From Flexilinea sp. (GTDB lineage: Bacteria > Chloroflexota > Anaerolineae > Anaerolineales > Anaerolineaceae), in assembly GCA_017432685.1 (NCBI GenBank), contig JAFRIR010000117.1:1-44234 (forward strand): 44,234 bases of DNA, given 5' to 3'. The number at the start of each line of letters is the position of its first letter. The stretch's first letter is position 1. A program made the position numbers and the translations under genes. Shown in pieces: positions 1-44,234 of this stretch. The notes beneath the pieces were generated by a model. The model made no database searches. It saw only the letters and a program-made list of their open reading frames with translations, and was not told the origin of the DNA.

Positions 1-57
1 ATCATCCCTGATGAACTCATCATAGATATCGTTTCCGACCACGATCATTTTGTCCAT
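1..57 (-). CDS. Partial hypothetical protein (N-terminus only)
   Basis: Only the first 19 codons lie in the window (MDKMIVVGNDIYDEFIRDD). The start is supported by a G-rich Shine-Dalgarno (AGGGGGG) about 7 bases upstream. The frame is open to the window edge. It runs in the same direction as the acyltransferase upstream but is separated from it by about 250 bp. There is too little sequence to assign a family. Confidence 0.45.
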   Translation of the reverse strand, partial: MDKMIVVGNDIYDEFIRDD

Positions 58-134
58 ATATTCAGCCCCCCTTTTCGATATCATTCCAAACCCGGCATAA
101 ACATCCGGTTTATATAAGCATACCACACTCAGCC

Positions 135-300
135 CGGAAGGACAAGAATTTCATCAAGGGATTCTCTAACGGAAAATTTGCCTTAAATTTTGATAACACA
201 TCCAAAGCAATGAAGGAAGCCGCAGCGGCAGGCGGCAGCGGCTTTATGCAGTTTGGACTGATCAGAGACGGAGATTCCGCAAATGAACATTTTGGGATAC
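135..300 (+). pseudogene. Possible remnant of a coding region
   Basis: This gap between two minus-strand genes reads on the plus strand as a natural-looking peptide (KDKNFIKGFSNGKFALNF, then a short Ala-rich helix, then GFMQFGLIRDGDSANEHFG). Synonymous codon choice resembles that of the neighbours. No start codon or ribosome binding site precedes it, and after about position 300 the frame runs antisense through the acyltransferase gene. I read it as a decayed fragment of an unknown gene. A chance open frame is the alternative. Confidence 0.25.
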
Positions 301-305
301 AACGA

Positions 306-1577
306 TCACTCTGTCCAGGGCAGCTCTATGTTCGGAAGCTCCAATTCGTTGACGTCCTGCAGGTCGTATACGATGCCATTTTCCTCCAGTTCCTTCAGAA
401 AGGCGTTCACATAGACAGGACTTGAAAACGTCTGTAAAAAGTCGAAGGTGAAGCGTCCGTTCACCGCGGAGATTTCAACGGTCAGGCCATCCGCTGCGGA
501 AGAAGTCCACACCCTGAAATCGCGGATATATTGCTCGGCTTCCCGATAGTTTGCTTTTCCCACATAACTCACCGTCGCTGTGACGACCCTGCCCGCCAGC
601 GCGTTGATATAGCCCGCGATGCCCAGCCGTTCCTGATCGCTCTCTTTGGAAAGGATCAAACCGTTGATACCCTTGATAGAGGCAGCGCCCATCAGCACAT
701 TCTCCTCCTGTGTTTGGGCAAAAACCATTCCCCGGTAAGCAGTGCCCTGTATTTCCAGTGGCCAATCGCGCATCTTCTCCTTATATTCCAGGAAAGCCCC
801 GCCGACCAGACTCTGATGTGCCAGCGGCGCGTGAAGCGCCTTTCTCTGATTCACGCACAGAGTGATGCGTATCACGTCCTTTGCGTCGGGATACAGCTTC
901 GCAATAGCCCGGCTGAGCAAAAGGGAAACCATGGTTCCGGGACTGCCGTCGTTATCCAAATTGAATTTCATGAATTCTTTCTCGGAAACAGCGATGCTGT
1001 AAACGGTATGCTGATGATCCTCCTGTAGTCCCGCCATAGAGACAAGGTTCAGTGCATCGGACATCTGCTCATTGTTTCTGGGACGCGGAAGATCTGTCCT
1101 GCACACCATAGGATCGATCCACTCTTCCTCGGAGATTTCATCCCCAACCAGGCGGATGCCCTCGTCATTCAGCTTGACGTTATACCGCTCCGAGCAGTAA
1201 TAATACAGCAGTGTCCTGAGTATCTCATAAGCGCCTGTTCCGTCTGTCATGCCGTGGAACACATCCAAAATGATCCAATTATCCTGCCAGCAAAATGCGA
1301 TCATGTGATAATTGGAGGCCTCCGAGTTTAACGCCACGCCGTGCAGCGAATGGGTAATAACGATAGGCCGATGGTTTTCCGCAAATATATACTGTCCGTC
1401 CTTTTTCTGCAATTCAACACAAAAATACGGATATCTTTCCATTGTTGAATCCACAGCCTGGCGAAGAAAATCCGGGTCGATCAGGTCACGCATACGGATC
1501 CTGATTCGGATTTCATTAGGGCTTTCCTTGCTTGTCACATATAACGAGCGCAGCTCCGTAAACAGTTTCTGTTCCAT
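306..1577 (-). CDS. Condensation-domain-like (BAHD/WES-type) acyltransferase
   Basis: A 423-residue cytoplasmic protein of the CoA-dependent acyltransferase superfamily, which includes NRPS condensation domains, alcohol acetyltransferases and polyketide-associated acyltransferases. The hallmark HxxxDG is present as H108-GMT-D112-G113, preceded by a hydrophobic strand (WIILDVF). The length fits a stand-alone two-lobed enzyme. The ATG at 1577 was chosen because GGAAAGG sits 7 bases upstream; the in-frame ATG two codons earlier is too close to that site. The acyl donor and acceptor cannot be told. An adenylate-forming enzyme lies two genes upstream on the same strand, so the two may share a pathway (inference). 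Confidence 0.75.
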   Translation of the reverse strand: MEQKLFTELRSLYVTSKESPNEIRIRIRMRDLIDPDFLRQAVDSTMERYPYFCVELQKKDGQYIFAENHRPIVITHSLHGVALNSEASNYHMIAFCWQDNWIILDVFHGMTDGTGAYEILRTLLYYYCSERYNVKLNDEGIRLVGDEISEEEWIDPMVCRTDLPRPRNNEQMSDALNLVSMAGLQEDHQHTVYSIAVSEKEFMKFNLDNDGSPGTMVSLLLSRAIAKLYPDAKDVIRITLCVNQRKALHAPLAHQSLVGGAFLEYKEKMRDWPLEIQGTAYRGMVFAQTQEENVLMGAASIKGINGLILSKESDQERLGIAGYINALAGRVVTATVSYVGKANYREAEQYIRDFRVWTSSAADGLTVEISAVNGRFTFDFLQTFSSPVYVNAFLKELEENGIVYDLQDVNELELPNIELPWTE

Positions 1578-1600
1578 TAGCATACCTTTCCACTCATTCA

Positions 1601-1790
1601 ATAGGGAACCTCTAAAAAGTCTTATAATTATACCCTCATTCACAGTTTATTATTTATGGTGCGGGACTCAGAACCCTTTTTTCTTGAAAAAAACCTTCCC
1701 GCGCCGTGATCTCCGTGGGGCGAAGCTCTTGCTCAGAATATGAACCGGGGTACAGGCCCCTCCGGGACCCGTCCCCCTTTTACCCCTCAG
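1601..1790. repeat. Degenerate copy of the MITE-like element (copy A)
   Basis: Begins with the terminal motif GGGAACCTCTAAAAA and contains the internal string TCCGTGGGGCGAAGCTC that is shared with the copy near 3.6 kb. The second inverted end is not recognisable, so this looks decayed or rearranged. It fills the gap upstream of the acyltransferase. Confidence 0.5.
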
Positions 1791-1811
1791 AACACATAAG
1801 GACGATTCACT

Positions 1812-2027
1812 TCACTTTTCTTCCTGCGAGGTCTGGTTCAGGATATTTTCCGCCTCTTCTTTTGTGATCTCGGTCAGGCTCATGTTTCCTGACATGAATC
1901 GGTAACGAAGATGCTGCGCAGGTTCCCAAACGTTGTTTTTTCCTCTTTTTTCGATAAGATCTCCGGTTCTTCGAACGATTACATTTCCTGCATCAAAACG
2001 ATAATATTTAGTTTCTTCCATGGTCAT
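1812..2027 (-). CDS. Small hypothetical protein
   Basis: A 71-residue soluble protein with no signal peptide or membrane segment, rich in charged residues and with a KEEAENIL-type helix at the C-terminus. The ATG has AAGGAG 8 bases upstream, which supports a real gene. It lies 50 bases downstream of the decarboxylase-Rel fusion gene on the same strand with no terminator between, so they are probably cotranscribed. I do not recognise the family. Given its partner it could be an immunity or antitoxin protein, but nothing in the sequence shows this. Confidence 0.6.
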   Translation of the reverse strand: MTMEETKYYRFDAGNVIVRRTGDLIEKRGKNNVWEPAQHLRYRFMSGNMSLTEITKEEAENILNQTSQEEK

Positions 2028-2077
2028 TCCGGTTTCTCCTTAATAGCATTTTTCATTCCGATGAATGGTATCAACAG

Positions 2078-3538
2078 TCATTTGTCCTGATTTATTTCCC
2101 AATTGTAATCCGGTGCGCCGGCGGGTACGGGAACTTTGGCATAGATTTCCTTTGCATACGCTTCCGCCGCTATTCTTTCCTCTTCTGTAGCGGTTTCGCT
2201 GCGCGCGACTTCATAATTCGCATGCTCTAATTCTTTCGCATCAAAAGAAGCGGGAGTATGCAGCTGCAGTTCAAAAATCAAACCATCCCCGGTTTTCAGG
2301 TTCGTATTGATTCCCTTATAGCCGTCTCCTCCCCATCTGTTTCTGAATTTATAGACTGTGATATTTTTTTCCGCAAAGGCTTTCAAGGTTTTATCGACAA
2401 CAGAAACATATTGATCATCATCAATGCACAAGGTATAGCGAAGCACATCACCGATTACTGCAGCAGCCTCTTCCGGAGGAACCTCCATGTCATGGGCTTC
2501 TGAGAGAATCTTTCTGGTCAGACTGTCTTCAGATTTGAGACGGTGTTCCAAACCTACCAGCCTGGCGTTTTCTGATTCCAATGATTGCAAAACCGCGGTA
2601 ATTTCAGGTTCAACCTGAGCAGCTGCTTCGATCAGTTCTTCTGCCAGTTTCCGGGCAATTTCCTGTTCGTCGCTGCTTTCCTGCTGAACTGGCTCATTTC
2701 CTTCTCCGGTTTCAACTTTTTTGATGTCCTCACTCTGATCAACGGTAAGGTCAAAGGTATTGAACATTTCATTATCAGGCAAGACCATAGCAAAGGAATC
2801 AGTTTTGTCGATACTTACCTCAATTGTTTCCGCACTGAGATCAAGCACATGACCACCGTACAGTCTGTCATCTGAAACGAAATGAAAATGCCAGCCAACA
2901 GCATTCAGATCATTCATGTACGCGGGACAATACAGTCCAACAACGGTCCCCTGTATGTTTTCATAGTCAAAAAAAGTTTGATCGGTTTCCAAAACCACCG
3001 CCAGCGGTTTATAGGGTTTTGTTTGCGGAAGCTCGCTTCTGACATTCATTGTATTGAAGGTTCCCTCAGCCTTGATCATGTAAAAGCGGTTTTCACCTGT
3101 TTCGCTTACTTTTTTGTCAAGTGCGGTCTTTAAGTCGCCCACACTGTCGATGCCAGTGAGTTGAATTTCCTCGTCCGCGTCAAAAAAGGTCACATTTGAA
3201 AACGGGATCGTTTCTTCATCTGGAACGATCTCGATTGAGCCATCATATGCGGCTCTGTAAACCACACCCTCAAGCATGATGAGTTCGCCATTAAGCGCAT
3301 TAAACGTACCGATCCCGATATCGCCCAATTCTTTGAGACGGGCCACGGGAATGCTCCCGTTATAGTCACCAAAGGTCAGTCCCTGCAAAAGAGAAACCTG
3401 ACTGATCACTTCTCTGTCAACAGTGATGCTGTCTGCAGGGTTCTCAGCGCAGATGTTACCGCTTACGATAAATAATAATGTGAACAGCAGCACAACGCCG
3501 AGGGCATGTATATTCTTGTTGTTATTTGAGTTTTTCAT
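2078..3538 (-). CDS. Secreted acetolactate decarboxylase fused to a RelA/SpoT-like nucleotidyltransferase domain
   Basis: A 486-residue protein. Residues 1-31 form a signal peptide ending in NICA. Residues 45-265 match alpha-acetolactate decarboxylase (2-acetolactate to acetoin): GDIGIGTFNALNGELIMLEG near 72-91, and metal-binding histidines in GWHFHF (H217, H219) and GGH (H230). A Glu/Gln-rich linker follows at 275-320. Residues 325-445 resemble a RelA/SpoT synthetase fold: R333-x-K335-S, D364-VLR, G406-Y407 and E423-LQ-LHT, the positions that bind ATP, metal and acceptor in that family. Similar domains end some phage MuF/minor-head polypeptides, where they are predicted toxins. The ATG has AGAGGAG 8 bases upstream; earlier in-frame starts lie in the repeat. 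The fusion is unusual. Confidence 0.8.
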   Translation of the reverse strand: MKNSNNNKNIHALGVVLLFTLLFIVSGNICAENPADSITVDREVISQVSLLQGLTFGDYNGSIPVARLKELGDIGIGTFNALNGELIMLEGVVYRAAYDGSIEIVPDEETIPFSNVTFFDADEEIQLTGIDSVGDLKTALDKKVSETGENRFYMIKAEGTFNTMNVRSELPQTKPYKPLAVVLETDQTFFDYENIQGTVVGLYCPAYMNDLNAVGWHFHFVSDDRLYGGHVLDLSAETIEVSIDKTDSFAMVLPDNEMFNTFDLTVDQSEDIKKVETGEGNEPVQQESSDEQEIARKLAEELIEAAAQVEPEITAVLQSLESENARLVGLEHRLKSEDSLTRKILSEAHDMEVPPEEAAAVIGDVLRYTLCIDDDQYVSVVDKTLKAFAEKNITVYKFRNRWGGDGYKGINTNLKTGDGLIFELQLHTPASFDAKELEHANYEVARSETATEEERIAAEAYAKEIYAKVPVPAGAPDYNWEINQDK

Positions 3539-3555
3539 TTTCCGTTCTCCTCTTT

Positions 3556-3720
3556 TTAAGGAAACCTCTAAATACATCAAGTTTTCTCTGTCCTGAGGAG
3601 GTTTCCGTGGGGCGAAGCTCCTGCTCCGTATTCAAACTGGACGAAGTCCATACCTATCGGAGCAGGTTATAACCTGCCGCCCCCATACCCCCGCCCGAAA
3701 GTTTTTAAAGGTACCCTTAA
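3556..3720. repeat. MITE-like element, copy B (inverted)
   Basis: Bounded by TTAAGGAAACCTCTAAA and its imperfect inverse ending GGTACCCTTAA. It is in the opposite orientation to copies C and D and shares their ACATCAA, CTGTCC-GAGGAG and GCCGCCCCCATACCCCCGC blocks. The long internal palindrome is replaced here by a shorter stem (GGAGCAGGTTATAACCTGC). It abuts the T-run of the ligase-gene terminator. No coding capacity. Confidence 0.75.
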
Positions 3721-3750
3721 AAAACTGCCGCACTTTTCATGTACGGCAGC
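3717..3750 (-). terminator. Rho-independent terminator of the ligase gene
   Basis: Read on the minus strand, a CTGCCG-type stem (nine pairs with one mismatch, AT-rich loop) is followed by TTTTTT. It lies about 40 bases after the stop codon of the adenylate-forming enzyme. Confidence 0.75.
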
Positions 3751-3789
3751 TTTTTGGATATAGAGACTGTGAAAGTCCTATGAAAAATC

Positions 3790-6231
3790 TTATTTCTCGG
3801 CTGGCTTATCAGCGGGTTTTTCAGCCTTTTTTTCCGCAGGCTTATCAGCTTTTTTCTCAGCAGGTTTTTCAGCCTTTTTTTCTGCGGGCTTTTCAGCAGC
3901 TTTTTCGGCAGCTTTCTCAGCGGATTTTTCGGCTTTTTTCTCAGCGGATTTTTCGTCTTCAGCCTTTTCGTCCTTCTGTTTGGCAGCTTTGTCGAATTGC
4001 TTGAGCATCTGCTTGTCCTGTTCATAGGCCTGCTGGACCATCTGTGTATGCTGTGTATACAACTGGTCAAACATCTGGGCGGCGACCTGGCTCATCTGAT
4101 AAGCATAGGCTGTCAGCTGGCTGATTTTCTGGTTGACCAACTGGTTCGCCATCTGAGTCATCAGCTGGAAATTGGGCATCGGCATCTGCGGAACAGGGAA
4201 CGGGGTCATCGGGGCGTTCTTTGCTCCGTTTGCGGCGACCTGATTCAGCCAATTCAGCGGATTGGGCATCTGTGAAAAGGCAGATTCAACATTATTGTTT
4301 TCATTCTGTTTCATTTTGTTTTTCTCCAAATTTGGTAATAAATTCTCAAATGGCAGACTGTCTTTCATGTCCGCCTTGATTCCGTCAAAAACTTCCTTGA
4401 TCATGTCAGCCTTCTTTTCTACGAAGAGCTCTAACTGAAAATCACTGATTCTGTCATCAATGCTGACCGTTTTGACCTCATAAATATCTCCCTCGACCTC
4501 GCCTTTCGTAATGCCGTACAAATCGATCTTACCATTGGCATTCCGCGGCAGTTCCGGAGAAATCAGAATACGGGACGGGATGTTATCCGCAGAAAGTGTT
4601 TTTTCAGTAATAAATGCCTCCCGCAGGACATTGAGAACCGTATCCAAAGGCGATTTTTCATCTTTCAAAACCTGCACACACAACATCGGCAGATTATCAT
4701 GGGTGATTTTGATGAACACAGGTACAACGCAACAGCTTTCGATGCCCTTGCGGCGGGCAATTTCGATTTCCACCTTACCCGCTTCAAAATGTCTGTCCCC
4801 TTCGTGAATAAAGAATCGTCTTGCCCTGCCGAGGTAGGTGATTTTGCCGGTCTCGTCGAGGCTCACATGATCATTTGTACAGACAAAGGGTTTCCCGTCA
4901 ATTTCAGTTAGTTTAACGATCTCTTTATCATCCAGCATCGGCGTGGCGCAGGACGGAGAAGTCAGATACAGGATCCCTTCGCAGGGAGCGTCTTCCAAAC
5001 GATAAAACCTGTTATTTTCGTCATCACCCAGGCGCAGATCATAACCGGGCATCAGATAGCCGATCGATTCATCTTCAATATCCGGCGTGGAAATGATACA
5101 TGCACCGCCCATTTCAGAGACACCGTAGCCGTTCAGGAAGACAAAGTTTTTACATCCGTTTTCCCGCAGAAATTCGCAGTAACGTTGTTTATCCTTCGCA
5201 GAAACAGAAGCGCCGCCGACCACAATGCAGCGGAGGCTTGAAAAATCGAATTTCGCAACAGATTTCATCTTCATCCAGGTTTCGATCGCAGCGCTGACCG
5301 CAAACAGGAAGGTTATCTGATATTCAGGGATCGCCTTGTAAAACTGCGGATTGAGTATCCCGCCCGGAACAACAGCGATCGTTCCGCTGAGAGCAAGGGG
5401 GACATGAACCTGATCGATGATGCCATAGGCAGCGCTCATGTCAACTGCCAACCCGCTGGTCGGATCTGACATGAAAGCAGACAGATTTGTAATTTGCGAA
5501 AGGCTGACCGGAACCGCATTGAATGCCCTGTCAGAGAGCACAACCGGTTTTCCGATCCCGTTGGTCGTACCGGATGTGTGCAGGATAAAAGCGCTGTCAG
5601 AGCATTCTTCGGAAACATAATCGATCGGTGAATTTCCGTAAGCGGACAGAAGGTTGTCCATGCAAATCGAACCGAACCAGGTTTTGAGATACATGTATTT
5701 TGTTTCCTGTGCTGCAGCCAGTGCAGCAGGAACAGCCGAACCACCTACCGGAAGGTGAAGCAAAATGACATTACGCAGCCCCAATTCATATTTCCGGGTA
5801 ACCATGTCCTGAATTAAATCAGGCGTGGCAAAATCATCTGTCATGATAAAATCAGTGAGATTCTCTTCCTGAATCGTATTTCTCAGGCGTCCCCGTTTGA
5901 ATACAGTATATGGCGGAATGATTGAGACTTCTGCGCCAACCATGTTCAGCGCGTACACGGCAAAGATGACTTCTGCAGAGGCAGATCCCACAATTCCGAC
6001 GCGAGCCCGGTTTTCCCCGGTCATTCCGAGAGCAGAAAAAACCGATGCGTAACGATCCCACTGCCGGAACATCAGCCGATAGGTATATATATTGACTCCG
6101 TCATTAATTGCGACGCGATTCAATTGGCTTAGTTTCAAACTGTTCGCATCAACAATAAACTTCCATACTTTTTGATTTTGGTTTATTTGCAAACCCGCCG
6201 ATTGTGTTGTCTCAGCAGATGTATTCTTCAT
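3790..6231 (-). CDS. Adenylate-forming enzyme (acyl-CoA synthetase/AMP-ligase) with phasin-like and Lys-Ala-Glu-Pro repeat tail
   Basis: An 813-residue protein from the chosen ATG; in-frame GTG/ATG codons at 6279 and 6276 are alternatives without a better ribosome site. Residues 20-590 form an AMP-binding enzyme: P-loop TSGTTNGIGKPV at 219-230, GYGVSEMGG at 368-376, TNDH with YLGRARRFF at 452-473, and the catalytic lysine in NANGK at 564-568. Residues 595-640 are helical. Residues 650-745 are Met/Gln/Pro-rich and then amphipathic, resembling phasins that coat polyester granules. Residues 755-813 are a low-complexity AEKKAEKPAEK repeat, as in PhaF-type or histone-like tails. The substrate is unknown. 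The tail suggests tethering to DNA or a granule (inference). It could activate an acyl group for the nearby acyltransferase. Confidence 0.8.
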   Translation of the reverse strand: MKNTSAETTQSAGLQINQNQKVWKFIVDANSLKLSQLNRVAINDGVNIYTYRLMFRQWDRYASVFSALGMTGENRARVGIVGSASAEVIFAVYALNMVGAEVSIIPPYTVFKRGRLRNTIQEENLTDFIMTDDFATPDLIQDMVTRKYELGLRNVILLHLPVGGSAVPAALAAAQETKYMYLKTWFGSICMDNLLSAYGNSPIDYVSEECSDSAFILHTSGTTNGIGKPVVLSDRAFNAVPVSLSQITNLSAFMSDPTSGLAVDMSAAYGIIDQVHVPLALSGTIAVVPGGILNPQFYKAIPEYQITFLFAVSAAIETWMKMKSVAKFDFSSLRCIVVGGASVSAKDKQRYCEFLRENGCKNFVFLNGYGVSEMGGACIISTPDIEDESIGYLMPGYDLRLGDDENNRFYRLEDAPCEGILYLTSPSCATPMLDDKEIVKLTEIDGKPFVCTNDHVSLDETGKITYLGRARRFFIHEGDRHFEAGKVEIEIARRKGIESCCVVPVFIKITHDNLPMLCVQVLKDEKSPLDTVLNVLREAFITEKTLSADNIPSRILISPELPRNANGKIDLYGITKGEVEGDIYEVKTVSIDDRISDFQLELFVEKKADMIKEVFDGIKADMKDSLPFENLLPNLEKNKMKQNENNNVESAFSQMPNPLNWLNQVAANGAKNAPMTPFPVPQMPMPNFQLMTQMANQLVNQKISQLTAYAYQMSQVAAQMFDQLYTQHTQMVQQAYEQDKQMLKQFDKAAKQKDEKAEDEKSAEKKAEKSAEKAAEKAAEKPAEKKAEKPAEKKADKPAEKKAEKPADKPAEK

Positions 6232-6428
6232 AAATTGATATTTCCCAGTCTGGTTTGATTGCCGGTGTTTATGCATCACCGTGAATTTTAATCATTCAAA
6301 TAATAACCCATCGAAACGAAAAAATCAAGTAGGTTTTGGCAAATTAGGGTTTGACAATCTGGAACACTCCCCGGAAAAACCCGAAAAAAAAGGTAAAATG
6401 GTTTTAGTATTTGCTTAAACATTACAAA

Positions 6429-6452
6429 AGCCCTGATTTTCAGAATCGGGCT
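6429..6452 (+). promoter_or_regulatory. Hairpin in the leader of the DUF1269 gene
   Basis: AGCCC(T)GATT pairs with AATCGGGCT around a short loop, 28 bases before the start codon. There is no T-run, so it is more likely an mRNA-stabilising or regulatory stem than a terminator. The divergent gap 6232-6480 holds both promoters, but I could not place either with confidence. Confidence 0.35.
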
Positions 6453-6480
6453 GAACAAATTCAGAAAGGAATTATCTATC

Positions 6481-7038
6481 ATGAAAGAAAACGTCATCAT
6501 TGTAAACTGCAAAGTTCCGAGCGAGGCTTTCCAGATTTTGAGCATGCTGCGGCAGGACCTGAACAATGAAAGTTTTGAGATCTCTCAGGCGGGCATTGTT
6601 AAAAAGGATGCCGGTCATCTCTCTCTGGAAGATGGCTTTGTTGCAGGCAACCCGGCAGAGAGCCGCGGTCTGGCCGGCAGCCTGATCGGCAGCCTGGTCG
6701 GTGTACTTGCCGGTCCTTTGGGCGTTCTGCTCGGTGGTGGTGTCGGCTCGCTGATCGGCGACTCCATGGACGAGAAGGAATTAGAAGATAAGGCGAAACT
6801 GCTGGAAAAAGCCGCCGAATGCCTTGTTGACGGAGAAACAGCCCTGCTGGTGTTGGCGAAAGAAGAGGATGAAACCGCACTCCCGGCCATGCTGAAAGAT
6901 TTCCAGATCTCCATCACCCGCGTAAATGCTGAGGAAATCGCCGCGGAGATCGAATACGCGAAAAAGCAGGAACTCGAGAAGAAGGAAGCTGAAGAAGCTG
7001 CCGCCGAACTTCCTGAGGGTGAAAAACCCGAAGCGTAG
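6481..7038 (+). CDS. DUF1269 family glycine-zipper protein
   Basis: A 185-residue protein. A ferredoxin-like N-terminal part (residues 1-45) is followed by a Gly-rich hydrophobic hairpin at 63-94 (SLIGSLVGVLAGPLGVLLGG), then a charged domain that includes a strand near residues 115-135, and an acidic Lys/Glu/Ala tail from 150. This matches the DUF1269 proteins, whose function is unknown and whose zipper probably inserts in or oligomerises on membranes. AAAGGA precedes the ATG. It is transcribed alone: divergent from the ligase gene and closed by a clear terminator. Confidence 0.8.
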   Translation: MKENVIIVNCKVPSEAFQILSMLRQDLNNESFEISQAGIVKKDAGHLSLEDGFVAGNPAESRGLAGSLIGSLVGVLAGPLGVLLGGGVGSLIGDSMDEKELEDKAKLLEKAAECLVDGETALLVLAKEEDETALPAMLKDFQISITRVNAEEIAAEIEYAKKQELEKKEAEEAAAELPEGEKPEA

Positions 7039-7111
7039 GAATCTTCCGATGAATATCTGTTCCAACAACACCGGTCCCGGCAGCGTTGGAATATCATAAG
7101 AAAGCTTTTAT

Positions 7112-7141
7112 AAGGCTTCCGCCAAAGAGGAAGCCTTTTTG
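7112..7141 (+). terminator. Rho-independent terminator after the DUF1269 gene
   Basis: A nine-pair perfect stem AAGGCTTCC/GGAAGCCTT with an 8-base loop, followed by a T-run. Confidence 0.9.
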
Positions 7142-7156
7142 AGTGTATAATCGAAA

Positions 7157-7217
7157 CAGTTCAGAACCCAAGATGGCGCACATAGCGACAGGTCCCAAAT
7201 GCTCCGTTCTGAATAGA
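7157..7217. repeat. Possible decayed copy of the REP-like element
   Basis: Ends in CAGTTCAGAAC and GTTCTGAAT as inverted arms, and on the minus strand reads TTCAGAACGGAGCA, close to the start of the copy at 14957. The GC-rich central hairpin is lost. It occupies most of the leader of the pyrophosphatase gene. Confidence 0.35.
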
Positions 7218-7251
7218 TAGATTTGAAGATTATCGAAAGGACAGTTTCAAA

Positions 7252-8376
7252 ATGAATTTCAAAAAAATATGGTGGATCATCCCGCTGCTGCTTGCACTGG
7301 CGGGGATTGGATTGGGCGCTTATTCTCTGGGGAAAGAAAAAGCTGAAAAGGACTTACGCTCAGCGCAGGAATTCAACGTCATGCTCAACCGGGCGGAATT
7401 AGAAACGCTGAAGCTGGTGGACGGACCGATTTATATTTTCGGGCACAAAAGTCCGGACTCCGACACTGTCTGCAGCTCGATCGTGTACGCTGAATTGCTG
7501 AAACAAATGGGATATGATGCAAAAGCAGCAGTTCTGGGAAAAATTAACGACGAAACTGCCTATATTCTCAAAAAAGCCGGCGTTGCTGAACCCGAATTAC
7601 TGGAAGATGCCGCCGGAAAAAATGTGATTCTGATAGATCACAGTGAATACGTTCAGTCTGCTGAAGGTCTGCAGGATGCCAATATTATTACGATCATCGA
7701 CCATCACGCAGTTGGCAGTGTTATGACCGGTCATCAAATGATTTATGACGCCAGACCTGTCGGCGGGACTGCTACGATCATCTGCATCCGTGCACTCAAT
7801 TACGGTCTTGAAATCAATAAATCTATGGCCACGCTTCTCCTGGGAGCGATCCTGTCCGATACCTCAAACATGAAATCGGAATTCACTACATCCGCAGACA
7901 GGGCTGCCATTGAGGAATTGAGCAAAATTGCCGAAATCAGCGATCCACAGGCTTTTGACCAGGAATTGTTCAAAGCCTCTATTTCCTATAACGGAATGAC
8001 GGATATGGAAATATTGGAAAGCGATGTCAGGGATTACGAAAGCGGCGGACGCAAGTTCACCATCGGCTGCATCAATGCCTACGATGAAGACACAGCCAGG
8101 GACCTGGCAGGACGCATGAAGGGCTTGATGAAAGATATGGTCAACGCTCACGGCGCAGAAATGGGTTTTGCACAGATTTCCATCTTTCATGACGATATCA
8201 GCATCAATTATGTCGTTCCTTCCGATGAGACCGCCGCTGAAGTGCTGAAAGCCGCCTTCCCGGACAAAAACCCGGAATTCGATGGCACTTCTTATATCTT
8301 CACTCCCGGAATGCCCCGAAAGGGAGGGTATGTACCCGCGATCTCGGATGTACTTGCATCCCATCCCGGAGAGTAA
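7252..8376 (+). CDS. Membrane-anchored family II (Mn-dependent) inorganic pyrophosphatase
   Basis: A 374-residue protein. Residues 6-25 form a single hydrophobic segment (WWIIPLLLALAGIGLGAYSL), then a polar helix, then a DHH-family catalytic domain. Metal ligands are visible in FGHKSPDSDT (H65, D69, D71) and IIDHHAVG (D150, H151, H152). The C-terminal DHHA2 part carries PRKGGYVP, corresponding to the substrate-binding SRKKQVVP motif. Family II enzymes hydrolyse pyrophosphate and are normally soluble and about 310 residues long. The N-terminal anchor of about 55 residues is an addition and may place the active site outside the cell. The ATG has GAAAGGA 10 bases upstream. Confidence 0.88.
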   Translation: MNFKKIWWIIPLLLALAGIGLGAYSLGKEKAEKDLRSAQEFNVMLNRAELETLKLVDGPIYIFGHKSPDSDTVCSSIVYAELLKQMGYDAKAAVLGKINDETAYILKKAGVAEPELLEDAAGKNVILIDHSEYVQSAEGLQDANIITIIDHHAVGSVMTGHQMIYDARPVGGTATIICIRALNYGLEINKSMATLLLGAILSDTSNMKSEFTTSADRAAIEELSKIAEISDPQAFDQELFKASISYNGMTDMEILESDVRDYESGGRKFTIGCINAYDEDTARDLAGRMKGLMKDMVNAHGAEMGFAQISIFHDDISINYVVPSDETAAEVLKAAFPDKNPEFDGTSYIFTPGMPRKGGYVPAISDVLASHPGE

Positions 8377-8378
8377 AT

Positions 8379-8515
8379 TTAAGGGCACCTCTAAAAGCTC
8401 CCGAGCGGGGGTATGGGGGCGGCAGCCCCCGGAAACCTCCCGAGGAGATTCAGAGAATATATTCTCTGAATCTCCTCGGGACAGAAAAAATTGATGTTTT
8501 TAGAGGTTTCCTTAA
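8379..8515. repeat. MITE-like element, copy C
   Basis: A 137-bp element starting 2 bases after the pyrophosphatase stop codon. The inverted ends are TTAAGGGCACCTCTAAAA and TTTTTAGAGGTTTCCTTAA. Inside lie a GGGGGC-GGCA-GCCCCC stem and, at 8439-8480, a perfect 42-bp palindrome (2 x 21). The TTAA at each end may be a target duplication. There is no open frame of note, so any transposase would have to act in trans. Confidence 0.8.
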
Positions 8516-8520
8516 AATGA

Positions 8521-8552
8521 TTCAGGATTCAGGTGTCAGTTGTCAGAAATTC
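8521..8552. repeat. Heptanucleotide array R1
   Basis: Units ATTCAGG, ATTCAGG, TGTCAGT, TGTCAGA, AATTCTG. Strict 7-bp period, immediately after MITE copy C. Confidence 0.65.
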
Positions 8553-8614
8553 TGATTTTCAAGACGCATTGGTAAAACCTGATTCAGGTTATAAATTTAA
8601 AAAGGTGAATCATC

Positions 8615-11239
8615 ATGAATTCGTTTGAAGAGATCAAAGTCCTGCTGAAGGAAAAGAGCGGGAAAAAGCTTACGGCCCTTTCTGTGGGCATCTTTTTGGT
8701 CATCACGGTAATTGTGTTCTTCGCTGCTTTCGAGTTCTGCAGGAACAATCACCTGGAGCAAATGTATCAGTATCTCGGAGCGGTTCCGAAGATCATCGAA
8801 AGCCGGAAGAACGAAATACAGATGCGCAGCCGCGTTTTTGAAGAGAACATTCTGGCACGAGCAGAGCTCGGTGTAAAGCTCTACACGGAAGAGAACGATC
8901 TTACTGACGAGGAGAGACTGGAACAAGTAAAAGAAGCCGTTTCCGCTGAGAGCGTCTCGGTGCTGGACGGACAAAGGAAGGTGCTTGCCACCACCGGTCC
9001 GGTGAGTTCGGAAGAAATTTTCCGTTCCTGCATTCAGGAACTTGAGCCGGGCGTATTCCATCTGGAGCTCTATTCGGCTCTTTCGGAAGAGGAAGAGTCA
9101 ACGGGAAAGAGTGACGGAAAAGGGTTTATGCTGCTTCCCGTAACGGAAGACGAAAATCGCAGTCTGGTCTTTGAATTTTCCTGTGACACGATGCTGGAAA
9201 CGTATAATGAACTTGCCGACATGTCCGACGAGCTTGAACACATGATCTCCGGAGGAAATGCTTCCGCCTATGCCAAATCCGGCGACAAGCTGTCGGTCTA
9301 TCAAACGAATGAGATTTCGACCGAACAGACTCCGCAGCTTTACGAAGAGTTGACGGATGTTTTTCAGAAAAGCGGTGAATTCAAAAGAAGATGGAACGGA
9401 AACCCCGGTAAACTCATCACCTTGCTGGGCGACCGTTACCTTGCGGCAATGATGCAATTCCCGCAGGAAGAAATGGATATCCTGCTGACAGACCCCTTTA
9501 ATAATGTTGTCAAAACCGGCTTTTTCATCGCCGGGTCCATTTCGGCCATCATCGGCTGTGGAATCATCCTGCTCCAGCTTTATGTTTTCCGCCGCCTTCA
9601 TCGGGAAAAGGATGTCAAAGAGACGACGAAAGCTACCCGCAAGTCGATGCTTCAGGCAATGTGGCCGGGCATTTTGGTGATGCTTGCTGTCACATTCATT
9701 TTTTCAAACATGCTTCTGCTGCTTGAAAAACGGACGAATGCCACCTTAATCGCCAAAAGCCAGCGAGAGAACGTCCAATACGAGATCGACTGGCGCAAAG
9801 CCCAGGAGAGCACGATCCGCAGTACCTTTGATGATATTTACCTGTCACGTGCACAGATGCTGGCGGACTACCTGACGGAGCATCCGGATCAACAGACAAA
9901 TGCCGGTCTCAAAGAACTAAGCCGTATTGCGGGGACCGATTACCTGATGCGCTTTGACAACACCGGGGAGGAGATTGTTTCCTCCAACAGCTATACAGGC
10001 TTTAAGGTCGGCGACAACCTCAGCGAAGACTATCGGGCAGTGCTGCTGGGATACCCCTCTGCTGTCGTTGGTCCCGCTGCGGATCCCTACACAGAGCGGA
10101 TCCAGCTTGGCACAGCTGTTCTGATGACAGATGAAGACGGTCAGCCGGACGGGTTCCTTCTGGCTGTTTACAGCGTTTCGGAGCTGAACAAAGAGCTTAA
10201 ACGGATGAGCTATGAAAACACGGTCAATTCATTTGCAGTGCGTAACGGACAAATCGCCGCTGCCATTAGTGACAAGGACGGGAACTTTATCGCCCATACC
10301 GATCCCGGCATGATCGGATTGAAAGCGGCAAACTTTCTCGAGAGTTTCGAACTCGACAGCAGTTACGAAGGCTTTACCAAATACAACGGGGAGAACGTTT
10401 ATGTCTCTGCAAAAGCGGCAGATGGAAAGACGCTCCTGTATATTGTGCCTGAGCGCGGGACATCCATGGTACGATCGAGCATTGCCCTGCCGACTCTGGC
10501 AGTCGTGCTGATCCTGGCTATGCTCTATTACCCGAACGCAAGCTTGTTGATCTATCAAGCGATGACAGAGGCGAAAGGGAAACTCCGGACTTCTTACGAA
10601 ACCGACAGTCCCATGAAGGCTTTTGCAGACGGTTATGCTATTTTCCTGACACTGTTTGGGCTTTTTGCCCTGATTGCCGGTGCAAACGGCTGGTGGCAAT
10701 CCTTCAGCTATGTATTCAGCAGACAGTGGTCAAATGGTGTACATCTTTATTCCATCTGGGCAGCCTGGCTCCTCATAGTTGTCACATATTTCTTTGAATT
10801 AGTGATTCGTACGGTGCTGGATCTTTTGGAAAGCCGCCTGAGCCTCCGGACCAGGACGGTCATAAGGCTGGTGAAGAGTCTCATCACCTATGCCCTTTTC
10901 ATTTCCCTTTTCTTCGTGATTCTCCATATGTCCGGTGTAAACACCGCAGCGTTGCTGGCCTCAGCAGGTGTCATTTCCATTGCCGTCGGTATGGGCGCCA
11001 AGAGCATGGCCGAAGACCTGCTCGCCGGGTTCTTTATGATGATGGAAGGCACCATCCATGTAGGTGATCATGTGAAAGTCAGCAGTTTTACAGGCACTGT
11101 CACGGATATGGGCATCCGCACCACAGAAATCACCACTGAAGACGGAAGTGTCGTGATCCTCAACAACAGCAAGGTCAGCGGCGTCGTCAACATGAGCCGG
11201 AAGCAGGAACAGGATAACGACACGGAAAACAAATCATAA
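8615..11239 (+). CDS. MscS-family mechanosensitive channel with two extracytoplasmic sensor-like regions
   Basis: An 874-residue membrane protein. TM1 at 20-40, an outside region at 41-300, TM2 at 301-325, TM3 at 347-371, a second outside region at 372-620 resembling a Cache-type domain (DKDGNFIAHTDPGMIG at 553-568), then helices near 621-640, 672-690, 712-731 and 752-771. The pore helix is at 778-810 (Ala/Gly-rich GVISIAVGMGAKSMAEDLL) and the MscS beta domain at 811-862 (HVGDHVKV, ILNNSKV). The C-terminal cage domain of classical MscS is missing. The role is probably gated ion or solute release tuned by an outside signal (inference). The ATG has AAGGTGA 7 bases upstream. A ParA gene follows after 28 bases. 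Confidence 0.88.
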   Translation: MNSFEEIKVLLKEKSGKKLTALSVGIFLVITVIVFFAAFEFCRNNHLEQMYQYLGAVPKIIESRKNEIQMRSRVFEENILARAELGVKLYTEENDLTDEERLEQVKEAVSAESVSVLDGQRKVLATTGPVSSEEIFRSCIQELEPGVFHLELYSALSEEEESTGKSDGKGFMLLPVTEDENRSLVFEFSCDTMLETYNELADMSDELEHMISGGNASAYAKSGDKLSVYQTNEISTEQTPQLYEELTDVFQKSGEFKRRWNGNPGKLITLLGDRYLAAMMQFPQEEMDILLTDPFNNVVKTGFFIAGSISAIIGCGIILLQLYVFRRLHREKDVKETTKATRKSMLQAMWPGILVMLAVTFIFSNMLLLLEKRTNATLIAKSQRENVQYEIDWRKAQESTIRSTFDDIYLSRAQMLADYLTEHPDQQTNAGLKELSRIAGTDYLMRFDNTGEEIVSSNSYTGFKVGDNLSEDYRAVLLGYPSAVVGPAADPYTERIQLGTAVLMTDEDGQPDGFLLAVYSVSELNKELKRMSYENTVNSFAVRNGQIAAAISDKDGNFIAHTDPGMIGLKAANFLESFELDSSYEGFTKYNGENVYVSAKAADGKTLLYIVPERGTSMVRSSIALPTLAVVLILAMLYYPNASLLIYQAMTEAKGKLRTSYETDSPMKAFADGYAIFLTLFGLFALIAGANGWWQSFSYVFSRQWSNGVHLYSIWAAWLLIVVTYFFELVIRTVLDLLESRLSLRTRTVIRLVKSLITYALFISLFFVILHMSGVNTAALLASAGVISIAVGMGAKSMAEDLLAGFFMMMEGTIHVGDHVKVSSFTGTVTDMGIRTTEITTEDGSVVILNNSKVSGVVNMSRKQEQDNDTENKS

Positions 11240-11267
11240 CAGCAGCTCACACAGGAGAGGAGAGACA

Positions 11268-11999
11268 ATGAAAACCATAGCCATATCTGTTCAAAAGGGA
11301 GGGAGCGGGAAAACAACGACGGCCGCAAATCTGGCTGCCGCGATAGCCGCCCGGGGAAAGCGTGTTTTATTGATCGACAATGACCCGCAGTCCTCATTGA
11401 CACTTTACTGCAATCTCTCGCAAGAGAAAACGATCACGGACGTTTACCATGGGAACGCAGCCATTCAGGAGATCGTTCAGGACTGGAACGGAATAGACGT
11501 TGTCCCCGCCGATATTCTGTTATCCCAGGTTGAAAACGAGATCGCGGAGCGGAAAGACAGACGGAATATATTGCACAGCGCGCTGGCAAAAGCATCTCAG
11601 TATTACGACTGCTGCGTCATTGACACCGCGCCCGGTCTGGGACTTCTCACCGTGAATGCGCTGATGGCATCCGACCATGTCATTATCCCGATGGAGCCGA
11701 ATCCTGCCGATATCTGGGGACTTGAGTTGTTTTTGAGCACCCTCAACCGAATCAGGAAAGCCAAGCCGGGACTGACTTACAAAATTCTCCTGACTTCCTA
11801 CAACGATCGCTTGAAGCTCCACCAGACAGCCAAAGAAGCGGTTGAGCGCCGCAACCTTGATTTGTACCCCGTGACCATTGCCCGGAATGTCAGGACAGCC
11901 GAAGCCTGGGGAGCACATAAGCCACTGCTGGCTTATGACCCGGGAAATAAGAACAATATCGCATATAAAACGATTGCAGAAATGGAGATGCACGAATGA
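11268..11999 (+). CDS. ParA/Soj-family ATPase
   Basis: A 243-residue P-loop ATPase of the ParA/MinD class. Deviant Walker A KGGSGKTT at 10-17, DNDPQ at 37-41, and Walker A' region DTAPGLG near 119. These proteins position DNA, plasmids or protein cargo by ATP-driven nonspecific DNA or membrane binding. GGAGAGGAGAG precedes the ATG. Its stop overlaps the start of the next gene (ATGA), which implies translational coupling. There is no ParB-type gene or obvious parS, so it is not a standard chromosome-segregation pair. Confidence 0.9.
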   Translation: MKTIAISVQKGGSGKTTTAANLAAAIAARGKRVLLIDNDPQSSLTLYCNLSQEKTITDVYHGNAAIQEIVQDWNGIDVVPADILLSQVENEIAERKDRRNILHSALAKASQYYDCCVIDTAPGLGLLTVNALMASDHVIIPMEPNPADIWGLELFLSTLNRIRKAKPGLTYKILLTSYNDRLKLHQTAKEAVERRNLDLYPVTIARNVRTAEAWGAHKPLLAYDPGNKNNIAYKTIAEMEMHE

Positions 12000-12628
12000 A
12001 AGACAAAACCGCAGCGCTCGACCTTTTTCATGATCTCGAATCCCCTCGACAGGACCGGATGACTGACCCTGTCGAGGCAGATCTTGACCTGTTCAGTGAT
12101 TTGGAAGAACCGGAACCGGATTTGTTGAACGCAGCTGAAGAAGCAGTATTTTCCAATGAAGTGGAAATTTCTGAGGAAGCCCCGGAAGATGAAACCGATC
12201 TTTCAGACGAAGCAGAATCTCTTGAGGATGCTCCGGAGGATGAGAGTGATGAAGCCGATCTTTCTGATGAAGAGGAATTCCTTCAGGAAGGCCCGAAAGA
12301 CGATGCAGATGATTACGATCTTTATGATGAAGAGGAATTGAGCCAGGAAGACCCGGAGGATGAACCCGTTGAAGCGGACTTCGTTCTTGTCGATGAGATG
12401 GAAGAGGTACCGGACGGATCAGAGTTTTCCGATAATGAAGAAGCTCCGGAGCAGGTCCTGGAGGTCGAACCGGTCTATTTGAACAACCCGCACATGCCAT
12501 TGTTTCCGCGGTCTTTTTCGATGATGAAGCCTTTATGGTTTTTCTTCTGGCCTGTTGTCCCGGTAGGCTTTCCGGTTATGGTGTTTTCCCCGATCATAAT
12601 CTACACAAACAACAACGCGCCGGAATAA
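11996..12628 (+). CDS. Acidic repeat protein with hydrophobic C-terminal segment, coupled to ParA
   Basis: A 210-residue, extremely acidic protein. Residues 15-150 are built from degenerate repeats of about 20-24 residues (SEEAPEDETDLSDEAESLED and variants), probably disordered. Residues 170-203 are hydrophobic and aromatic (PLWFFFWPVVPVGFPVMVF), suggesting membrane insertion or a peripheral anchor. No known family recognised. Translational coupling makes it the likely partner or cargo adaptor of the ParA protein, possibly linking it to the membrane or to the MscS-like channel upstream (inference). Confidence 0.7.
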   Translation: MKDKTAALDLFHDLESPRQDRMTDPVEADLDLFSDLEEPEPDLLNAAEEAVFSNEVEISEEAPEDETDLSDEAESLEDAPEDESDEADLSDEEEFLQEGPKDDADDYDLYDEEELSQEDPEDEPVEADFVLVDEMEEVPDGSEFSDNEEAPEQVLEVEPVYLNNPHMPLFPRSFSMMKPLWFFFWPVVPVGFPVMVFSPIIIYTNNNAPE

Positions 12629-12637
12629 TTCCGGCGC
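12617..12637 (+). terminator. Hairpin spanning the stop codon of the acidic-protein gene
   Basis: A 9-10 pair stem GCGCCGGAA/TTCCGGCGC whose loop is the TAA stop codon itself. No clear T-run follows, so termination is plausible but unproven. Confidence 0.5.
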
Positions 12638-12672
12638 ATAACATAATATGCATCTGATATTTATCAGGTAAC

Positions 12673-12702
12673 AGCGGGGCAGATCCCCTGGACAGCCCCG
12701 CT
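12673..12702 (-). terminator. Hairpin at the end of the HD-GYP gene
   Basis: AGCGGGGC/GCCCCGCT, an eight-pair stem that touches the stop codon of the minus-strand gene. It separates two convergent genes. No T-run, so it is a weak or bidirectional terminator at best. Confidence 0.4.
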
Positions 12703-14848
12703 ATAATTCCATGTTCGTGTTCATCACCCGGTGTACCTCATCAGATGCTCTCAGAAAGGCTCCGGCGATCTGAGGATCGAAATGGCTCCCGGAGCCTTCA
12801 GCAATGATCGACATTGCTTTTTCAAACGGGAAACCCTCTTTATAACTGCGTTTGGAAACCAATGCGTCAAACACATCGGCAACAGCCATGATTCGTGCAG
12901 AGAGCGGAATATTCTCTCCCTTCAGACCGCAGGGATAACCGGTTCCGTTCCATTTTTCATGGTGATAATGTGCAAGGTCCATCGCTTCTTTCAAATAGCC
13001 GGAATTTTCTGCTGATACCATTTTGATCGCATTGGCGATCACTTCGGCACCGGCAGTTGTGTGCGTTTTCATGATCTCAAACTCCTCATCCGTGAGCTTT
13101 CCGGGCTTGTTGAGGATCGTGTCGGATACCTGAATCTTGCCTATGTCATGCAGCGGAGCGGAATTGACAACGTCATGCATAAAATCATCCGTCAGCTGAT
13201 CGGTGTAAACCCCTTCCTTCCTTAGTTCGCGCATGATGATGTCTGTATAAGCCGCTGTCTTCCGAACATGATCACCGGTGCATTTGTCACGGCTTTCGAC
13301 CATATCAGCCAGCACAAGGATCAGCCCGTTCTGCAGCTTATTAATGATTTCGCTCTGCATTTCCATGTTCTCGATCGTACCCACCATATCCTCTGTGGTA
13401 CGGGTAACGGAGTGATAAAGATCCTCAATTTCATCACCGGTGTGAATATCCAGCTCATGGATGCGCTCTATCGTGTTCACACGATCTTCTTCCGTTGTGT
13501 AAACCGCTTCACCGGTAGCCATATCCAATGCATTGATCGGCAAAATGATGTTATATTCTGCGAACCAGATTGCCGCTGTCAACAGGAGCAGGAAGAAACC
13601 AAAGAACAGGGAAACAACACGGGCAAGAAATTCATAACCGTTCCGCGTGATATGATCCATGCTGATATCCACGCCCACATAACACTGACAAACGCCCTCG
13701 CTGTTGTAAACCGGCTTATATACCGTAAGCAGCCAGCCAAACTGTCCGTGAGCCGTAATCGGTTCGATCTCTTTCCCGGCCAGCAGATCCGGCAGCTGGC
13801 TTTTGAAATCCTCGTCAAACTCGACAATATCACCGGGCTCACCGCCTGGTGTATCCGGGGTATCCGCATCAAAAACAACCTGACACCCGTTTTCGAGAAT
13901 TCTGTATGCGTAAACATATTGGATGTTCTCGCTGCTGTTTGCAAGGTCATTGAAGCGCTTATCGACCCGGGCGTAGCCTTCCGCCGCTTCACCAAGCGCT
14001 ATATATTCATCCACACGGTCACCGTCGATGCTGTCGCTTGCCACATTCGCAACGCCCATCGCCAATGTCTGCTGCTCTTCGATAGCTGAGGTGCGGAAAT
14101 GAACAAAACTGATAACAGTCACGATTAACGCAATGATCACCATCGCAGCGGTCACCAGCACAATGATTTTCGTCCGCAGCGACATCAGATGTGTCCGTTT
14201 GCTGTTAACTGACGCCCGCTTCTCTCTGGAAATCGGGGTCTGCTGCCAGCCTGCATAATAGAAACGATCCTTGAGCGATGCAGGCATAATTTGCAATACA
14301 GTTGTGACGGCAAGGACAGTGATGGTTTTGTCTGCAAGATCGATCAGCATATCCGCTGTGAATTGAGACAAAAATTCGCTCATCACACCTGCTTCATGGA
14401 TCCGTAAAGCCAGCGGAGCGGAAATGCCGGAACCAAATTCAAAACCGTACAGCACCCAGGTAAGGACCGAACCAAGGCCACCGCCTATCAGCGCAAAAGT
14501 ACCGATGATCGCGAGCAGACGCATGGGTTTTTTGAAGGTATAATATCCCTTACCGGCAAACCATGCAGAAGCAATAGCGATCAAGACAGTCAGAGATCCA
14601 TAATATGCAGTGTTATAGTCATCGATACCGTTGATCAGGTTGGTGAAAAACCCGACGATGATTCCCGGAATATATCCGCCCAAAGCGGCAGCAAGAGCAC
14701 TGCCGATATTATCCAGATATAAAGGGAGATTTAACCCCGTCGCCAAATGTGCAAGCAGATAATTGACAAGCAGACCCGCCACACACAGGATCAGAAGATA
14801 ATTCCGATGATTTTTCTGCTCTTCTCTTGTCTTGCTTTGTTTATTCAT
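12701..14848 (-). CDS. Membrane HD-GYP domain protein (cyclic-di-GMP phosphodiesterase)
   Basis: A 715-residue protein. Residues 18-190 form about six membrane helices resembling a substrate-binding transporter module (LPLYLDNIGSALAAALGGY). TM at about 230-250, an extracytoplasmic Cache-like region at about 255-420 ending CYVGVDISMDHI, another TM, a HAMP-like linker, and the catalytic HD-GYP domain at about 515-710. H567-D568 in HDIGK, HH at 629-630 and GTGYP at 635-639 are all intact, so activity on c-di-GMP is expected. GGAGA precedes the ATG. It probably links an external ligand to c-di-GMP turnover. Monocistronic, convergent with the ParA operon. Confidence 0.9.
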   Translation of the reverse strand: MNKQSKTREEQKNHRNYLLILCVAGLLVNYLLAHLATGLNLPLYLDNIGSALAAALGGYIPGIIVGFFTNLINGIDDYNTAYYGSLTVLIAIASAWFAGKGYYTFKKPMRLLAIIGTFALIGGGLGSVLTWVLYGFEFGSGISAPLALRIHEAGVMSEFLSQFTADMLIDLADKTITVLAVTTVLQIMPASLKDRFYYAGWQQTPISREKRASVNSKRTHLMSLRTKIIVLVTAAMVIIALIVTVISFVHFRTSAIEEQQTLAMGVANVASDSIDGDRVDEYIALGEAAEGYARVDKRFNDLANSSENIQYVYAYRILENGCQVVFDADTPDTPGGEPGDIVEFDEDFKSQLPDLLAGKEIEPITAHGQFGWLLTVYKPVYNSEGVCQCYVGVDISMDHITRNGYEFLARVVSLFFGFFLLLLTAAIWFAEYNIILPINALDMATGEAVYTTEEDRVNTIERIHELDIHTGDEIEDLYHSVTRTTEDMVGTIENMEMQSEIINKLQNGLILVLADMVESRDKCTGDHVRKTAAYTDIIMRELRKEGVYTDQLTDDFMHDVVNSAPLHDIGKIQVSDTILNKPGKLTDEEFEIMKTHTTAGAEVIANAIKMVSAENSGYLKEAMDLAHYHHEKWNGTGYPCGLKGENIPLSARIMAVADVFDALVSKRSYKEGFPFEKAMSIIAEGSGSHFDPQIAGAFLRASDEVHRVMNTNMEL

Positions 14849-14918
14849 ATCAATGTCTCCATAAATAAGGCATGTTATTGTCTTTAATCACGATCATACA
14901 AATTAATTTCATTGCGAC

Positions 14919-14947
14919 TTGAATTATATCTAAAATAAATATAAAAT
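14919..14947 (+). promoter_or_regulatory. Sigma-A-type promoter of the xdhC-like gene
   Basis: TTGAAT, a 17-bp spacer, then TAAAAT. Transcription from here would include the REP-like element in a leader of about 145 bases. Confidence 0.55.
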
Positions 14948-14956
14948 TATTTGTAT

Positions 14957-15052
14957 CTGTTCAGTACGGAGCACACGGAGACTGCTCTGATGCTGCGGCG
15001 AAGCCCGCACAGCAGGGCTGTATCTCGTGATGCGTCGCCAGGTTCTGAACAG
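14957..15052. repeat. REP-like element, copy 1
   Basis: A 96-bp element with CTGTTCAG/CTGAACAG ends, extended by flanking arms (TTGTATCTGTTCAG and CTGAACAGATACAA). The core shared with the other copies is GCACACGGAGACTG followed by the stem-forming GCTGCGGCGAAGCCCGCACAGC. No coding capacity. It lies in the leader of the xdhC-like gene. Confidence 0.7.
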
Positions 15053-15101
15053 ATACAATTATTTTATCATTACTTTAATGATTATTCTCCGGGAGATCAA
15101 A

Positions 15102-16133
15102 ATGGAAGAATTATTTAAGCATATTCTATACGAAATTAAAAATAAGCACGATTTGATTTTGGTCACACTGATCGAAAATGACGGCTCAGCTCCCCGCAAA
15201 ACGGGGGCACAAATGCTCGTCGGGTATAAAGGATTAATTTACGGCACGATCGGTGGGGGAGCCGTTGAAAAGCGTTCCATCGAAATGGCACAGGAAAATC
15301 TGAAGACAGAAAAAATATCCCGGATACATGCTTTTCAGCTTCATGAAAACAAGCAGGAAGATATCGGCATGATTTGCGGCGGAAATGTCACAGCCTTCTT
15401 CCAGTTCATCGACGCTGATGACCAAAACTGGCAGCAATTATGTCAAAAAGCACTGGCTCAGTTCAAAAATCATCAGGGCGGATGGTTTGTCCAGAACCTC
15501 AGCGGCAGTGCCCCGGCTCTTTATGATAAAAATTTTGCACTGCTTGCCGGTACACCTCCGGAAGATCCGTTCCCTGAAAAAAATCTGTCCGGAACCGTCG
15601 GGCATTACTTTTGGATGCCGCTGCCAATTCTGGATAGAGTTCTGATTTTCGGCGGAGGACACATCGCGGCAGCCCTGGTTCCTCTTCTGAAAACAGTCGG
15701 CTTCCGCTCCTGGGTATTTGATGACCGTCCGGAGTTCACAACCTCAGAACGTTTCCCGCTGGCTGAAAAATGCATCACCGGTGACTTTACCCGCATCGCA
15801 GACGATCTCACTGTCACGGATCAGGATTATGTGGTCATCATGACCAACGGACATATCCATGATTTCGAAGCCGAACTGCATGTTCTCCGGGGACCGTTTG
15901 CCTATCTCGGCGTCATCGGCTCAAAGAAAAAGACTGCATCCGTAAATGCCAGACTCAGAGAAAACGGTATCTCCGATGAACAAATCGCAAAAGTCCATGC
16001 ACCCATCGGCACGGCGATCAAAGCGGTTACCCCTGAAGAAATCGCCGTCTCAATTGCCGGAGAGCTGATCCTCACAAGAGCTGAACTGCGTGAAAAATCA
16101 GCCGGAGCCGACCATAATTGTCCGATGCATTGA
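15102..16133 (+). CDS. XdhC/CoxI family protein
   Basis: A 343-residue protein. The N-terminal XdhC/CoxI domain has GSAPRKTGAQMLV at 28-40, the IGGGAVEKR loop at 50-58 and MICGG at 90-94. The C-terminal Rossmann domain begins FGGGHIAAALVPLL at 183-196 and includes GVIGSKKK. Family members bind and sulfurate molybdenum cofactor for xanthine-dehydrogenase-type enzymes. The ATG has GGGAG 6 bases upstream. No molybdenum hydroxylase or cofactor gene is adjacent, so its client lies elsewhere. A strong terminator follows. Confidence 0.88.
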   Translation: MEELFKHILYEIKNKHDLILVTLIENDGSAPRKTGAQMLVGYKGLIYGTIGGGAVEKRSIEMAQENLKTEKISRIHAFQLHENKQEDIGMICGGNVTAFFQFIDADDQNWQQLCQKALAQFKNHQGGWFVQNLSGSAPALYDKNFALLAGTPPEDPFPEKNLSGTVGHYFWMPLPILDRVLIFGGGHIAAALVPLLKTVGFRSWVFDDRPEFTTSERFPLAEKCITGDFTRIADDLTVTDQDYVVIMTNGHIHDFEAELHVLRGPFAYLGVIGSKKKTASVNARLRENGISDEQIAKVHAPIGTAIKAVTPEEIAVSIAGELILTRAELREKSAGADHNCPMH

Positions 16134-16176
16134 TGGTCTTTTGGGATAAAAACTGGCGAACGAACGTCATACAACG

Positions 16177-16210
16177 AAACAGCATGGATTATTGGTCCAT
16201 GCTGTTTTTA
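16177..16210 (+). terminator. Rho-independent terminator after the xdhC-like gene
   Basis: Stem AAACAGCATGGA/TCCATGCTGTTT, twelve perfect pairs with a 7-base loop, followed by a T-run. Confidence 0.9.
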
Positions 16211-16240
16211 AAACTGTTCTCTGAAAGAAGTTTCAATAAC

Positions 16241-16326
16241 TATTCAGAACGCTGCAGCGCATCACAGAGTCCAGCCCTGCTGTGCCGGCTTCGCGGCAGC
16301 AGCAGATCCGTCCCCGTGTGCTTCAT
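16241..16326. repeat. REP-like element, copy 2 (inverted)
   Basis: On the minus strand it reads GCACACGGGGACGGATCTGC, then the conserved GCTGCCGCGAAGCCGGCACA stem, then GATGCGCTGCAGCGTTCTGA. It lies just downstream of the serA-like gene, between the convergent xdhC and serA units. Confidence 0.7.
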
Positions 16327-16337
16327 TTTTAAAAATA

Positions 16338-17264
16338 TTACTTGTTCACCTGGAACTTCGTGCAGCCGGATTCGAAGTAAGCGCAGATCTGGTTTGCCGC
16401 CGCAAAACCTGCATTGGCATTGGCTTCCGCAGTCTGGGCGCCTGCTTTCTTCGGTGTGAAGAAGAAACGGCCCGGGAATTTTTCTGCAATTTCCGCCTTG
16501 TTCTTCGGAGCGACATCTGCCAGATATACGAAATCTTCACGCTTTTCGAACATTTCCATAATGCCATCTTCATCCACCACTTCCGCACGGGCAGCGTTGA
16601 TCAGGCAGCCGTTTTTCGGGAGGTTGGAAAGCAGTTCATAATTGATGGACTTGATCAGGTTGGGCAGAGCCGGGAAATGCAGGGAAACATAATCACAGGT
16701 CTTATACAGTTCCGGAATATCGGTGATCCGTTTCACTCCGGCATCTTCAAAGACGGAATCCGGCACCTGGGGAATATCGAAGGCATAGACGTCCATTCCA
16801 AAGCCCTTTGCAATCGGAGCCACACAGCGGGCGACCGCGCCAAACCCATGCAGACCGATCTTCTTGCCGCGCAGTTCCTTGCCGGTGGTGCCGTCAAAGA
16901 AATTACGGGCTTTGTAAACCATCATCCCCATCACCAGTTCCGCAACCGCATTTGCATTCTGTCCGGGAGTGTTTTCAACAATGATCCCTCTGGAAGTTGC
17001 TGCTTCCAGATCGACATTGTCATATCCTGCACCGGCACGGACGACCAGCTTCAGTTTCGGCGCATGTGCCATCACATCCGCGGTGATCTTATCGGAGCGG
17101 ATGATCAGCGCTTCCGCATCCGCGACAGCCTCCAGCAGCTGCGCCGGATCAGTATATTTTTCCAGTTTCGCGACTTCATGACCTTTTGCGGTCAGGATGT
17201 TTGTGATTCCTTCAACAGCAGTTTTGGAAAACGGTTTTTCCGTAGCGATCAAAACTTTTGCCAT
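16338..17264 (-). CDS. serA: D-3-phosphoglycerate dehydrogenase, short type without ACT domain
   Basis: A 308-residue D-2-hydroxyacid dehydrogenase, the first step of serine synthesis (3-phosphoglycerate to 3-phosphohydroxypyruvate). NAD-binding GLHGFGAVAR at 137-146, substrate region RAGAGYDNVD at 76-85, and catalytic Arg226 in NAARAEVVDED. The usual catalytic Glu (TEP) and His (TPHxG) are not seen; the equivalent region reads TPKKAGAQTAEA at 270-281, with Lys in place of His. I recall this Lys variant from Bacteroides/Entamoeba-type enzymes. AAGGAG precedes the ATG. It lies 111 bases downstream of serC on the same strand. Confidence 0.88.
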   Translation of the reverse strand: MAKVLIATEKPFSKTAVEGITNILTAKGHEVAKLEKYTDPAQLLEAVADAEALIIRSDKITADVMAHAPKLKLVVRAGAGYDNVDLEAATSRGIIVENTPGQNANAVAELVMGMMVYKARNFFDGTTGKELRGKKIGLHGFGAVARCVAPIAKGFGMDVYAFDIPQVPDSVFEDAGVKRITDIPELYKTCDYVSLHFPALPNLIKSINYELLSNLPKNGCLINAARAEVVDEDGIMEMFEKREDFVYLADVAPKNKAEIAEKFPGRFFFTPKKAGAQTAEANANAGFAAANQICAYFESGCTKFQVNK

Positions 17265-17319
17265 TTTTTTCTCCTTATTAATATTGCCATGGACTAAATC
17301 ATTTAATTATTAATCAGAA

Positions 17320-17334
17320 GGCGGCAAAGCCGCC
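17320..17334 (-). promoter_or_regulatory. GC-rich hairpin between serC and serA
   Basis: GGCGGC-TTT-GCCGCC on the minus strand, with no T-run. It may act as a processing or mRNA-stability element that sets relative serC and serA expression. Confidence 0.35.
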
Positions 17335-17348
17335 ATCCGATTTTTTCT

Positions 17349-17378
17349 AATCACTAACCACTGACCACTGATCACTCA
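17349..17378. repeat. Heptanucleotide array R2
   Basis: Minus-strand units GAGTGAT, CAGTGGT, CAGTGGT, TAGTGAT. The array begins at the serC stop codon (TGA overlaps the first unit, offset by one base). Confidence 0.7.
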
Positions 17379-18443
17379 ATGCGCCGCATCCCAGTCATGG
17401 ATGGTTTCGATCAGCGCGTCGACAGATTCCATCGGCAGGGCATTGTAGCAGGAAGCGCGGAAACCGCCGACAGAACGATGACCCTTGACGCCAACAAGAC
17501 CGCGGGCTTTTGCCAGTTCGAGGAAGTCCGCTTCCAGATCCTTGTATTCTTCCTTCAGGCGGAAGCAGATGTTCATTCGGCTGCGATCTTCCGGATCCTC
17601 CACAGTGGGATAGAAAGTCTTGGAATTTTCAAGGGCATCATAGACCTTTGCAGAGCGGGCAATGGCACGTTTTTCCATTTCCTTCACGCCGCCTTCAGCC
17701 AACATCCATTCCATGGTCTTGTAAGCAGTAAAGATCGGCAGCACCGGAGGCGTGTTGTGCATGGAATTCTTCTTGGCATGGACACGGTAATCCGCCATGG
17801 TCGGAACCGGGCGGCACTGTGCTTCATTCATGAATTTATCATTGATGATGACAATGGTCACACCGGCAGGAGCAAAGTTCTTCTGCGCGCCACCGAAGAT
17901 CATGGCGTATTTGGAAACATCCACCGGGCGGCTGAAAATATCCGAAGACATATCGGCAATCAGCGGAACCGGGCTGTCCATATCCTTGCGGATCTCAGTG
18001 CCTTCGATAGTGTTGTTGCAGCAGATCTCAAAATAATCCGCATCGGTCGGGATGGTGTAATCCTTCGGTATATAGCTGTAGTTTTTGTCCTTGGAAGATG
18101 CTACGACATCGACTTCACCGTAAAGTTTCGCTTCTTTGATACCGCCCAGAGCCCAGGTACCGGTATCCAGATAAGCAGCTTTCGTCTTCAGGAAGTTGTA
18201 GGGAATGGTATAGAACTGGGTGCTGGCGCCGCCGCCAAGGAAGATCACATGATAATCATCCGGAATATCCAGAAGCTTTTTTGCTGATGCAACTGCACCG
18301 TTCATTACATCATCGAAATCTTTGGTTCGATGGGAAATGGAAAGGATCGAAAGCCCGCCAAAATCCTGAATTGCTTTGATGGTTTCATCGATTGCGTATT
18401 GCGGCAGTACTGCTGGACCGGCGTTGAAATTGTGTTTCTTCAT
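17376..18443 (-). CDS. serC: Phosphoserine aminotransferase
   Basis: A 355-residue PLP enzyme that converts 3-phosphohydroxypyruvate and glutamate to phosphoserine. Start motif FNAGPAVLP at 6-14, phosphate-binding GGGAST at 70-75, [11 protein letters not shown] at 163-173, Schiff-base lysine K188 in [11 protein letters not shown], and the C-terminal [12 protein letters not shown] motif. AGGAGG lies 7 bases before the ATG. First gene of a serC-serA operon with a good promoter upstream. The phosphoserine phosphatase is not in the window. Confidence 0.95.
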
Positions 18444-18517
18444 AACATATCCTCCTAAGATTATTCTGACATGATATACGGGCAGAATGCTGCCCCGAAA
18501 AAATCTTACCTGTATTT

Positions 18518-18546
18518 ATTGTAGCCCAAAGCCATTTTTCTGTCTC
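18518..18546 (-). promoter_or_regulatory. Promoter of serC-serA
   Basis: GAGACA, 17-bp spacer, TACAAT on the minus strand, about 75 bases before the ATG. Confidence 0.55.
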
Positions 18547-18585
18547 GTGTCATTTGTCATACAATTGTCATGTTGTCTGACAAAT
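18547..18585. promoter_or_regulatory. Cluster of TGACA direct and inverted repeats upstream of the serC promoter
   Basis: Contains ATTTGTCA (18552-18559) and its exact inverse TGACAAAT (18578-18585), plus two further TGTCA/TGACA half-sites between them. It sits immediately upstream of the -35 box, where an activator would bind. Confidence 0.4.
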
Positions 18586-18636
18586 AAGGTCTTGCAGCCG
18601 GTCTTTGAACTGTGAAGTCCGATCCCATTCTACAAA

Positions 18637-18680
18637 CTGTATTCATTTCTTATATCTTATTTCTTATTTCTTATTTATAA
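18637..18680. repeat. Heptanucleotide array R3
   Basis: Minus-strand units TAAGAAA, TAAGAAA, TAAGATA, TAAGAAA, TGAATAC, of the same unit class as array R8. It lies directly upstream of the RsmI-like gene and contributes to its -10 region. Confidence 0.65.
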
Positions 18681-18681
18681 T
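18676..18681 (+). promoter_or_regulatory. -10 element of a probable leaderless transcript
   Basis: Consensus TATAAT ends 6 bases before the ATG of the RsmI-like gene, so transcription would start at or within a base of the start codon. There is no Shine-Dalgarno and no clear -35. Confidence 0.45.
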
Positions 18682-18687
18682 TGACTT

Positions 18688-19359
18688 ATGACTTTGAAAA
18701 ACGCGCTTTACATTGTATCGATCCCTATCGGGAACCCGGATGATATCACTCTGCGGGCTATCAAGGTATTGACCGACGTAGACATTCTGGTCTGCGAAGA
18801 ATACCGCAACGGCAGCCGGCTGATGAAACAGCTGGACATCAAAGACAAACGGATCATCACCACCAACGAGCACAACGAGACACAGCAGATCGACACGCTG
18901 CTGATCGAACTGGCACAGGGGAAAAGCCTGGCGCTGGTTTCCGACTGCGGGACACCGCTCTTTTCCGACCCCGGCCACCGTCTGGTGGAGGAAGTGATCT
19001 CCGCCGGTTTTCAGATCATCCCGGTTCCGGGTGTTTCCGCGCTTTCCACCGCGATCTCCGTCACCCCGCAGAAACTGACGCGCTATGTTTTCGGAGGTTT
19101 CATGCCCCGGGCCCCGCAGGACCGCATCAATGAACTGAAAAAGCTGAAGATGATGCGTCTTCCGGTGATCCTGATGGACACTCCCTACCGCATGACAAAC
19201 CTTCTGGAAGACGTGAAGAAGGTCTTCGGCAAAGGCCAAAGGGTAACGATCTGCTGTGACCTGACCCTTCCCGGAGAAACGATCATCACCGCCAGTGTGG
19301 AAGAGGTACTGAAACGGGTCGGCGGAAAAAAGGCAGAGTTTATGCTGGTAATCATGTAG
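18688..19359 (+). CDS. rsmI: RsmI-like SAM-dependent methyltransferase (tetrapyrrole methylase fold)
   Basis: A 223-residue protein. LYIVSIPIGNPDDITLRA at 7-24 is the RsmI signature, followed by SDCGTPLFSDPG near 90-101 and PVPGVSAL near 117. RsmI 2'-O-methylates C1402 of 16S rRNA. Two differences from the usual enzyme: it is about 60 residues short, lacking the C-terminal domain, and the usual AEDTRxT segment reads CEEYRNGSRL. It may therefore be a divergent paralogue. The gene appears to be leaderless. Its TAG stop is the first three bases of a heptamer array. Confidence 0.82.
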   Translation: MTLKNALYIVSIPIGNPDDITLRAIKVLTDVDILVCEEYRNGSRLMKQLDIKDKRIITTNEHNETQQIDTLLIELAQGKSLALVSDCGTPLFSDPGHRLVEEVISAGFQIIPVPGVSALSTAISVTPQKLTRYVFGGFMPRAPQDRINELKKLKMMRLPVILMDTPYRMTNLLEDVKKVFGKGQRVTICCDLTLPGETIITASVEEVLKRVGGKKAEFMLVIM

Positions 19360-19404
19360 AAATTAGGGATCAGGTGTTAGGGTTTAGGGTATAGGGTTTA
19401 AGTA
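19357..19404. repeat. Heptanucleotide array R4, in register with the stop codon
   Basis: Units TAGAAAT, TAGGGAT, CAGGTGT, TAGGGTT, TAGGGTA, TAGGGTT, TAAGTAC. The first TAG is the rsmI stop codon. Confidence 0.8.
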
Positions 19405-19424
19405 CCAGCGTTTTTTTAACGTTG

Positions 19425-19452
19425 CCGGCAACTGGCAACTGACAACTATACA
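19425..19452. repeat. Heptanucleotide array R5
   Basis: Units CCGGCAA, CTGGCAA, CTGACAA, CTATACA. The last unit supplies the probable -35 box of the downstream ATPase gene. Confidence 0.65.
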
Positions 19453-19475
19453 CAATCGATTTTTCCTGATATAAT
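19447..19475 (+). promoter_or_regulatory. Promoter of the HerA-like gene
   Basis: TATACA, 17-bp spacer, TATAAT, with an extended TGA before the -10. The leader is about 35 bases. Confidence 0.45.
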
Positions 19476-19514
19476 TGATACGATTGATTTATAATTATTC
19501 TTCAGGAGTATTCT

Positions 19515-22022
19515 ATGGGCGAAACAGATTCGAACAAGCTTTTCCTTGGAAAACTATACAACACGAGAAACGTACTGACCGATGAAAAGATGTTTTATGA
19601 TCCGTCAGACCTGAACACCCATTGTGTCATCACGGGCATGACCGGCTCCGGGAAGACCGGGCTGGGGATTTTAATGCTTGAAGAAATTGCCCTGAAGAAA
19701 ATTCCCGCCATTATTATTGATCCTAAAGGCGACCTGACAAACCTGCTTCTCCATTTTCCAAATATGACCGGGAAAGACATTGCGCCCTGGCTGGACCAGG
19801 AAGCCCCGATCCGTGCCGGCAAAGAATTGTATGAATACGCAAACGAAAAAGCTGAAGCATGGAAAGAAGGCCAGGCTGAATGGGGGTACACTTCCGAAGA
19901 TATCGAAGCCCTTTCCGAAGTCGATTACACACTCTTCACACCGGGATCCTCCATCGGCAATCCCATCAACATCATGGCATCCTTTGCCGCCCCTGAATCC
20001 TCCATGATTTACAATGAAGAGGCGACTCGTGAGGAAATCGCAACCGCTGTAACGGCTCTGCTTGGCTTGATCGGTTACAACAATATCGATCCGCTGAAAA
20101 GCAGGGAACACATTCTGCTGTCAAACATCATTGAATCCTTCTGGACCCTCGGAAAAGATGTGACGCTCGTCGACCTCATCAACGCGGTCAACGACCCGCC
20201 GTTCGAAACACTGGGAGCCCTGTCGATCGACAAAATCTACCCGCCCAAAGAGCGCTTCAACCTGGCGCTTCAGATCAACAATTTTCTCGCATCACCCACT
20301 TTCAAAGCCTGGAATGAAGGTCCGGGACTGGACATCGGCAGCCTGATCCGAAATAAAGATAAAAAGCCCCGCTTCAATATTTTCTATATCCAGCACTTGA
20401 GTGACCAGGAGAAAATGTTCTTTGTTACCATGCTCTATTCCCAAATCGAAGCATGGATGCGCAGCCAGACCGGGACCGGCAACCTGAGACTGGCCGTTTA
20501 CTTCGATGAAATGGCAGGGTATGTTCCCCCGACCGCTAATCCCTCATCCAAACCGGTCATCATGCGCATGATGAAACAGGCACGAGCCTATGGTGTCGGG
20601 TTGATTCTTGCCACGCAGAACCCGGTTGACATCGACTACAAGGGCCTGTCCAATGCCGGAACCTGGTTTGTCGGTCGCCTGCAGACAGAACAGGACAAGA
20701 ACCGTCTGCTGGACGGTCTCACCACTACGGACGGGAACATCAACCGCGCTGATGCGGACAAACTGATCTCAGATCTGAAAAAACGAGCCTTCCTTTACAT
20801 GAATGTACATGAGAGTGGCCTGAAAGTAATGAGCACCCGCTGGACACTGAATTACCTCGCCGGTCCGCTCACCAAAAACCTGATCCCGAAATTATACAAA
20901 GAAAACTTATGTGTACCTTACACAGAAGAGGATGCAAAAGCCGCCAAACTTTACGCGGCTTATAAAAACAGAGAGGCTGATGATGATTCGGATGACAATT
21001 TGCTTACCGGCATGCCTGAAGAATTCAATGACAGCTCGAAGGAGAGTGAAAAAATGGAAGAAGAACTGAAAGAAGGACAACGTCCGAAGATCGCGGCCAC
21101 GATCAATGAATATTTCATGCCCGCTGAAAAACGTCCGGCTGAATGTGACTCTGATGGTGAACAAGTCACTTATCTTCCGGTCTGGATCGCCCAGGCTGAG
21201 ATCCGTGCAGAAAAAGACAAGATGAATTTCTCTCTTCGCACGGTCAAAGCTGCGGAAATCGATGAAGAAGATATGCGCGGCACCTCGGTCCGCTGGGATG
21301 ATTATCTCTGCGATCCCTTTGACCTCAAAGCCATGATGGGCCGCCCGGAATTTAACGACGCTTATTACCAGATGCCGCCGGAATGGATGCAGGACGCCAA
21401 GCTTGCCCGCACGTATGAAAGCGATTTTGTCAACTACCTTTATCGGGATGCCAGCATCATGGTATGGGCCAATGAAAAACTCGGCGTTTATGCGGATGAA
21501 GATGATACAGAAGATGAATTCCTCGATAAGTGCAAAGACAAGATCGAAGAAAAGAGCGCTGCGGAAATCGAAAAAATCAAGAAAACGCATGAAGCCCAGC
21601 TGGATAAACTGGAAGCTAAATTGAAGAAGCTGAACGTAACACTGGAAGACAAACAGAACCAGGTGAAGCAGCGCGGCGTACAGACCGTTGCGGCAGCCGG
21701 TGAATTGATCCTTTCCCTGATCCAGAAACGCAAGAAATCTGTTTCCAGCTCTCTGACAAAGGTCAATCAGACCTCAACCGCTAAGAAAGCCCAGGAAAAG
21801 GTAGAACTGGATATCGAAGCTGTGACTGACCAGATTCAGACAGCCATCGATGATTACGAAGCCAAGCTGGAAGAGATCCGTGACAAATGGGATAAGATCC
21901 TTGATGAGAACAAACAGGTCAAGATCTCCGTTGCCAAGAAAGACATTTTTGTCGATGCTTTCGGCATTTGCTGGATGCCCTATTACACCAACAGTTTGGG
22001 AAAACTGGTAAAAGCCTTCTAA
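19515..22022 (+). CDS. HerA/VirB4-like ATP-binding protein with C-terminal coiled coils
   Basis: An 835-residue protein. Walker A GMTGSGKT at 41-48, a hydrophobic strand with IIDPKGD at 67-73, Walker B LAVYFDEM at 326-333, and a following RMMKQARAYGVGLILATQNP segment that is typical of DNA-pumping HerA/FtsK/VirB4 ATPases. The region from about 480 is acidic. Residues about 670-720 and 765-805 are strongly predicted heptad coiled coils. CAGGAG precedes the ATG. The partner is unknown; no nuclease (NurA) or secretion genes are adjacent. It may process DNA or act as a motor in an unrecognised complex (inference). A clear terminator follows. Confidence 0.82.
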   Translation: MGETDSNKLFLGKLYNTRNVLTDEKMFYDPSDLNTHCVITGMTGSGKTGLGILMLEEIALKKIPAIIIDPKGDLTNLLLHFPNMTGKDIAPWLDQEAPIRAGKELYEYANEKAEAWKEGQAEWGYTSEDIEALSEVDYTLFTPGSSIGNPINIMASFAAPESSMIYNEEATREEIATAVTALLGLIGYNNIDPLKSREHILLSNIIESFWTLGKDVTLVDLINAVNDPPFETLGALSIDKIYPPKERFNLALQINNFLASPTFKAWNEGPGLDIGSLIRNKDKKPRFNIFYIQHLSDQEKMFFVTMLYSQIEAWMRSQTGTGNLRLAVYFDEMAGYVPPTANPSSKPVIMRMMKQARAYGVGLILATQNPVDIDYKGLSNAGTWFVGRLQTEQDKNRLLDGLTTTDGNINRADADKLISDLKKRAFLYMNVHESGLKVMSTRWTLNYLAGPLTKNLIPKLYKENLCVPYTEEDAKAAKLYAAYKNREADDDSDDNLLTGMPEEFNDSSKESEKMEEELKEGQRPKIAATINEYFMPAEKRPAECDSDGEQVTYLPVWIAQAEIRAEKDKMNFSLRTVKAAEIDEEDMRGTSVRWDDYLCDPFDLKAMMGRPEFNDAYYQMPPEWMQDAKLARTYESDFVNYLYRDASIMVWANEKLGVYADEDDTEDEFLDKCKDKIEEKSAAEIEKIKKTHEAQLDKLEAKLKKLNVTLEDKQNQVKQRGVQTVAAAGELILSLIQKRKKSVSSSLTKVNQTSTAKKAQEKVELDIEAVTDQIQTAIDDYEAKLEEIRDKWDKILDENKQVKISVAKKDIFVDAFGICWMPYYTNSLGKLVKAF

Positions 22023-22037
22023 CCTTCTATGATAACG

Positions 22038-22076
22038 AACCGGGCGCATGAACCTTCATGACGCCCGGTTTTGTTT
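22038..22076 (+). terminator. Rho-independent terminator after the HerA-like gene
   Basis: Stem AACCGGGCG/CGCCCGGTT followed by TTGTTTG. Confidence 0.85.
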
Positions 22077-22109
22077 GCCGTGATCCATCCAATCCATTCA
22101 AGACGGGAA

Positions 22110-22835
22110 ATGCACACATATCTGCCTTTTATCAACAATTCAAAACCAGAGAAAAGGAATAACGCCATCAGGCAGTTTATCCGGAAGAATAAGCTGAGCT
22201 ATTTGACGCACTTCACCCGCATTGATTATTTGAAGTCTATCCTTCAATTCGGCATTCTTCCCGCGTCTGTTCTCAAAAGCAACAAAACTTTTGATTTTGT
22301 TCGCCGCAATGACGTCACATTGCCTCCCGGATGGGACGGGCTTGTCTCGATGAACATTTCCTTCCCGGATTACAGGCTGTTTAATCAATTACAAAACCAT
22401 CAGCCCAGTGACTGGGTCATCCTGCTGATCGATCCCCGCGTGCTGACTGATTTTCCCTGCTATTTTTTCCCGGGGAGAGCTATTGAAACAATTGAGAACG
22501 CACCTGCTCCGGGTATGCCGTTAACAGATTATCAAAACGCTTCTGACCTCAAGGCGCTTTTTATGGATCGGAATGATGTAAAACGGAAAGATTTGGATAT
22601 TCCTTCATTTTATACTACAGATCCTGCCAGCGAAGTGTTGTCTTTCTTTCCTATCGCGCCATCTTATATAACCCAGGTCTGGTTCCACAGCGACTATAAA
22701 TTCAATATGTGGGTGCTCTCCAACACGGAATTCGCGGTGACACAGGACCGGAATCGCTGGGCCTGCGGCCTGCAATACTTTTCTCCCCGTTCAGATTACA
22801 CATACTGGAAGAGAGGAACAGTTAGAAGTAAATAG
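22110..22835 (+). CDS. DarT-like (DUF4433) ADP-ribosyltransferase, orphan
   Basis: A 241-residue protein. The N-terminal LTHFTRIDYLKSILQFGIL at 32-50 gives the NAD-binding His/Thr (H34, T36). SMNISFPDYRLF at 80-91 and DWVILLIDPRVL at 101-112 match the family core. The catalytic glutamate is E175 in DPASEVLSFFPI. DarT enzymes ADP-ribosylate thymidine in single-stranded DNA and are toxic unless paired with the macrodomain protein DarG. No macrodomain or other antitoxin gene is next to it. The ATG was chosen by domain fit; the Shine-Dalgarno is poor, and upstream GTG/TTG codons lie in the terminator. Its stop is inside a heptamer array. Confidence 0.75.
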   Translation: MHTYLPFINNSKPEKRNNAIRQFIRKNKLSYLTHFTRIDYLKSILQFGILPASVLKSNKTFDFVRRNDVTLPPGWDGLVSMNISFPDYRLFNQLQNHQPSDWVILLIDPRVLTDFPCYFFPGRAIETIENAPAPGMPLTDYQNASDLKALFMDRNDVKRKDLDIPSFYTTDPASEVLSFFPIAPSYITQVWFHSDYKFNMWVLSNTEFAVTQDRNRWACGLQYFSPRSDYTYWKRGTVRSK

Positions 22836-22925
22836 TAAATAGTAAGTATTAAGTAGTAAGTAAGGAGCAAGAAACCTGATACCTGACACCTGAAACCTGA
22901 TACCTGATACCCTATTCCTTATTCC
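22826..22925. repeat. Heptanucleotide array R6, overlapping the DarT-like stop codon
   Basis: Units TAGTAAA, TAGTAAG, TATTAAG, TAGTAAG, TAAGGAG, then a second block of ACCTGAT, ACCTGAC, ACCTGAA, ACCTGAT, ACCTGAT, ACCCTAT. The first TAG (22833) is the stop codon. Two unit types are joined in one array. Confidence 0.8.
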
Positions 22926-22933
22926 TGACTTTC

Positions 22934-22962
22934 TTGACTTTTCTTCCATCCTGTACTATACT
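22934..22962 (+). promoter_or_regulatory. Promoter of the thiamine operon
   Basis: TTGACT, 17-bp spacer, TATACT, ending just before the TPP aptamer. Confidence 0.75.
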
Positions 22963-22965
22963 TTT

Positions 22966-23058
22966 TGGTGCCAGGGGAGCAATTGCTGAGAGTGTAGGTT
23001 ACTACTGACCCTTATACCTGATCCGGGTAATACCGGCGTAGGAATGCAGAAACCACTA
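22966..23058 (+). ncRNA. TPP riboswitch (THI element)
   Basis: Conserved core visible in order: AGGGGAGC, GCTGAGAG, GACCCTTATACCTGATCCGG, then GTAATACCGGCGTAGGAA. It binds thiamine pyrophosphate. A terminator hairpin 28 bases downstream indicates control by transcription attenuation of the thiamine-precursor uptake genes. Confidence 0.95.
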
Positions 23059-23085
23059 AGTTTAATTATTATCAGTAAACTTGAT

Positions 23086-23113
23086 AAGGTCTCCCGCTGC
23101 GGAGGCCTTTTGC
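23086..23113 (+). terminator. Terminator of the TPP riboswitch expression platform
   Basis: Stem AAGGTCTCC/GGAGGCCTT with a six-base loop followed by TTTTGCTCTC. It would form when TPP is bound. Confidence 0.8.
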
Positions 23114-23116
23114 TCT

Positions 23117-23257
23117 CTTATAGGCACTTCTAAAAACTACCGGGCGGGGGTATGGGGGCGGCAGCCCCCGGAAACCTCCCGAGGAGATTCAGAGAACAAA
23201 TTCTCTGAATCTCCTCGGGACAGAAAATAATTTGATGTTTTTAGATGTTCCCATAAG
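23117..23257. repeat. MITE-like element, copy D, inside the thiamine operon leader
   Basis: A 141-bp element with ends CTTATAGGCACTTCTAAAAA and TTTTTAGATGTTCCCATAAG. It shares the GCGGGGGTATGGGGGC block with copy C and has a 19-pair stem with a 4-base loop at 23178-23219. It lies between the riboswitch terminator and the first gene. Confidence 0.8.
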
Positions 23258-23288
23258 ACCCGAATATATATTTGAAAGGAAATAAAAA

Positions 23289-23585
23289 ATGGAAGCAAGT
23301 GTTGCAATTCAAAGTTTGCCGTCCGTCATGGATGACGATGAACTTTGCCGCATCGTCGACGAAGTGATCGCATATATTGCGAGTACCGGTTATGAATATT
23401 TTGTCGGTCCGTTCGAAACTACCATCGAAGGGCCTTATGATGAACTGATGGACATCGTCAAGGAATGCCAGCACATCGCCATTAAAGCGGGTGCGCCAGC
23501 GGTCGCTGCCTACATCAAAGTCAGCTACAAACCCGAGGGAGAGGTCCTTTCCATTGAAAAAAAGATCGGAAAGTATCAGAAATAA
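23289..23585 (+). CDS. MTH1187/YkoF-type thiamine-binding protein
   Basis: A 98-residue ferredoxin-like protein (DUF77): VAIQSLP at 5-11, then FVGPFETTIEGPYDELMDIV at about 38-57. Members bind thiamine or its pyrimidine moiety and often sit next to ABC importers. GAAAGGA precedes the ATG. First gene after the TPP riboswitch; it overlaps the ThiX gene by about 30 bases. Confidence 0.9.
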   Translation: MEASVAIQSLPSVMDDDELCRIVDEVIAYIASTGYEYFVGPFETTIEGPYDELMDIVKECQHIAIKAGAPAVAAYIKVSYKPEGEVLSIEKKIGKYQK

Positions 23586-24324
23586 ACTGCTGCCGGTTGG
23601 GGCATTCTGCCTGATCCTGCTGTTCTGGTGGCTGATCTCGGTGACGGGGCTTGTGCCTTCCTACATGCTGCCTTCACCGGTGGATGTCGCCCGTGCGTTC
23701 ATCAAAGATTTTCCCAACCTGATCGAACACGCGGCTGTTTCGGTTCAGGAGGCAATTTACGGTCTCGGGATCGGGATCATTCTTGCCTTTCTGATCGCAA
23801 CGGCGATGGACCGTTTTGAAACACTGGAAAAGGCGCTGATGCCGCTGCTCGTTGTGACGCAAACGATCCCGACCATTGCCATTGCCCCGCTGCTGGTATT
23901 GTGGATGGGCTTCGGTATGGCGCCAAAGATCACACTGGTCGTCGTGACCACCTTTTTCCCGATCGCCGTCGGGCTGCTGGACGGGTACAAAAGCGTGGAC
24001 CCGGATGAGATCGATCTGCTGCGTTCCATGAATGCCACGAGGAGCCAGATTTTTCTGCATGTGAAAATACCGGAGGCATTGCCCTATTTCTTCTCCGGTC
24101 TGAAAGTGGCAGCTTCCTACGCGGTCGTCGGCGCGGTGATCTCGGAATGGCTGGGCGGATTTGAAGGGCTGGGCGTCTACATGACCCGGGTAAGGAAGGC
24201 TTACGCTTTCGATAAAATGTTTGCCGTGATCATCCTGATCATCATCGTCAGCCTGCTGCTGATGGCATTGGTCACCCTTCTCAGAAATCTGACAATGCCC
24301 TGGGAAAAGGTGAAAGAGAAGTAA
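23554..24324 (+). CDS. thiX: ABC transporter permease for thiamine pyrimidine precursor
   Basis: About 256 residues with six membrane helices (first at about 13-33, LPVGAFCLILLFWWLI). It has the SsuC/TauC-type EAA loop (EIDLLRSMNATRSQIFLHVK). A TTG start at 23554 is preferred because GGGAGAGG lies about 9 bases upstream and the N-terminus then matches the family length. It overlaps the end of the thiamine-binding gene. With ThiY and ThiZ it would form an importer for a formylaminopyrimidine/HMP-type precursor (inferred from the riboswitch and families). Confidence 0.88.
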   Translation: MKKRSESIRNKLLPVGAFCLILLFWWLISVTGLVPSYMLPSPVDVARAFIKDFPNLIEHAAVSVQEAIYGLGIGIILAFLIATAMDRFETLEKALMPLLVVTQTIPTIAIAPLLVLWMGFGMAPKITLVVVTTFFPIAVGLLDGYKSVDPDEIDLLRSMNATRSQIFLHVKIPEALPYFFSGLKVAASYAVVGAVISEWLGGFEGLGVYMTRVRKAYAFDKMFAVIILIIIVSLLLMALVTLLRNLTMPWEKVKEK

Positions 24325-24416
24325 CTGTTCAGAAACAAAGCACACGGAGACTGGACTGCTGCTGCCGCGAAGCCGGCACAGCAGGTCGGGATCCATGCTG
24401 CGTCTCAGAAGTTAAG
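24325..24416. repeat. REP-like element, copy 3, between thiX and thiY
   Basis: Starts right after the thiX stop codon with CTGTTCAG, then GCACACGGAGACTGGACTGC and the stem GCTGCCGCGAAGCCGGCACA. The intercistronic hairpin may shield the mRNA and raise the relative level of the upstream or downstream message. Confidence 0.75.
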
Positions 24417-24481
24417 ACGCCTTCTTATTCGTTATAAGGAGATTTTTATTTTCAGTTATCTTAATAAAAAATGAGGTATTT

Positions 24482-25474
24482 ATGAAAAAGAATATTGTTT
24501 TAATCTTTACGCTTTTATTGGTTCTGTCTGTTTTCTGCAGCGTTTCGGCAGAAGACACGCTGATCCCCATCACTTTCAGTCTGGACTGGACGCCCAACAC
24601 CAACCACACCGGTGTCTATGCCGCCAAAGAGCTTGGGTATTATGAAGAAGCCGGACTCGATGTACAGATCGTACAGCCGGCCGAAAACGGAGCGCTCCTG
24701 ATGTGCGCCGCAGGTCAGGCTCAGTTCGCCGTCGATGCGCAGGACACCATGGCGCCATCCCTGGATCTGGATGAACCGCTGGGCGTGACAGCGGTGGCAG
24801 CGATCCTTCAGCATAACACTTCCGGGATCATCTCCCGCAAAGGAGACGGGATCACCTCTGCAAAGGGATTGGAAGGCAAAGTCTATGCAACCTGGGACAT
24901 CCCGACGGAACTGGAAATGATCCGGTATTGCATGGAACAGGAAGGCGCCGACTTCAGTACGGTCAAATTGATTCCGAATAACATCACGGATGAACCGGCA
25001 GCGCTGACAGCCCACCAGGCTGATGCCGTCTGGATCTTTTACGGATGGAGCGGAATCAACGCGGAAGTCAGCGGGTTCGACTTCGATTACTGGGATTTCC
25101 GCAGCCTGAGTGAAGATCTGGATTACTACACCCCGGTGATCATCGCCAACAACGATTTTCTTGAAAACCATGCAGATACCGCCAAAGCATTCCTTTCCGC
25201 AACCGCCAAAGGGTACGAATATTGCATCGAACACCCGGAGGAGGCTGCTGAGATGCTGATCGCAGGCGATACCACCGGCTCACTGGACGATGCACGGGAG
25301 CTTGTATACGCCAGCCAGGCTTACCTTGCAGACCAGTACAAAGCCGATGCCGAAAGCTGGGGTGTGTTTGACGAAAGCCGCTGGAATGCATTCTACGGCT
25401 GGCTGTATAACAATGAACTGACCGCTCACGATTTGACCGGGCTTGGATTTACAAACGAATATCTTATTGACTAA
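24482..25474 (+). CDS. thiY: ABC transporter substrate-binding protein, NMT1/THI5-like
   Basis: A 330-residue secreted protein. Signal peptide at about 1-23 (FCSVSA cleavage region, no lipobox cysteine). The mature part begins with the THI5/NMT1-type SLDWTPNTNHTGVYAAKELG at 34-53 and GLDVQIVQP. These proteins bind thiamine pyrimidine precursors. A GAGG site precedes the ATG. Under the TPP riboswitch with thiX and thiZ. No lipid anchor is visible, so retention in a monoderm envelope is not explained. Confidence 0.9.
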   Translation: MKKNIVLIFTLLLVLSVFCSVSAEDTLIPITFSLDWTPNTNHTGVYAAKELGYYEEAGLDVQIVQPAENGALLMCAAGQAQFAVDAQDTMAPSLDLDEPLGVTAVAAILQHNTSGIISRKGDGITSAKGLEGKVYATWDIPTELEMIRYCMEQEGADFSTVKLIPNNITDEPAALTAHQADAVWIFYGWSGINAEVSGFDFDYWDFRSLSEDLDYYTPVIIANNDFLENHADTAKAFLSATAKGYEYCIEHPEEAAEMLIAGDTTGSLDDARELVYASQAYLADQYKADAESWGVFDESRWNAFYGWLYNNELTAHDLTGLGFTNEYLID

Positions 25475-25483
25475 GGATCTTGT

Positions 25484-26227
25484 ATGGAACTGCTGCGCAC
25501 CGAACACATCACAAAATCCTATGATTCGAGGGTGATCATCCGTGATATCAACATTCACCTGAATGAAGGAGAACTTGTCTCACTGCTCGGCGTCAGCGGT
25601 TCCGGAAAGACCACACTTTTTCAGGTCATCTCCGGTTTGACTCCCCCGGATACGGGAAAGGTTTTCCTTTCGGGGGAGAATATCACCGGAGAGGCTGGAC
25701 ATATCAGCTACATGCTGCAAAAAGACCTGCTCCTGCCGCACAAAAAGGTGATCGATAACGTGTCACTGCCGCTGGTCATCCGCGGAATGAAAAAAGACCG
25801 GGCACAGCAGCAGGCAATGCCTTTTTTTGAACAATTCGGTATAGAAGGAACACAGGAAAAATATCCGTCGCAGCTTTCCGGAGGAATGCGGCAGCGGGCA
25901 GCTTTGCTGCGGACTTACCTCGGTTCCCATGGAACGGTGCTGCTGGATGAACCCTTTTCCGCGCTGGACATGCTCACAAAAGATCAGATGCACGTCTGGT
26001 ATCAGGAGATGATGGAAAAAATCAAGCTTTCCACGCTGCTGATCACCCATGATATTGATGAAGCGATCGTCCTTTCCGACCGCATTTACCTGATGACAGG
26101 GAAACCGGGCGAGATCCATGACGAACTGCATATCACCGAACCAAGATCCGAACGAAAAGATTTCAACCTTTCTCCCGAATTTTTGTCATACAAGCAGCAG
26201 ATAGTTGCCCGAATGAAGAATAATTAG
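25484..26227 (+). CDS. thiZ: ABC transporter ATP-binding protein for thiamine precursor
   Basis: A 247-residue ABC ATPase of the nitrate/sulfonate/HMP class. Walker A GVSGSGKTT at about 36-44, signature LSGGMRQRAAL, Walker B VLLDEPFSALD, and the H-loop THD. It follows thiY by 9 bases with AAGGA before the ATG. Last gene of the riboswitch-controlled operon. Its TAG stop starts a heptamer array. Confidence 0.92.
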   Translation: MELLRTEHITKSYDSRVIIRDINIHLNEGELVSLLGVSGSGKTTLFQVISGLTPPDTGKVFLSGENITGEAGHISYMLQKDLLLPHKKVIDNVSLPLVIRGMKKDRAQQQAMPFFEQFGIEGTQEKYPSQLSGGMRQRAALLRTYLGSHGTVLLDEPFSALDMLTKDQMHVWYQEMMEKIKLSTLLITHDIDEAIVLSDRIYLMTGKPGEIHDELHITEPRSERKDFNLSPEFLSYKQQIVARMKNN

Positions 26228-26249
26228 TTACCGGTTACCGGTTGCCGAA
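26225..26249. repeat. Heptanucleotide array R7, in register with the thiZ stop
   Basis: Units TAGTTAC, CGGTTAC, CGGTTGC, CGAAAAT. The first TAG is the stop codon of thiZ. Confidence 0.7.
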
Positions 26250-26303
26250 AATGCAATTGTTTTTGTTTTCGTAATCCGAACTTCTCAAATCATACTTATA
26301 AGG

Positions 26304-26442
26304 AATTTCTAATTTCTTATTTCTAATTTCTTATTTCTCATTTCTTATTTCTAATTTCTTATTTCTCATTTCTTATTTCTCATTTCTTATTTCTTATTTC
26401 TGATTTCTCATTTCTTATTTCTTCTTTCTTATTTCTTATTTT
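26304..26442. repeat. Heptanucleotide array R8, the longest, entering a coding region
   Basis: About 20 units of minus-strand TAAGAAA with TGAGAAA, TCAGAAA and GAAGAAA variants. The proximal part encodes the last residues of the GT-C-like protein. The rest lies in the convergent gap with thiZ. Confidence 0.85.
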
Positions 26443-28041
26443 TTTATACGCCGCCCCGATCTCATCCCGATCGACCGTCACCGAAAACACTTTTTCATAT
26501 CCCTCAAAACCGATATCGACTGAAGGAATATCATCGCGGCAGACGATATAATAATCCACGTCCGGCGTCTCATCGTAAGTCAGTTTCAGATACTTCCTCT
26601 GCTCCTCAGACAGCAGTCCCCGGTTGATACTGCCCGCTTGAGAATAGGCATGGTTGACTTTCAGCATTCGTTCAGGATCATTTTTAACGATGTACTCCAA
26701 CAGAGCTCGTGAACTGACGCTCCAGTAATCGCCGGAAAAATCTGATGCAGATTCCCTTGCCCACGGAACAAAATAGACATATTCAAACGGATGATTCAGT
26801 CCGATCCATATTCCGTTATAAATCATCGCACAACCCATCAGCGCATAACAAACTACTGACATGAGTCGATTTTTCCGCTGATCGATCAGGTTCAGGAACG
26901 ACACAGCAAAATAGACAAAACAGGGATAGGCAAAATAACAGTGCCGCCAGCCGTTATAGATCGTCACATGGGCAGCGATAATGAAAAAAACCGCACCAAA
27001 TCCGCTGATGAACATCATCGCATCGGTGAGATTAAACTCGCGAAAGCGTCTGTACAGCAAATCAGAAACCACGATCACGGCATATCGAAGTGTTCCCGCC
27101 AAGGAAAAAATCATGTAAACCGTCGGGACAGTGATTGCGATCCAGACAGGAATGTAGGTCAGCGTACGCGCTGCGTCAACAGGAACCCCTTTGAACAGGT
27201 TCCCTTCTGAGCCATGGTTTGGGTGATGCATGTTGAACTGCAGTGTTTCAACAAGCGTGCGGAAAGGGCTTTCCCAAAAGTTCGGCGTGATCAGGTAAAA
27301 CAGGACAATCGTTAACAACAGTGTCAATAAAAACATTTTTGTGCTTTCAGCATTATGGTTTCGCAGCACATCAAAGAGCCAGAGGAAGAGAAACACAGCC
27401 AGATAGATGATCCCGTTGAAGCGTGTGTTACAGGTCAATGCCAAGGCAAAGGCCAGTATCACAGAAGTTTTGATGTCCCGTTTCCGGAACCAGAGATCCA
27501 GCAGGTCCGCGCAAATGGCATACCATGCGACAAAAATAACATCTTTATTGTTATAAAAACTTTCGGCAAAAAATCGAGGGGAAAGGATCATCATCAGCAT
27601 CCCGGCCAGCCCATACTTACGGCTGCCGAAACGCCTGGTAAGCAGTCGGTAAATGCAGATTACCCCAAGATAATAGTTCAAAAATGTATAGAAATGCCTC
27701 AGACCGTAAAATTCAGCCGGCTCCATTGTGAAATGAACTGCGGCTTCGATGAGCACAAGCGGAAAGTGAAGAGCAGTCCCGTAATAGCGGTCCCGATATT
27801 CATGCAGTTCCGGCAGATAGCCAAGCCAGGTCTCATTTTCCCGACTGATGGGAATGTTCAGTTTGCGCACAACATATTTATAATTCACCAGCGCAGTCTG
27901 CCGTTCCATCCCTTCATCCGGACCACAGCCATAATCATCATAGAGAAACAGCCCGAGAACCGCATATATGACCAGAAGTCCTGTCACCACGTACAGGTAA
28001 AAAGGCTCTTTTGACTGCGAGAACGGATTAACTATACGCAT
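26380..28041 (-). CDS. Polytopic GT-C-like (family 39 type) membrane glycosyltransferase
   Basis: A 553-residue protein with about ten membrane helices. An acidic loop after TM1 (YDDYGCGPDEGMERQ) carries the D/E residues expected of GT-C enzymes, followed by MMILSPRFFAESFYNNKD. It probably transfers sugar from a polyprenyl-phosphate donor outside the membrane to a surface glycan. CAGGAAA precedes the ATG, 16 bases after the upstream gene. The C-terminal 20 or so residues (KKIRNKKEEIRNEKSEIRNKK region) are encoded by heptamer array R8. Deleting one A from the A7 tract at the array edge would restore a TAA in register, so the tail is probably a frameshift extension. Confidence 0.8.
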   Translation of the reverse strand: MRIVNPFSQSKEPFYLYVVTGLLVIYAVLGLFLYDDYGCGPDEGMERQTALVNYKYVVRKLNIPISRENETWLGYLPELHEYRDRYYGTALHFPLVLIEAAVHFTMEPAEFYGLRHFYTFLNYYLGVICIYRLLTRRFGSRKYGLAGMLMMILSPRFFAESFYNNKDVIFVAWYAICADLLDLWFRKRDIKTSVILAFALALTCNTRFNGIIYLAVFLFLWLFDVLRNHNAESTKMFLLTLLLTIVLFYLITPNFWESPFRTLVETLQFNMHHPNHGSEGNLFKGVPVDAARTLTYIPVWIAITVPTVYMIFSLAGTLRYAVIVVSDLLYRRFREFNLTDAMMFISGFGAVFFIIAAHVTIYNGWRHCYFAYPCFVYFAVSFLNLIDQRKNRLMSVVCYALMGCAMIYNGIWIGLNHPFEYVYFVPWARESASDFSGDYWSVSSRALLEYIVKNDPERMLKVNHAYSQAGSINRGLLSEEQRKYLKLTYDETPDVDYYIVCRDDIPSVDIGFEGYEKVFSVTVDRDEIGAAYKKIRNKKEEIRNEKSEIRNKK

Positions 28042-28057
28042 GATTCATTTCCTGTTT

Positions 28058-29908
28058 TCACTCCTCACCGGCGCTGAGCAGTTCCGGATAGTCTCCGTAG
28101 GATTTTCTTATAGCACTTTCCCGACCTTCAAAGCGGTAGAGGATCGCATCCGGTTCTTCCATCAGGATCTCAGGATCATCCAATTTCATAAAATTCTCTC
28201 CGGGGCCGAAACGGGCCAGCAAATCATCCAGTGTCAAAGGCCCAAGGTATGCATCGTTCAACGGATTCACCAGGGCATACACCGTGTTAAAAGTTTCCCT
28301 CTTATCAAAAATCTTCCGTGGCAAATCATAGGCATCCGCATAGACCCACAAAGGAGCATTGTCCTGCGCAGCCGTCACAAAATGAATATTTTCAGCGTTT
28401 TCACCTTCCCGATCAAGGATGAGACGCACAGCCCGTTCATCCGAGCCGATCACGCCATAAACCTTCACAGCGTCTAAAAACTGGGATAAACCTGCTGCCG
28501 CTACCAGTACTCCGACCAGATAAACAGAGATCCGTCGGAATCCGGAAATAAGCCTCAGCCCGGACCAACCGGATGCAGCAAACATCAGCAGGAACGGATG
28601 GAGAAACAGTACTGTACGCGGCCAAAGGTTCGGCCGCTGAAACGGGATCAATATTGCCATCCACAAAGCCAGCGCCGCTCCGTATGACACATTCTCATCA
28701 GAGTTTATCCGGAACAGGAAGGGCGAAGCGAGAAGTCCGGCAGCAATACACCACACAACGATATGTGGCAGCGATCCGGAAAAAGCCTGCACACTGTCTT
28801 TCACCCGGGACATCATCGTATCTCCATAACTCGAAGCCTCTGTACCTCCGATGTAAATATTCCCAAAAAAACTGTCCAGTCCGGAATAGCGGAAAAGCGG
28901 AACATAGAGCAGCAGGCTCAAAAGTGAAACACACAGCCCCGCAAAGATCAGGTATTTCAGCAGCTGGGTGCGGCTGCGAAAATCGGTTTTCACCGGTTTG
29001 AAAAACAGAACATTCAAGAACAACCACAAACAGATTCCGCCAAAGGGGTAGAGCGCGATCGGCAGTGTGAAAAAGTTCAGCACAGAAAAAATGATGAGTA
29101 AAAACCAGGCAAAGATGTTCCTGTGTCTTTTTCCATAGACAGCAAGCCCGACTGTCAGAACAGAAAGAAAGGTCTGTATTTCATATCCGCGGGCATTCAC
29201 GGAATAGAAGATCAGATAAGGTGCAAAGGCAGTCAAACCGGCTGCAGTCAACGCGATCATCGTACTGTTTTTAAAAAAAAGTTTAGACAAAAGCCACACG
29301 GCTATGACCGTCAGACAGCCGCTGATGAAAACAGGCAGCCTCAGCAGCGCCGGACTTTTGCCGAGCGTGTGATAGACAAGATTCATCAAAAAGGAATTAA
29401 AGACATGGTTATTGGGTAAATGGTAGTCGCTAATCGCAAACAGGATATCACTCCGTGCCCACATTGCCATAGAGTAAGCCTCATCATGTTTCAACGGTAC
29501 GGCCAACTGAAGCAATCTGACAGCAGTTCCTAAAAGGAAGATGACCAGAAATATCCAAAATTCTTTTGTCCGAGGCCGGAAAGCGCTCATCAGATCCTTG
29601 AAAAAAGGGCCCGCATCATGCACGCATCTGCCCGGCAGTCCGACAAGCGATCGAAAAAACCGTGTCCGGCTCTCAGCTGAGAAAACCTGCCACAGAACGA
29701 TCCCTGAGAAAAGGAGAAACCCAACTGCTGAACCTATACGCAGTAAGTTTACAAATGATGGCGTGAACCGTTCCAGATTTCCATCTGAAGCAAAGCTGTC
29801 ACCTGCTCCTTTCCATATGGAATAAGGGCACAGTGCCAGACCAAGGCAAATTGCCGCCAGGAGAATCAGAATAGTATCGATCGGTTTGATTTTGTTTTGA
29901 TTTTTCAC
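28058..29908 (-). CDS. Polytopic GT-C-like membrane glycosyltransferase
   Basis: About 616 residues with 11-13 membrane helices. The first outside loop has PLKHDEAYSMAMW, the DE motif of ArnT/PMT-type GT-C enzymes, then SDYHLPNNHVFNSFL and SVNARGYEIQTF, typical of family 39. The GTG at 29908 was chosen because GAAGGA lies 6 bases upstream; an earlier GTG at 29932 is possible. The C-terminus is soluble. Acceptor and sugar are unknown. Middle member of a four-gene minus-strand operon. Confidence 0.8.
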   Translation of the reverse strand: MKNQNKIKPIDTILILLAAICLGLALCPYSIWKGAGDSFASDGNLERFTPSFVNLLRIGSAVGFLLFSGIVLWQVFSAESRTRFFRSLVGLPGRCVHDAGPFFKDLMSAFRPRTKEFWIFLVIFLLGTAVRLLQLAVPLKHDEAYSMAMWARSDILFAISDYHLPNNHVFNSFLMNLVYHTLGKSPALLRLPVFISGCLTVIAVWLLSKLFFKNSTMIALTAAGLTAFAPYLIFYSVNARGYEIQTFLSVLTVGLAVYGKRHRNIFAWFLLIIFSVLNFFTLPIALYPFGGICLWLFLNVLFFKPVKTDFRSRTQLLKYLIFAGLCVSLLSLLLYVPLFRYSGLDSFFGNIYIGGTEASSYGDTMMSRVKDSVQAFSGSLPHIVVWCIAAGLLASPFLFRINSDENVSYGAALALWMAILIPFQRPNLWPRTVLFLHPFLLMFAASGWSGLRLISGFRRISVYLVGVLVAAAGLSQFLDAVKVYGVIGSDERAVRLILDREGENAENIHFVTAAQDNAPLWVYADAYDLPRKIFDKRETFNTVYALVNPLNDAYLGPLTLDDLLARFGPGENFMKLDDPEILMEEPDAILYRFEGRESAIRKSYGDYPELLSAGEE

Positions 29909-29935
29909 AATCCATCCTTCAGCCTTCACCACAGG

Positions 29936-32299
29936 TCAAAGCCATGGTGAAAACGCATAACGAAGTTTTTCAAAACACAGCGGAGCAATACGACGGAACC
30001 AATCCTCTTCACCGGTGAGAGCCAGACTGAGGGAGAGTCCAACGCCGATCACAGCACAAAATAACGTGATCCCAGCCCCGGCTTTCTGCCATCCGGCTGT
30101 TTCGAGATGCTGCCAGATACAGAAAAACACAAACAATGCAGGAAGAATAGCAAGAAACAGATAATCCGTCAGGTAACGGTTGGTAATCGCAAAACCCGAG
30201 GCAGTAACACAGATACCGGCAGCCGCAAGCAGACAAGAAAAACAGAATGGAAACAAAAAACCAGCGCTTTTCAGCATATCTTTCCGTACCGCTGGGAGAA
30301 ACAGCAAAACGGTCATGATCGGATAGGCAAACAGCCCTGTCACGACATCCGAATTCAGGATCACACCATTATAAGTCAACGCCGGACGCTGCGGATGAAT
30401 GAACGGGAACTCCATGTCAACATTCGGAAACGTAAACAGCGAAGCAAGAATACTGAGTGTCCTGCCCCAGGGTCCCAGCAGCGGCAGCCCTGTAGCACGG
30501 TTTTCTGTTGTCAGCTGCCAGGTGATCCCGAACTCAAAGGGGTCATCAAAGCGCTCGTAATTATACTTCATCAGAGCCACACCTGCCAGTATATAGGGAA
30601 AGAGAAACAGAAATAGATTCCGCAGTCTGACCTTTCCATTATCTGCTTTCAGGGCAAAGAAGCCCAACAAAAAAACAGGAATCGAGACAAAAATCATGGT
30701 CGGACGACATCCCACCGCCAGCGCGCTGCAGGCACCGGAAAGGAGAAAACAAAACGGTTTCATCTTCACGCTGTCAACTGCCGCCAGCATGAAATAAATG
30801 CCCCAGACCGCGAAACATATTCCCGAAGTAATTGCCAGTTCATAGATAAGCGTCCGGCGCAGACACCAGGTCAGGTTCAGGGAAGTGTACAGGATCAGCA
30901 GCCCCGTCCAGTATAGGGCAAAGGAGATTTTCGGAAAACAACTTTTGACGATTCGGGAATAGACCCCATAAATCCCAATCAAAAACAAGATACTGAAACC
31001 AAGGATCGGGTAATCCAGCTCAAGATAAGTTCCCGTCAACAGCTTGTAGGGAAGCAGCACCGTGACTGCAGGAACAGCACCGAAATAGACATAATACTTT
31101 CCCTGATAATAAGCTGTATCCCAGGGGTAATCATACTTCCGCTCTTCCCGCAGTTTCATATCATAAGGATCCCCGTCTTTTTCAAGATAGTGATGAGGTG
31201 TTTCCAACAGGGCATAGCGACGGGCAAGAAGTGCATCCACCAATTTGTTATACTGGGTAAAATTTTCGGTAAGGGCCGCTTTCTGTTCGGATATCACCTG
31301 ATCCGAATCGGAATAGGAACTGAAAACTGTCCAAAAGAAAAACAAAATCACCATTCCAATCAAAGCAAAGACAGCAGCCATCTGCGGGAAGCTGTGAAAA
31401 TCCAGTTTCAAACTCCATAGCGGAGAACCGGGAAAGAAAGCTGAAAGCAGAAACGTGACAAGGAAACTCAGAAAAAACCTTAGCGGATCTAATTCCAGAG
31501 GCACAACAGAATTAAGCGTGACTCTGGAAAGCTCAACACCATCTTTCCAATGCTCATCACTGTCCGCGATCAACATTGAAAGGAGATAGGTGTTCCCTAC
31601 CGTATGCAGCGGGATCGTATAAGACCGCGGAATTTCAGGAATAAAACTGTGTTCCCCGATAGATTCCAGCCTGCGATGTGCTCTGTCATCAAATTTCACT
31701 TCGACTCTTTCCAGCGGGTTTTCTTTGCCGAATTCCACACTCAGATTTCGTACCTTGGAGTAATTTGCGTAAACAAAGAACTCCGGATTGTCATCCTGAT
31801 ATGGAATAAATTTCCAGGCTGCCCGGTTGAAATAAATGCCGGAACAATAAATATTTTCTCCCAGGAAGGTTTTTTCCGGAGCTTTTGCGCCAATGAGCTC
31901 AAAATGACGGAAGTTGAAATAACCAATTTCAAGAATGAATGCCCCGCACATTCCAATCAAAAATGAACGGAAAAGCCAGCGTAAGATCGTCGAATGTTGA
32001 TTTTTCCGTTCTGCCAGCATGAGAAACAGGGCATAAAACGAACTTCCGCTGAGACAGGACGTACCAAAGATTTTCAGCGTTGTCATGCCGGGTTTATGCG
32101 TATGATAGAAAAAAGTCGGAGGTCCGGCTTTGATGATGCAGTCAACAAGCACTGAAAAAGCAAAGCACACGATCAACCCGGCAGCAAAAAGGAGCAGATT
32201 CACACGGAATGTCCGTTTCTCAGTACGGAATTGTTGTGTTCCCACCACAACTGCCAAACAACAGCAAAAGGACAGGACAAAAAGAAGGGCAAGCTGCAT
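29936..32299 (-). CDS. Large polytopic membrane protein, GT-C-like, surface glycan locus
   Basis: A 787-residue protein. Five N-terminal helices, an outside beta-rich region at about 150-260, then about ten more helices. An extracytoplasmic stretch KYDYPWDTAYYQGKYYVYFG near residues 390-410 recurs in uncharacterised GT-C-like membrane proteins. No certain catalytic motif identified. Its ATG overlaps the NUDIX stop (TGATG), and GAGGAGAG precedes it, so it is translationally coupled. A role in building or exporting a surface polymer is inferred from neighbours. Confidence 0.7.
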   Translation of the reverse strand: MQLALLFVLSFCCCLAVVVGTQQFRTEKRTFRVNLLLFAAGLIVCFAFSVLVDCIIKAGPPTFFYHTHKPGMTTLKIFGTSCLSGSSFYALFLMLAERKNQHSTILRWLFRSFLIGMCGAFILEIGYFNFRHFELIGAKAPEKTFLGENIYCSGIYFNRAAWKFIPYQDDNPEFFVYANYSKVRNLSVEFGKENPLERVEVKFDDRAHRRLESIGEHSFIPEIPRSYTIPLHTVGNTYLLSMLIADSDEHWKDGVELSRVTLNSVVPLELDPLRFFLSFLVTFLLSAFFPGSPLWSLKLDFHSFPQMAAVFALIGMVILFFFWTVFSSYSDSDQVISEQKAALTENFTQYNKLVDALLARRYALLETPHHYLEKDGDPYDMKLREERKYDYPWDTAYYQGKYYVYFGAVPAVTVLLPYKLLTGTYLELDYPILGFSILFLIGIYGVYSRIVKSCFPKISFALYWTGLLILYTSLNLTWCLRRTLIYELAITSGICFAVWGIYFMLAAVDSVKMKPFCFLLSGACSALAVGCRPTMIFVSIPVFLLGFFALKADNGKVRLRNLFLFLFPYILAGVALMKYNYERFDDPFEFGITWQLTTENRATGLPLLGPWGRTLSILASLFTFPNVDMEFPFIHPQRPALTYNGVILNSDVVTGLFAYPIMTVLLFLPAVRKDMLKSAGFLFPFCFSCLLAAAGICVTASGFAITNRYLTDYLFLAILPALFVFFCIWQHLETAGWQKAGAGITLFCAVIGVGLSLSLALTGEEDWFRRIAPLCFEKLRYAFSPWL

Positions 32300-32766
32300 C
32301 AGCGCTCTCCTCTGTTCCGGGACAAATATTGGCGAAGGACAGGACGAATCGGCGGGGAGATCATCTCAAGATCGATTTCTTCCGGTGAAAAGAAGCGAAG
32401 TTCCTCCATCTCTGTTTCCTGTCGTTTGATTTGCCCGTGATATTTTCGGCATAAAAAAACGATCTCAATATTGGAGACCTCGTCTCCGTTGGGGTATATA
32501 TAATGAACATCAGGACCTGAATTGATATAAAAGAACTCCAATTCATCGGCGGTCAGGCCCATTTCTTCAGAAAGTTCACGCCTGGCACAATCTTCCACCT
32601 TTTCATCAATCTCAATTGAGCCGCCGGAATAGCCCCACATGTGGTTGTCTGTCCGCCGTCCAAGCAGCAGCTGACCGCATTCATTGATGACAATGACACT
32701 GGCAGCACACTGCATGATGGTCCGGTGTCCGACCAGTTTCCGCAGGTCAAGAATATAATCACTCAT
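32299..32766 (-). CDS. NUDIX hydrolase
   Basis: A 155-residue protein with a complete Nudix box at 49-71 (G49, E55, R63-E64-L, E67-E68, G70). It hydrolyses a nucleoside-diphosphate-linked substrate. In this locus a nucleotide-sugar is plausible (inference). First gene of the operon with the three membrane proteins. There is no Shine-Dalgarno; a TGATATAAT extended -10 ends 6 bases before the ATG, so the message is probably leaderless. Confidence 0.9.
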   Translation of the reverse strand: MSDYILDLRKLVGHRTIMQCAASVIVINECGQLLLGRRTDNHMWGYSGGSIEIDEKVEDCARRELSEEMGLTADELEFFYINSGPDVHYIYPNGDEVSNIEIVFLCRKYHGQIKRQETEMEELRFFSPEEIDLEMISPPIRPVLRQYLSRNRGER

Positions 32767-32772
32767 AGCGAT

Positions 32773-32781
32773 ATTATATCA
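32773..32781 (-). promoter_or_regulatory. Extended -10 promoter of a probable leaderless NUDIX transcript
   Basis: TGATATAAT on the minus strand with exactly 6 bases to the start codon, the same geometry as at the RsmI-like gene. Confidence 0.5.
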
Positions 32782-32846
32782 GGATTTCAAATCAAAAGTG
32801 GAACGATGCACGACGCTGAGCGGTACCGTTTTTGTTTGCATATTGA

Positions 32847-33959
32847 TCACAATGAAAGCAGAAGATTTTCTGCGGCTTTGATCGCTTTAGCCCGGTCAAA
32901 ATCATTTGCACGCTCAAGTGCACGCTGCCGGTATTCTTCACGATAAGCGTCATCGGTTAAAAGGCGCAAAACAGCCTGATATAATGCATTGTCATCGTTC
33001 TCCGTCACAATGCCAAATTCGTTGTTTTCTCCGAGAATCTCTTTCATGCCGCCTATATCCACCGCACAGACCGGTGTCCCGCACAACAGTGATTCCACAA
33101 CTGCCGTTGAAAATCCTTCCCGCTCGCTGGCATTGACATACAAATCACATTTTGAAAGAACAGCATAAGGGTTATCCAGATACCCGGTGAAGGTCACAGA
33201 ATCCGAAATTCCGAGTTCAGCTGTTTTCCGTTCCAACTCCTGCCGCTGCGGGCCGTCCCCGATCAAATAAAAATGTGCCGGTATATTATCTTTCAGCAGT
33301 TTCTGCTGAATGGACAGCATACGCTCCCATCCCTTCAACGGGACCAGTTTTCCCATTCCGCACCAATTTTCCCTGTCAGAAAACACGGGAACCGGCGTTT
33401 GATCAGCTGCAAGCTCGTTGATTTTTTCGCTGTCATATATGTTATAGAGGATTCGTTCAATTTTGCGGGAAACAAAAAGCAGCCGAAAAGCTTCCCTCAC
33501 ATCCCTGGAGACAAACACCACTGCATCAGCCCGATCATAACATTGCGCGGCTTCATCCCGGCTCCGGAAGCCTTCGGTAAATTTTTTTTCATTCAAAACA
33601 GGCGTATGGATCCAGCTGACCAGCTTTGGACCGTTTTCCGGGCATCCTCCGACAATCCGGGCACAGGGTCCTTCCAGAAAGGAAACAACGATATCAAAGG
33701 TTTCAGGAATAATCATTTTCCAGAGCTGTTGAGGCGTCCAAAGCTTCATCCAGTATGAATTTGCGGGAATATTCCGCCCGATCCACGAAGAAAAATGAAC
33801 ATCGGGAGAGAGATTTTTACGATTCGGGCCCCAGTCAAACAACACCCGCAAAGAGACGTCGAACTTATCTTTGTCAAGACCGTTGACCAGGTTCACCAGC
33901 ACTTTTTCCGCACCGCCCGGACCAAGGTCATGAATAAGGAAGAGGATACGTCTTTTCAT
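32847..33959 (-). CDS. Glycosyltransferase family 4 (GT-B fold)
   Basis: A 370-residue retaining glycosyltransferase. N-terminal HDLGPGGAEKVLVNLVNGL at about 10-28, and the donor-site motif EGFSTAVVESLLCGTPVC near 283-300. Cytoplasmic, using a nucleotide-sugar. Its ATG overlaps the stop of the GT2 gene (ATGA) with GGAGG upstream, so the two are coupled. Last gene of the wecC-wecB-GT2-GT4 run. Confidence 0.93.
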   Translation of the reverse strand: MKRRILFLIHDLGPGGAEKVLVNLVNGLDKDKFDVSLRVLFDWGPNRKNLSPDVHFSSWIGRNIPANSYWMKLWTPQQLWKMIIPETFDIVVSFLEGPCARIVGGCPENGPKLVSWIHTPVLNEKKFTEGFRSRDEAAQCYDRADAVVFVSRDVREAFRLLFVSRKIERILYNIYDSEKINELAADQTPVPVFSDRENWCGMGKLVPLKGWERMLSIQQKLLKDNIPAHFYLIGDGPQRQELERKTAELGISDSVTFTGYLDNPYAVLSKCDLYVNASEREGFSTAVVESLLCGTPVCAVDIGGMKEILGENNEFGIVTENDDNALYQAVLRLLTDDAYREEYRQRALERANDFDRAKAIKAAENLLLSL

Positions 33960-34780
33960 GATGTCCTGCCTCCCAGACGTGCCCGATGCAGCGCCGTTGC
34001 AGCATGCCGGGGGACCAGCCCCATAATCAACGGATAGAGAGCATAGATCTTCATAGGGAAGGGAAGGTGCAGAGATTTGACCGCCAGCAACCGAACACGG
34101 GCTTCATTGATGCGGTATTTCCATTTTCTTCGGCTGGCAGCATTCCGGTCATCCCGCATCTGATAGAGCGGTTCATGAATGTTTCCGCCCCTATATCCGA
34201 GCGCATACATCCGCACCCAGAGTTCATAATCCTCGACTCGCGCATATTCTTCCGCTTCAGAATAACCGCCGGCAGCCAACAGCGCCTCGGAGCGTATCAT
34301 ACAGGCGGCATGACAAAAGGGAACACCGTGAACAAGATCTCTTGGTTCCGGATTTGTGGGATAAGACCGCAGTCCCCATACACCCTCTTTGTCAAAACAC
34401 TGCATATCCGTGCTGACAACCACCTGATCAGGATGAGCTGTCAGATAAGCCAACTCATTTTCAAAACGATCCGGAGAACAACGGTCGTCGCCATCCATGC
34501 GAGCGATATATTGCCCATGGGCTTCAGCCAGACAACGGTTCAGCGTAGGAGCCAAACCCATGTTTTCCTCATTCTGGAGAAAAATGATTTTATCAGGGAA
34601 ACGTTTTTGCCAGCGGCGAACCACTTCTGCCGTCCGGTCCGTAGATCCGTCATCACAGATGATGCACTCCCAGTTGGATTCTGTCTGGGCAGCAATTGAT
34701 TCCAGACTTTCATCCAGCGTGGATTCGCAATTGTACACCCCCATTAATACGCTGATAAGCGGTTCCGTTTGACCTTCCAT
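33956..34780 (-). CDS. Glycosyltransferase family 2 (GT-A fold)
   Basis: A 274-residue protein. Start ISVLMGVYNCESTLDESLES at about 9-28, nucleotide-binding DDGSTD near 42-47, and metal-binding DGDD near 96-99. No membrane helix. Probably adds a sugar to a lipid-linked surface glycan. The ribosome site is weak (ACAGG, far from the ATG). The gene is separated from wecB by a REP-like element. Confidence 0.92.
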   Translation of the reverse strand: MEGQTEPLISVLMGVYNCESTLDESLESIAAQTESNWECIICDDGSTDRTAEVVRRWQKRFPDKIIFLQNEENMGLAPTLNRCLAEAHGQYIARMDGDDRCSPDRFENELAYLTAHPDQVVVSTDMQCFDKEGVWGLRSYPTNPEPRDLVHGVPFCHAACMIRSEALLAAGGYSEAEEYARVEDYELWVRMYALGYRGGNIHEPLYQMRDDRNAASRRKWKYRINEARVRLLAVKSLHLPFPMKIYALYPLIMGLVPRHAATALHRARLGGRTS

Positions 34781-34797
34781 TTTGAATTTTTTCTTTT

Positions 34798-34877
34798 ACC
34801 TGTCAGCGCAACGTGGATCCCGCCTCACTGTGCCGGCCTTGCGGCAGCAGTGATCCAGTCTCCGCGTGCTCCATTTC
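34798..34877. repeat. REP-like element, copy 4 (inverted)
   Basis: On the minus strand it begins directly after the wecB stop with GGAGCACGCGGAGACTGG, then the stem CTGCCGCAAGGCCGGCACAG and GATCCACGTTGCGC. It fills the wecB-GT2 gap. Confidence 0.7.
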
Positions 34878-35969
34878 CTAATTCCGGAGTATCTCAACGA
34901 TCCGCTCCGAGGCATGACCATCGCCAAATGGGTTGACAGCTTTGCTCATTTTCTCATAGGCAGCCCGGTCCGATAAAAGGGTGCGGCAGGTATCGTAGAT
35001 AACATTCTCATCCGTTCCTACCAGCTTCAGCGTCCCGGCCTCAACCCCTTCCGGCCTTTCGGTCGTATCGCGCATCACCAGCACCGGTTTGCCGAGAGAA
35101 GGGGCTTCTTCCTGGATACCGCCGCTGTCAGTCAGCACCAGCTCGGAACGGGCGATGAAGTTATGAAAGTCCAGCACATCGAGCGGCTCGATCAGACGAA
35201 TCCGGTCACAGCTGCTCAATTCCTCTGCTGCCACTTCACGAACCGCAGGGTTCAAATGAATCGGATAGATCACCTTTATATCCGGGAAATCCTCAACGAT
35301 GCGGCGAACCGCCCGGAACATGCGATGCAGCGGAGCGCCGAGATTTTCCCGGCGGTGAGCTGTCATCAGCAGCAGACGGGAATCTGCCGCCCATTCCAGA
35401 TCCGGATGCGTATAATTCTCCCGGATCGTGGTCTTCAGTGCGTCGATCACTGTGTTACCGGTGACAAAAACTTTTTCCGGAGCGATACCTTCTGTCAGCA
35501 GATGATCCCGGGCAGTCACAGTCGGGGCAAAATTATAATGTGTTATGATGCTCACCGCCCGCCGGTTGAACTCTTCCGGATAAGGTGCAGTAATATCATA
35601 AGTTCTCAAGCCCGCTTCCACATGTCCCACCGGGATCTGAAGATAAAAACAAGCCAGCGCAGATGCAAAGGTAGTCGAAGTATCCCCGTGAACCAGCACC
35701 ACATCCGGTTTTTCCTGTTCCAATACAGGTCTGACCCGTTCCAAAATCAAAGTGGTGATGTCAAAAAGTGTCTGACGTTCATGCATCACCTTCAGGTCAT
35801 GATCCACTCTCACCTGAAAAACATCAAGCACCTGATCTAACATCTGTCGATGCTGCCCGGTGACACATACTTTGGTCTCTATGTCATAGTGTTTCTGAAG
35901 TTCCAAAACCACCGGACACATTTTGATTGCCTCCGGCCGGGTTCCGAAAATGACCAGGATTTTTTTCAT
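34878..35969 (-). CDS. wecB: UDP-N-acetylglucosamine 2-epimerase (non-hydrolysing)
   Basis: A 363-residue GT-B-like epimerase converting UDP-GlcNAc to UDP-ManNAc. FGTRPEAIKMCPV at 8-20, VHGDTSTTFA, VGHVEAGLRTYD and LTDSGGIQEEAPSLGKP motifs are all present. The start overlaps the wecC stop (ATGA). With wecC it supplies UDP-ManNAcA for surface glycan synthesis. Confidence 0.95.
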   Translation of the reverse strand: MKKILVIFGTRPEAIKMCPVVLELQKHYDIETKVCVTGQHRQMLDQVLDVFQVRVDHDLKVMHERQTLFDITTLILERVRPVLEQEKPDVVLVHGDTSTTFASALACFYLQIPVGHVEAGLRTYDITAPYPEEFNRRAVSIITHYNFAPTVTARDHLLTEGIAPEKVFVTGNTVIDALKTTIRENYTHPDLEWAADSRLLLMTAHRRENLGAPLHRMFRAVRRIVEDFPDIKVIYPIHLNPAVREVAAEELSSCDRIRLIEPLDVLDFHNFIARSELVLTDSGGIQEEAPSLGKPVLVMRDTTERPEGVEAGTLKLVGTDENVIYDTCRTLLSDRAAYEKMSKAVNPFGDGHASERIVEILRN

Positions 35970-37174
35970 AACCTGTATACGTCTTCCGTGAAAATGACGT
36001 TTCGGGTATCCAGTACAGCTTTTCCGTTCAGCAGTTCCGGCTGATTCTTTAGTTCACTGTGTCCCACCATAATAACAACCAGATCTGTATTCGACAAAAA
36101 GTCGCTCAAATTATGAACCTGGTTTTGAACCATATCCGTTTTAATGAACGGATCATAAACCAAAGGCATTTTATCTGCGTGTTTATGACGGAGGATGTCC
36201 AGCAGCTGAAGCGTCGGACTTTCCCTGGTGTCGTCGACATCTTCTTTGTAGGTAAGTCCATAAAGCCCCACGCGGGAAAAATCTTCAATATCTTTTTCTG
36301 TCATGATCTCCCGGATTCGCTTATAAACATATTCCGGCATGGAGTCATTGACGTTGCGGGCAGCGTGAATCAGCGGAGTGAGATTCGGAAAATCCCCGAC
36401 AAGGAACCACGGATCGACCGAAATGCAGTGTCCGCCCACACCGGGACCGGGGTTGAGAATGTTCACCCGGGGATGCCGGTTGGCAATGCGGATCACCTCA
36501 TAAACATCCATTCCCGCTTCATGACAGATCTTCGTCAGCTCGTTTGCAAAGGCAATGTTAATATCACGAAAAGTGTTTTCCACAACCTTGCTCATCTCTG
36601 CTGTACGGATGTTGGTGAGAACGATCTCACCCTTACAAAATGAGGCATAAAGGTCTTTAACAGTCTCGGCAGTTTCAGGATCATCTGCCCCGATCGTACG
36701 AGAATTATGAATAAGCTCCTGCAGCATGTTGCCGGGAATGATGCGCTCCGGCGCATGAGCCAGATGCACCCTCCGCTCACCGATAAGCGGGCGGACACAA
36801 TGGTCGATGGTCCCGGGAGAAATGGTTGATTCAACCACCAGGATGGCGCCGTCAGCGCAAATCTCCAGCACGGATTTACAGGCAGCGATGACATATTTCG
36901 GATCGATCTTGCGGGATTTTTTCAGGTAAGGGGTCGGAACGGAAACGATGTAGATATCAGCTTTCTGATATTGGTCGGAAAAACGGATACCTTTCCGGCG
37001 TGCTTCATCAAACAGTTCGGAAAGACCCTTCTCTTCAAAAACCTTCCCGGTGGTCTGCAGCTGTTCTATAAGCTTTTTATTATAGTCGGTGCCGATGACG
37101 TTCACACCGTGAGAAGCCATCATCAAAGCCGTCGGCAAACCGATATATCCCATTCCAATCACATTTACGAGCAT
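35966..37174 (-). CDS. wecC: UDP-N-acetyl-D-mannosamine dehydrogenase
   Basis: A 402-residue UDP-sugar dehydrogenase oxidising UDP-ManNAc to the uronate. NAD motif VIGMGYIGLP at 5-14, STISPGT at 116-122, and catalytic C250 in PGVGGHCISVDPWF. The ATG at 37174 is preferred because AGGAAG lies 6 bases upstream. First gene of the glycan locus; a TATACT box lies about 30 bases upstream but lacks a good -35. Confidence 0.95.
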   Translation of the reverse strand: MLVNVIGMGYIGLPTALMMASHGVNVIGTDYNKKLIEQLQTTGKVFEEKGLSELFDEARRKGIRFSDQYQKADIYIVSVPTPYLKKSRKIDPKYVIAACKSVLEICADGAILVVESTISPGTIDHCVRPLIGERRVHLAHAPERIIPGNMLQELIHNSRTIGADDPETAETVKDLYASFCKGEIVLTNIRTAEMSKVVENTFRDINIAFANELTKICHEAGMDVYEVIRIANRHPRVNILNPGPGVGGHCISVDPWFLVGDFPNLTPLIHAARNVNDSMPEYVYKRIREIMTEKDIEDFSRVGLYGLTYKEDVDDTRESPTLQLLDILRHKHADKMPLVYDPFIKTDMVQNQVHNLSDFLSNTDLVVIMVGHSELKNQPELLNGKAVLDTRNVIFTEDVYRL

Positions 37175-37263
37175 AGATTCTTCCTGTTTCTTAACAATTT
37201 TCACACTATTTGAGTATAACGCGTTTTTGTAAAGAAAAAGGGATTAGGTTATAAATACGATGA

Positions 37264-37301
37264 ATCAAAAAACAGGCGGCAGATGAAACATGCCGCCTGT
37301 T
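37264..37301 (-). terminator. Terminator of the ENPP-ABC transporter operon
   Basis: Eleven-pair stem AACAGGCGGCA/TGCCGCCTGTT followed on the minus strand by a T-run. Confidence 0.9.
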
Positions 37302-37323
37302 TTTGGTTTTTATTCAGACTGAA

Positions 37324-38148
37324 TCAGCCTTTTAGACCTCCGCGGGCAACGCCGTTGACGATGTATTTGCGGGCAAAGAGGAACAGGATGAGCATCGGCA
37401 GGACCACGATGGTCGCCGCTGCCATCATCACTTCATTTCTGGCGCCACCTTCGGTCACGAAGTTATACAAACCGAACGGTAATGTGCGGACGGTTGCGGA
37501 GCTGGTCGCCAGCATCGGCCACAGGAAGCTGTTCCAGCTGGCAATAGCGTTCAGAAGGATGATCGTCACCAGGGAAGGCTTGGCGATGGGCACCATCACA
37601 CGCCACAAATATTTCCAGTCCGAGCATCCATCCACCCGCGCAGCCTGGTAAAGGCTGTCCGGCACCGTATCGAAGAAGTTCTTCAGGATATAGGTGTAAA
37701 AGATAGAAGACATGAAGGGGATGATCATCGCCCACAGCGTGTCATGAATTTTCCACTGCACAACGGTCCGGTAATTGGTGATGATGAGCATTTCGAAAGG
37801 AACCATCATCATCGCCAGCAGTGCACCGAAAATCGCGGACCGTCCAGGGAAGCGCAGACGTGAAAAAGCAAAGGCTCCGAGGATGGTCGTGAAGGTGCAG
37901 ACCGTCACAGAACTGACCACCACGATCACGGAGTTTAAAAAGTATCGGGCGAAAGGCGCTGTTTCAAAGGCGAATTTATAATTACCGAAATAAAGTGATT
38001 TCGGGAGCCATTGCGGCGGAAATACACTCACCTCCTGGCTGGTTTTGAAAGAGCCCGTGATCATCCAGAAAAACGGAAACACCATAATGATCGCACCCAA
38101 AACCAGGAAGAGATATGTCAAAACCGAAGAAATTTTTATCTTTTTCAT
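37324..38148 (-). CDS. Carbohydrate-type ABC transporter permease (MalG/UgpE-like)
   Basis: A 274-residue protein with six membrane helices and the EAA loop YQAARVDGCSDWKYLWRVMV. The C-terminal FARKYIVNGVARGGLKG is typical of MalG-type permeases. AAGGAG lies 6 bases before the ATG. It pairs with the upstream MalF-like permease, from which it is separated by a heptamer array. Confidence 0.93.
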   Translation of the reverse strand: MKKIKISSVLTYLFLVLGAIIMVFPFFWMITGSFKTSQEVSVFPPQWLPKSLYFGNYKFAFETAPFARYFLNSVIVVVSSVTVCTFTTILGAFAFSRLRFPGRSAIFGALLAMMMVPFEMLIITNYRTVVQWKIHDTLWAMIIPFMSSIFYTYILKNFFDTVPDSLYQAARVDGCSDWKYLWRVMVPIAKPSLVTIILLNAIASWNSFLWPMLATSSATVRTLPFGLYNFVTEGGARNEVMMAAATIVVLPMLILFLFARKYIVNGVARGGLKG

Positions 38149-38162
38149 CAAAACTCCTTTTT

Positions 38163-38310
38163 TTCAGGATTCAGGATTCAGAAACCAGATGTCAGGTTTC
38201 AGAATTCAGGTTTCAATCACAAGAAATGGCTAAAAAGAACTATCTATTTCCTATTACCTATATCCTATTCCCAACACTATCCCCTATATCCTATATCCTA
38301 TCCCCTATTA
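38163..38310. repeat. Heptanucleotide arrays R9, abutting the permease stop codon
   Basis: Two blocks. 38163-38218: plus-strand TCAGGAT, TCAGGAT, TCAGAAA, CCAGATG, TCAGGTT, TCAGAAT, TCAGGTT. 38243-38307: minus-strand TAGGGGA, TAGGATA, TAGGATA, TAGGGGA, TAGTGTT and more. The second block starts directly at the TAA stop of the permease gene. Together they fill the gap between two cotranscribed permease genes. Confidence 0.8.
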
Positions 38311-39219
38311 ATACTTCCACTTCTTCTGGATCAGCTGCTGGATCTGGGTGAAGACAAAGATGATCAGGAACAGGATGATCGCAGCAGCAGCAGCATAACC
38401 GTATTTCGGTGGAGTGCGTCCGCGGAACTGGTCATAGATATAATAAACCATGGTATACAGGTTCTTCCCGACCCCCGGCCCGGAGAACAGAGGGAACAGC
38501 TCATTGAACACTTTGAATGCACTGATGGAGTTGATGATCAGCACCAGGAAAATGGTCGGTGAAAGCAGCGGAACGGTGATGCGGAAAAAGATCCGCAGGT
38601 CCTTTGCCCCATCCACACGGGCTGCCGTATAAAACATCGGGTCGATGTTCTGTAAACCGGAAAGCAGCAGAATGATCGTAAACGGCATCATCGACCATAT
38701 CCCGTATATCGCCAAAGCCCAGAAATTCGCCGAAGGGTCCTGCAGCCAATTCACGGGTTCAACATGGAATAAGCCGAGCAACCAGTTTATGACACCGAAC
38801 TTGTAATTGAACATATATTTCCAGGTCAGCCCGACCGCCGTGACGGAGGTCACCATCGGCAGAAAATATGCCGTCTGGAAAAAAGCACGCAGCTTAATGT
38901 TCTTGTTCAACAGTGTAGCAATGACAATGGAAAGACACATAGAAACCGGAATTGCGACCAACACATATTTAAATGTGACACCAATCGCGTTCTTGAAATC
39001 CCGGCTGTTGAGCACGTAAATATAGTTATCAAAACCGAAACCGTCATATGCACCGGTCAGATATTTATAATTTTTCTTGAAAGACATGATCAGCACGTTC
39101 ACGATCGGGTACAACGAAAAAACGATCACCCCGACAGCAAACGGCGCCAGATACAGAAGGGGCTTTATTTTCTTCAGGAAAAGATAAAGCCCACGGTTTT
39201 TTTCCTTGAGCCTGTTCAT
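38308..39219 (-). CDS. Carbohydrate-type ABC transporter permease (MalF/UgpA-like)
   Basis: A 303-residue protein with six membrane helices and EAA loop FYTAARVDGAKDLRIFFRIT. The start overlaps the ATPase stop (ATGA). Partner of the MalG-like permease. The substrate is not determined by sequence. Confidence 0.93.
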   Translation of the reverse strand: MNRLKEKNRGLYLFLKKIKPLLYLAPFAVGVIVFSLYPIVNVLIMSFKKNYKYLTGAYDGFGFDNYIYVLNSRDFKNAIGVTFKYVLVAIPVSMCLSIVIATLLNKNIKLRAFFQTAYFLPMVTSVTAVGLTWKYMFNYKFGVINWLLGLFHVEPVNWLQDPSANFWALAIYGIWSMMPFTIILLLSGLQNIDPMFYTAARVDGAKDLRIFFRITVPLLSPTIFLVLIINSISAFKVFNELFPLFSGPGVGKNLYTMVYYIYDQFRGRTPPKYGYAAAAAIILFLIIFVFTQIQQLIQKKWKY

Positions 39220-40274
39220 CTGATACGTTCTCCTGTTTCAGCATCAAATACAAAGACGCCTTTGCGGCGCAGGCCGATCTGCACCCGGTCACCGGCTTTC
39301 AATTCCTGGTCAGAATCGATATAGGCACGAACTTCGAAATCACCGAGTTTGAGATAAACCAGCTTTTCCTTGCCCATCACAAAGACACGGATCACCCGCG
39401 CATCCATTACCGGGTCAGAACTGTTCACAAGGAAACTTTCGGCACGGATGGAGAAATGCACCTTATGGCCCTCTTTGATGTTTTCAAGGCCGGAGAGTTT
39501 ACAGAGCGGACCGCTTTCAATGCGGATACCGCCATTTTCGATGTGTCCAAACACCTTGTTGATCGGAGGAGTACCGAGGAAATCTGCCACGAATTCATTG
39601 GCCGGTTCATCATAAAGCTCCTGTGGCTGCGCTTCCTGCTGCAGAACACCCAGCTTCATCAGGATGATCGAGTCGGAAATGGACATTGCCTCTTCCTGGT
39701 CATGGGTGACAAACACGCTGGTCACTCCGGTTTCCAGCTGAATACGGCGGATTTCCTCACGCATCTCGATGCGGAGTCTTGCATCCAGATTGGAAAGCGG
39801 CTCATCAAGGAGCAGAAGCTGCGGCTGTTTGATCAGAGCACGGGCAATCGCTACTCGCTGCTGCTGACCACCGGAAAGCTGCCCGGGTTTGCGGTCAAGG
39901 AAGTTATCCACATGGACCAGTTTTGCCATTTCAAACGCTTTTTCTCTTCGCTCGTCTTTGGCAACATTTTTGATTTCCAACGGGAAGGCGATATTGTCCA
40001 TCACGGACATATGCGGATAAAGCGCGTAATTCTGGAACACCAGACCAATGCCGCGGTCAGCCGGTTCCATATCCGTCACATCACGGTTGTCGAACCATAT
40101 CTTACCGCTGGTCACCGGAATAATCCCTGAAAGCATGTTCAGAATCGTGCTTTTTCCGCACCCGGAAGGGCCAAGCAGACAGGTCAGTTCTCCGGAATCC
40201 AGCACCGCGTTGAAATTTTCTACCGCCGCTGTCTTGCCAAAGTGTTTGGTGAGATTTTCAAGTCTAACTTCCAT
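39216..40274 (-). CDS. ABC transporter ATP-binding protein (UgpC/MsmK/MalK-like)
   Basis: A 352-residue protein. Walker A LLGPSGCGKST near 33-43, signature LSGGQQQRVAIA, Walker B LLLLDEPLSNLD, H-loop VTHDQEEA, then a TOBE-type C-terminal domain from about 240. The ATG at 40274 gives the family-typical N-terminus (MEVRLENLTKHFG). It lies 25 bases after the phosphodiesterase gene, in the same operon. Confidence 0.94.
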   Translation of the reverse strand: MEVRLENLTKHFGKTAAVENFNAVLDSGELTCLLGPSGCGKSTILNMLSGIIPVTSGKIWFDNRDVTDMEPADRGIGLVFQNYALYPHMSVMDNIAFPLEIKNVAKDERREKAFEMAKLVHVDNFLDRKPGQLSGGQQQRVAIARALIKQPQLLLLDEPLSNLDARLRIEMREEIRRIQLETGVTSVFVTHDQEEAMSISDSIILMKLGVLQQEAQPQELYDEPANEFVADFLGTPPINKVFGHIENGGIRIESGPLCKLSGLENIKEGHKVHFSIRAESFLVNSSDPVMDARVIRVFVMGKEKLVYLKLGDFEVRAYIDSDQELKAGDRVQIGLRRKGVFVFDAETGERIR

Positions 40275-40299
40275 AGATACACAACACCTTTCTTCCCCG

Positions 40300-41607
40300 T
40301 CAATCCGCGAGGATCTCTTCAATTACATGGCCTTCACATTTGTCCATGTTCAACCCAACCATAGCTGCCATTGTCGGCGCTTCATTGATCATCTTTGTCC
40401 GTGGAATTACTACACCTTTCTTGATTGAAGGTCCGCATGCAAAGAAGGTTGTTGTCTCGTCCCGTTCCGGCATATGTCCGTGACTGGCCAGTGAGAAATA
40501 CAGTCCCGGTCCCAGATGCACTTTGAAGATATCTTCTCCGGCCAGAGTCGCTTCAAACTCCGTTGGTTCTTCTTCTGTTCCTTCAATAACAAAGTCCAGC
40601 GGACCGACCAGCCCATAGCGATCCAACACCTCATCTTTGGTCATCACCACGCCAATGGGAAATTCCGGGTCATCCCGCAGTCTCAGCAGGTATTCATAGA
40701 CCTTCTTCGCCATCTCTTTGTCATCGGGATTTTTCAGTTTCACCCAGCCGGACATACAGGTGGAGAAACAATAGGCATCATAACCAATTATTTTGTTGTT
40801 TTCATCTGTACGGATAAAGCCCGCATCACGCAGCGCCATGTTCATGTTGACATAGTGCTTGATGTCCTGGTGCCCATGATCACCAAGAATGATAAAGTTT
40901 GTGTTCTCATAATCTCCATAACGGCGGACTGCTTCCTCCAGCACGGCGAATTCCTGATCATGTTTCCGCAGCTGTTCATAGGCTTCCGGGCACTTCACCC
41001 CGTGATTGTGACGTTTGGTATCCAGGTCGCACATCTTGACATACATCAGATCCGGCTGACCGAAATCGCGGATGATGTCCGGCGCCAGTGCCATTGTGAA
41101 GAGATCCAGGCTGCGTTCTTTCCCCATCAGGAAACGCCCGTATTTCCAGTAATATTCATCGATCAGGATCTGCGTCGCATTTCCTTCCAGATAAGGCATC
41201 ACATCATAGCCTTCGTAATGATAGGGAACGATCATCGGAAAATTGTAATCAATGTCCGCACCGCCTGAGACCGGCCAGCTCAGTGAACAGGTTTTCAGCC
41301 CGGCACGCCGTGCATAATCAAAAATCGTGTCACATTTAACATCGCTGCGCTGGTTGTACCAGGGAGCGTTGTTGTTTTCTACTTCCAGCTTTTCATTATG
41401 GGGAATGCCATGTCCCTTCACGGTATTCCCGGTGATAATTGCGCAATGGCAGGGATAGGTGAAAGATGGGTAGATCGGTTCCACATGCTCGATCAACGCA
41501 CCTTCCCGCAGCACACGTCCCATGTGAGGCAACGTTCTGATGAACTCAACATCAGACGCACACAAAGCATCCAGTAAAAAAACAAGCAGTTTTCTGTTTC
41601 CGGTCAT
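40300..41607 (-). CDS. Alkaline phosphatase superfamily phosphodiesterase (ENPP-type)
   Basis: A 435-residue enzyme without a signal peptide, so it acts in the cytoplasm. Metal and catalytic residues: D13 in FLLDALC, nucleophile T50 in YPSFTYPCHCAIITGN, D196/H200 in CDLDTKRHNHG, D243-H244 in LGDHGHQD, and H376 in SHGHMPERD. The family hydrolyses phosphodiesters or pyrophosphates. First gene of the operon with the importer, so it likely processes the imported compound, for example a glycerophosphodiester (inference). GAGAG precedes the ATG. Confidence 0.88.
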   Translation of the reverse strand: MTGNRKLLVFLLDALCASDVEFIRTLPHMGRVLREGALIEHVEPIYPSFTYPCHCAIITGNTVKGHGIPHNEKLEVENNNAPWYNQRSDVKCDTIFDYARRAGLKTCSLSWPVSGGADIDYNFPMIVPYHYEGYDVMPYLEGNATQILIDEYYWKYGRFLMGKERSLDLFTMALAPDIIRDFGQPDLMYVKMCDLDTKRHNHGVKCPEAYEQLRKHDQEFAVLEEAVRRYGDYENTNFIILGDHGHQDIKHYVNMNMALRDAGFIRTDENNKIIGYDAYCFSTCMSGWVKLKNPDDKEMAKKVYEYLLRLRDDPEFPIGVVMTKDEVLDRYGLVGPLDFVIEGTEEEPTEFEATLAGEDIFKVHLGPGLYFSLASHGHMPERDETTTFFACGPSIKKGVVIPRTKMINEAPTMAAMVGLNMDKCEGHVIEEILAD

Positions 41608-41640
41608 ATACGAATCTCTCTTTGTATAAGATTTTTGTTA

Positions 41641-41649
41641 ATTATAGCA
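41641..41649 (-). promoter_or_regulatory. Extended -10 promoter of the phosphodiesterase operon
   Basis: TGCTATAAT on the minus strand, about 33 bases before the ATG. No clear -35, as expected for the extended class. Confidence 0.5.
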
Positions 41650-41735
41650 GATTTGTGAAAAGCTGGAGGTTGAATTTCCCGGGATTTTCCCCTTTTCAAG
41701 GAAAAATGAGTTATGATTAATAACAGGATAGAAAA

Positions 41736-41751
41736 AGGGCTGATCAGCCCT
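41736..41751. promoter_or_regulatory. Perfect 16-bp palindrome in the leader of the solute-binding protein gene
   Basis: AGGGCTGATCAGCCCT, 22 bases before the ATG. It could be an operator controlling this gene, or an mRNA hairpin. Confidence 0.45.
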
Positions 41752-41773
41752 CCAATACAAGAGGAGAAACTAT

Positions 41774-43009
41774 ATGAAGAAGAACCTGTTTGTTTTTGTT
41801 TTGACAGCCATCATGGTCTTTTCCATGGTCGGTGCAGCCGCCGCTGCTGACAAAGTCACCGTCACCTGGTGGCACACCTTCACCGAAGGTCAGAAAGACA
41901 CCCTTGAAAGCATCATCGCTGAATTCAACGCAGCCCATGATGACATCGAAGTTGTTGCTGAATCTCAGCCGTTGGATGGTTTCGAAGCCAAGGTTTACGA
42001 AGCTGTTTCCAATGGCACCGGGCCGGACATCATCTTCAACTATGCATCCCTGATGCCTGAATATGTTGACAATGGCCTCGCTCCGGATATGAACCAGTAT
42101 CTGACCACCGATTACAAAGGCCGCGTTCCCGCCGGTGTTTATGATGAAGATACCGCTTTCTCCGATAACGGTCTGCATGCCATGGCTGTCCAGACCACCG
42201 GCCCGATTTTCTTCTATAACAAGACCATCTTCGATGAACTTGGACTCGAATGCCCGAAGACCTGGGACGATGTGACCGAAGCTTCCAAGAAGATCTACGA
42301 AGCCAAAGGTATTCCTGGATTTGCTTTCGACTCCCTCACCGACGGTTTCCAGACCCTGCTGATGCAGAGCGGCGGAGAATATGTTGACATTGAAAACAAG
42401 ACTGTTCTCTTCAACACTCCCGAATTCGAAGCCATTGTCCAATGGTTCGCAGACGGTGTTCAGGCCGGTTATTTCGGACTGGCACCGACCACCGGGAACT
42501 ACTTCTCCAATGATATGGGCGCCAAAGCTCTGGCTTCCTATGTCGGTTCTTCCGCCGGCCTGCCTTATCTGAACCTGGGTGACGATGAACTGGCCGCTGC
42601 CCCGATGCCGAAGACCGTTGACGGTGTCGACTGGGTCCCTGGATGGAACCGCTCCGCTCTGGTTTTCGCATCCAATCCTGCTCAGGAAAAGGCTGCTGTT
42701 GAATTCATCGAATTCTTCACCAATGCTGAAAACGCTGCGAAATGGGCGATTTCCCTGGTCGCATTCACTCCTTACAAAGACGCTGCTGAACTGCCGGAAT
42801 TCCAGGAATTCGTTTCCGGTAATATCGCGCTGGCCGCTCTCCGCGAACAGCTGGATTACGCTTATGTTCTGCCGGCCTTCACCGGTGCGAACACCGTTCG
42901 CAATGAAATTAAATTCCTTGTCCAGAAAGCTGCTACCGGCCAGATGAGCGCTGCCGATGCCATTGCAGAAGCCGTCGCCAACTGCGAAGAAGCGATGAAC
43001 GATTTCTAA
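41774..43009 (+). CDS. ABC transporter substrate-binding protein, family 1 (UgpB-like)
   Basis: A 411-residue secreted protein. Signal peptide at about 1-25 ending AAAA, then the family start VTVTWWHTFTEGQKDTLESI at about 28-47, and GPDIIF, TWDDV and PTTGNYFSND motifs. No lipobox. Codon use is strongly biased to a small set (GAA, GGT/GGC, CTG, ATC, AAC, TTC), like the tuf end, so it is probably very highly expressed. Divergent from the permease/ATPase operon it belongs with. AGAGGAGA precedes the ATG. Its TAA stop begins a heptamer array. Confidence 0.93.
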   Translation: MKKNLFVFVLTAIMVFSMVGAAAAADKVTVTWWHTFTEGQKDTLESIIAEFNAAHDDIEVVAESQPLDGFEAKVYEAVSNGTGPDIIFNYASLMPEYVDNGLAPDMNQYLTTDYKGRVPAGVYDEDTAFSDNGLHAMAVQTTGPIFFYNKTIFDELGLECPKTWDDVTEASKKIYEAKGIPGFAFDSLTDGFQTLLMQSGGEYVDIENKTVLFNTPEFEAIVQWFADGVQAGYFGLAPTTGNYFSNDMGAKALASYVGSSAGLPYLNLGDDELAAAPMPKTVDGVDWVPGWNRSALVFASNPAQEKAAVEFIEFFTNAENAAKWAISLVAFTPYKDAAELPEFQEFVSGNIALAALREQLDYAYVLPAFTGANTVRNEIKFLVQKAATGQMSAADAIAEAVANCEEAMNDF

Positions 43010-43041
43010 CGACAAGTGGTCAGTGGTTAGTGGTCAGTTTT
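43007..43041. repeat. Heptanucleotide array R10, in register with the stop codon
   Basis: Units TAACGAC, AAGTGGT, CAGTGGT, TAGTGGT, CAGTTTT. The first three bases are the stop of the solute-binding protein gene. Confidence 0.75.
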
Positions 43042-43083
43042 TCCCTCTCCACTGATTTATAACTACGTAAATAATTGATTACA

Positions 43084-43120
43084 AAATACACCGAATTCTT
43101 TTTTCGGTGTATTTTTGTTT
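43084..43120 (+). terminator. Rho-independent terminator after the solute-binding protein gene
   Basis: Stem AAATACACCGAA/TTCGGTGTATTT with a T-rich loop, followed by a T-rich tail. Confidence 0.85.
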
Positions 43121-43184
43121 TGTCCCTGTCAAGAATCAAATGAAATATGCTAAAATCTAATCAGAAAATAACAGGAGTAAATCT

Positions 43185-43661
43185 ATGTTCAGAAATGTTA
43201 CACGAATCAAACAGATTCTTCCCGATAAAGAATGTATCAGCATCCTGAAAAATCAGCTGCGCGGGGTGCTTTCCGTTTTAGGAGATGATGGTTACCCTTA
43301 CGGTATGCCGCTGAACCATTATTATAACGAAGAAGATGGGAAGTTATATTTCCACAGCGGAAAATCCGGGCACAAGGTCGACGCATTGATGGCCGAACCA
43401 AAAGCCTCCTTTTGTGTCATGGATGAAGGAAGCCATGAAAACGGGAACTGGTACCTGACATTCCGCTCCGTGATCCTTTTTGGAAAGATCGAGATGATTG
43501 AAGATCGGGAAAAGATCTATGAAATCGCCCGCAAACTCAGCCACAAATTCACCGCCAATGAAGCCTACATCGAACATGAAATCGAAAACTCCGGTCCCGG
43601 TACACTCATGTTCGCCCTCGTCCCGGAACATATGACGGGAAAACGAGTTACGGAAAGGTAG
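43185..43661 (+). CDS. Pyridoxamine 5'-phosphate oxidase-fold flavin-binding protein (NimA-like)
   Basis: A 158-residue split-barrel protein: GVLSVLGDDGYPYGMPLNHYY at about 28-48 (flavin and substrate wall), then LYFHSGKSGHKVDAL near 54-68, as in NimA and related FMN-binding reductases. The physiological substrate is unknown. ACAGGAG precedes the ATG. Its TAG stop is the first unit of a heptamer array; a bidirectional terminator follows. Confidence 0.9.
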   Translation: MFRNVTRIKQILPDKECISILKNQLRGVLSVLGDDGYPYGMPLNHYYNEEDGKLYFHSGKSGHKVDALMAEPKASFCVMDEGSHENGNWYLTFRSVILFGKIEMIEDREKIYEIARKLSHKFTANEAYIEHEIENSGPGTLMFALVPEHMTGKRVTER

Positions 43662-43686
43662 GGTATAGGGTATAGGGTATAGGAAA
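43659..43686. repeat. Heptanucleotide array R11, in register with the stop codon
   Basis: Units TAGGGTA x3 and TAGGAAA. The first TAG is the stop codon of the NimA-like gene. This is the cleanest example in the window. Confidence 0.85.
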
Positions 43687-43713
43687 AACCGCTCCCGGAT
43701 CGGGAGCGGTTTT
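43684..43713. terminator. Bidirectional terminator between the NimA-like gene and rpsJ
   Basis: Stem ACCGCTCCCG/CGGGAGCGGT flanked by AAAA and TTTT, so it can stop transcription from both sides. Confidence 0.88.
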
Positions 43714-43733
43714 GCTATTGATTTTGTATTAAA

Positions 43734-44042
43734 TCAGATTTTAATTTCGATATCGACGCCGGCGGGCAGATTCAGACGCATCAGCATATCAATGGTCTTG
43801 GAATCCGGGTCCAAAACATCGATCATCCGGTTATGTGTGCGGATTTCGAAATGTTCGTGGGAGTCCTTGTCAATGAAGGTTGAACGGCGGACAGTGAACT
43901 TCTCGATTTTAGTCGGAAGGGGAACCGGACCGACAACCTGGGCGCCGCTGCGTTCAGCGGTGTCAACGATCCGCTTTGCGGACTGGTCCAGAATGCGATG
44001 GTCAAAAGCCTTCAGACGAATGCGAATCTTTTGTTTTGCCAT
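43734..44042 (-). CDS. rpsJ: 30S ribosomal protein S10
   Basis: A 102-residue protein with the full S10 sequence ([20 protein letters not shown] start, GPVPLPT and [10 protein letters not shown] motifs, [11 protein letters not shown] end). The ATG at 44042 has AGAGG 7 bases upstream; an ATG two codons earlier is less likely. It follows tuf by 14 bases. A terminator lies right after it, so the usual rplC-rplD continuation of the S10 operon is not here. Confidence 0.97.
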
Positions 44043-44056
44043 GAACAAGCCTCTTC

Positions 44057-44234
44057 TTATGCGATGATTTCGGTAACGGTACCGGCACCAACAGTCAGAC
44101 CACCTTCGCGGATAGCGAATTTGGAACCCTTTTCCAGGGCGACCGGGACGATCAGTTCGACTTCCATGACCACGTTGTCACCGGGCATGACCATTTCGGT
44201 GCCTTCCGGCAGGGAAATGTTACCGGTCACATCC
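44057..44234 (-). CDS. tuf: Elongation factor Tu, C-terminal end (partial)
   Basis: The last 58 residues of EF-Tu domain 3: [20 protein letters not shown], then [20 protein letters not shown] and [10 protein letters not shown] before TAA. The 5' part is outside the window. The tuf-rpsJ order is the end of an rpsL-rpsG-fusA-tuf type cluster. Confidence 0.97.

Follow-up and report, generated by a model that had tools for sequence, protein, structure and literature searches.

Why do tandem arrays with a period of seven bases stand at so many gene ends of a single contig, and how do stop codons come to be part of them? These questions are raised by the window, i.e. the whole 44,234-nucleotide stretch analysed, which is contig C90 of a 151-contig, 3.97 Mb assembly. 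The nearest named relatives of its serC protein are the MAGs L009-L011 of uncultured Chloroflexi/Anaerolineaceae (94-95% identity), one of them from goat abomasum, followed by Leptolinea and Flexilinea, and judging from these relatives the organism is probably a rumen or gut Anaerolineaceae. The first-pass annotation had described at least eleven arrays with a 7-bp period in this DNA. At ≥15 bits we found 12, compared with a mean of 0.48 and a maximum of 2 in 50 segment-wise dinucleotide shuffles, and the period-7 rows of Tandem Repeats Finder coincided with them.

At several genes the stop codon had been described as the first three bases of a repeat unit, which proved exact for RsmI (TIGR00096, 167.2 bits with a cut-off of 167.9), whose stop TAG (19357-19359) is unit 1 of the TAG-NNNN array at 19357..19400 (+), and for the NimA-like gene, whose stop TAG (43659-43661) is unit 1 of the TAGGGTA array at 43659..43683 (+). 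GGG is present at some loci, of which TAGGGTA is an example. The DarT-like gene has its stop TAG (22833-22835) in register, yet the arm that holds this stop (TAGTAAR, 22820..22870, +) begins 13 bp inside the ORF; the thiZ stop TAG is in phase with the short CGGTTAC array (26225..26247, detected at 26227-26247, +), but only its G matches; and the stop TAA of the solute-binding protein gene (43007-43009) is phased with the following CAGTGGT array (43015..43038, +), but its own unit, TAACGAC, is a poor match. The array TAGGATA (MalF sense strand, 38244..38308, -) begins after the MalF stop TAA, as had been annotated, and the one-base offset noted at serC is real: the CACTRAY array at 17347..17378 (detected at 17347-17376, -) includes the serC stop TGA (17376-17378), and its sense strand, TGAGTGATCAGTGG.., reads T-G-A-G, a T-N-A-G unit with N=G. 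One gene missing from the earlier list, PMT_2 (26380-28041, minus strand), terminates with TGA (26380-26382) within the 141-bp ATTTCTN array (NAGAAAT on the minus strand) at 26304..26444 (-), so that its last ~21 residues are array-encoded. The names thiZ, MalF and MalG were taken from the first-pass annotation or from position, the family scans having returned only ABC ATPase and BPD_transp_1 domains there.

The remaining arrays lie beside these or at 5′ ends. The intergenic GATTCAG array (8519..8546, +) is outside the range annotated earlier, the ATTTCTT array (18645..18694, -) lies directly upstream of rsmI between the divergent serC and rsmI and is missing from L009 at the aligned position, and the TTCAGGN array (38163..38215, +) begins 14 bp upstream of the start of the minus-strand MalG-like permease gene. 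Opposing arms were seen after RsmI, where GGCAACT (19427..19447, -) faces the 19357..19400 array, and after the DarT-like gene, where ACCTGAN (22871..22926, -) belongs to the same 7-bp-periodic block as TAGTAAR, the border between the two having been drawn by eye inside the array 22820-22926. Between the DarT-like stop and a promoter-like site with a TPP riboswitch the DNA is taken up by these arrays: the right arm stops just short of TTGACT-17-TATACT (22934-22962; one found and 0.9 expected, i.e. no more than chance), which is followed by the riboswitch at 22963-23061.

Spread and placement of the arrays

The scan for period 7 that had been proposed for the genome was run on a 690,105-bp sample of the window's genome (G000), made up of the window and the first ≤20 kb of contigs C1-C40 (41 stretches). 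Period 7 was dominant, with 112 arrays at 20 bits compared with 0-14 for each of the 12 other periods tested (4-6, 8-13 and 15-17; period 12 highest), and periods 14 and 21 gave 48 and 25 arrays in the first half of the sample as harmonics of 7. The units are exact 7-bp tandem units and the arrays are dispersed through the 41 stretches, 102 of the 112 being mostly intergenic, as in STRR-type repeats. Within the genus, the arrays per Mb amounted to 162 in G000, 210 in G006, 43 in G009, 61 in G010 and 70 in G011 (the four relatives contributed 21, 4, 5 and 7 arrays, from stretches chosen non-randomly near solute-binding-protein matches), and none were found in the 200 kb sampled from each of G001 and G002. 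Array lengths also differed between species (one genome per species). A DNA query with two unit types matched 4/61 genomes of the family and 19/100 of the class in scattered families, counts which take in the window's own genome. G110, G077, G132 and G089 were sampled because the class-wide query had matched them, and G110, from another family, had 60 arrays of period 7 and 16 of period 8 in 200 kb. An assembly or polishing artefact is unlikely, because arrays are also present in other genomes of the genus and the class and in a named Microcystis plasmid.

For placement and register we pooled G000, G006, G009, G010 and G011, with genes predicted by a home-made program that scores ORFs and dicodons (starts approximate, stops exact for true ORFs). 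Among 145 intergenic arrays (≥16 bits), a 3′ end was the nearest gene boundary for 88, whose edges lay at a median of 0.5 bp, and a 5′ end for 57, which lay at a median of 19 bp from the start codon. In regions with a single array, 25/49 began ≤5 nt from the stop, compared with 2.4 expected and a maximum of 10 in 2000 random placements, which bears out the claim that arrays start at stop codons. Near 3′ ends, the 128 left edges of arrays at ≥18 bits were distributed unevenly: 34 before the stop, 19 at 0-2 nt, 17 at 3-9 nt, 11 at 10-29 nt, none between +18 and +43, and 47 at +44 or beyond, mostly right arms.

Register, strand and unit skeleton

An array starts ≤14 nt past the stop at 81/604 gene ends with enough downstream DNA, and for the register test arrays were detected in post-stop DNA only. 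The stop matched its array at 1.59 of 3 bases at shift 0 and at 0.76-1.01 at the six other shifts. The register score was 129.2 against 77.9±6.8 in permuted data and was reached in none of 20,000 permutations; in the comparison with shuffled controls proposed earlier, stops are therefore in array register above chance. TAG, TAA or TGA recurred at +7, +14, +21, +28 and +35 in 35, 25, 29, 25 and 19% of 80 array ends, compared with mostly 3-12% (highest 16%) off register, and 470 array-free ends had no such register peaks. A trivial register, in which an array running into the ORF supplies the stop, was insufficient: the register persisted where the last 7 coding bases were unlike the array (n=48, z 4.2, p 5e-5) and for arrays beginning 3-14 nt after the stop (n=31, p 9e-4), and in the 22/81 ends whose coding bases match the array the trivial register contributes.

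Stop-codon choice differed as well, TAG terminating 38/81 array genes and 104/766 others (p 1.7e-11). Under a phase rule framed after seeing the window (TAG at N, TAA or TGA at T of T-N-A-G), 30/72 ends were in the predicted phase compared with 10.3 expected, 9 of the 81 having been left out for a weak skeleton score. The anchoring on stop codons annotated earlier is thus above chance but partial, and it depends on the codon: TAG was found at N in 19/35, TGA at T in 5/9 and TAA at T in 6/28.

Arrays at both gene ends were oriented by one rule. Whatever the gene direction, the G-rich strand was plus on the left and minus on the right of the intergenic region in 113/144 arrays (+/-: 59/12 on the left side, 19/54 on the right side; Fisher p 2.7e-12), so both at 3′ ends (74/88) and at 5′ ends (39/56) this strand, the one with T-N-A-G, points away from the gene. 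Convergent arrays followed the side of the intergenic region, and 48 regions held a convergent pair.

The units themselves were less diverse than they appear. An EM fit to 259 pieces of 21 bp gave a single skeleton, ~CTRAYNY / T-N-A-G-R-N-R, with a log-likelihood of 838 compared with 383±7 in 10 column-permuted sets, and 226/259 pieces fit it, although 168 distinct units were present among 452 (AAATAAG commonest, 39). Most of the differing units of the first-pass annotation are therefore forms of a single degenerate heptamer, to whose T-N-A-G skeleton the thiZ unit CGGTTAC is a poor fit. Within 41 arrays, unit similarity was 0.755 at lag 7 (inflated by the selection of arrays on that lag), 0.685 at lag 14 and fell to 0.542 at lag 42, and off-register matches were ~0.25; such decay along the arrays is the mark of local duplication. 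As a full account, the earlier proposal that gene-specific units are seeded by local gene ends fails on the common skeleton, on the mirror-oriented copies of it at 5′ ends, which have no stop codon, and on the few TAA stops in the predicted phase.

Beyond the genus, the register was found again in G110 (n=25, p 6e-4), together with the strand rule (25/6 vs 8/13, p 0.003), and in G077 (n=6, p 0.027); it was not significant in the small samples of G132 (n=6, p 0.19) and G089 (n=2, p 0.10). The skeleton PWM scored 0.07 in G089, 0.28 in G077, 0.35 in G110 and 0.25 in G132, compared with 0.26, 0.25, 0.27 and 0.28 after column permutation, so a T-N-A-G skeleton general in the class was not seen in G089, G077 and G132 and was weak in G110.

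Gene ends in sister species and the origin of the arrays

Reciprocal-best relatives were available for 35 sampled G000 genes, giving 57 comparisons with the four array-bearing relatives: an array was present in both genomes in 7, only in G000 in 9, only in the relative in 2 and in neither in 39. Arrays thus recur at the same gene ends across sister species (Fisher p 0.001; genes are counted repeatedly and the comparisons are non-independent), which fits a function or a hotspot equally well. Protein ends agreed within 0-1 residue in each of the 18 comparisons with G006, G009, G010 and G011 that involve an array, and therefore the arrays did not simply overrun these genes. RsmI of L009 and L010, which has no array, also stops at the same residue as the array-bearing RsmI. 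MalF ends with ..KKWKY in all five genomes, while its stop is followed by different units in G000, G006, G009 and G010 and by no array in G011. Of two extra array comparisons with the array-free G002, the solute-binding protein end lay within one residue and MalF differed (71% identity, with 4 and 9 residues unaligned at the end). In G010 the NimA-like interval holds three arrays, 280 bp in total, before the same terminator-like hairpin. A simple switch from TAA to TAG was irregular in orthologues. The gene at L098:14726 has TAA and no array in G000 and TAG with an array in G006 and G011; at the gene at L101:315, conversely, the array-free G009 copy ends in TAG and the array-bearing G000 copy in TAA. 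The array ends of MalF and the solute-binding protein gene have TAA, TGA or TAG, and the array-free RsmI of L010 already has a TAG stop.

The explanation we favour, at about even confidence, is a lineage-specific slippage of STRR type that fills the DNA from the stop to the next functional element and recruits the stop as a unit. Seven-base duplications would arise by strand slippage and expand until the unconstrained DNA as far as the next functional element (a ribosome-binding site, promoter, riboswitch or terminator) is filled, and at the gene-end boundary the stop codon would be allowed to stand and would often become the first unit. If a duplication took in the stop, the protein end would be unchanged and the stop would fall in register; alternatively, a short-homology deletion between the TAG of the stop and a TAG of the array would give the register with the same protein end, and either event at TAG would explain the register observed. 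The opposing arms would probably come from fold-back copying of one arm, or from selection for a hairpin. Slippage with boundary filling explains the period, the placement, the decay of similarity and the differences between species. Against it stand the TAA stops, which are mostly out of phase, and three features not expected from neutral slippage, namely the strand rule, the shared skeleton and the complementary arms; the strand rule and the skeleton need more than slippage, most likely a hairpin or a transcription-linked constraint. Loss of mutS1 or sbcD as the cause of an array burst was inconsistent across 10 array-bearing and 10 comparison genomes (the latter array-free by one DNA query or a sample): mutS1 matched in 20/20, and sbcD in 19/20, over the cut-off in 18 (8/10 array-bearing, 10/10 comparison). 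The sbcD exceptions were both array-bearing, G122 with no match and G110 with a partial one, and for these two sbcD loss is possible.

The paired arms may instead be functional RNA hairpins at gene boundaries, acting as a terminator, a 3′ end protector or a ribosome-stalling element like REPs, with selection keeping the architecture and not the unit sequence. Complementarity between the arms of the 48 pairs, which were chosen for convergent orientation, exceeds that of partners shuffled within the genome (631 vs 453±35), and RNAs of tandem intergenic regions fold more stably with arrays (n=52, median z -3.06) than without (70 of the array-free regions, median z -1.98; p 0.019). Arrays occur in 14/81 convergent, 72/339 tandem and 9/96 divergent regions, and reports on other repeats point the same way: in Xanthomonas, quadruplex-capable repeats coincide with transcript starts or stops more often than control repeats do (PMC4692102), and E. 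coli REPs ≤15 nt from the stop are reported to stall ribosomes (PMC12306157). We nevertheless consider such hairpins possible but rather unlikely as the main explanation: many pairs are non-complementary, including all four in the window (e.g. 19357/19427 and 22820/22871), many ends have one arm only (the 3′ side alone in 32/61 tandem regions with an end-proximal array), and arrays make only a moderate difference to folding, with z below -2 in 49% of array-free regions too. An alternative built on the unit itself supposes that a protein binds the arrays, as RNA or as DNA, by reading the AG that recurs every 7 bases. The A (0.89) and G (0.96) of the skeleton are indeed nearly invariant and vary least within pieces, the other columns being variable, and a binding role has been proposed for TAACTGA repeats (PMC4679880); the skeleton alignment itself favours such an outcome, and the other array-bearing families of the class (G089, G077, G110, G132) do not clearly share the skeleton, which makes this reading improbable.

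Translational insulation, in which a stop-bearing unit repeated every 7 bases (7 not being a multiple of 3) places stops in three frames, seems quite improbable, even though stops in all three frames are encountered within 30 nt at 36/81 array ends, compared with 28/764 other ends, and each T-N-A-G variant has, as follows from its sequence, a stop on at least one strand. Units with N=C, which have no stop on the T-N-A-G strand, are rarer at 3′ ends (52/191) than at 5′ ends (51/119), counts in which units of one array are non-independent, and an all-frame property has been described for TAACTGA (PMC4679880). Mirror-oriented arrays also stand upstream of start codons, and column permutation yields an equal all-frame fraction (0.41 vs 0.42); the order of bases is therefore not tuned for stops, and this control weakened the idea of such tuning. 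It is very improbable that a mobile or enzymatic system, e.g. a RAYT-type (Y1) transposase at gene ends, inserts or spreads the arrays. Y1_Tnp matches were present in 10/10 array-bearing and 7/10 comparison genomes, within the genus in 5/5 array-bearing members and 0/3 others, and the extragenic placement resembles that of REPs. REPs and BIMEs have a palindromic consensus, in contrast to the tandem heptamers here, and the genome has its own separate REP-like dispersed repeats. At the 12/19 Y1 loci with a called gene, no period-7 array was listed within 160 bases of that gene, the flanks, by eye, were mostly other palindromic repeats such as GGGACTGTCCC, and sister species carry different units at the same stop; a RAYT mobiliser, for which a RAYT gene flanked by the element was looked for at the 12 loci read, was unsupported.

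A broader and unlikely possibility, which we hold only tentatively, is that a lineage-specific process builds inverted heptad elements with the stop as unit 1 and renews their units while keeping skeleton, orientation and place. If true, this would be a gene-boundary element that is defined by period, orientation and skeleton rather than by sequence and that reappears in unrelated phyla. One genus spans the range from no arrays detected (samples of two species) to ~200 per Mb, with measurable rules; comparison of close relatives is therefore a way to look for the cause, and any heptamer-rich genome can serve as a test of the stop-codon rule.

Relation to known heptamer repeats

Reports of heptamer repeats have so far been scattered over several phyla, and neither their cause nor their function has been agreed on. 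The STRR of filamentous cyanobacteria share 7-bp units and hairpin potential with the arrays described here (PMC2670836). Heptamer arrays are not restricted to these organisms, having been described in others as well (PMC4692102, PMC4679880). With REP and BIME elements the arrays share the extragenic position, a location near stop codons in some cases (PMC12306157) and the inverted arrangement.

TAACTGA direct repeats have a patchy distribution in Beggiatoaceae, Cyanobacteria and Bacteroidetes (MacGregor 2015, PMC4679880). They are likewise 7 bp long, with a reverse complement, TCAGTTA, that fits T-N-A-G and a CTNA strand directed towards start codons, and in some cases they overlap the stop codons of upstream genes; they differ in having a fixed unit, mostly directly before start codons, in 2-6 copies in a Beggiatoaceae genome, compared with the 168 distinct units here. 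The T-N-A-G skeleton fits both TAACTGA and the arrays of a Microcystis plasmid. This plasmid, H32, was the one record examined among those matched in plasmid searches (5, 26 and 3 records), and in it the stop of one annotated gene lies within TCAGTTA-type arrays and that of another adjoins them (2/18 annotated stops inspected). Several other plasmid searches with heptamer queries gave no match, the perfect repeats probably having been masked.

The closest likeness is to the GGGAATC and GGGGA(C/T)T repeats of Xanthomonas and Nostoc PCC 7120, most of which, according to Rehm et al. 2015 (PMC4692102), lie ≤50 bp from the stop on the coding strand or before starts on the non-coding strand. The same paper describes intergenic 7-bp units with fixed and variable positions, overlap with stops, convergent inverted pairs in Xanthomonas (few in Nostoc) and lengths that differ between related species, and the orientation and convergent pairs of these repeats were both found in our arrays. 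A quadruplex as the general basis was rejected, since the commonest units, AAATAAG, TGGTCAG, GTGTCAG and ACATTAG, have no GGG of the kind carried by GGGNATC repeats. Each of those organisms has one G-rich unit treated mainly as quadruplex-forming, whereas the arrays here have many units centred on T-N-A-G, a measured stop register, TAG enrichment and units that differ from one sister species to another behind the same stop. Three terms, register, in-frame and TAG, are absent from the main text of PMC4692102, and among the matches listed by literature searches covering few subscription journals there was neither a description of such arrays in Chloroflexota nor an analysis of stop register. Heptamers that lie close to stop codons or overlap them and that share the strand preference found here are already in print for Xanthomonas and Nostoc (PMC4692102), as are TAACTGA repeats overlapping stops for Beggiatoaceae (PMC4679880), and the class is therefore known; set beside the passages of these two papers and the matches listed, the register, the TAG enrichment and the replacement of units at fixed stops are apparently new here.

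Array-encoded end of a PMT_2-domain gene

The 141-bp ATTTCTN array (window 26304..26444, minus strand) contains the 3' end of a gene at window 26380-28041 on the same strand, for which the family scan found a PMT_2 domain, and the C-terminal ~21 residues of the protein, KKIRNKKEEIRNEKSEIRNKK, are encoded by the array.

Neighbouring genes and riboswitch

A DarT-like ADP-ribosyltransferase gene immediately follows a HerA-like ATPase gene (window 19515-22835), and its product scored 23.8 bits against PF14487 (cut-off 22.5). Downstream of the TPP riboswitch (window 22963-23061) lies an apparent thiamine-type transport operon, as judged from Pfam matches to Thiamine_BP, an NMT1-like binding protein and an ABC ATPase in the scanned genes, between which a permease lies.

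Dispersed repeats, Y1_Tnp matches and period-8 arrays

REP-like repeats are scattered through the 690-kb sample of the window's own genome, for example at window 23130-23230, with 19 copies of GCGGGGGTATGGGGGCGGCA and 17 of TCCCGAGGAGATTCAGAGAA. Among the genomes of the genus searched, Y1_Tnp (RAYT-like) matches were present in all five array-bearing members and in none of the three others. Flanks were read only at the loci with a called gene (12 of 19 in all), and contained mostly other palindromes. The same 690-kb sample yielded 0 arrays at period 8, and 200 kb of G110, a genome from another family of the class, held 16 period-8 arrays alongside 60 of period 7.
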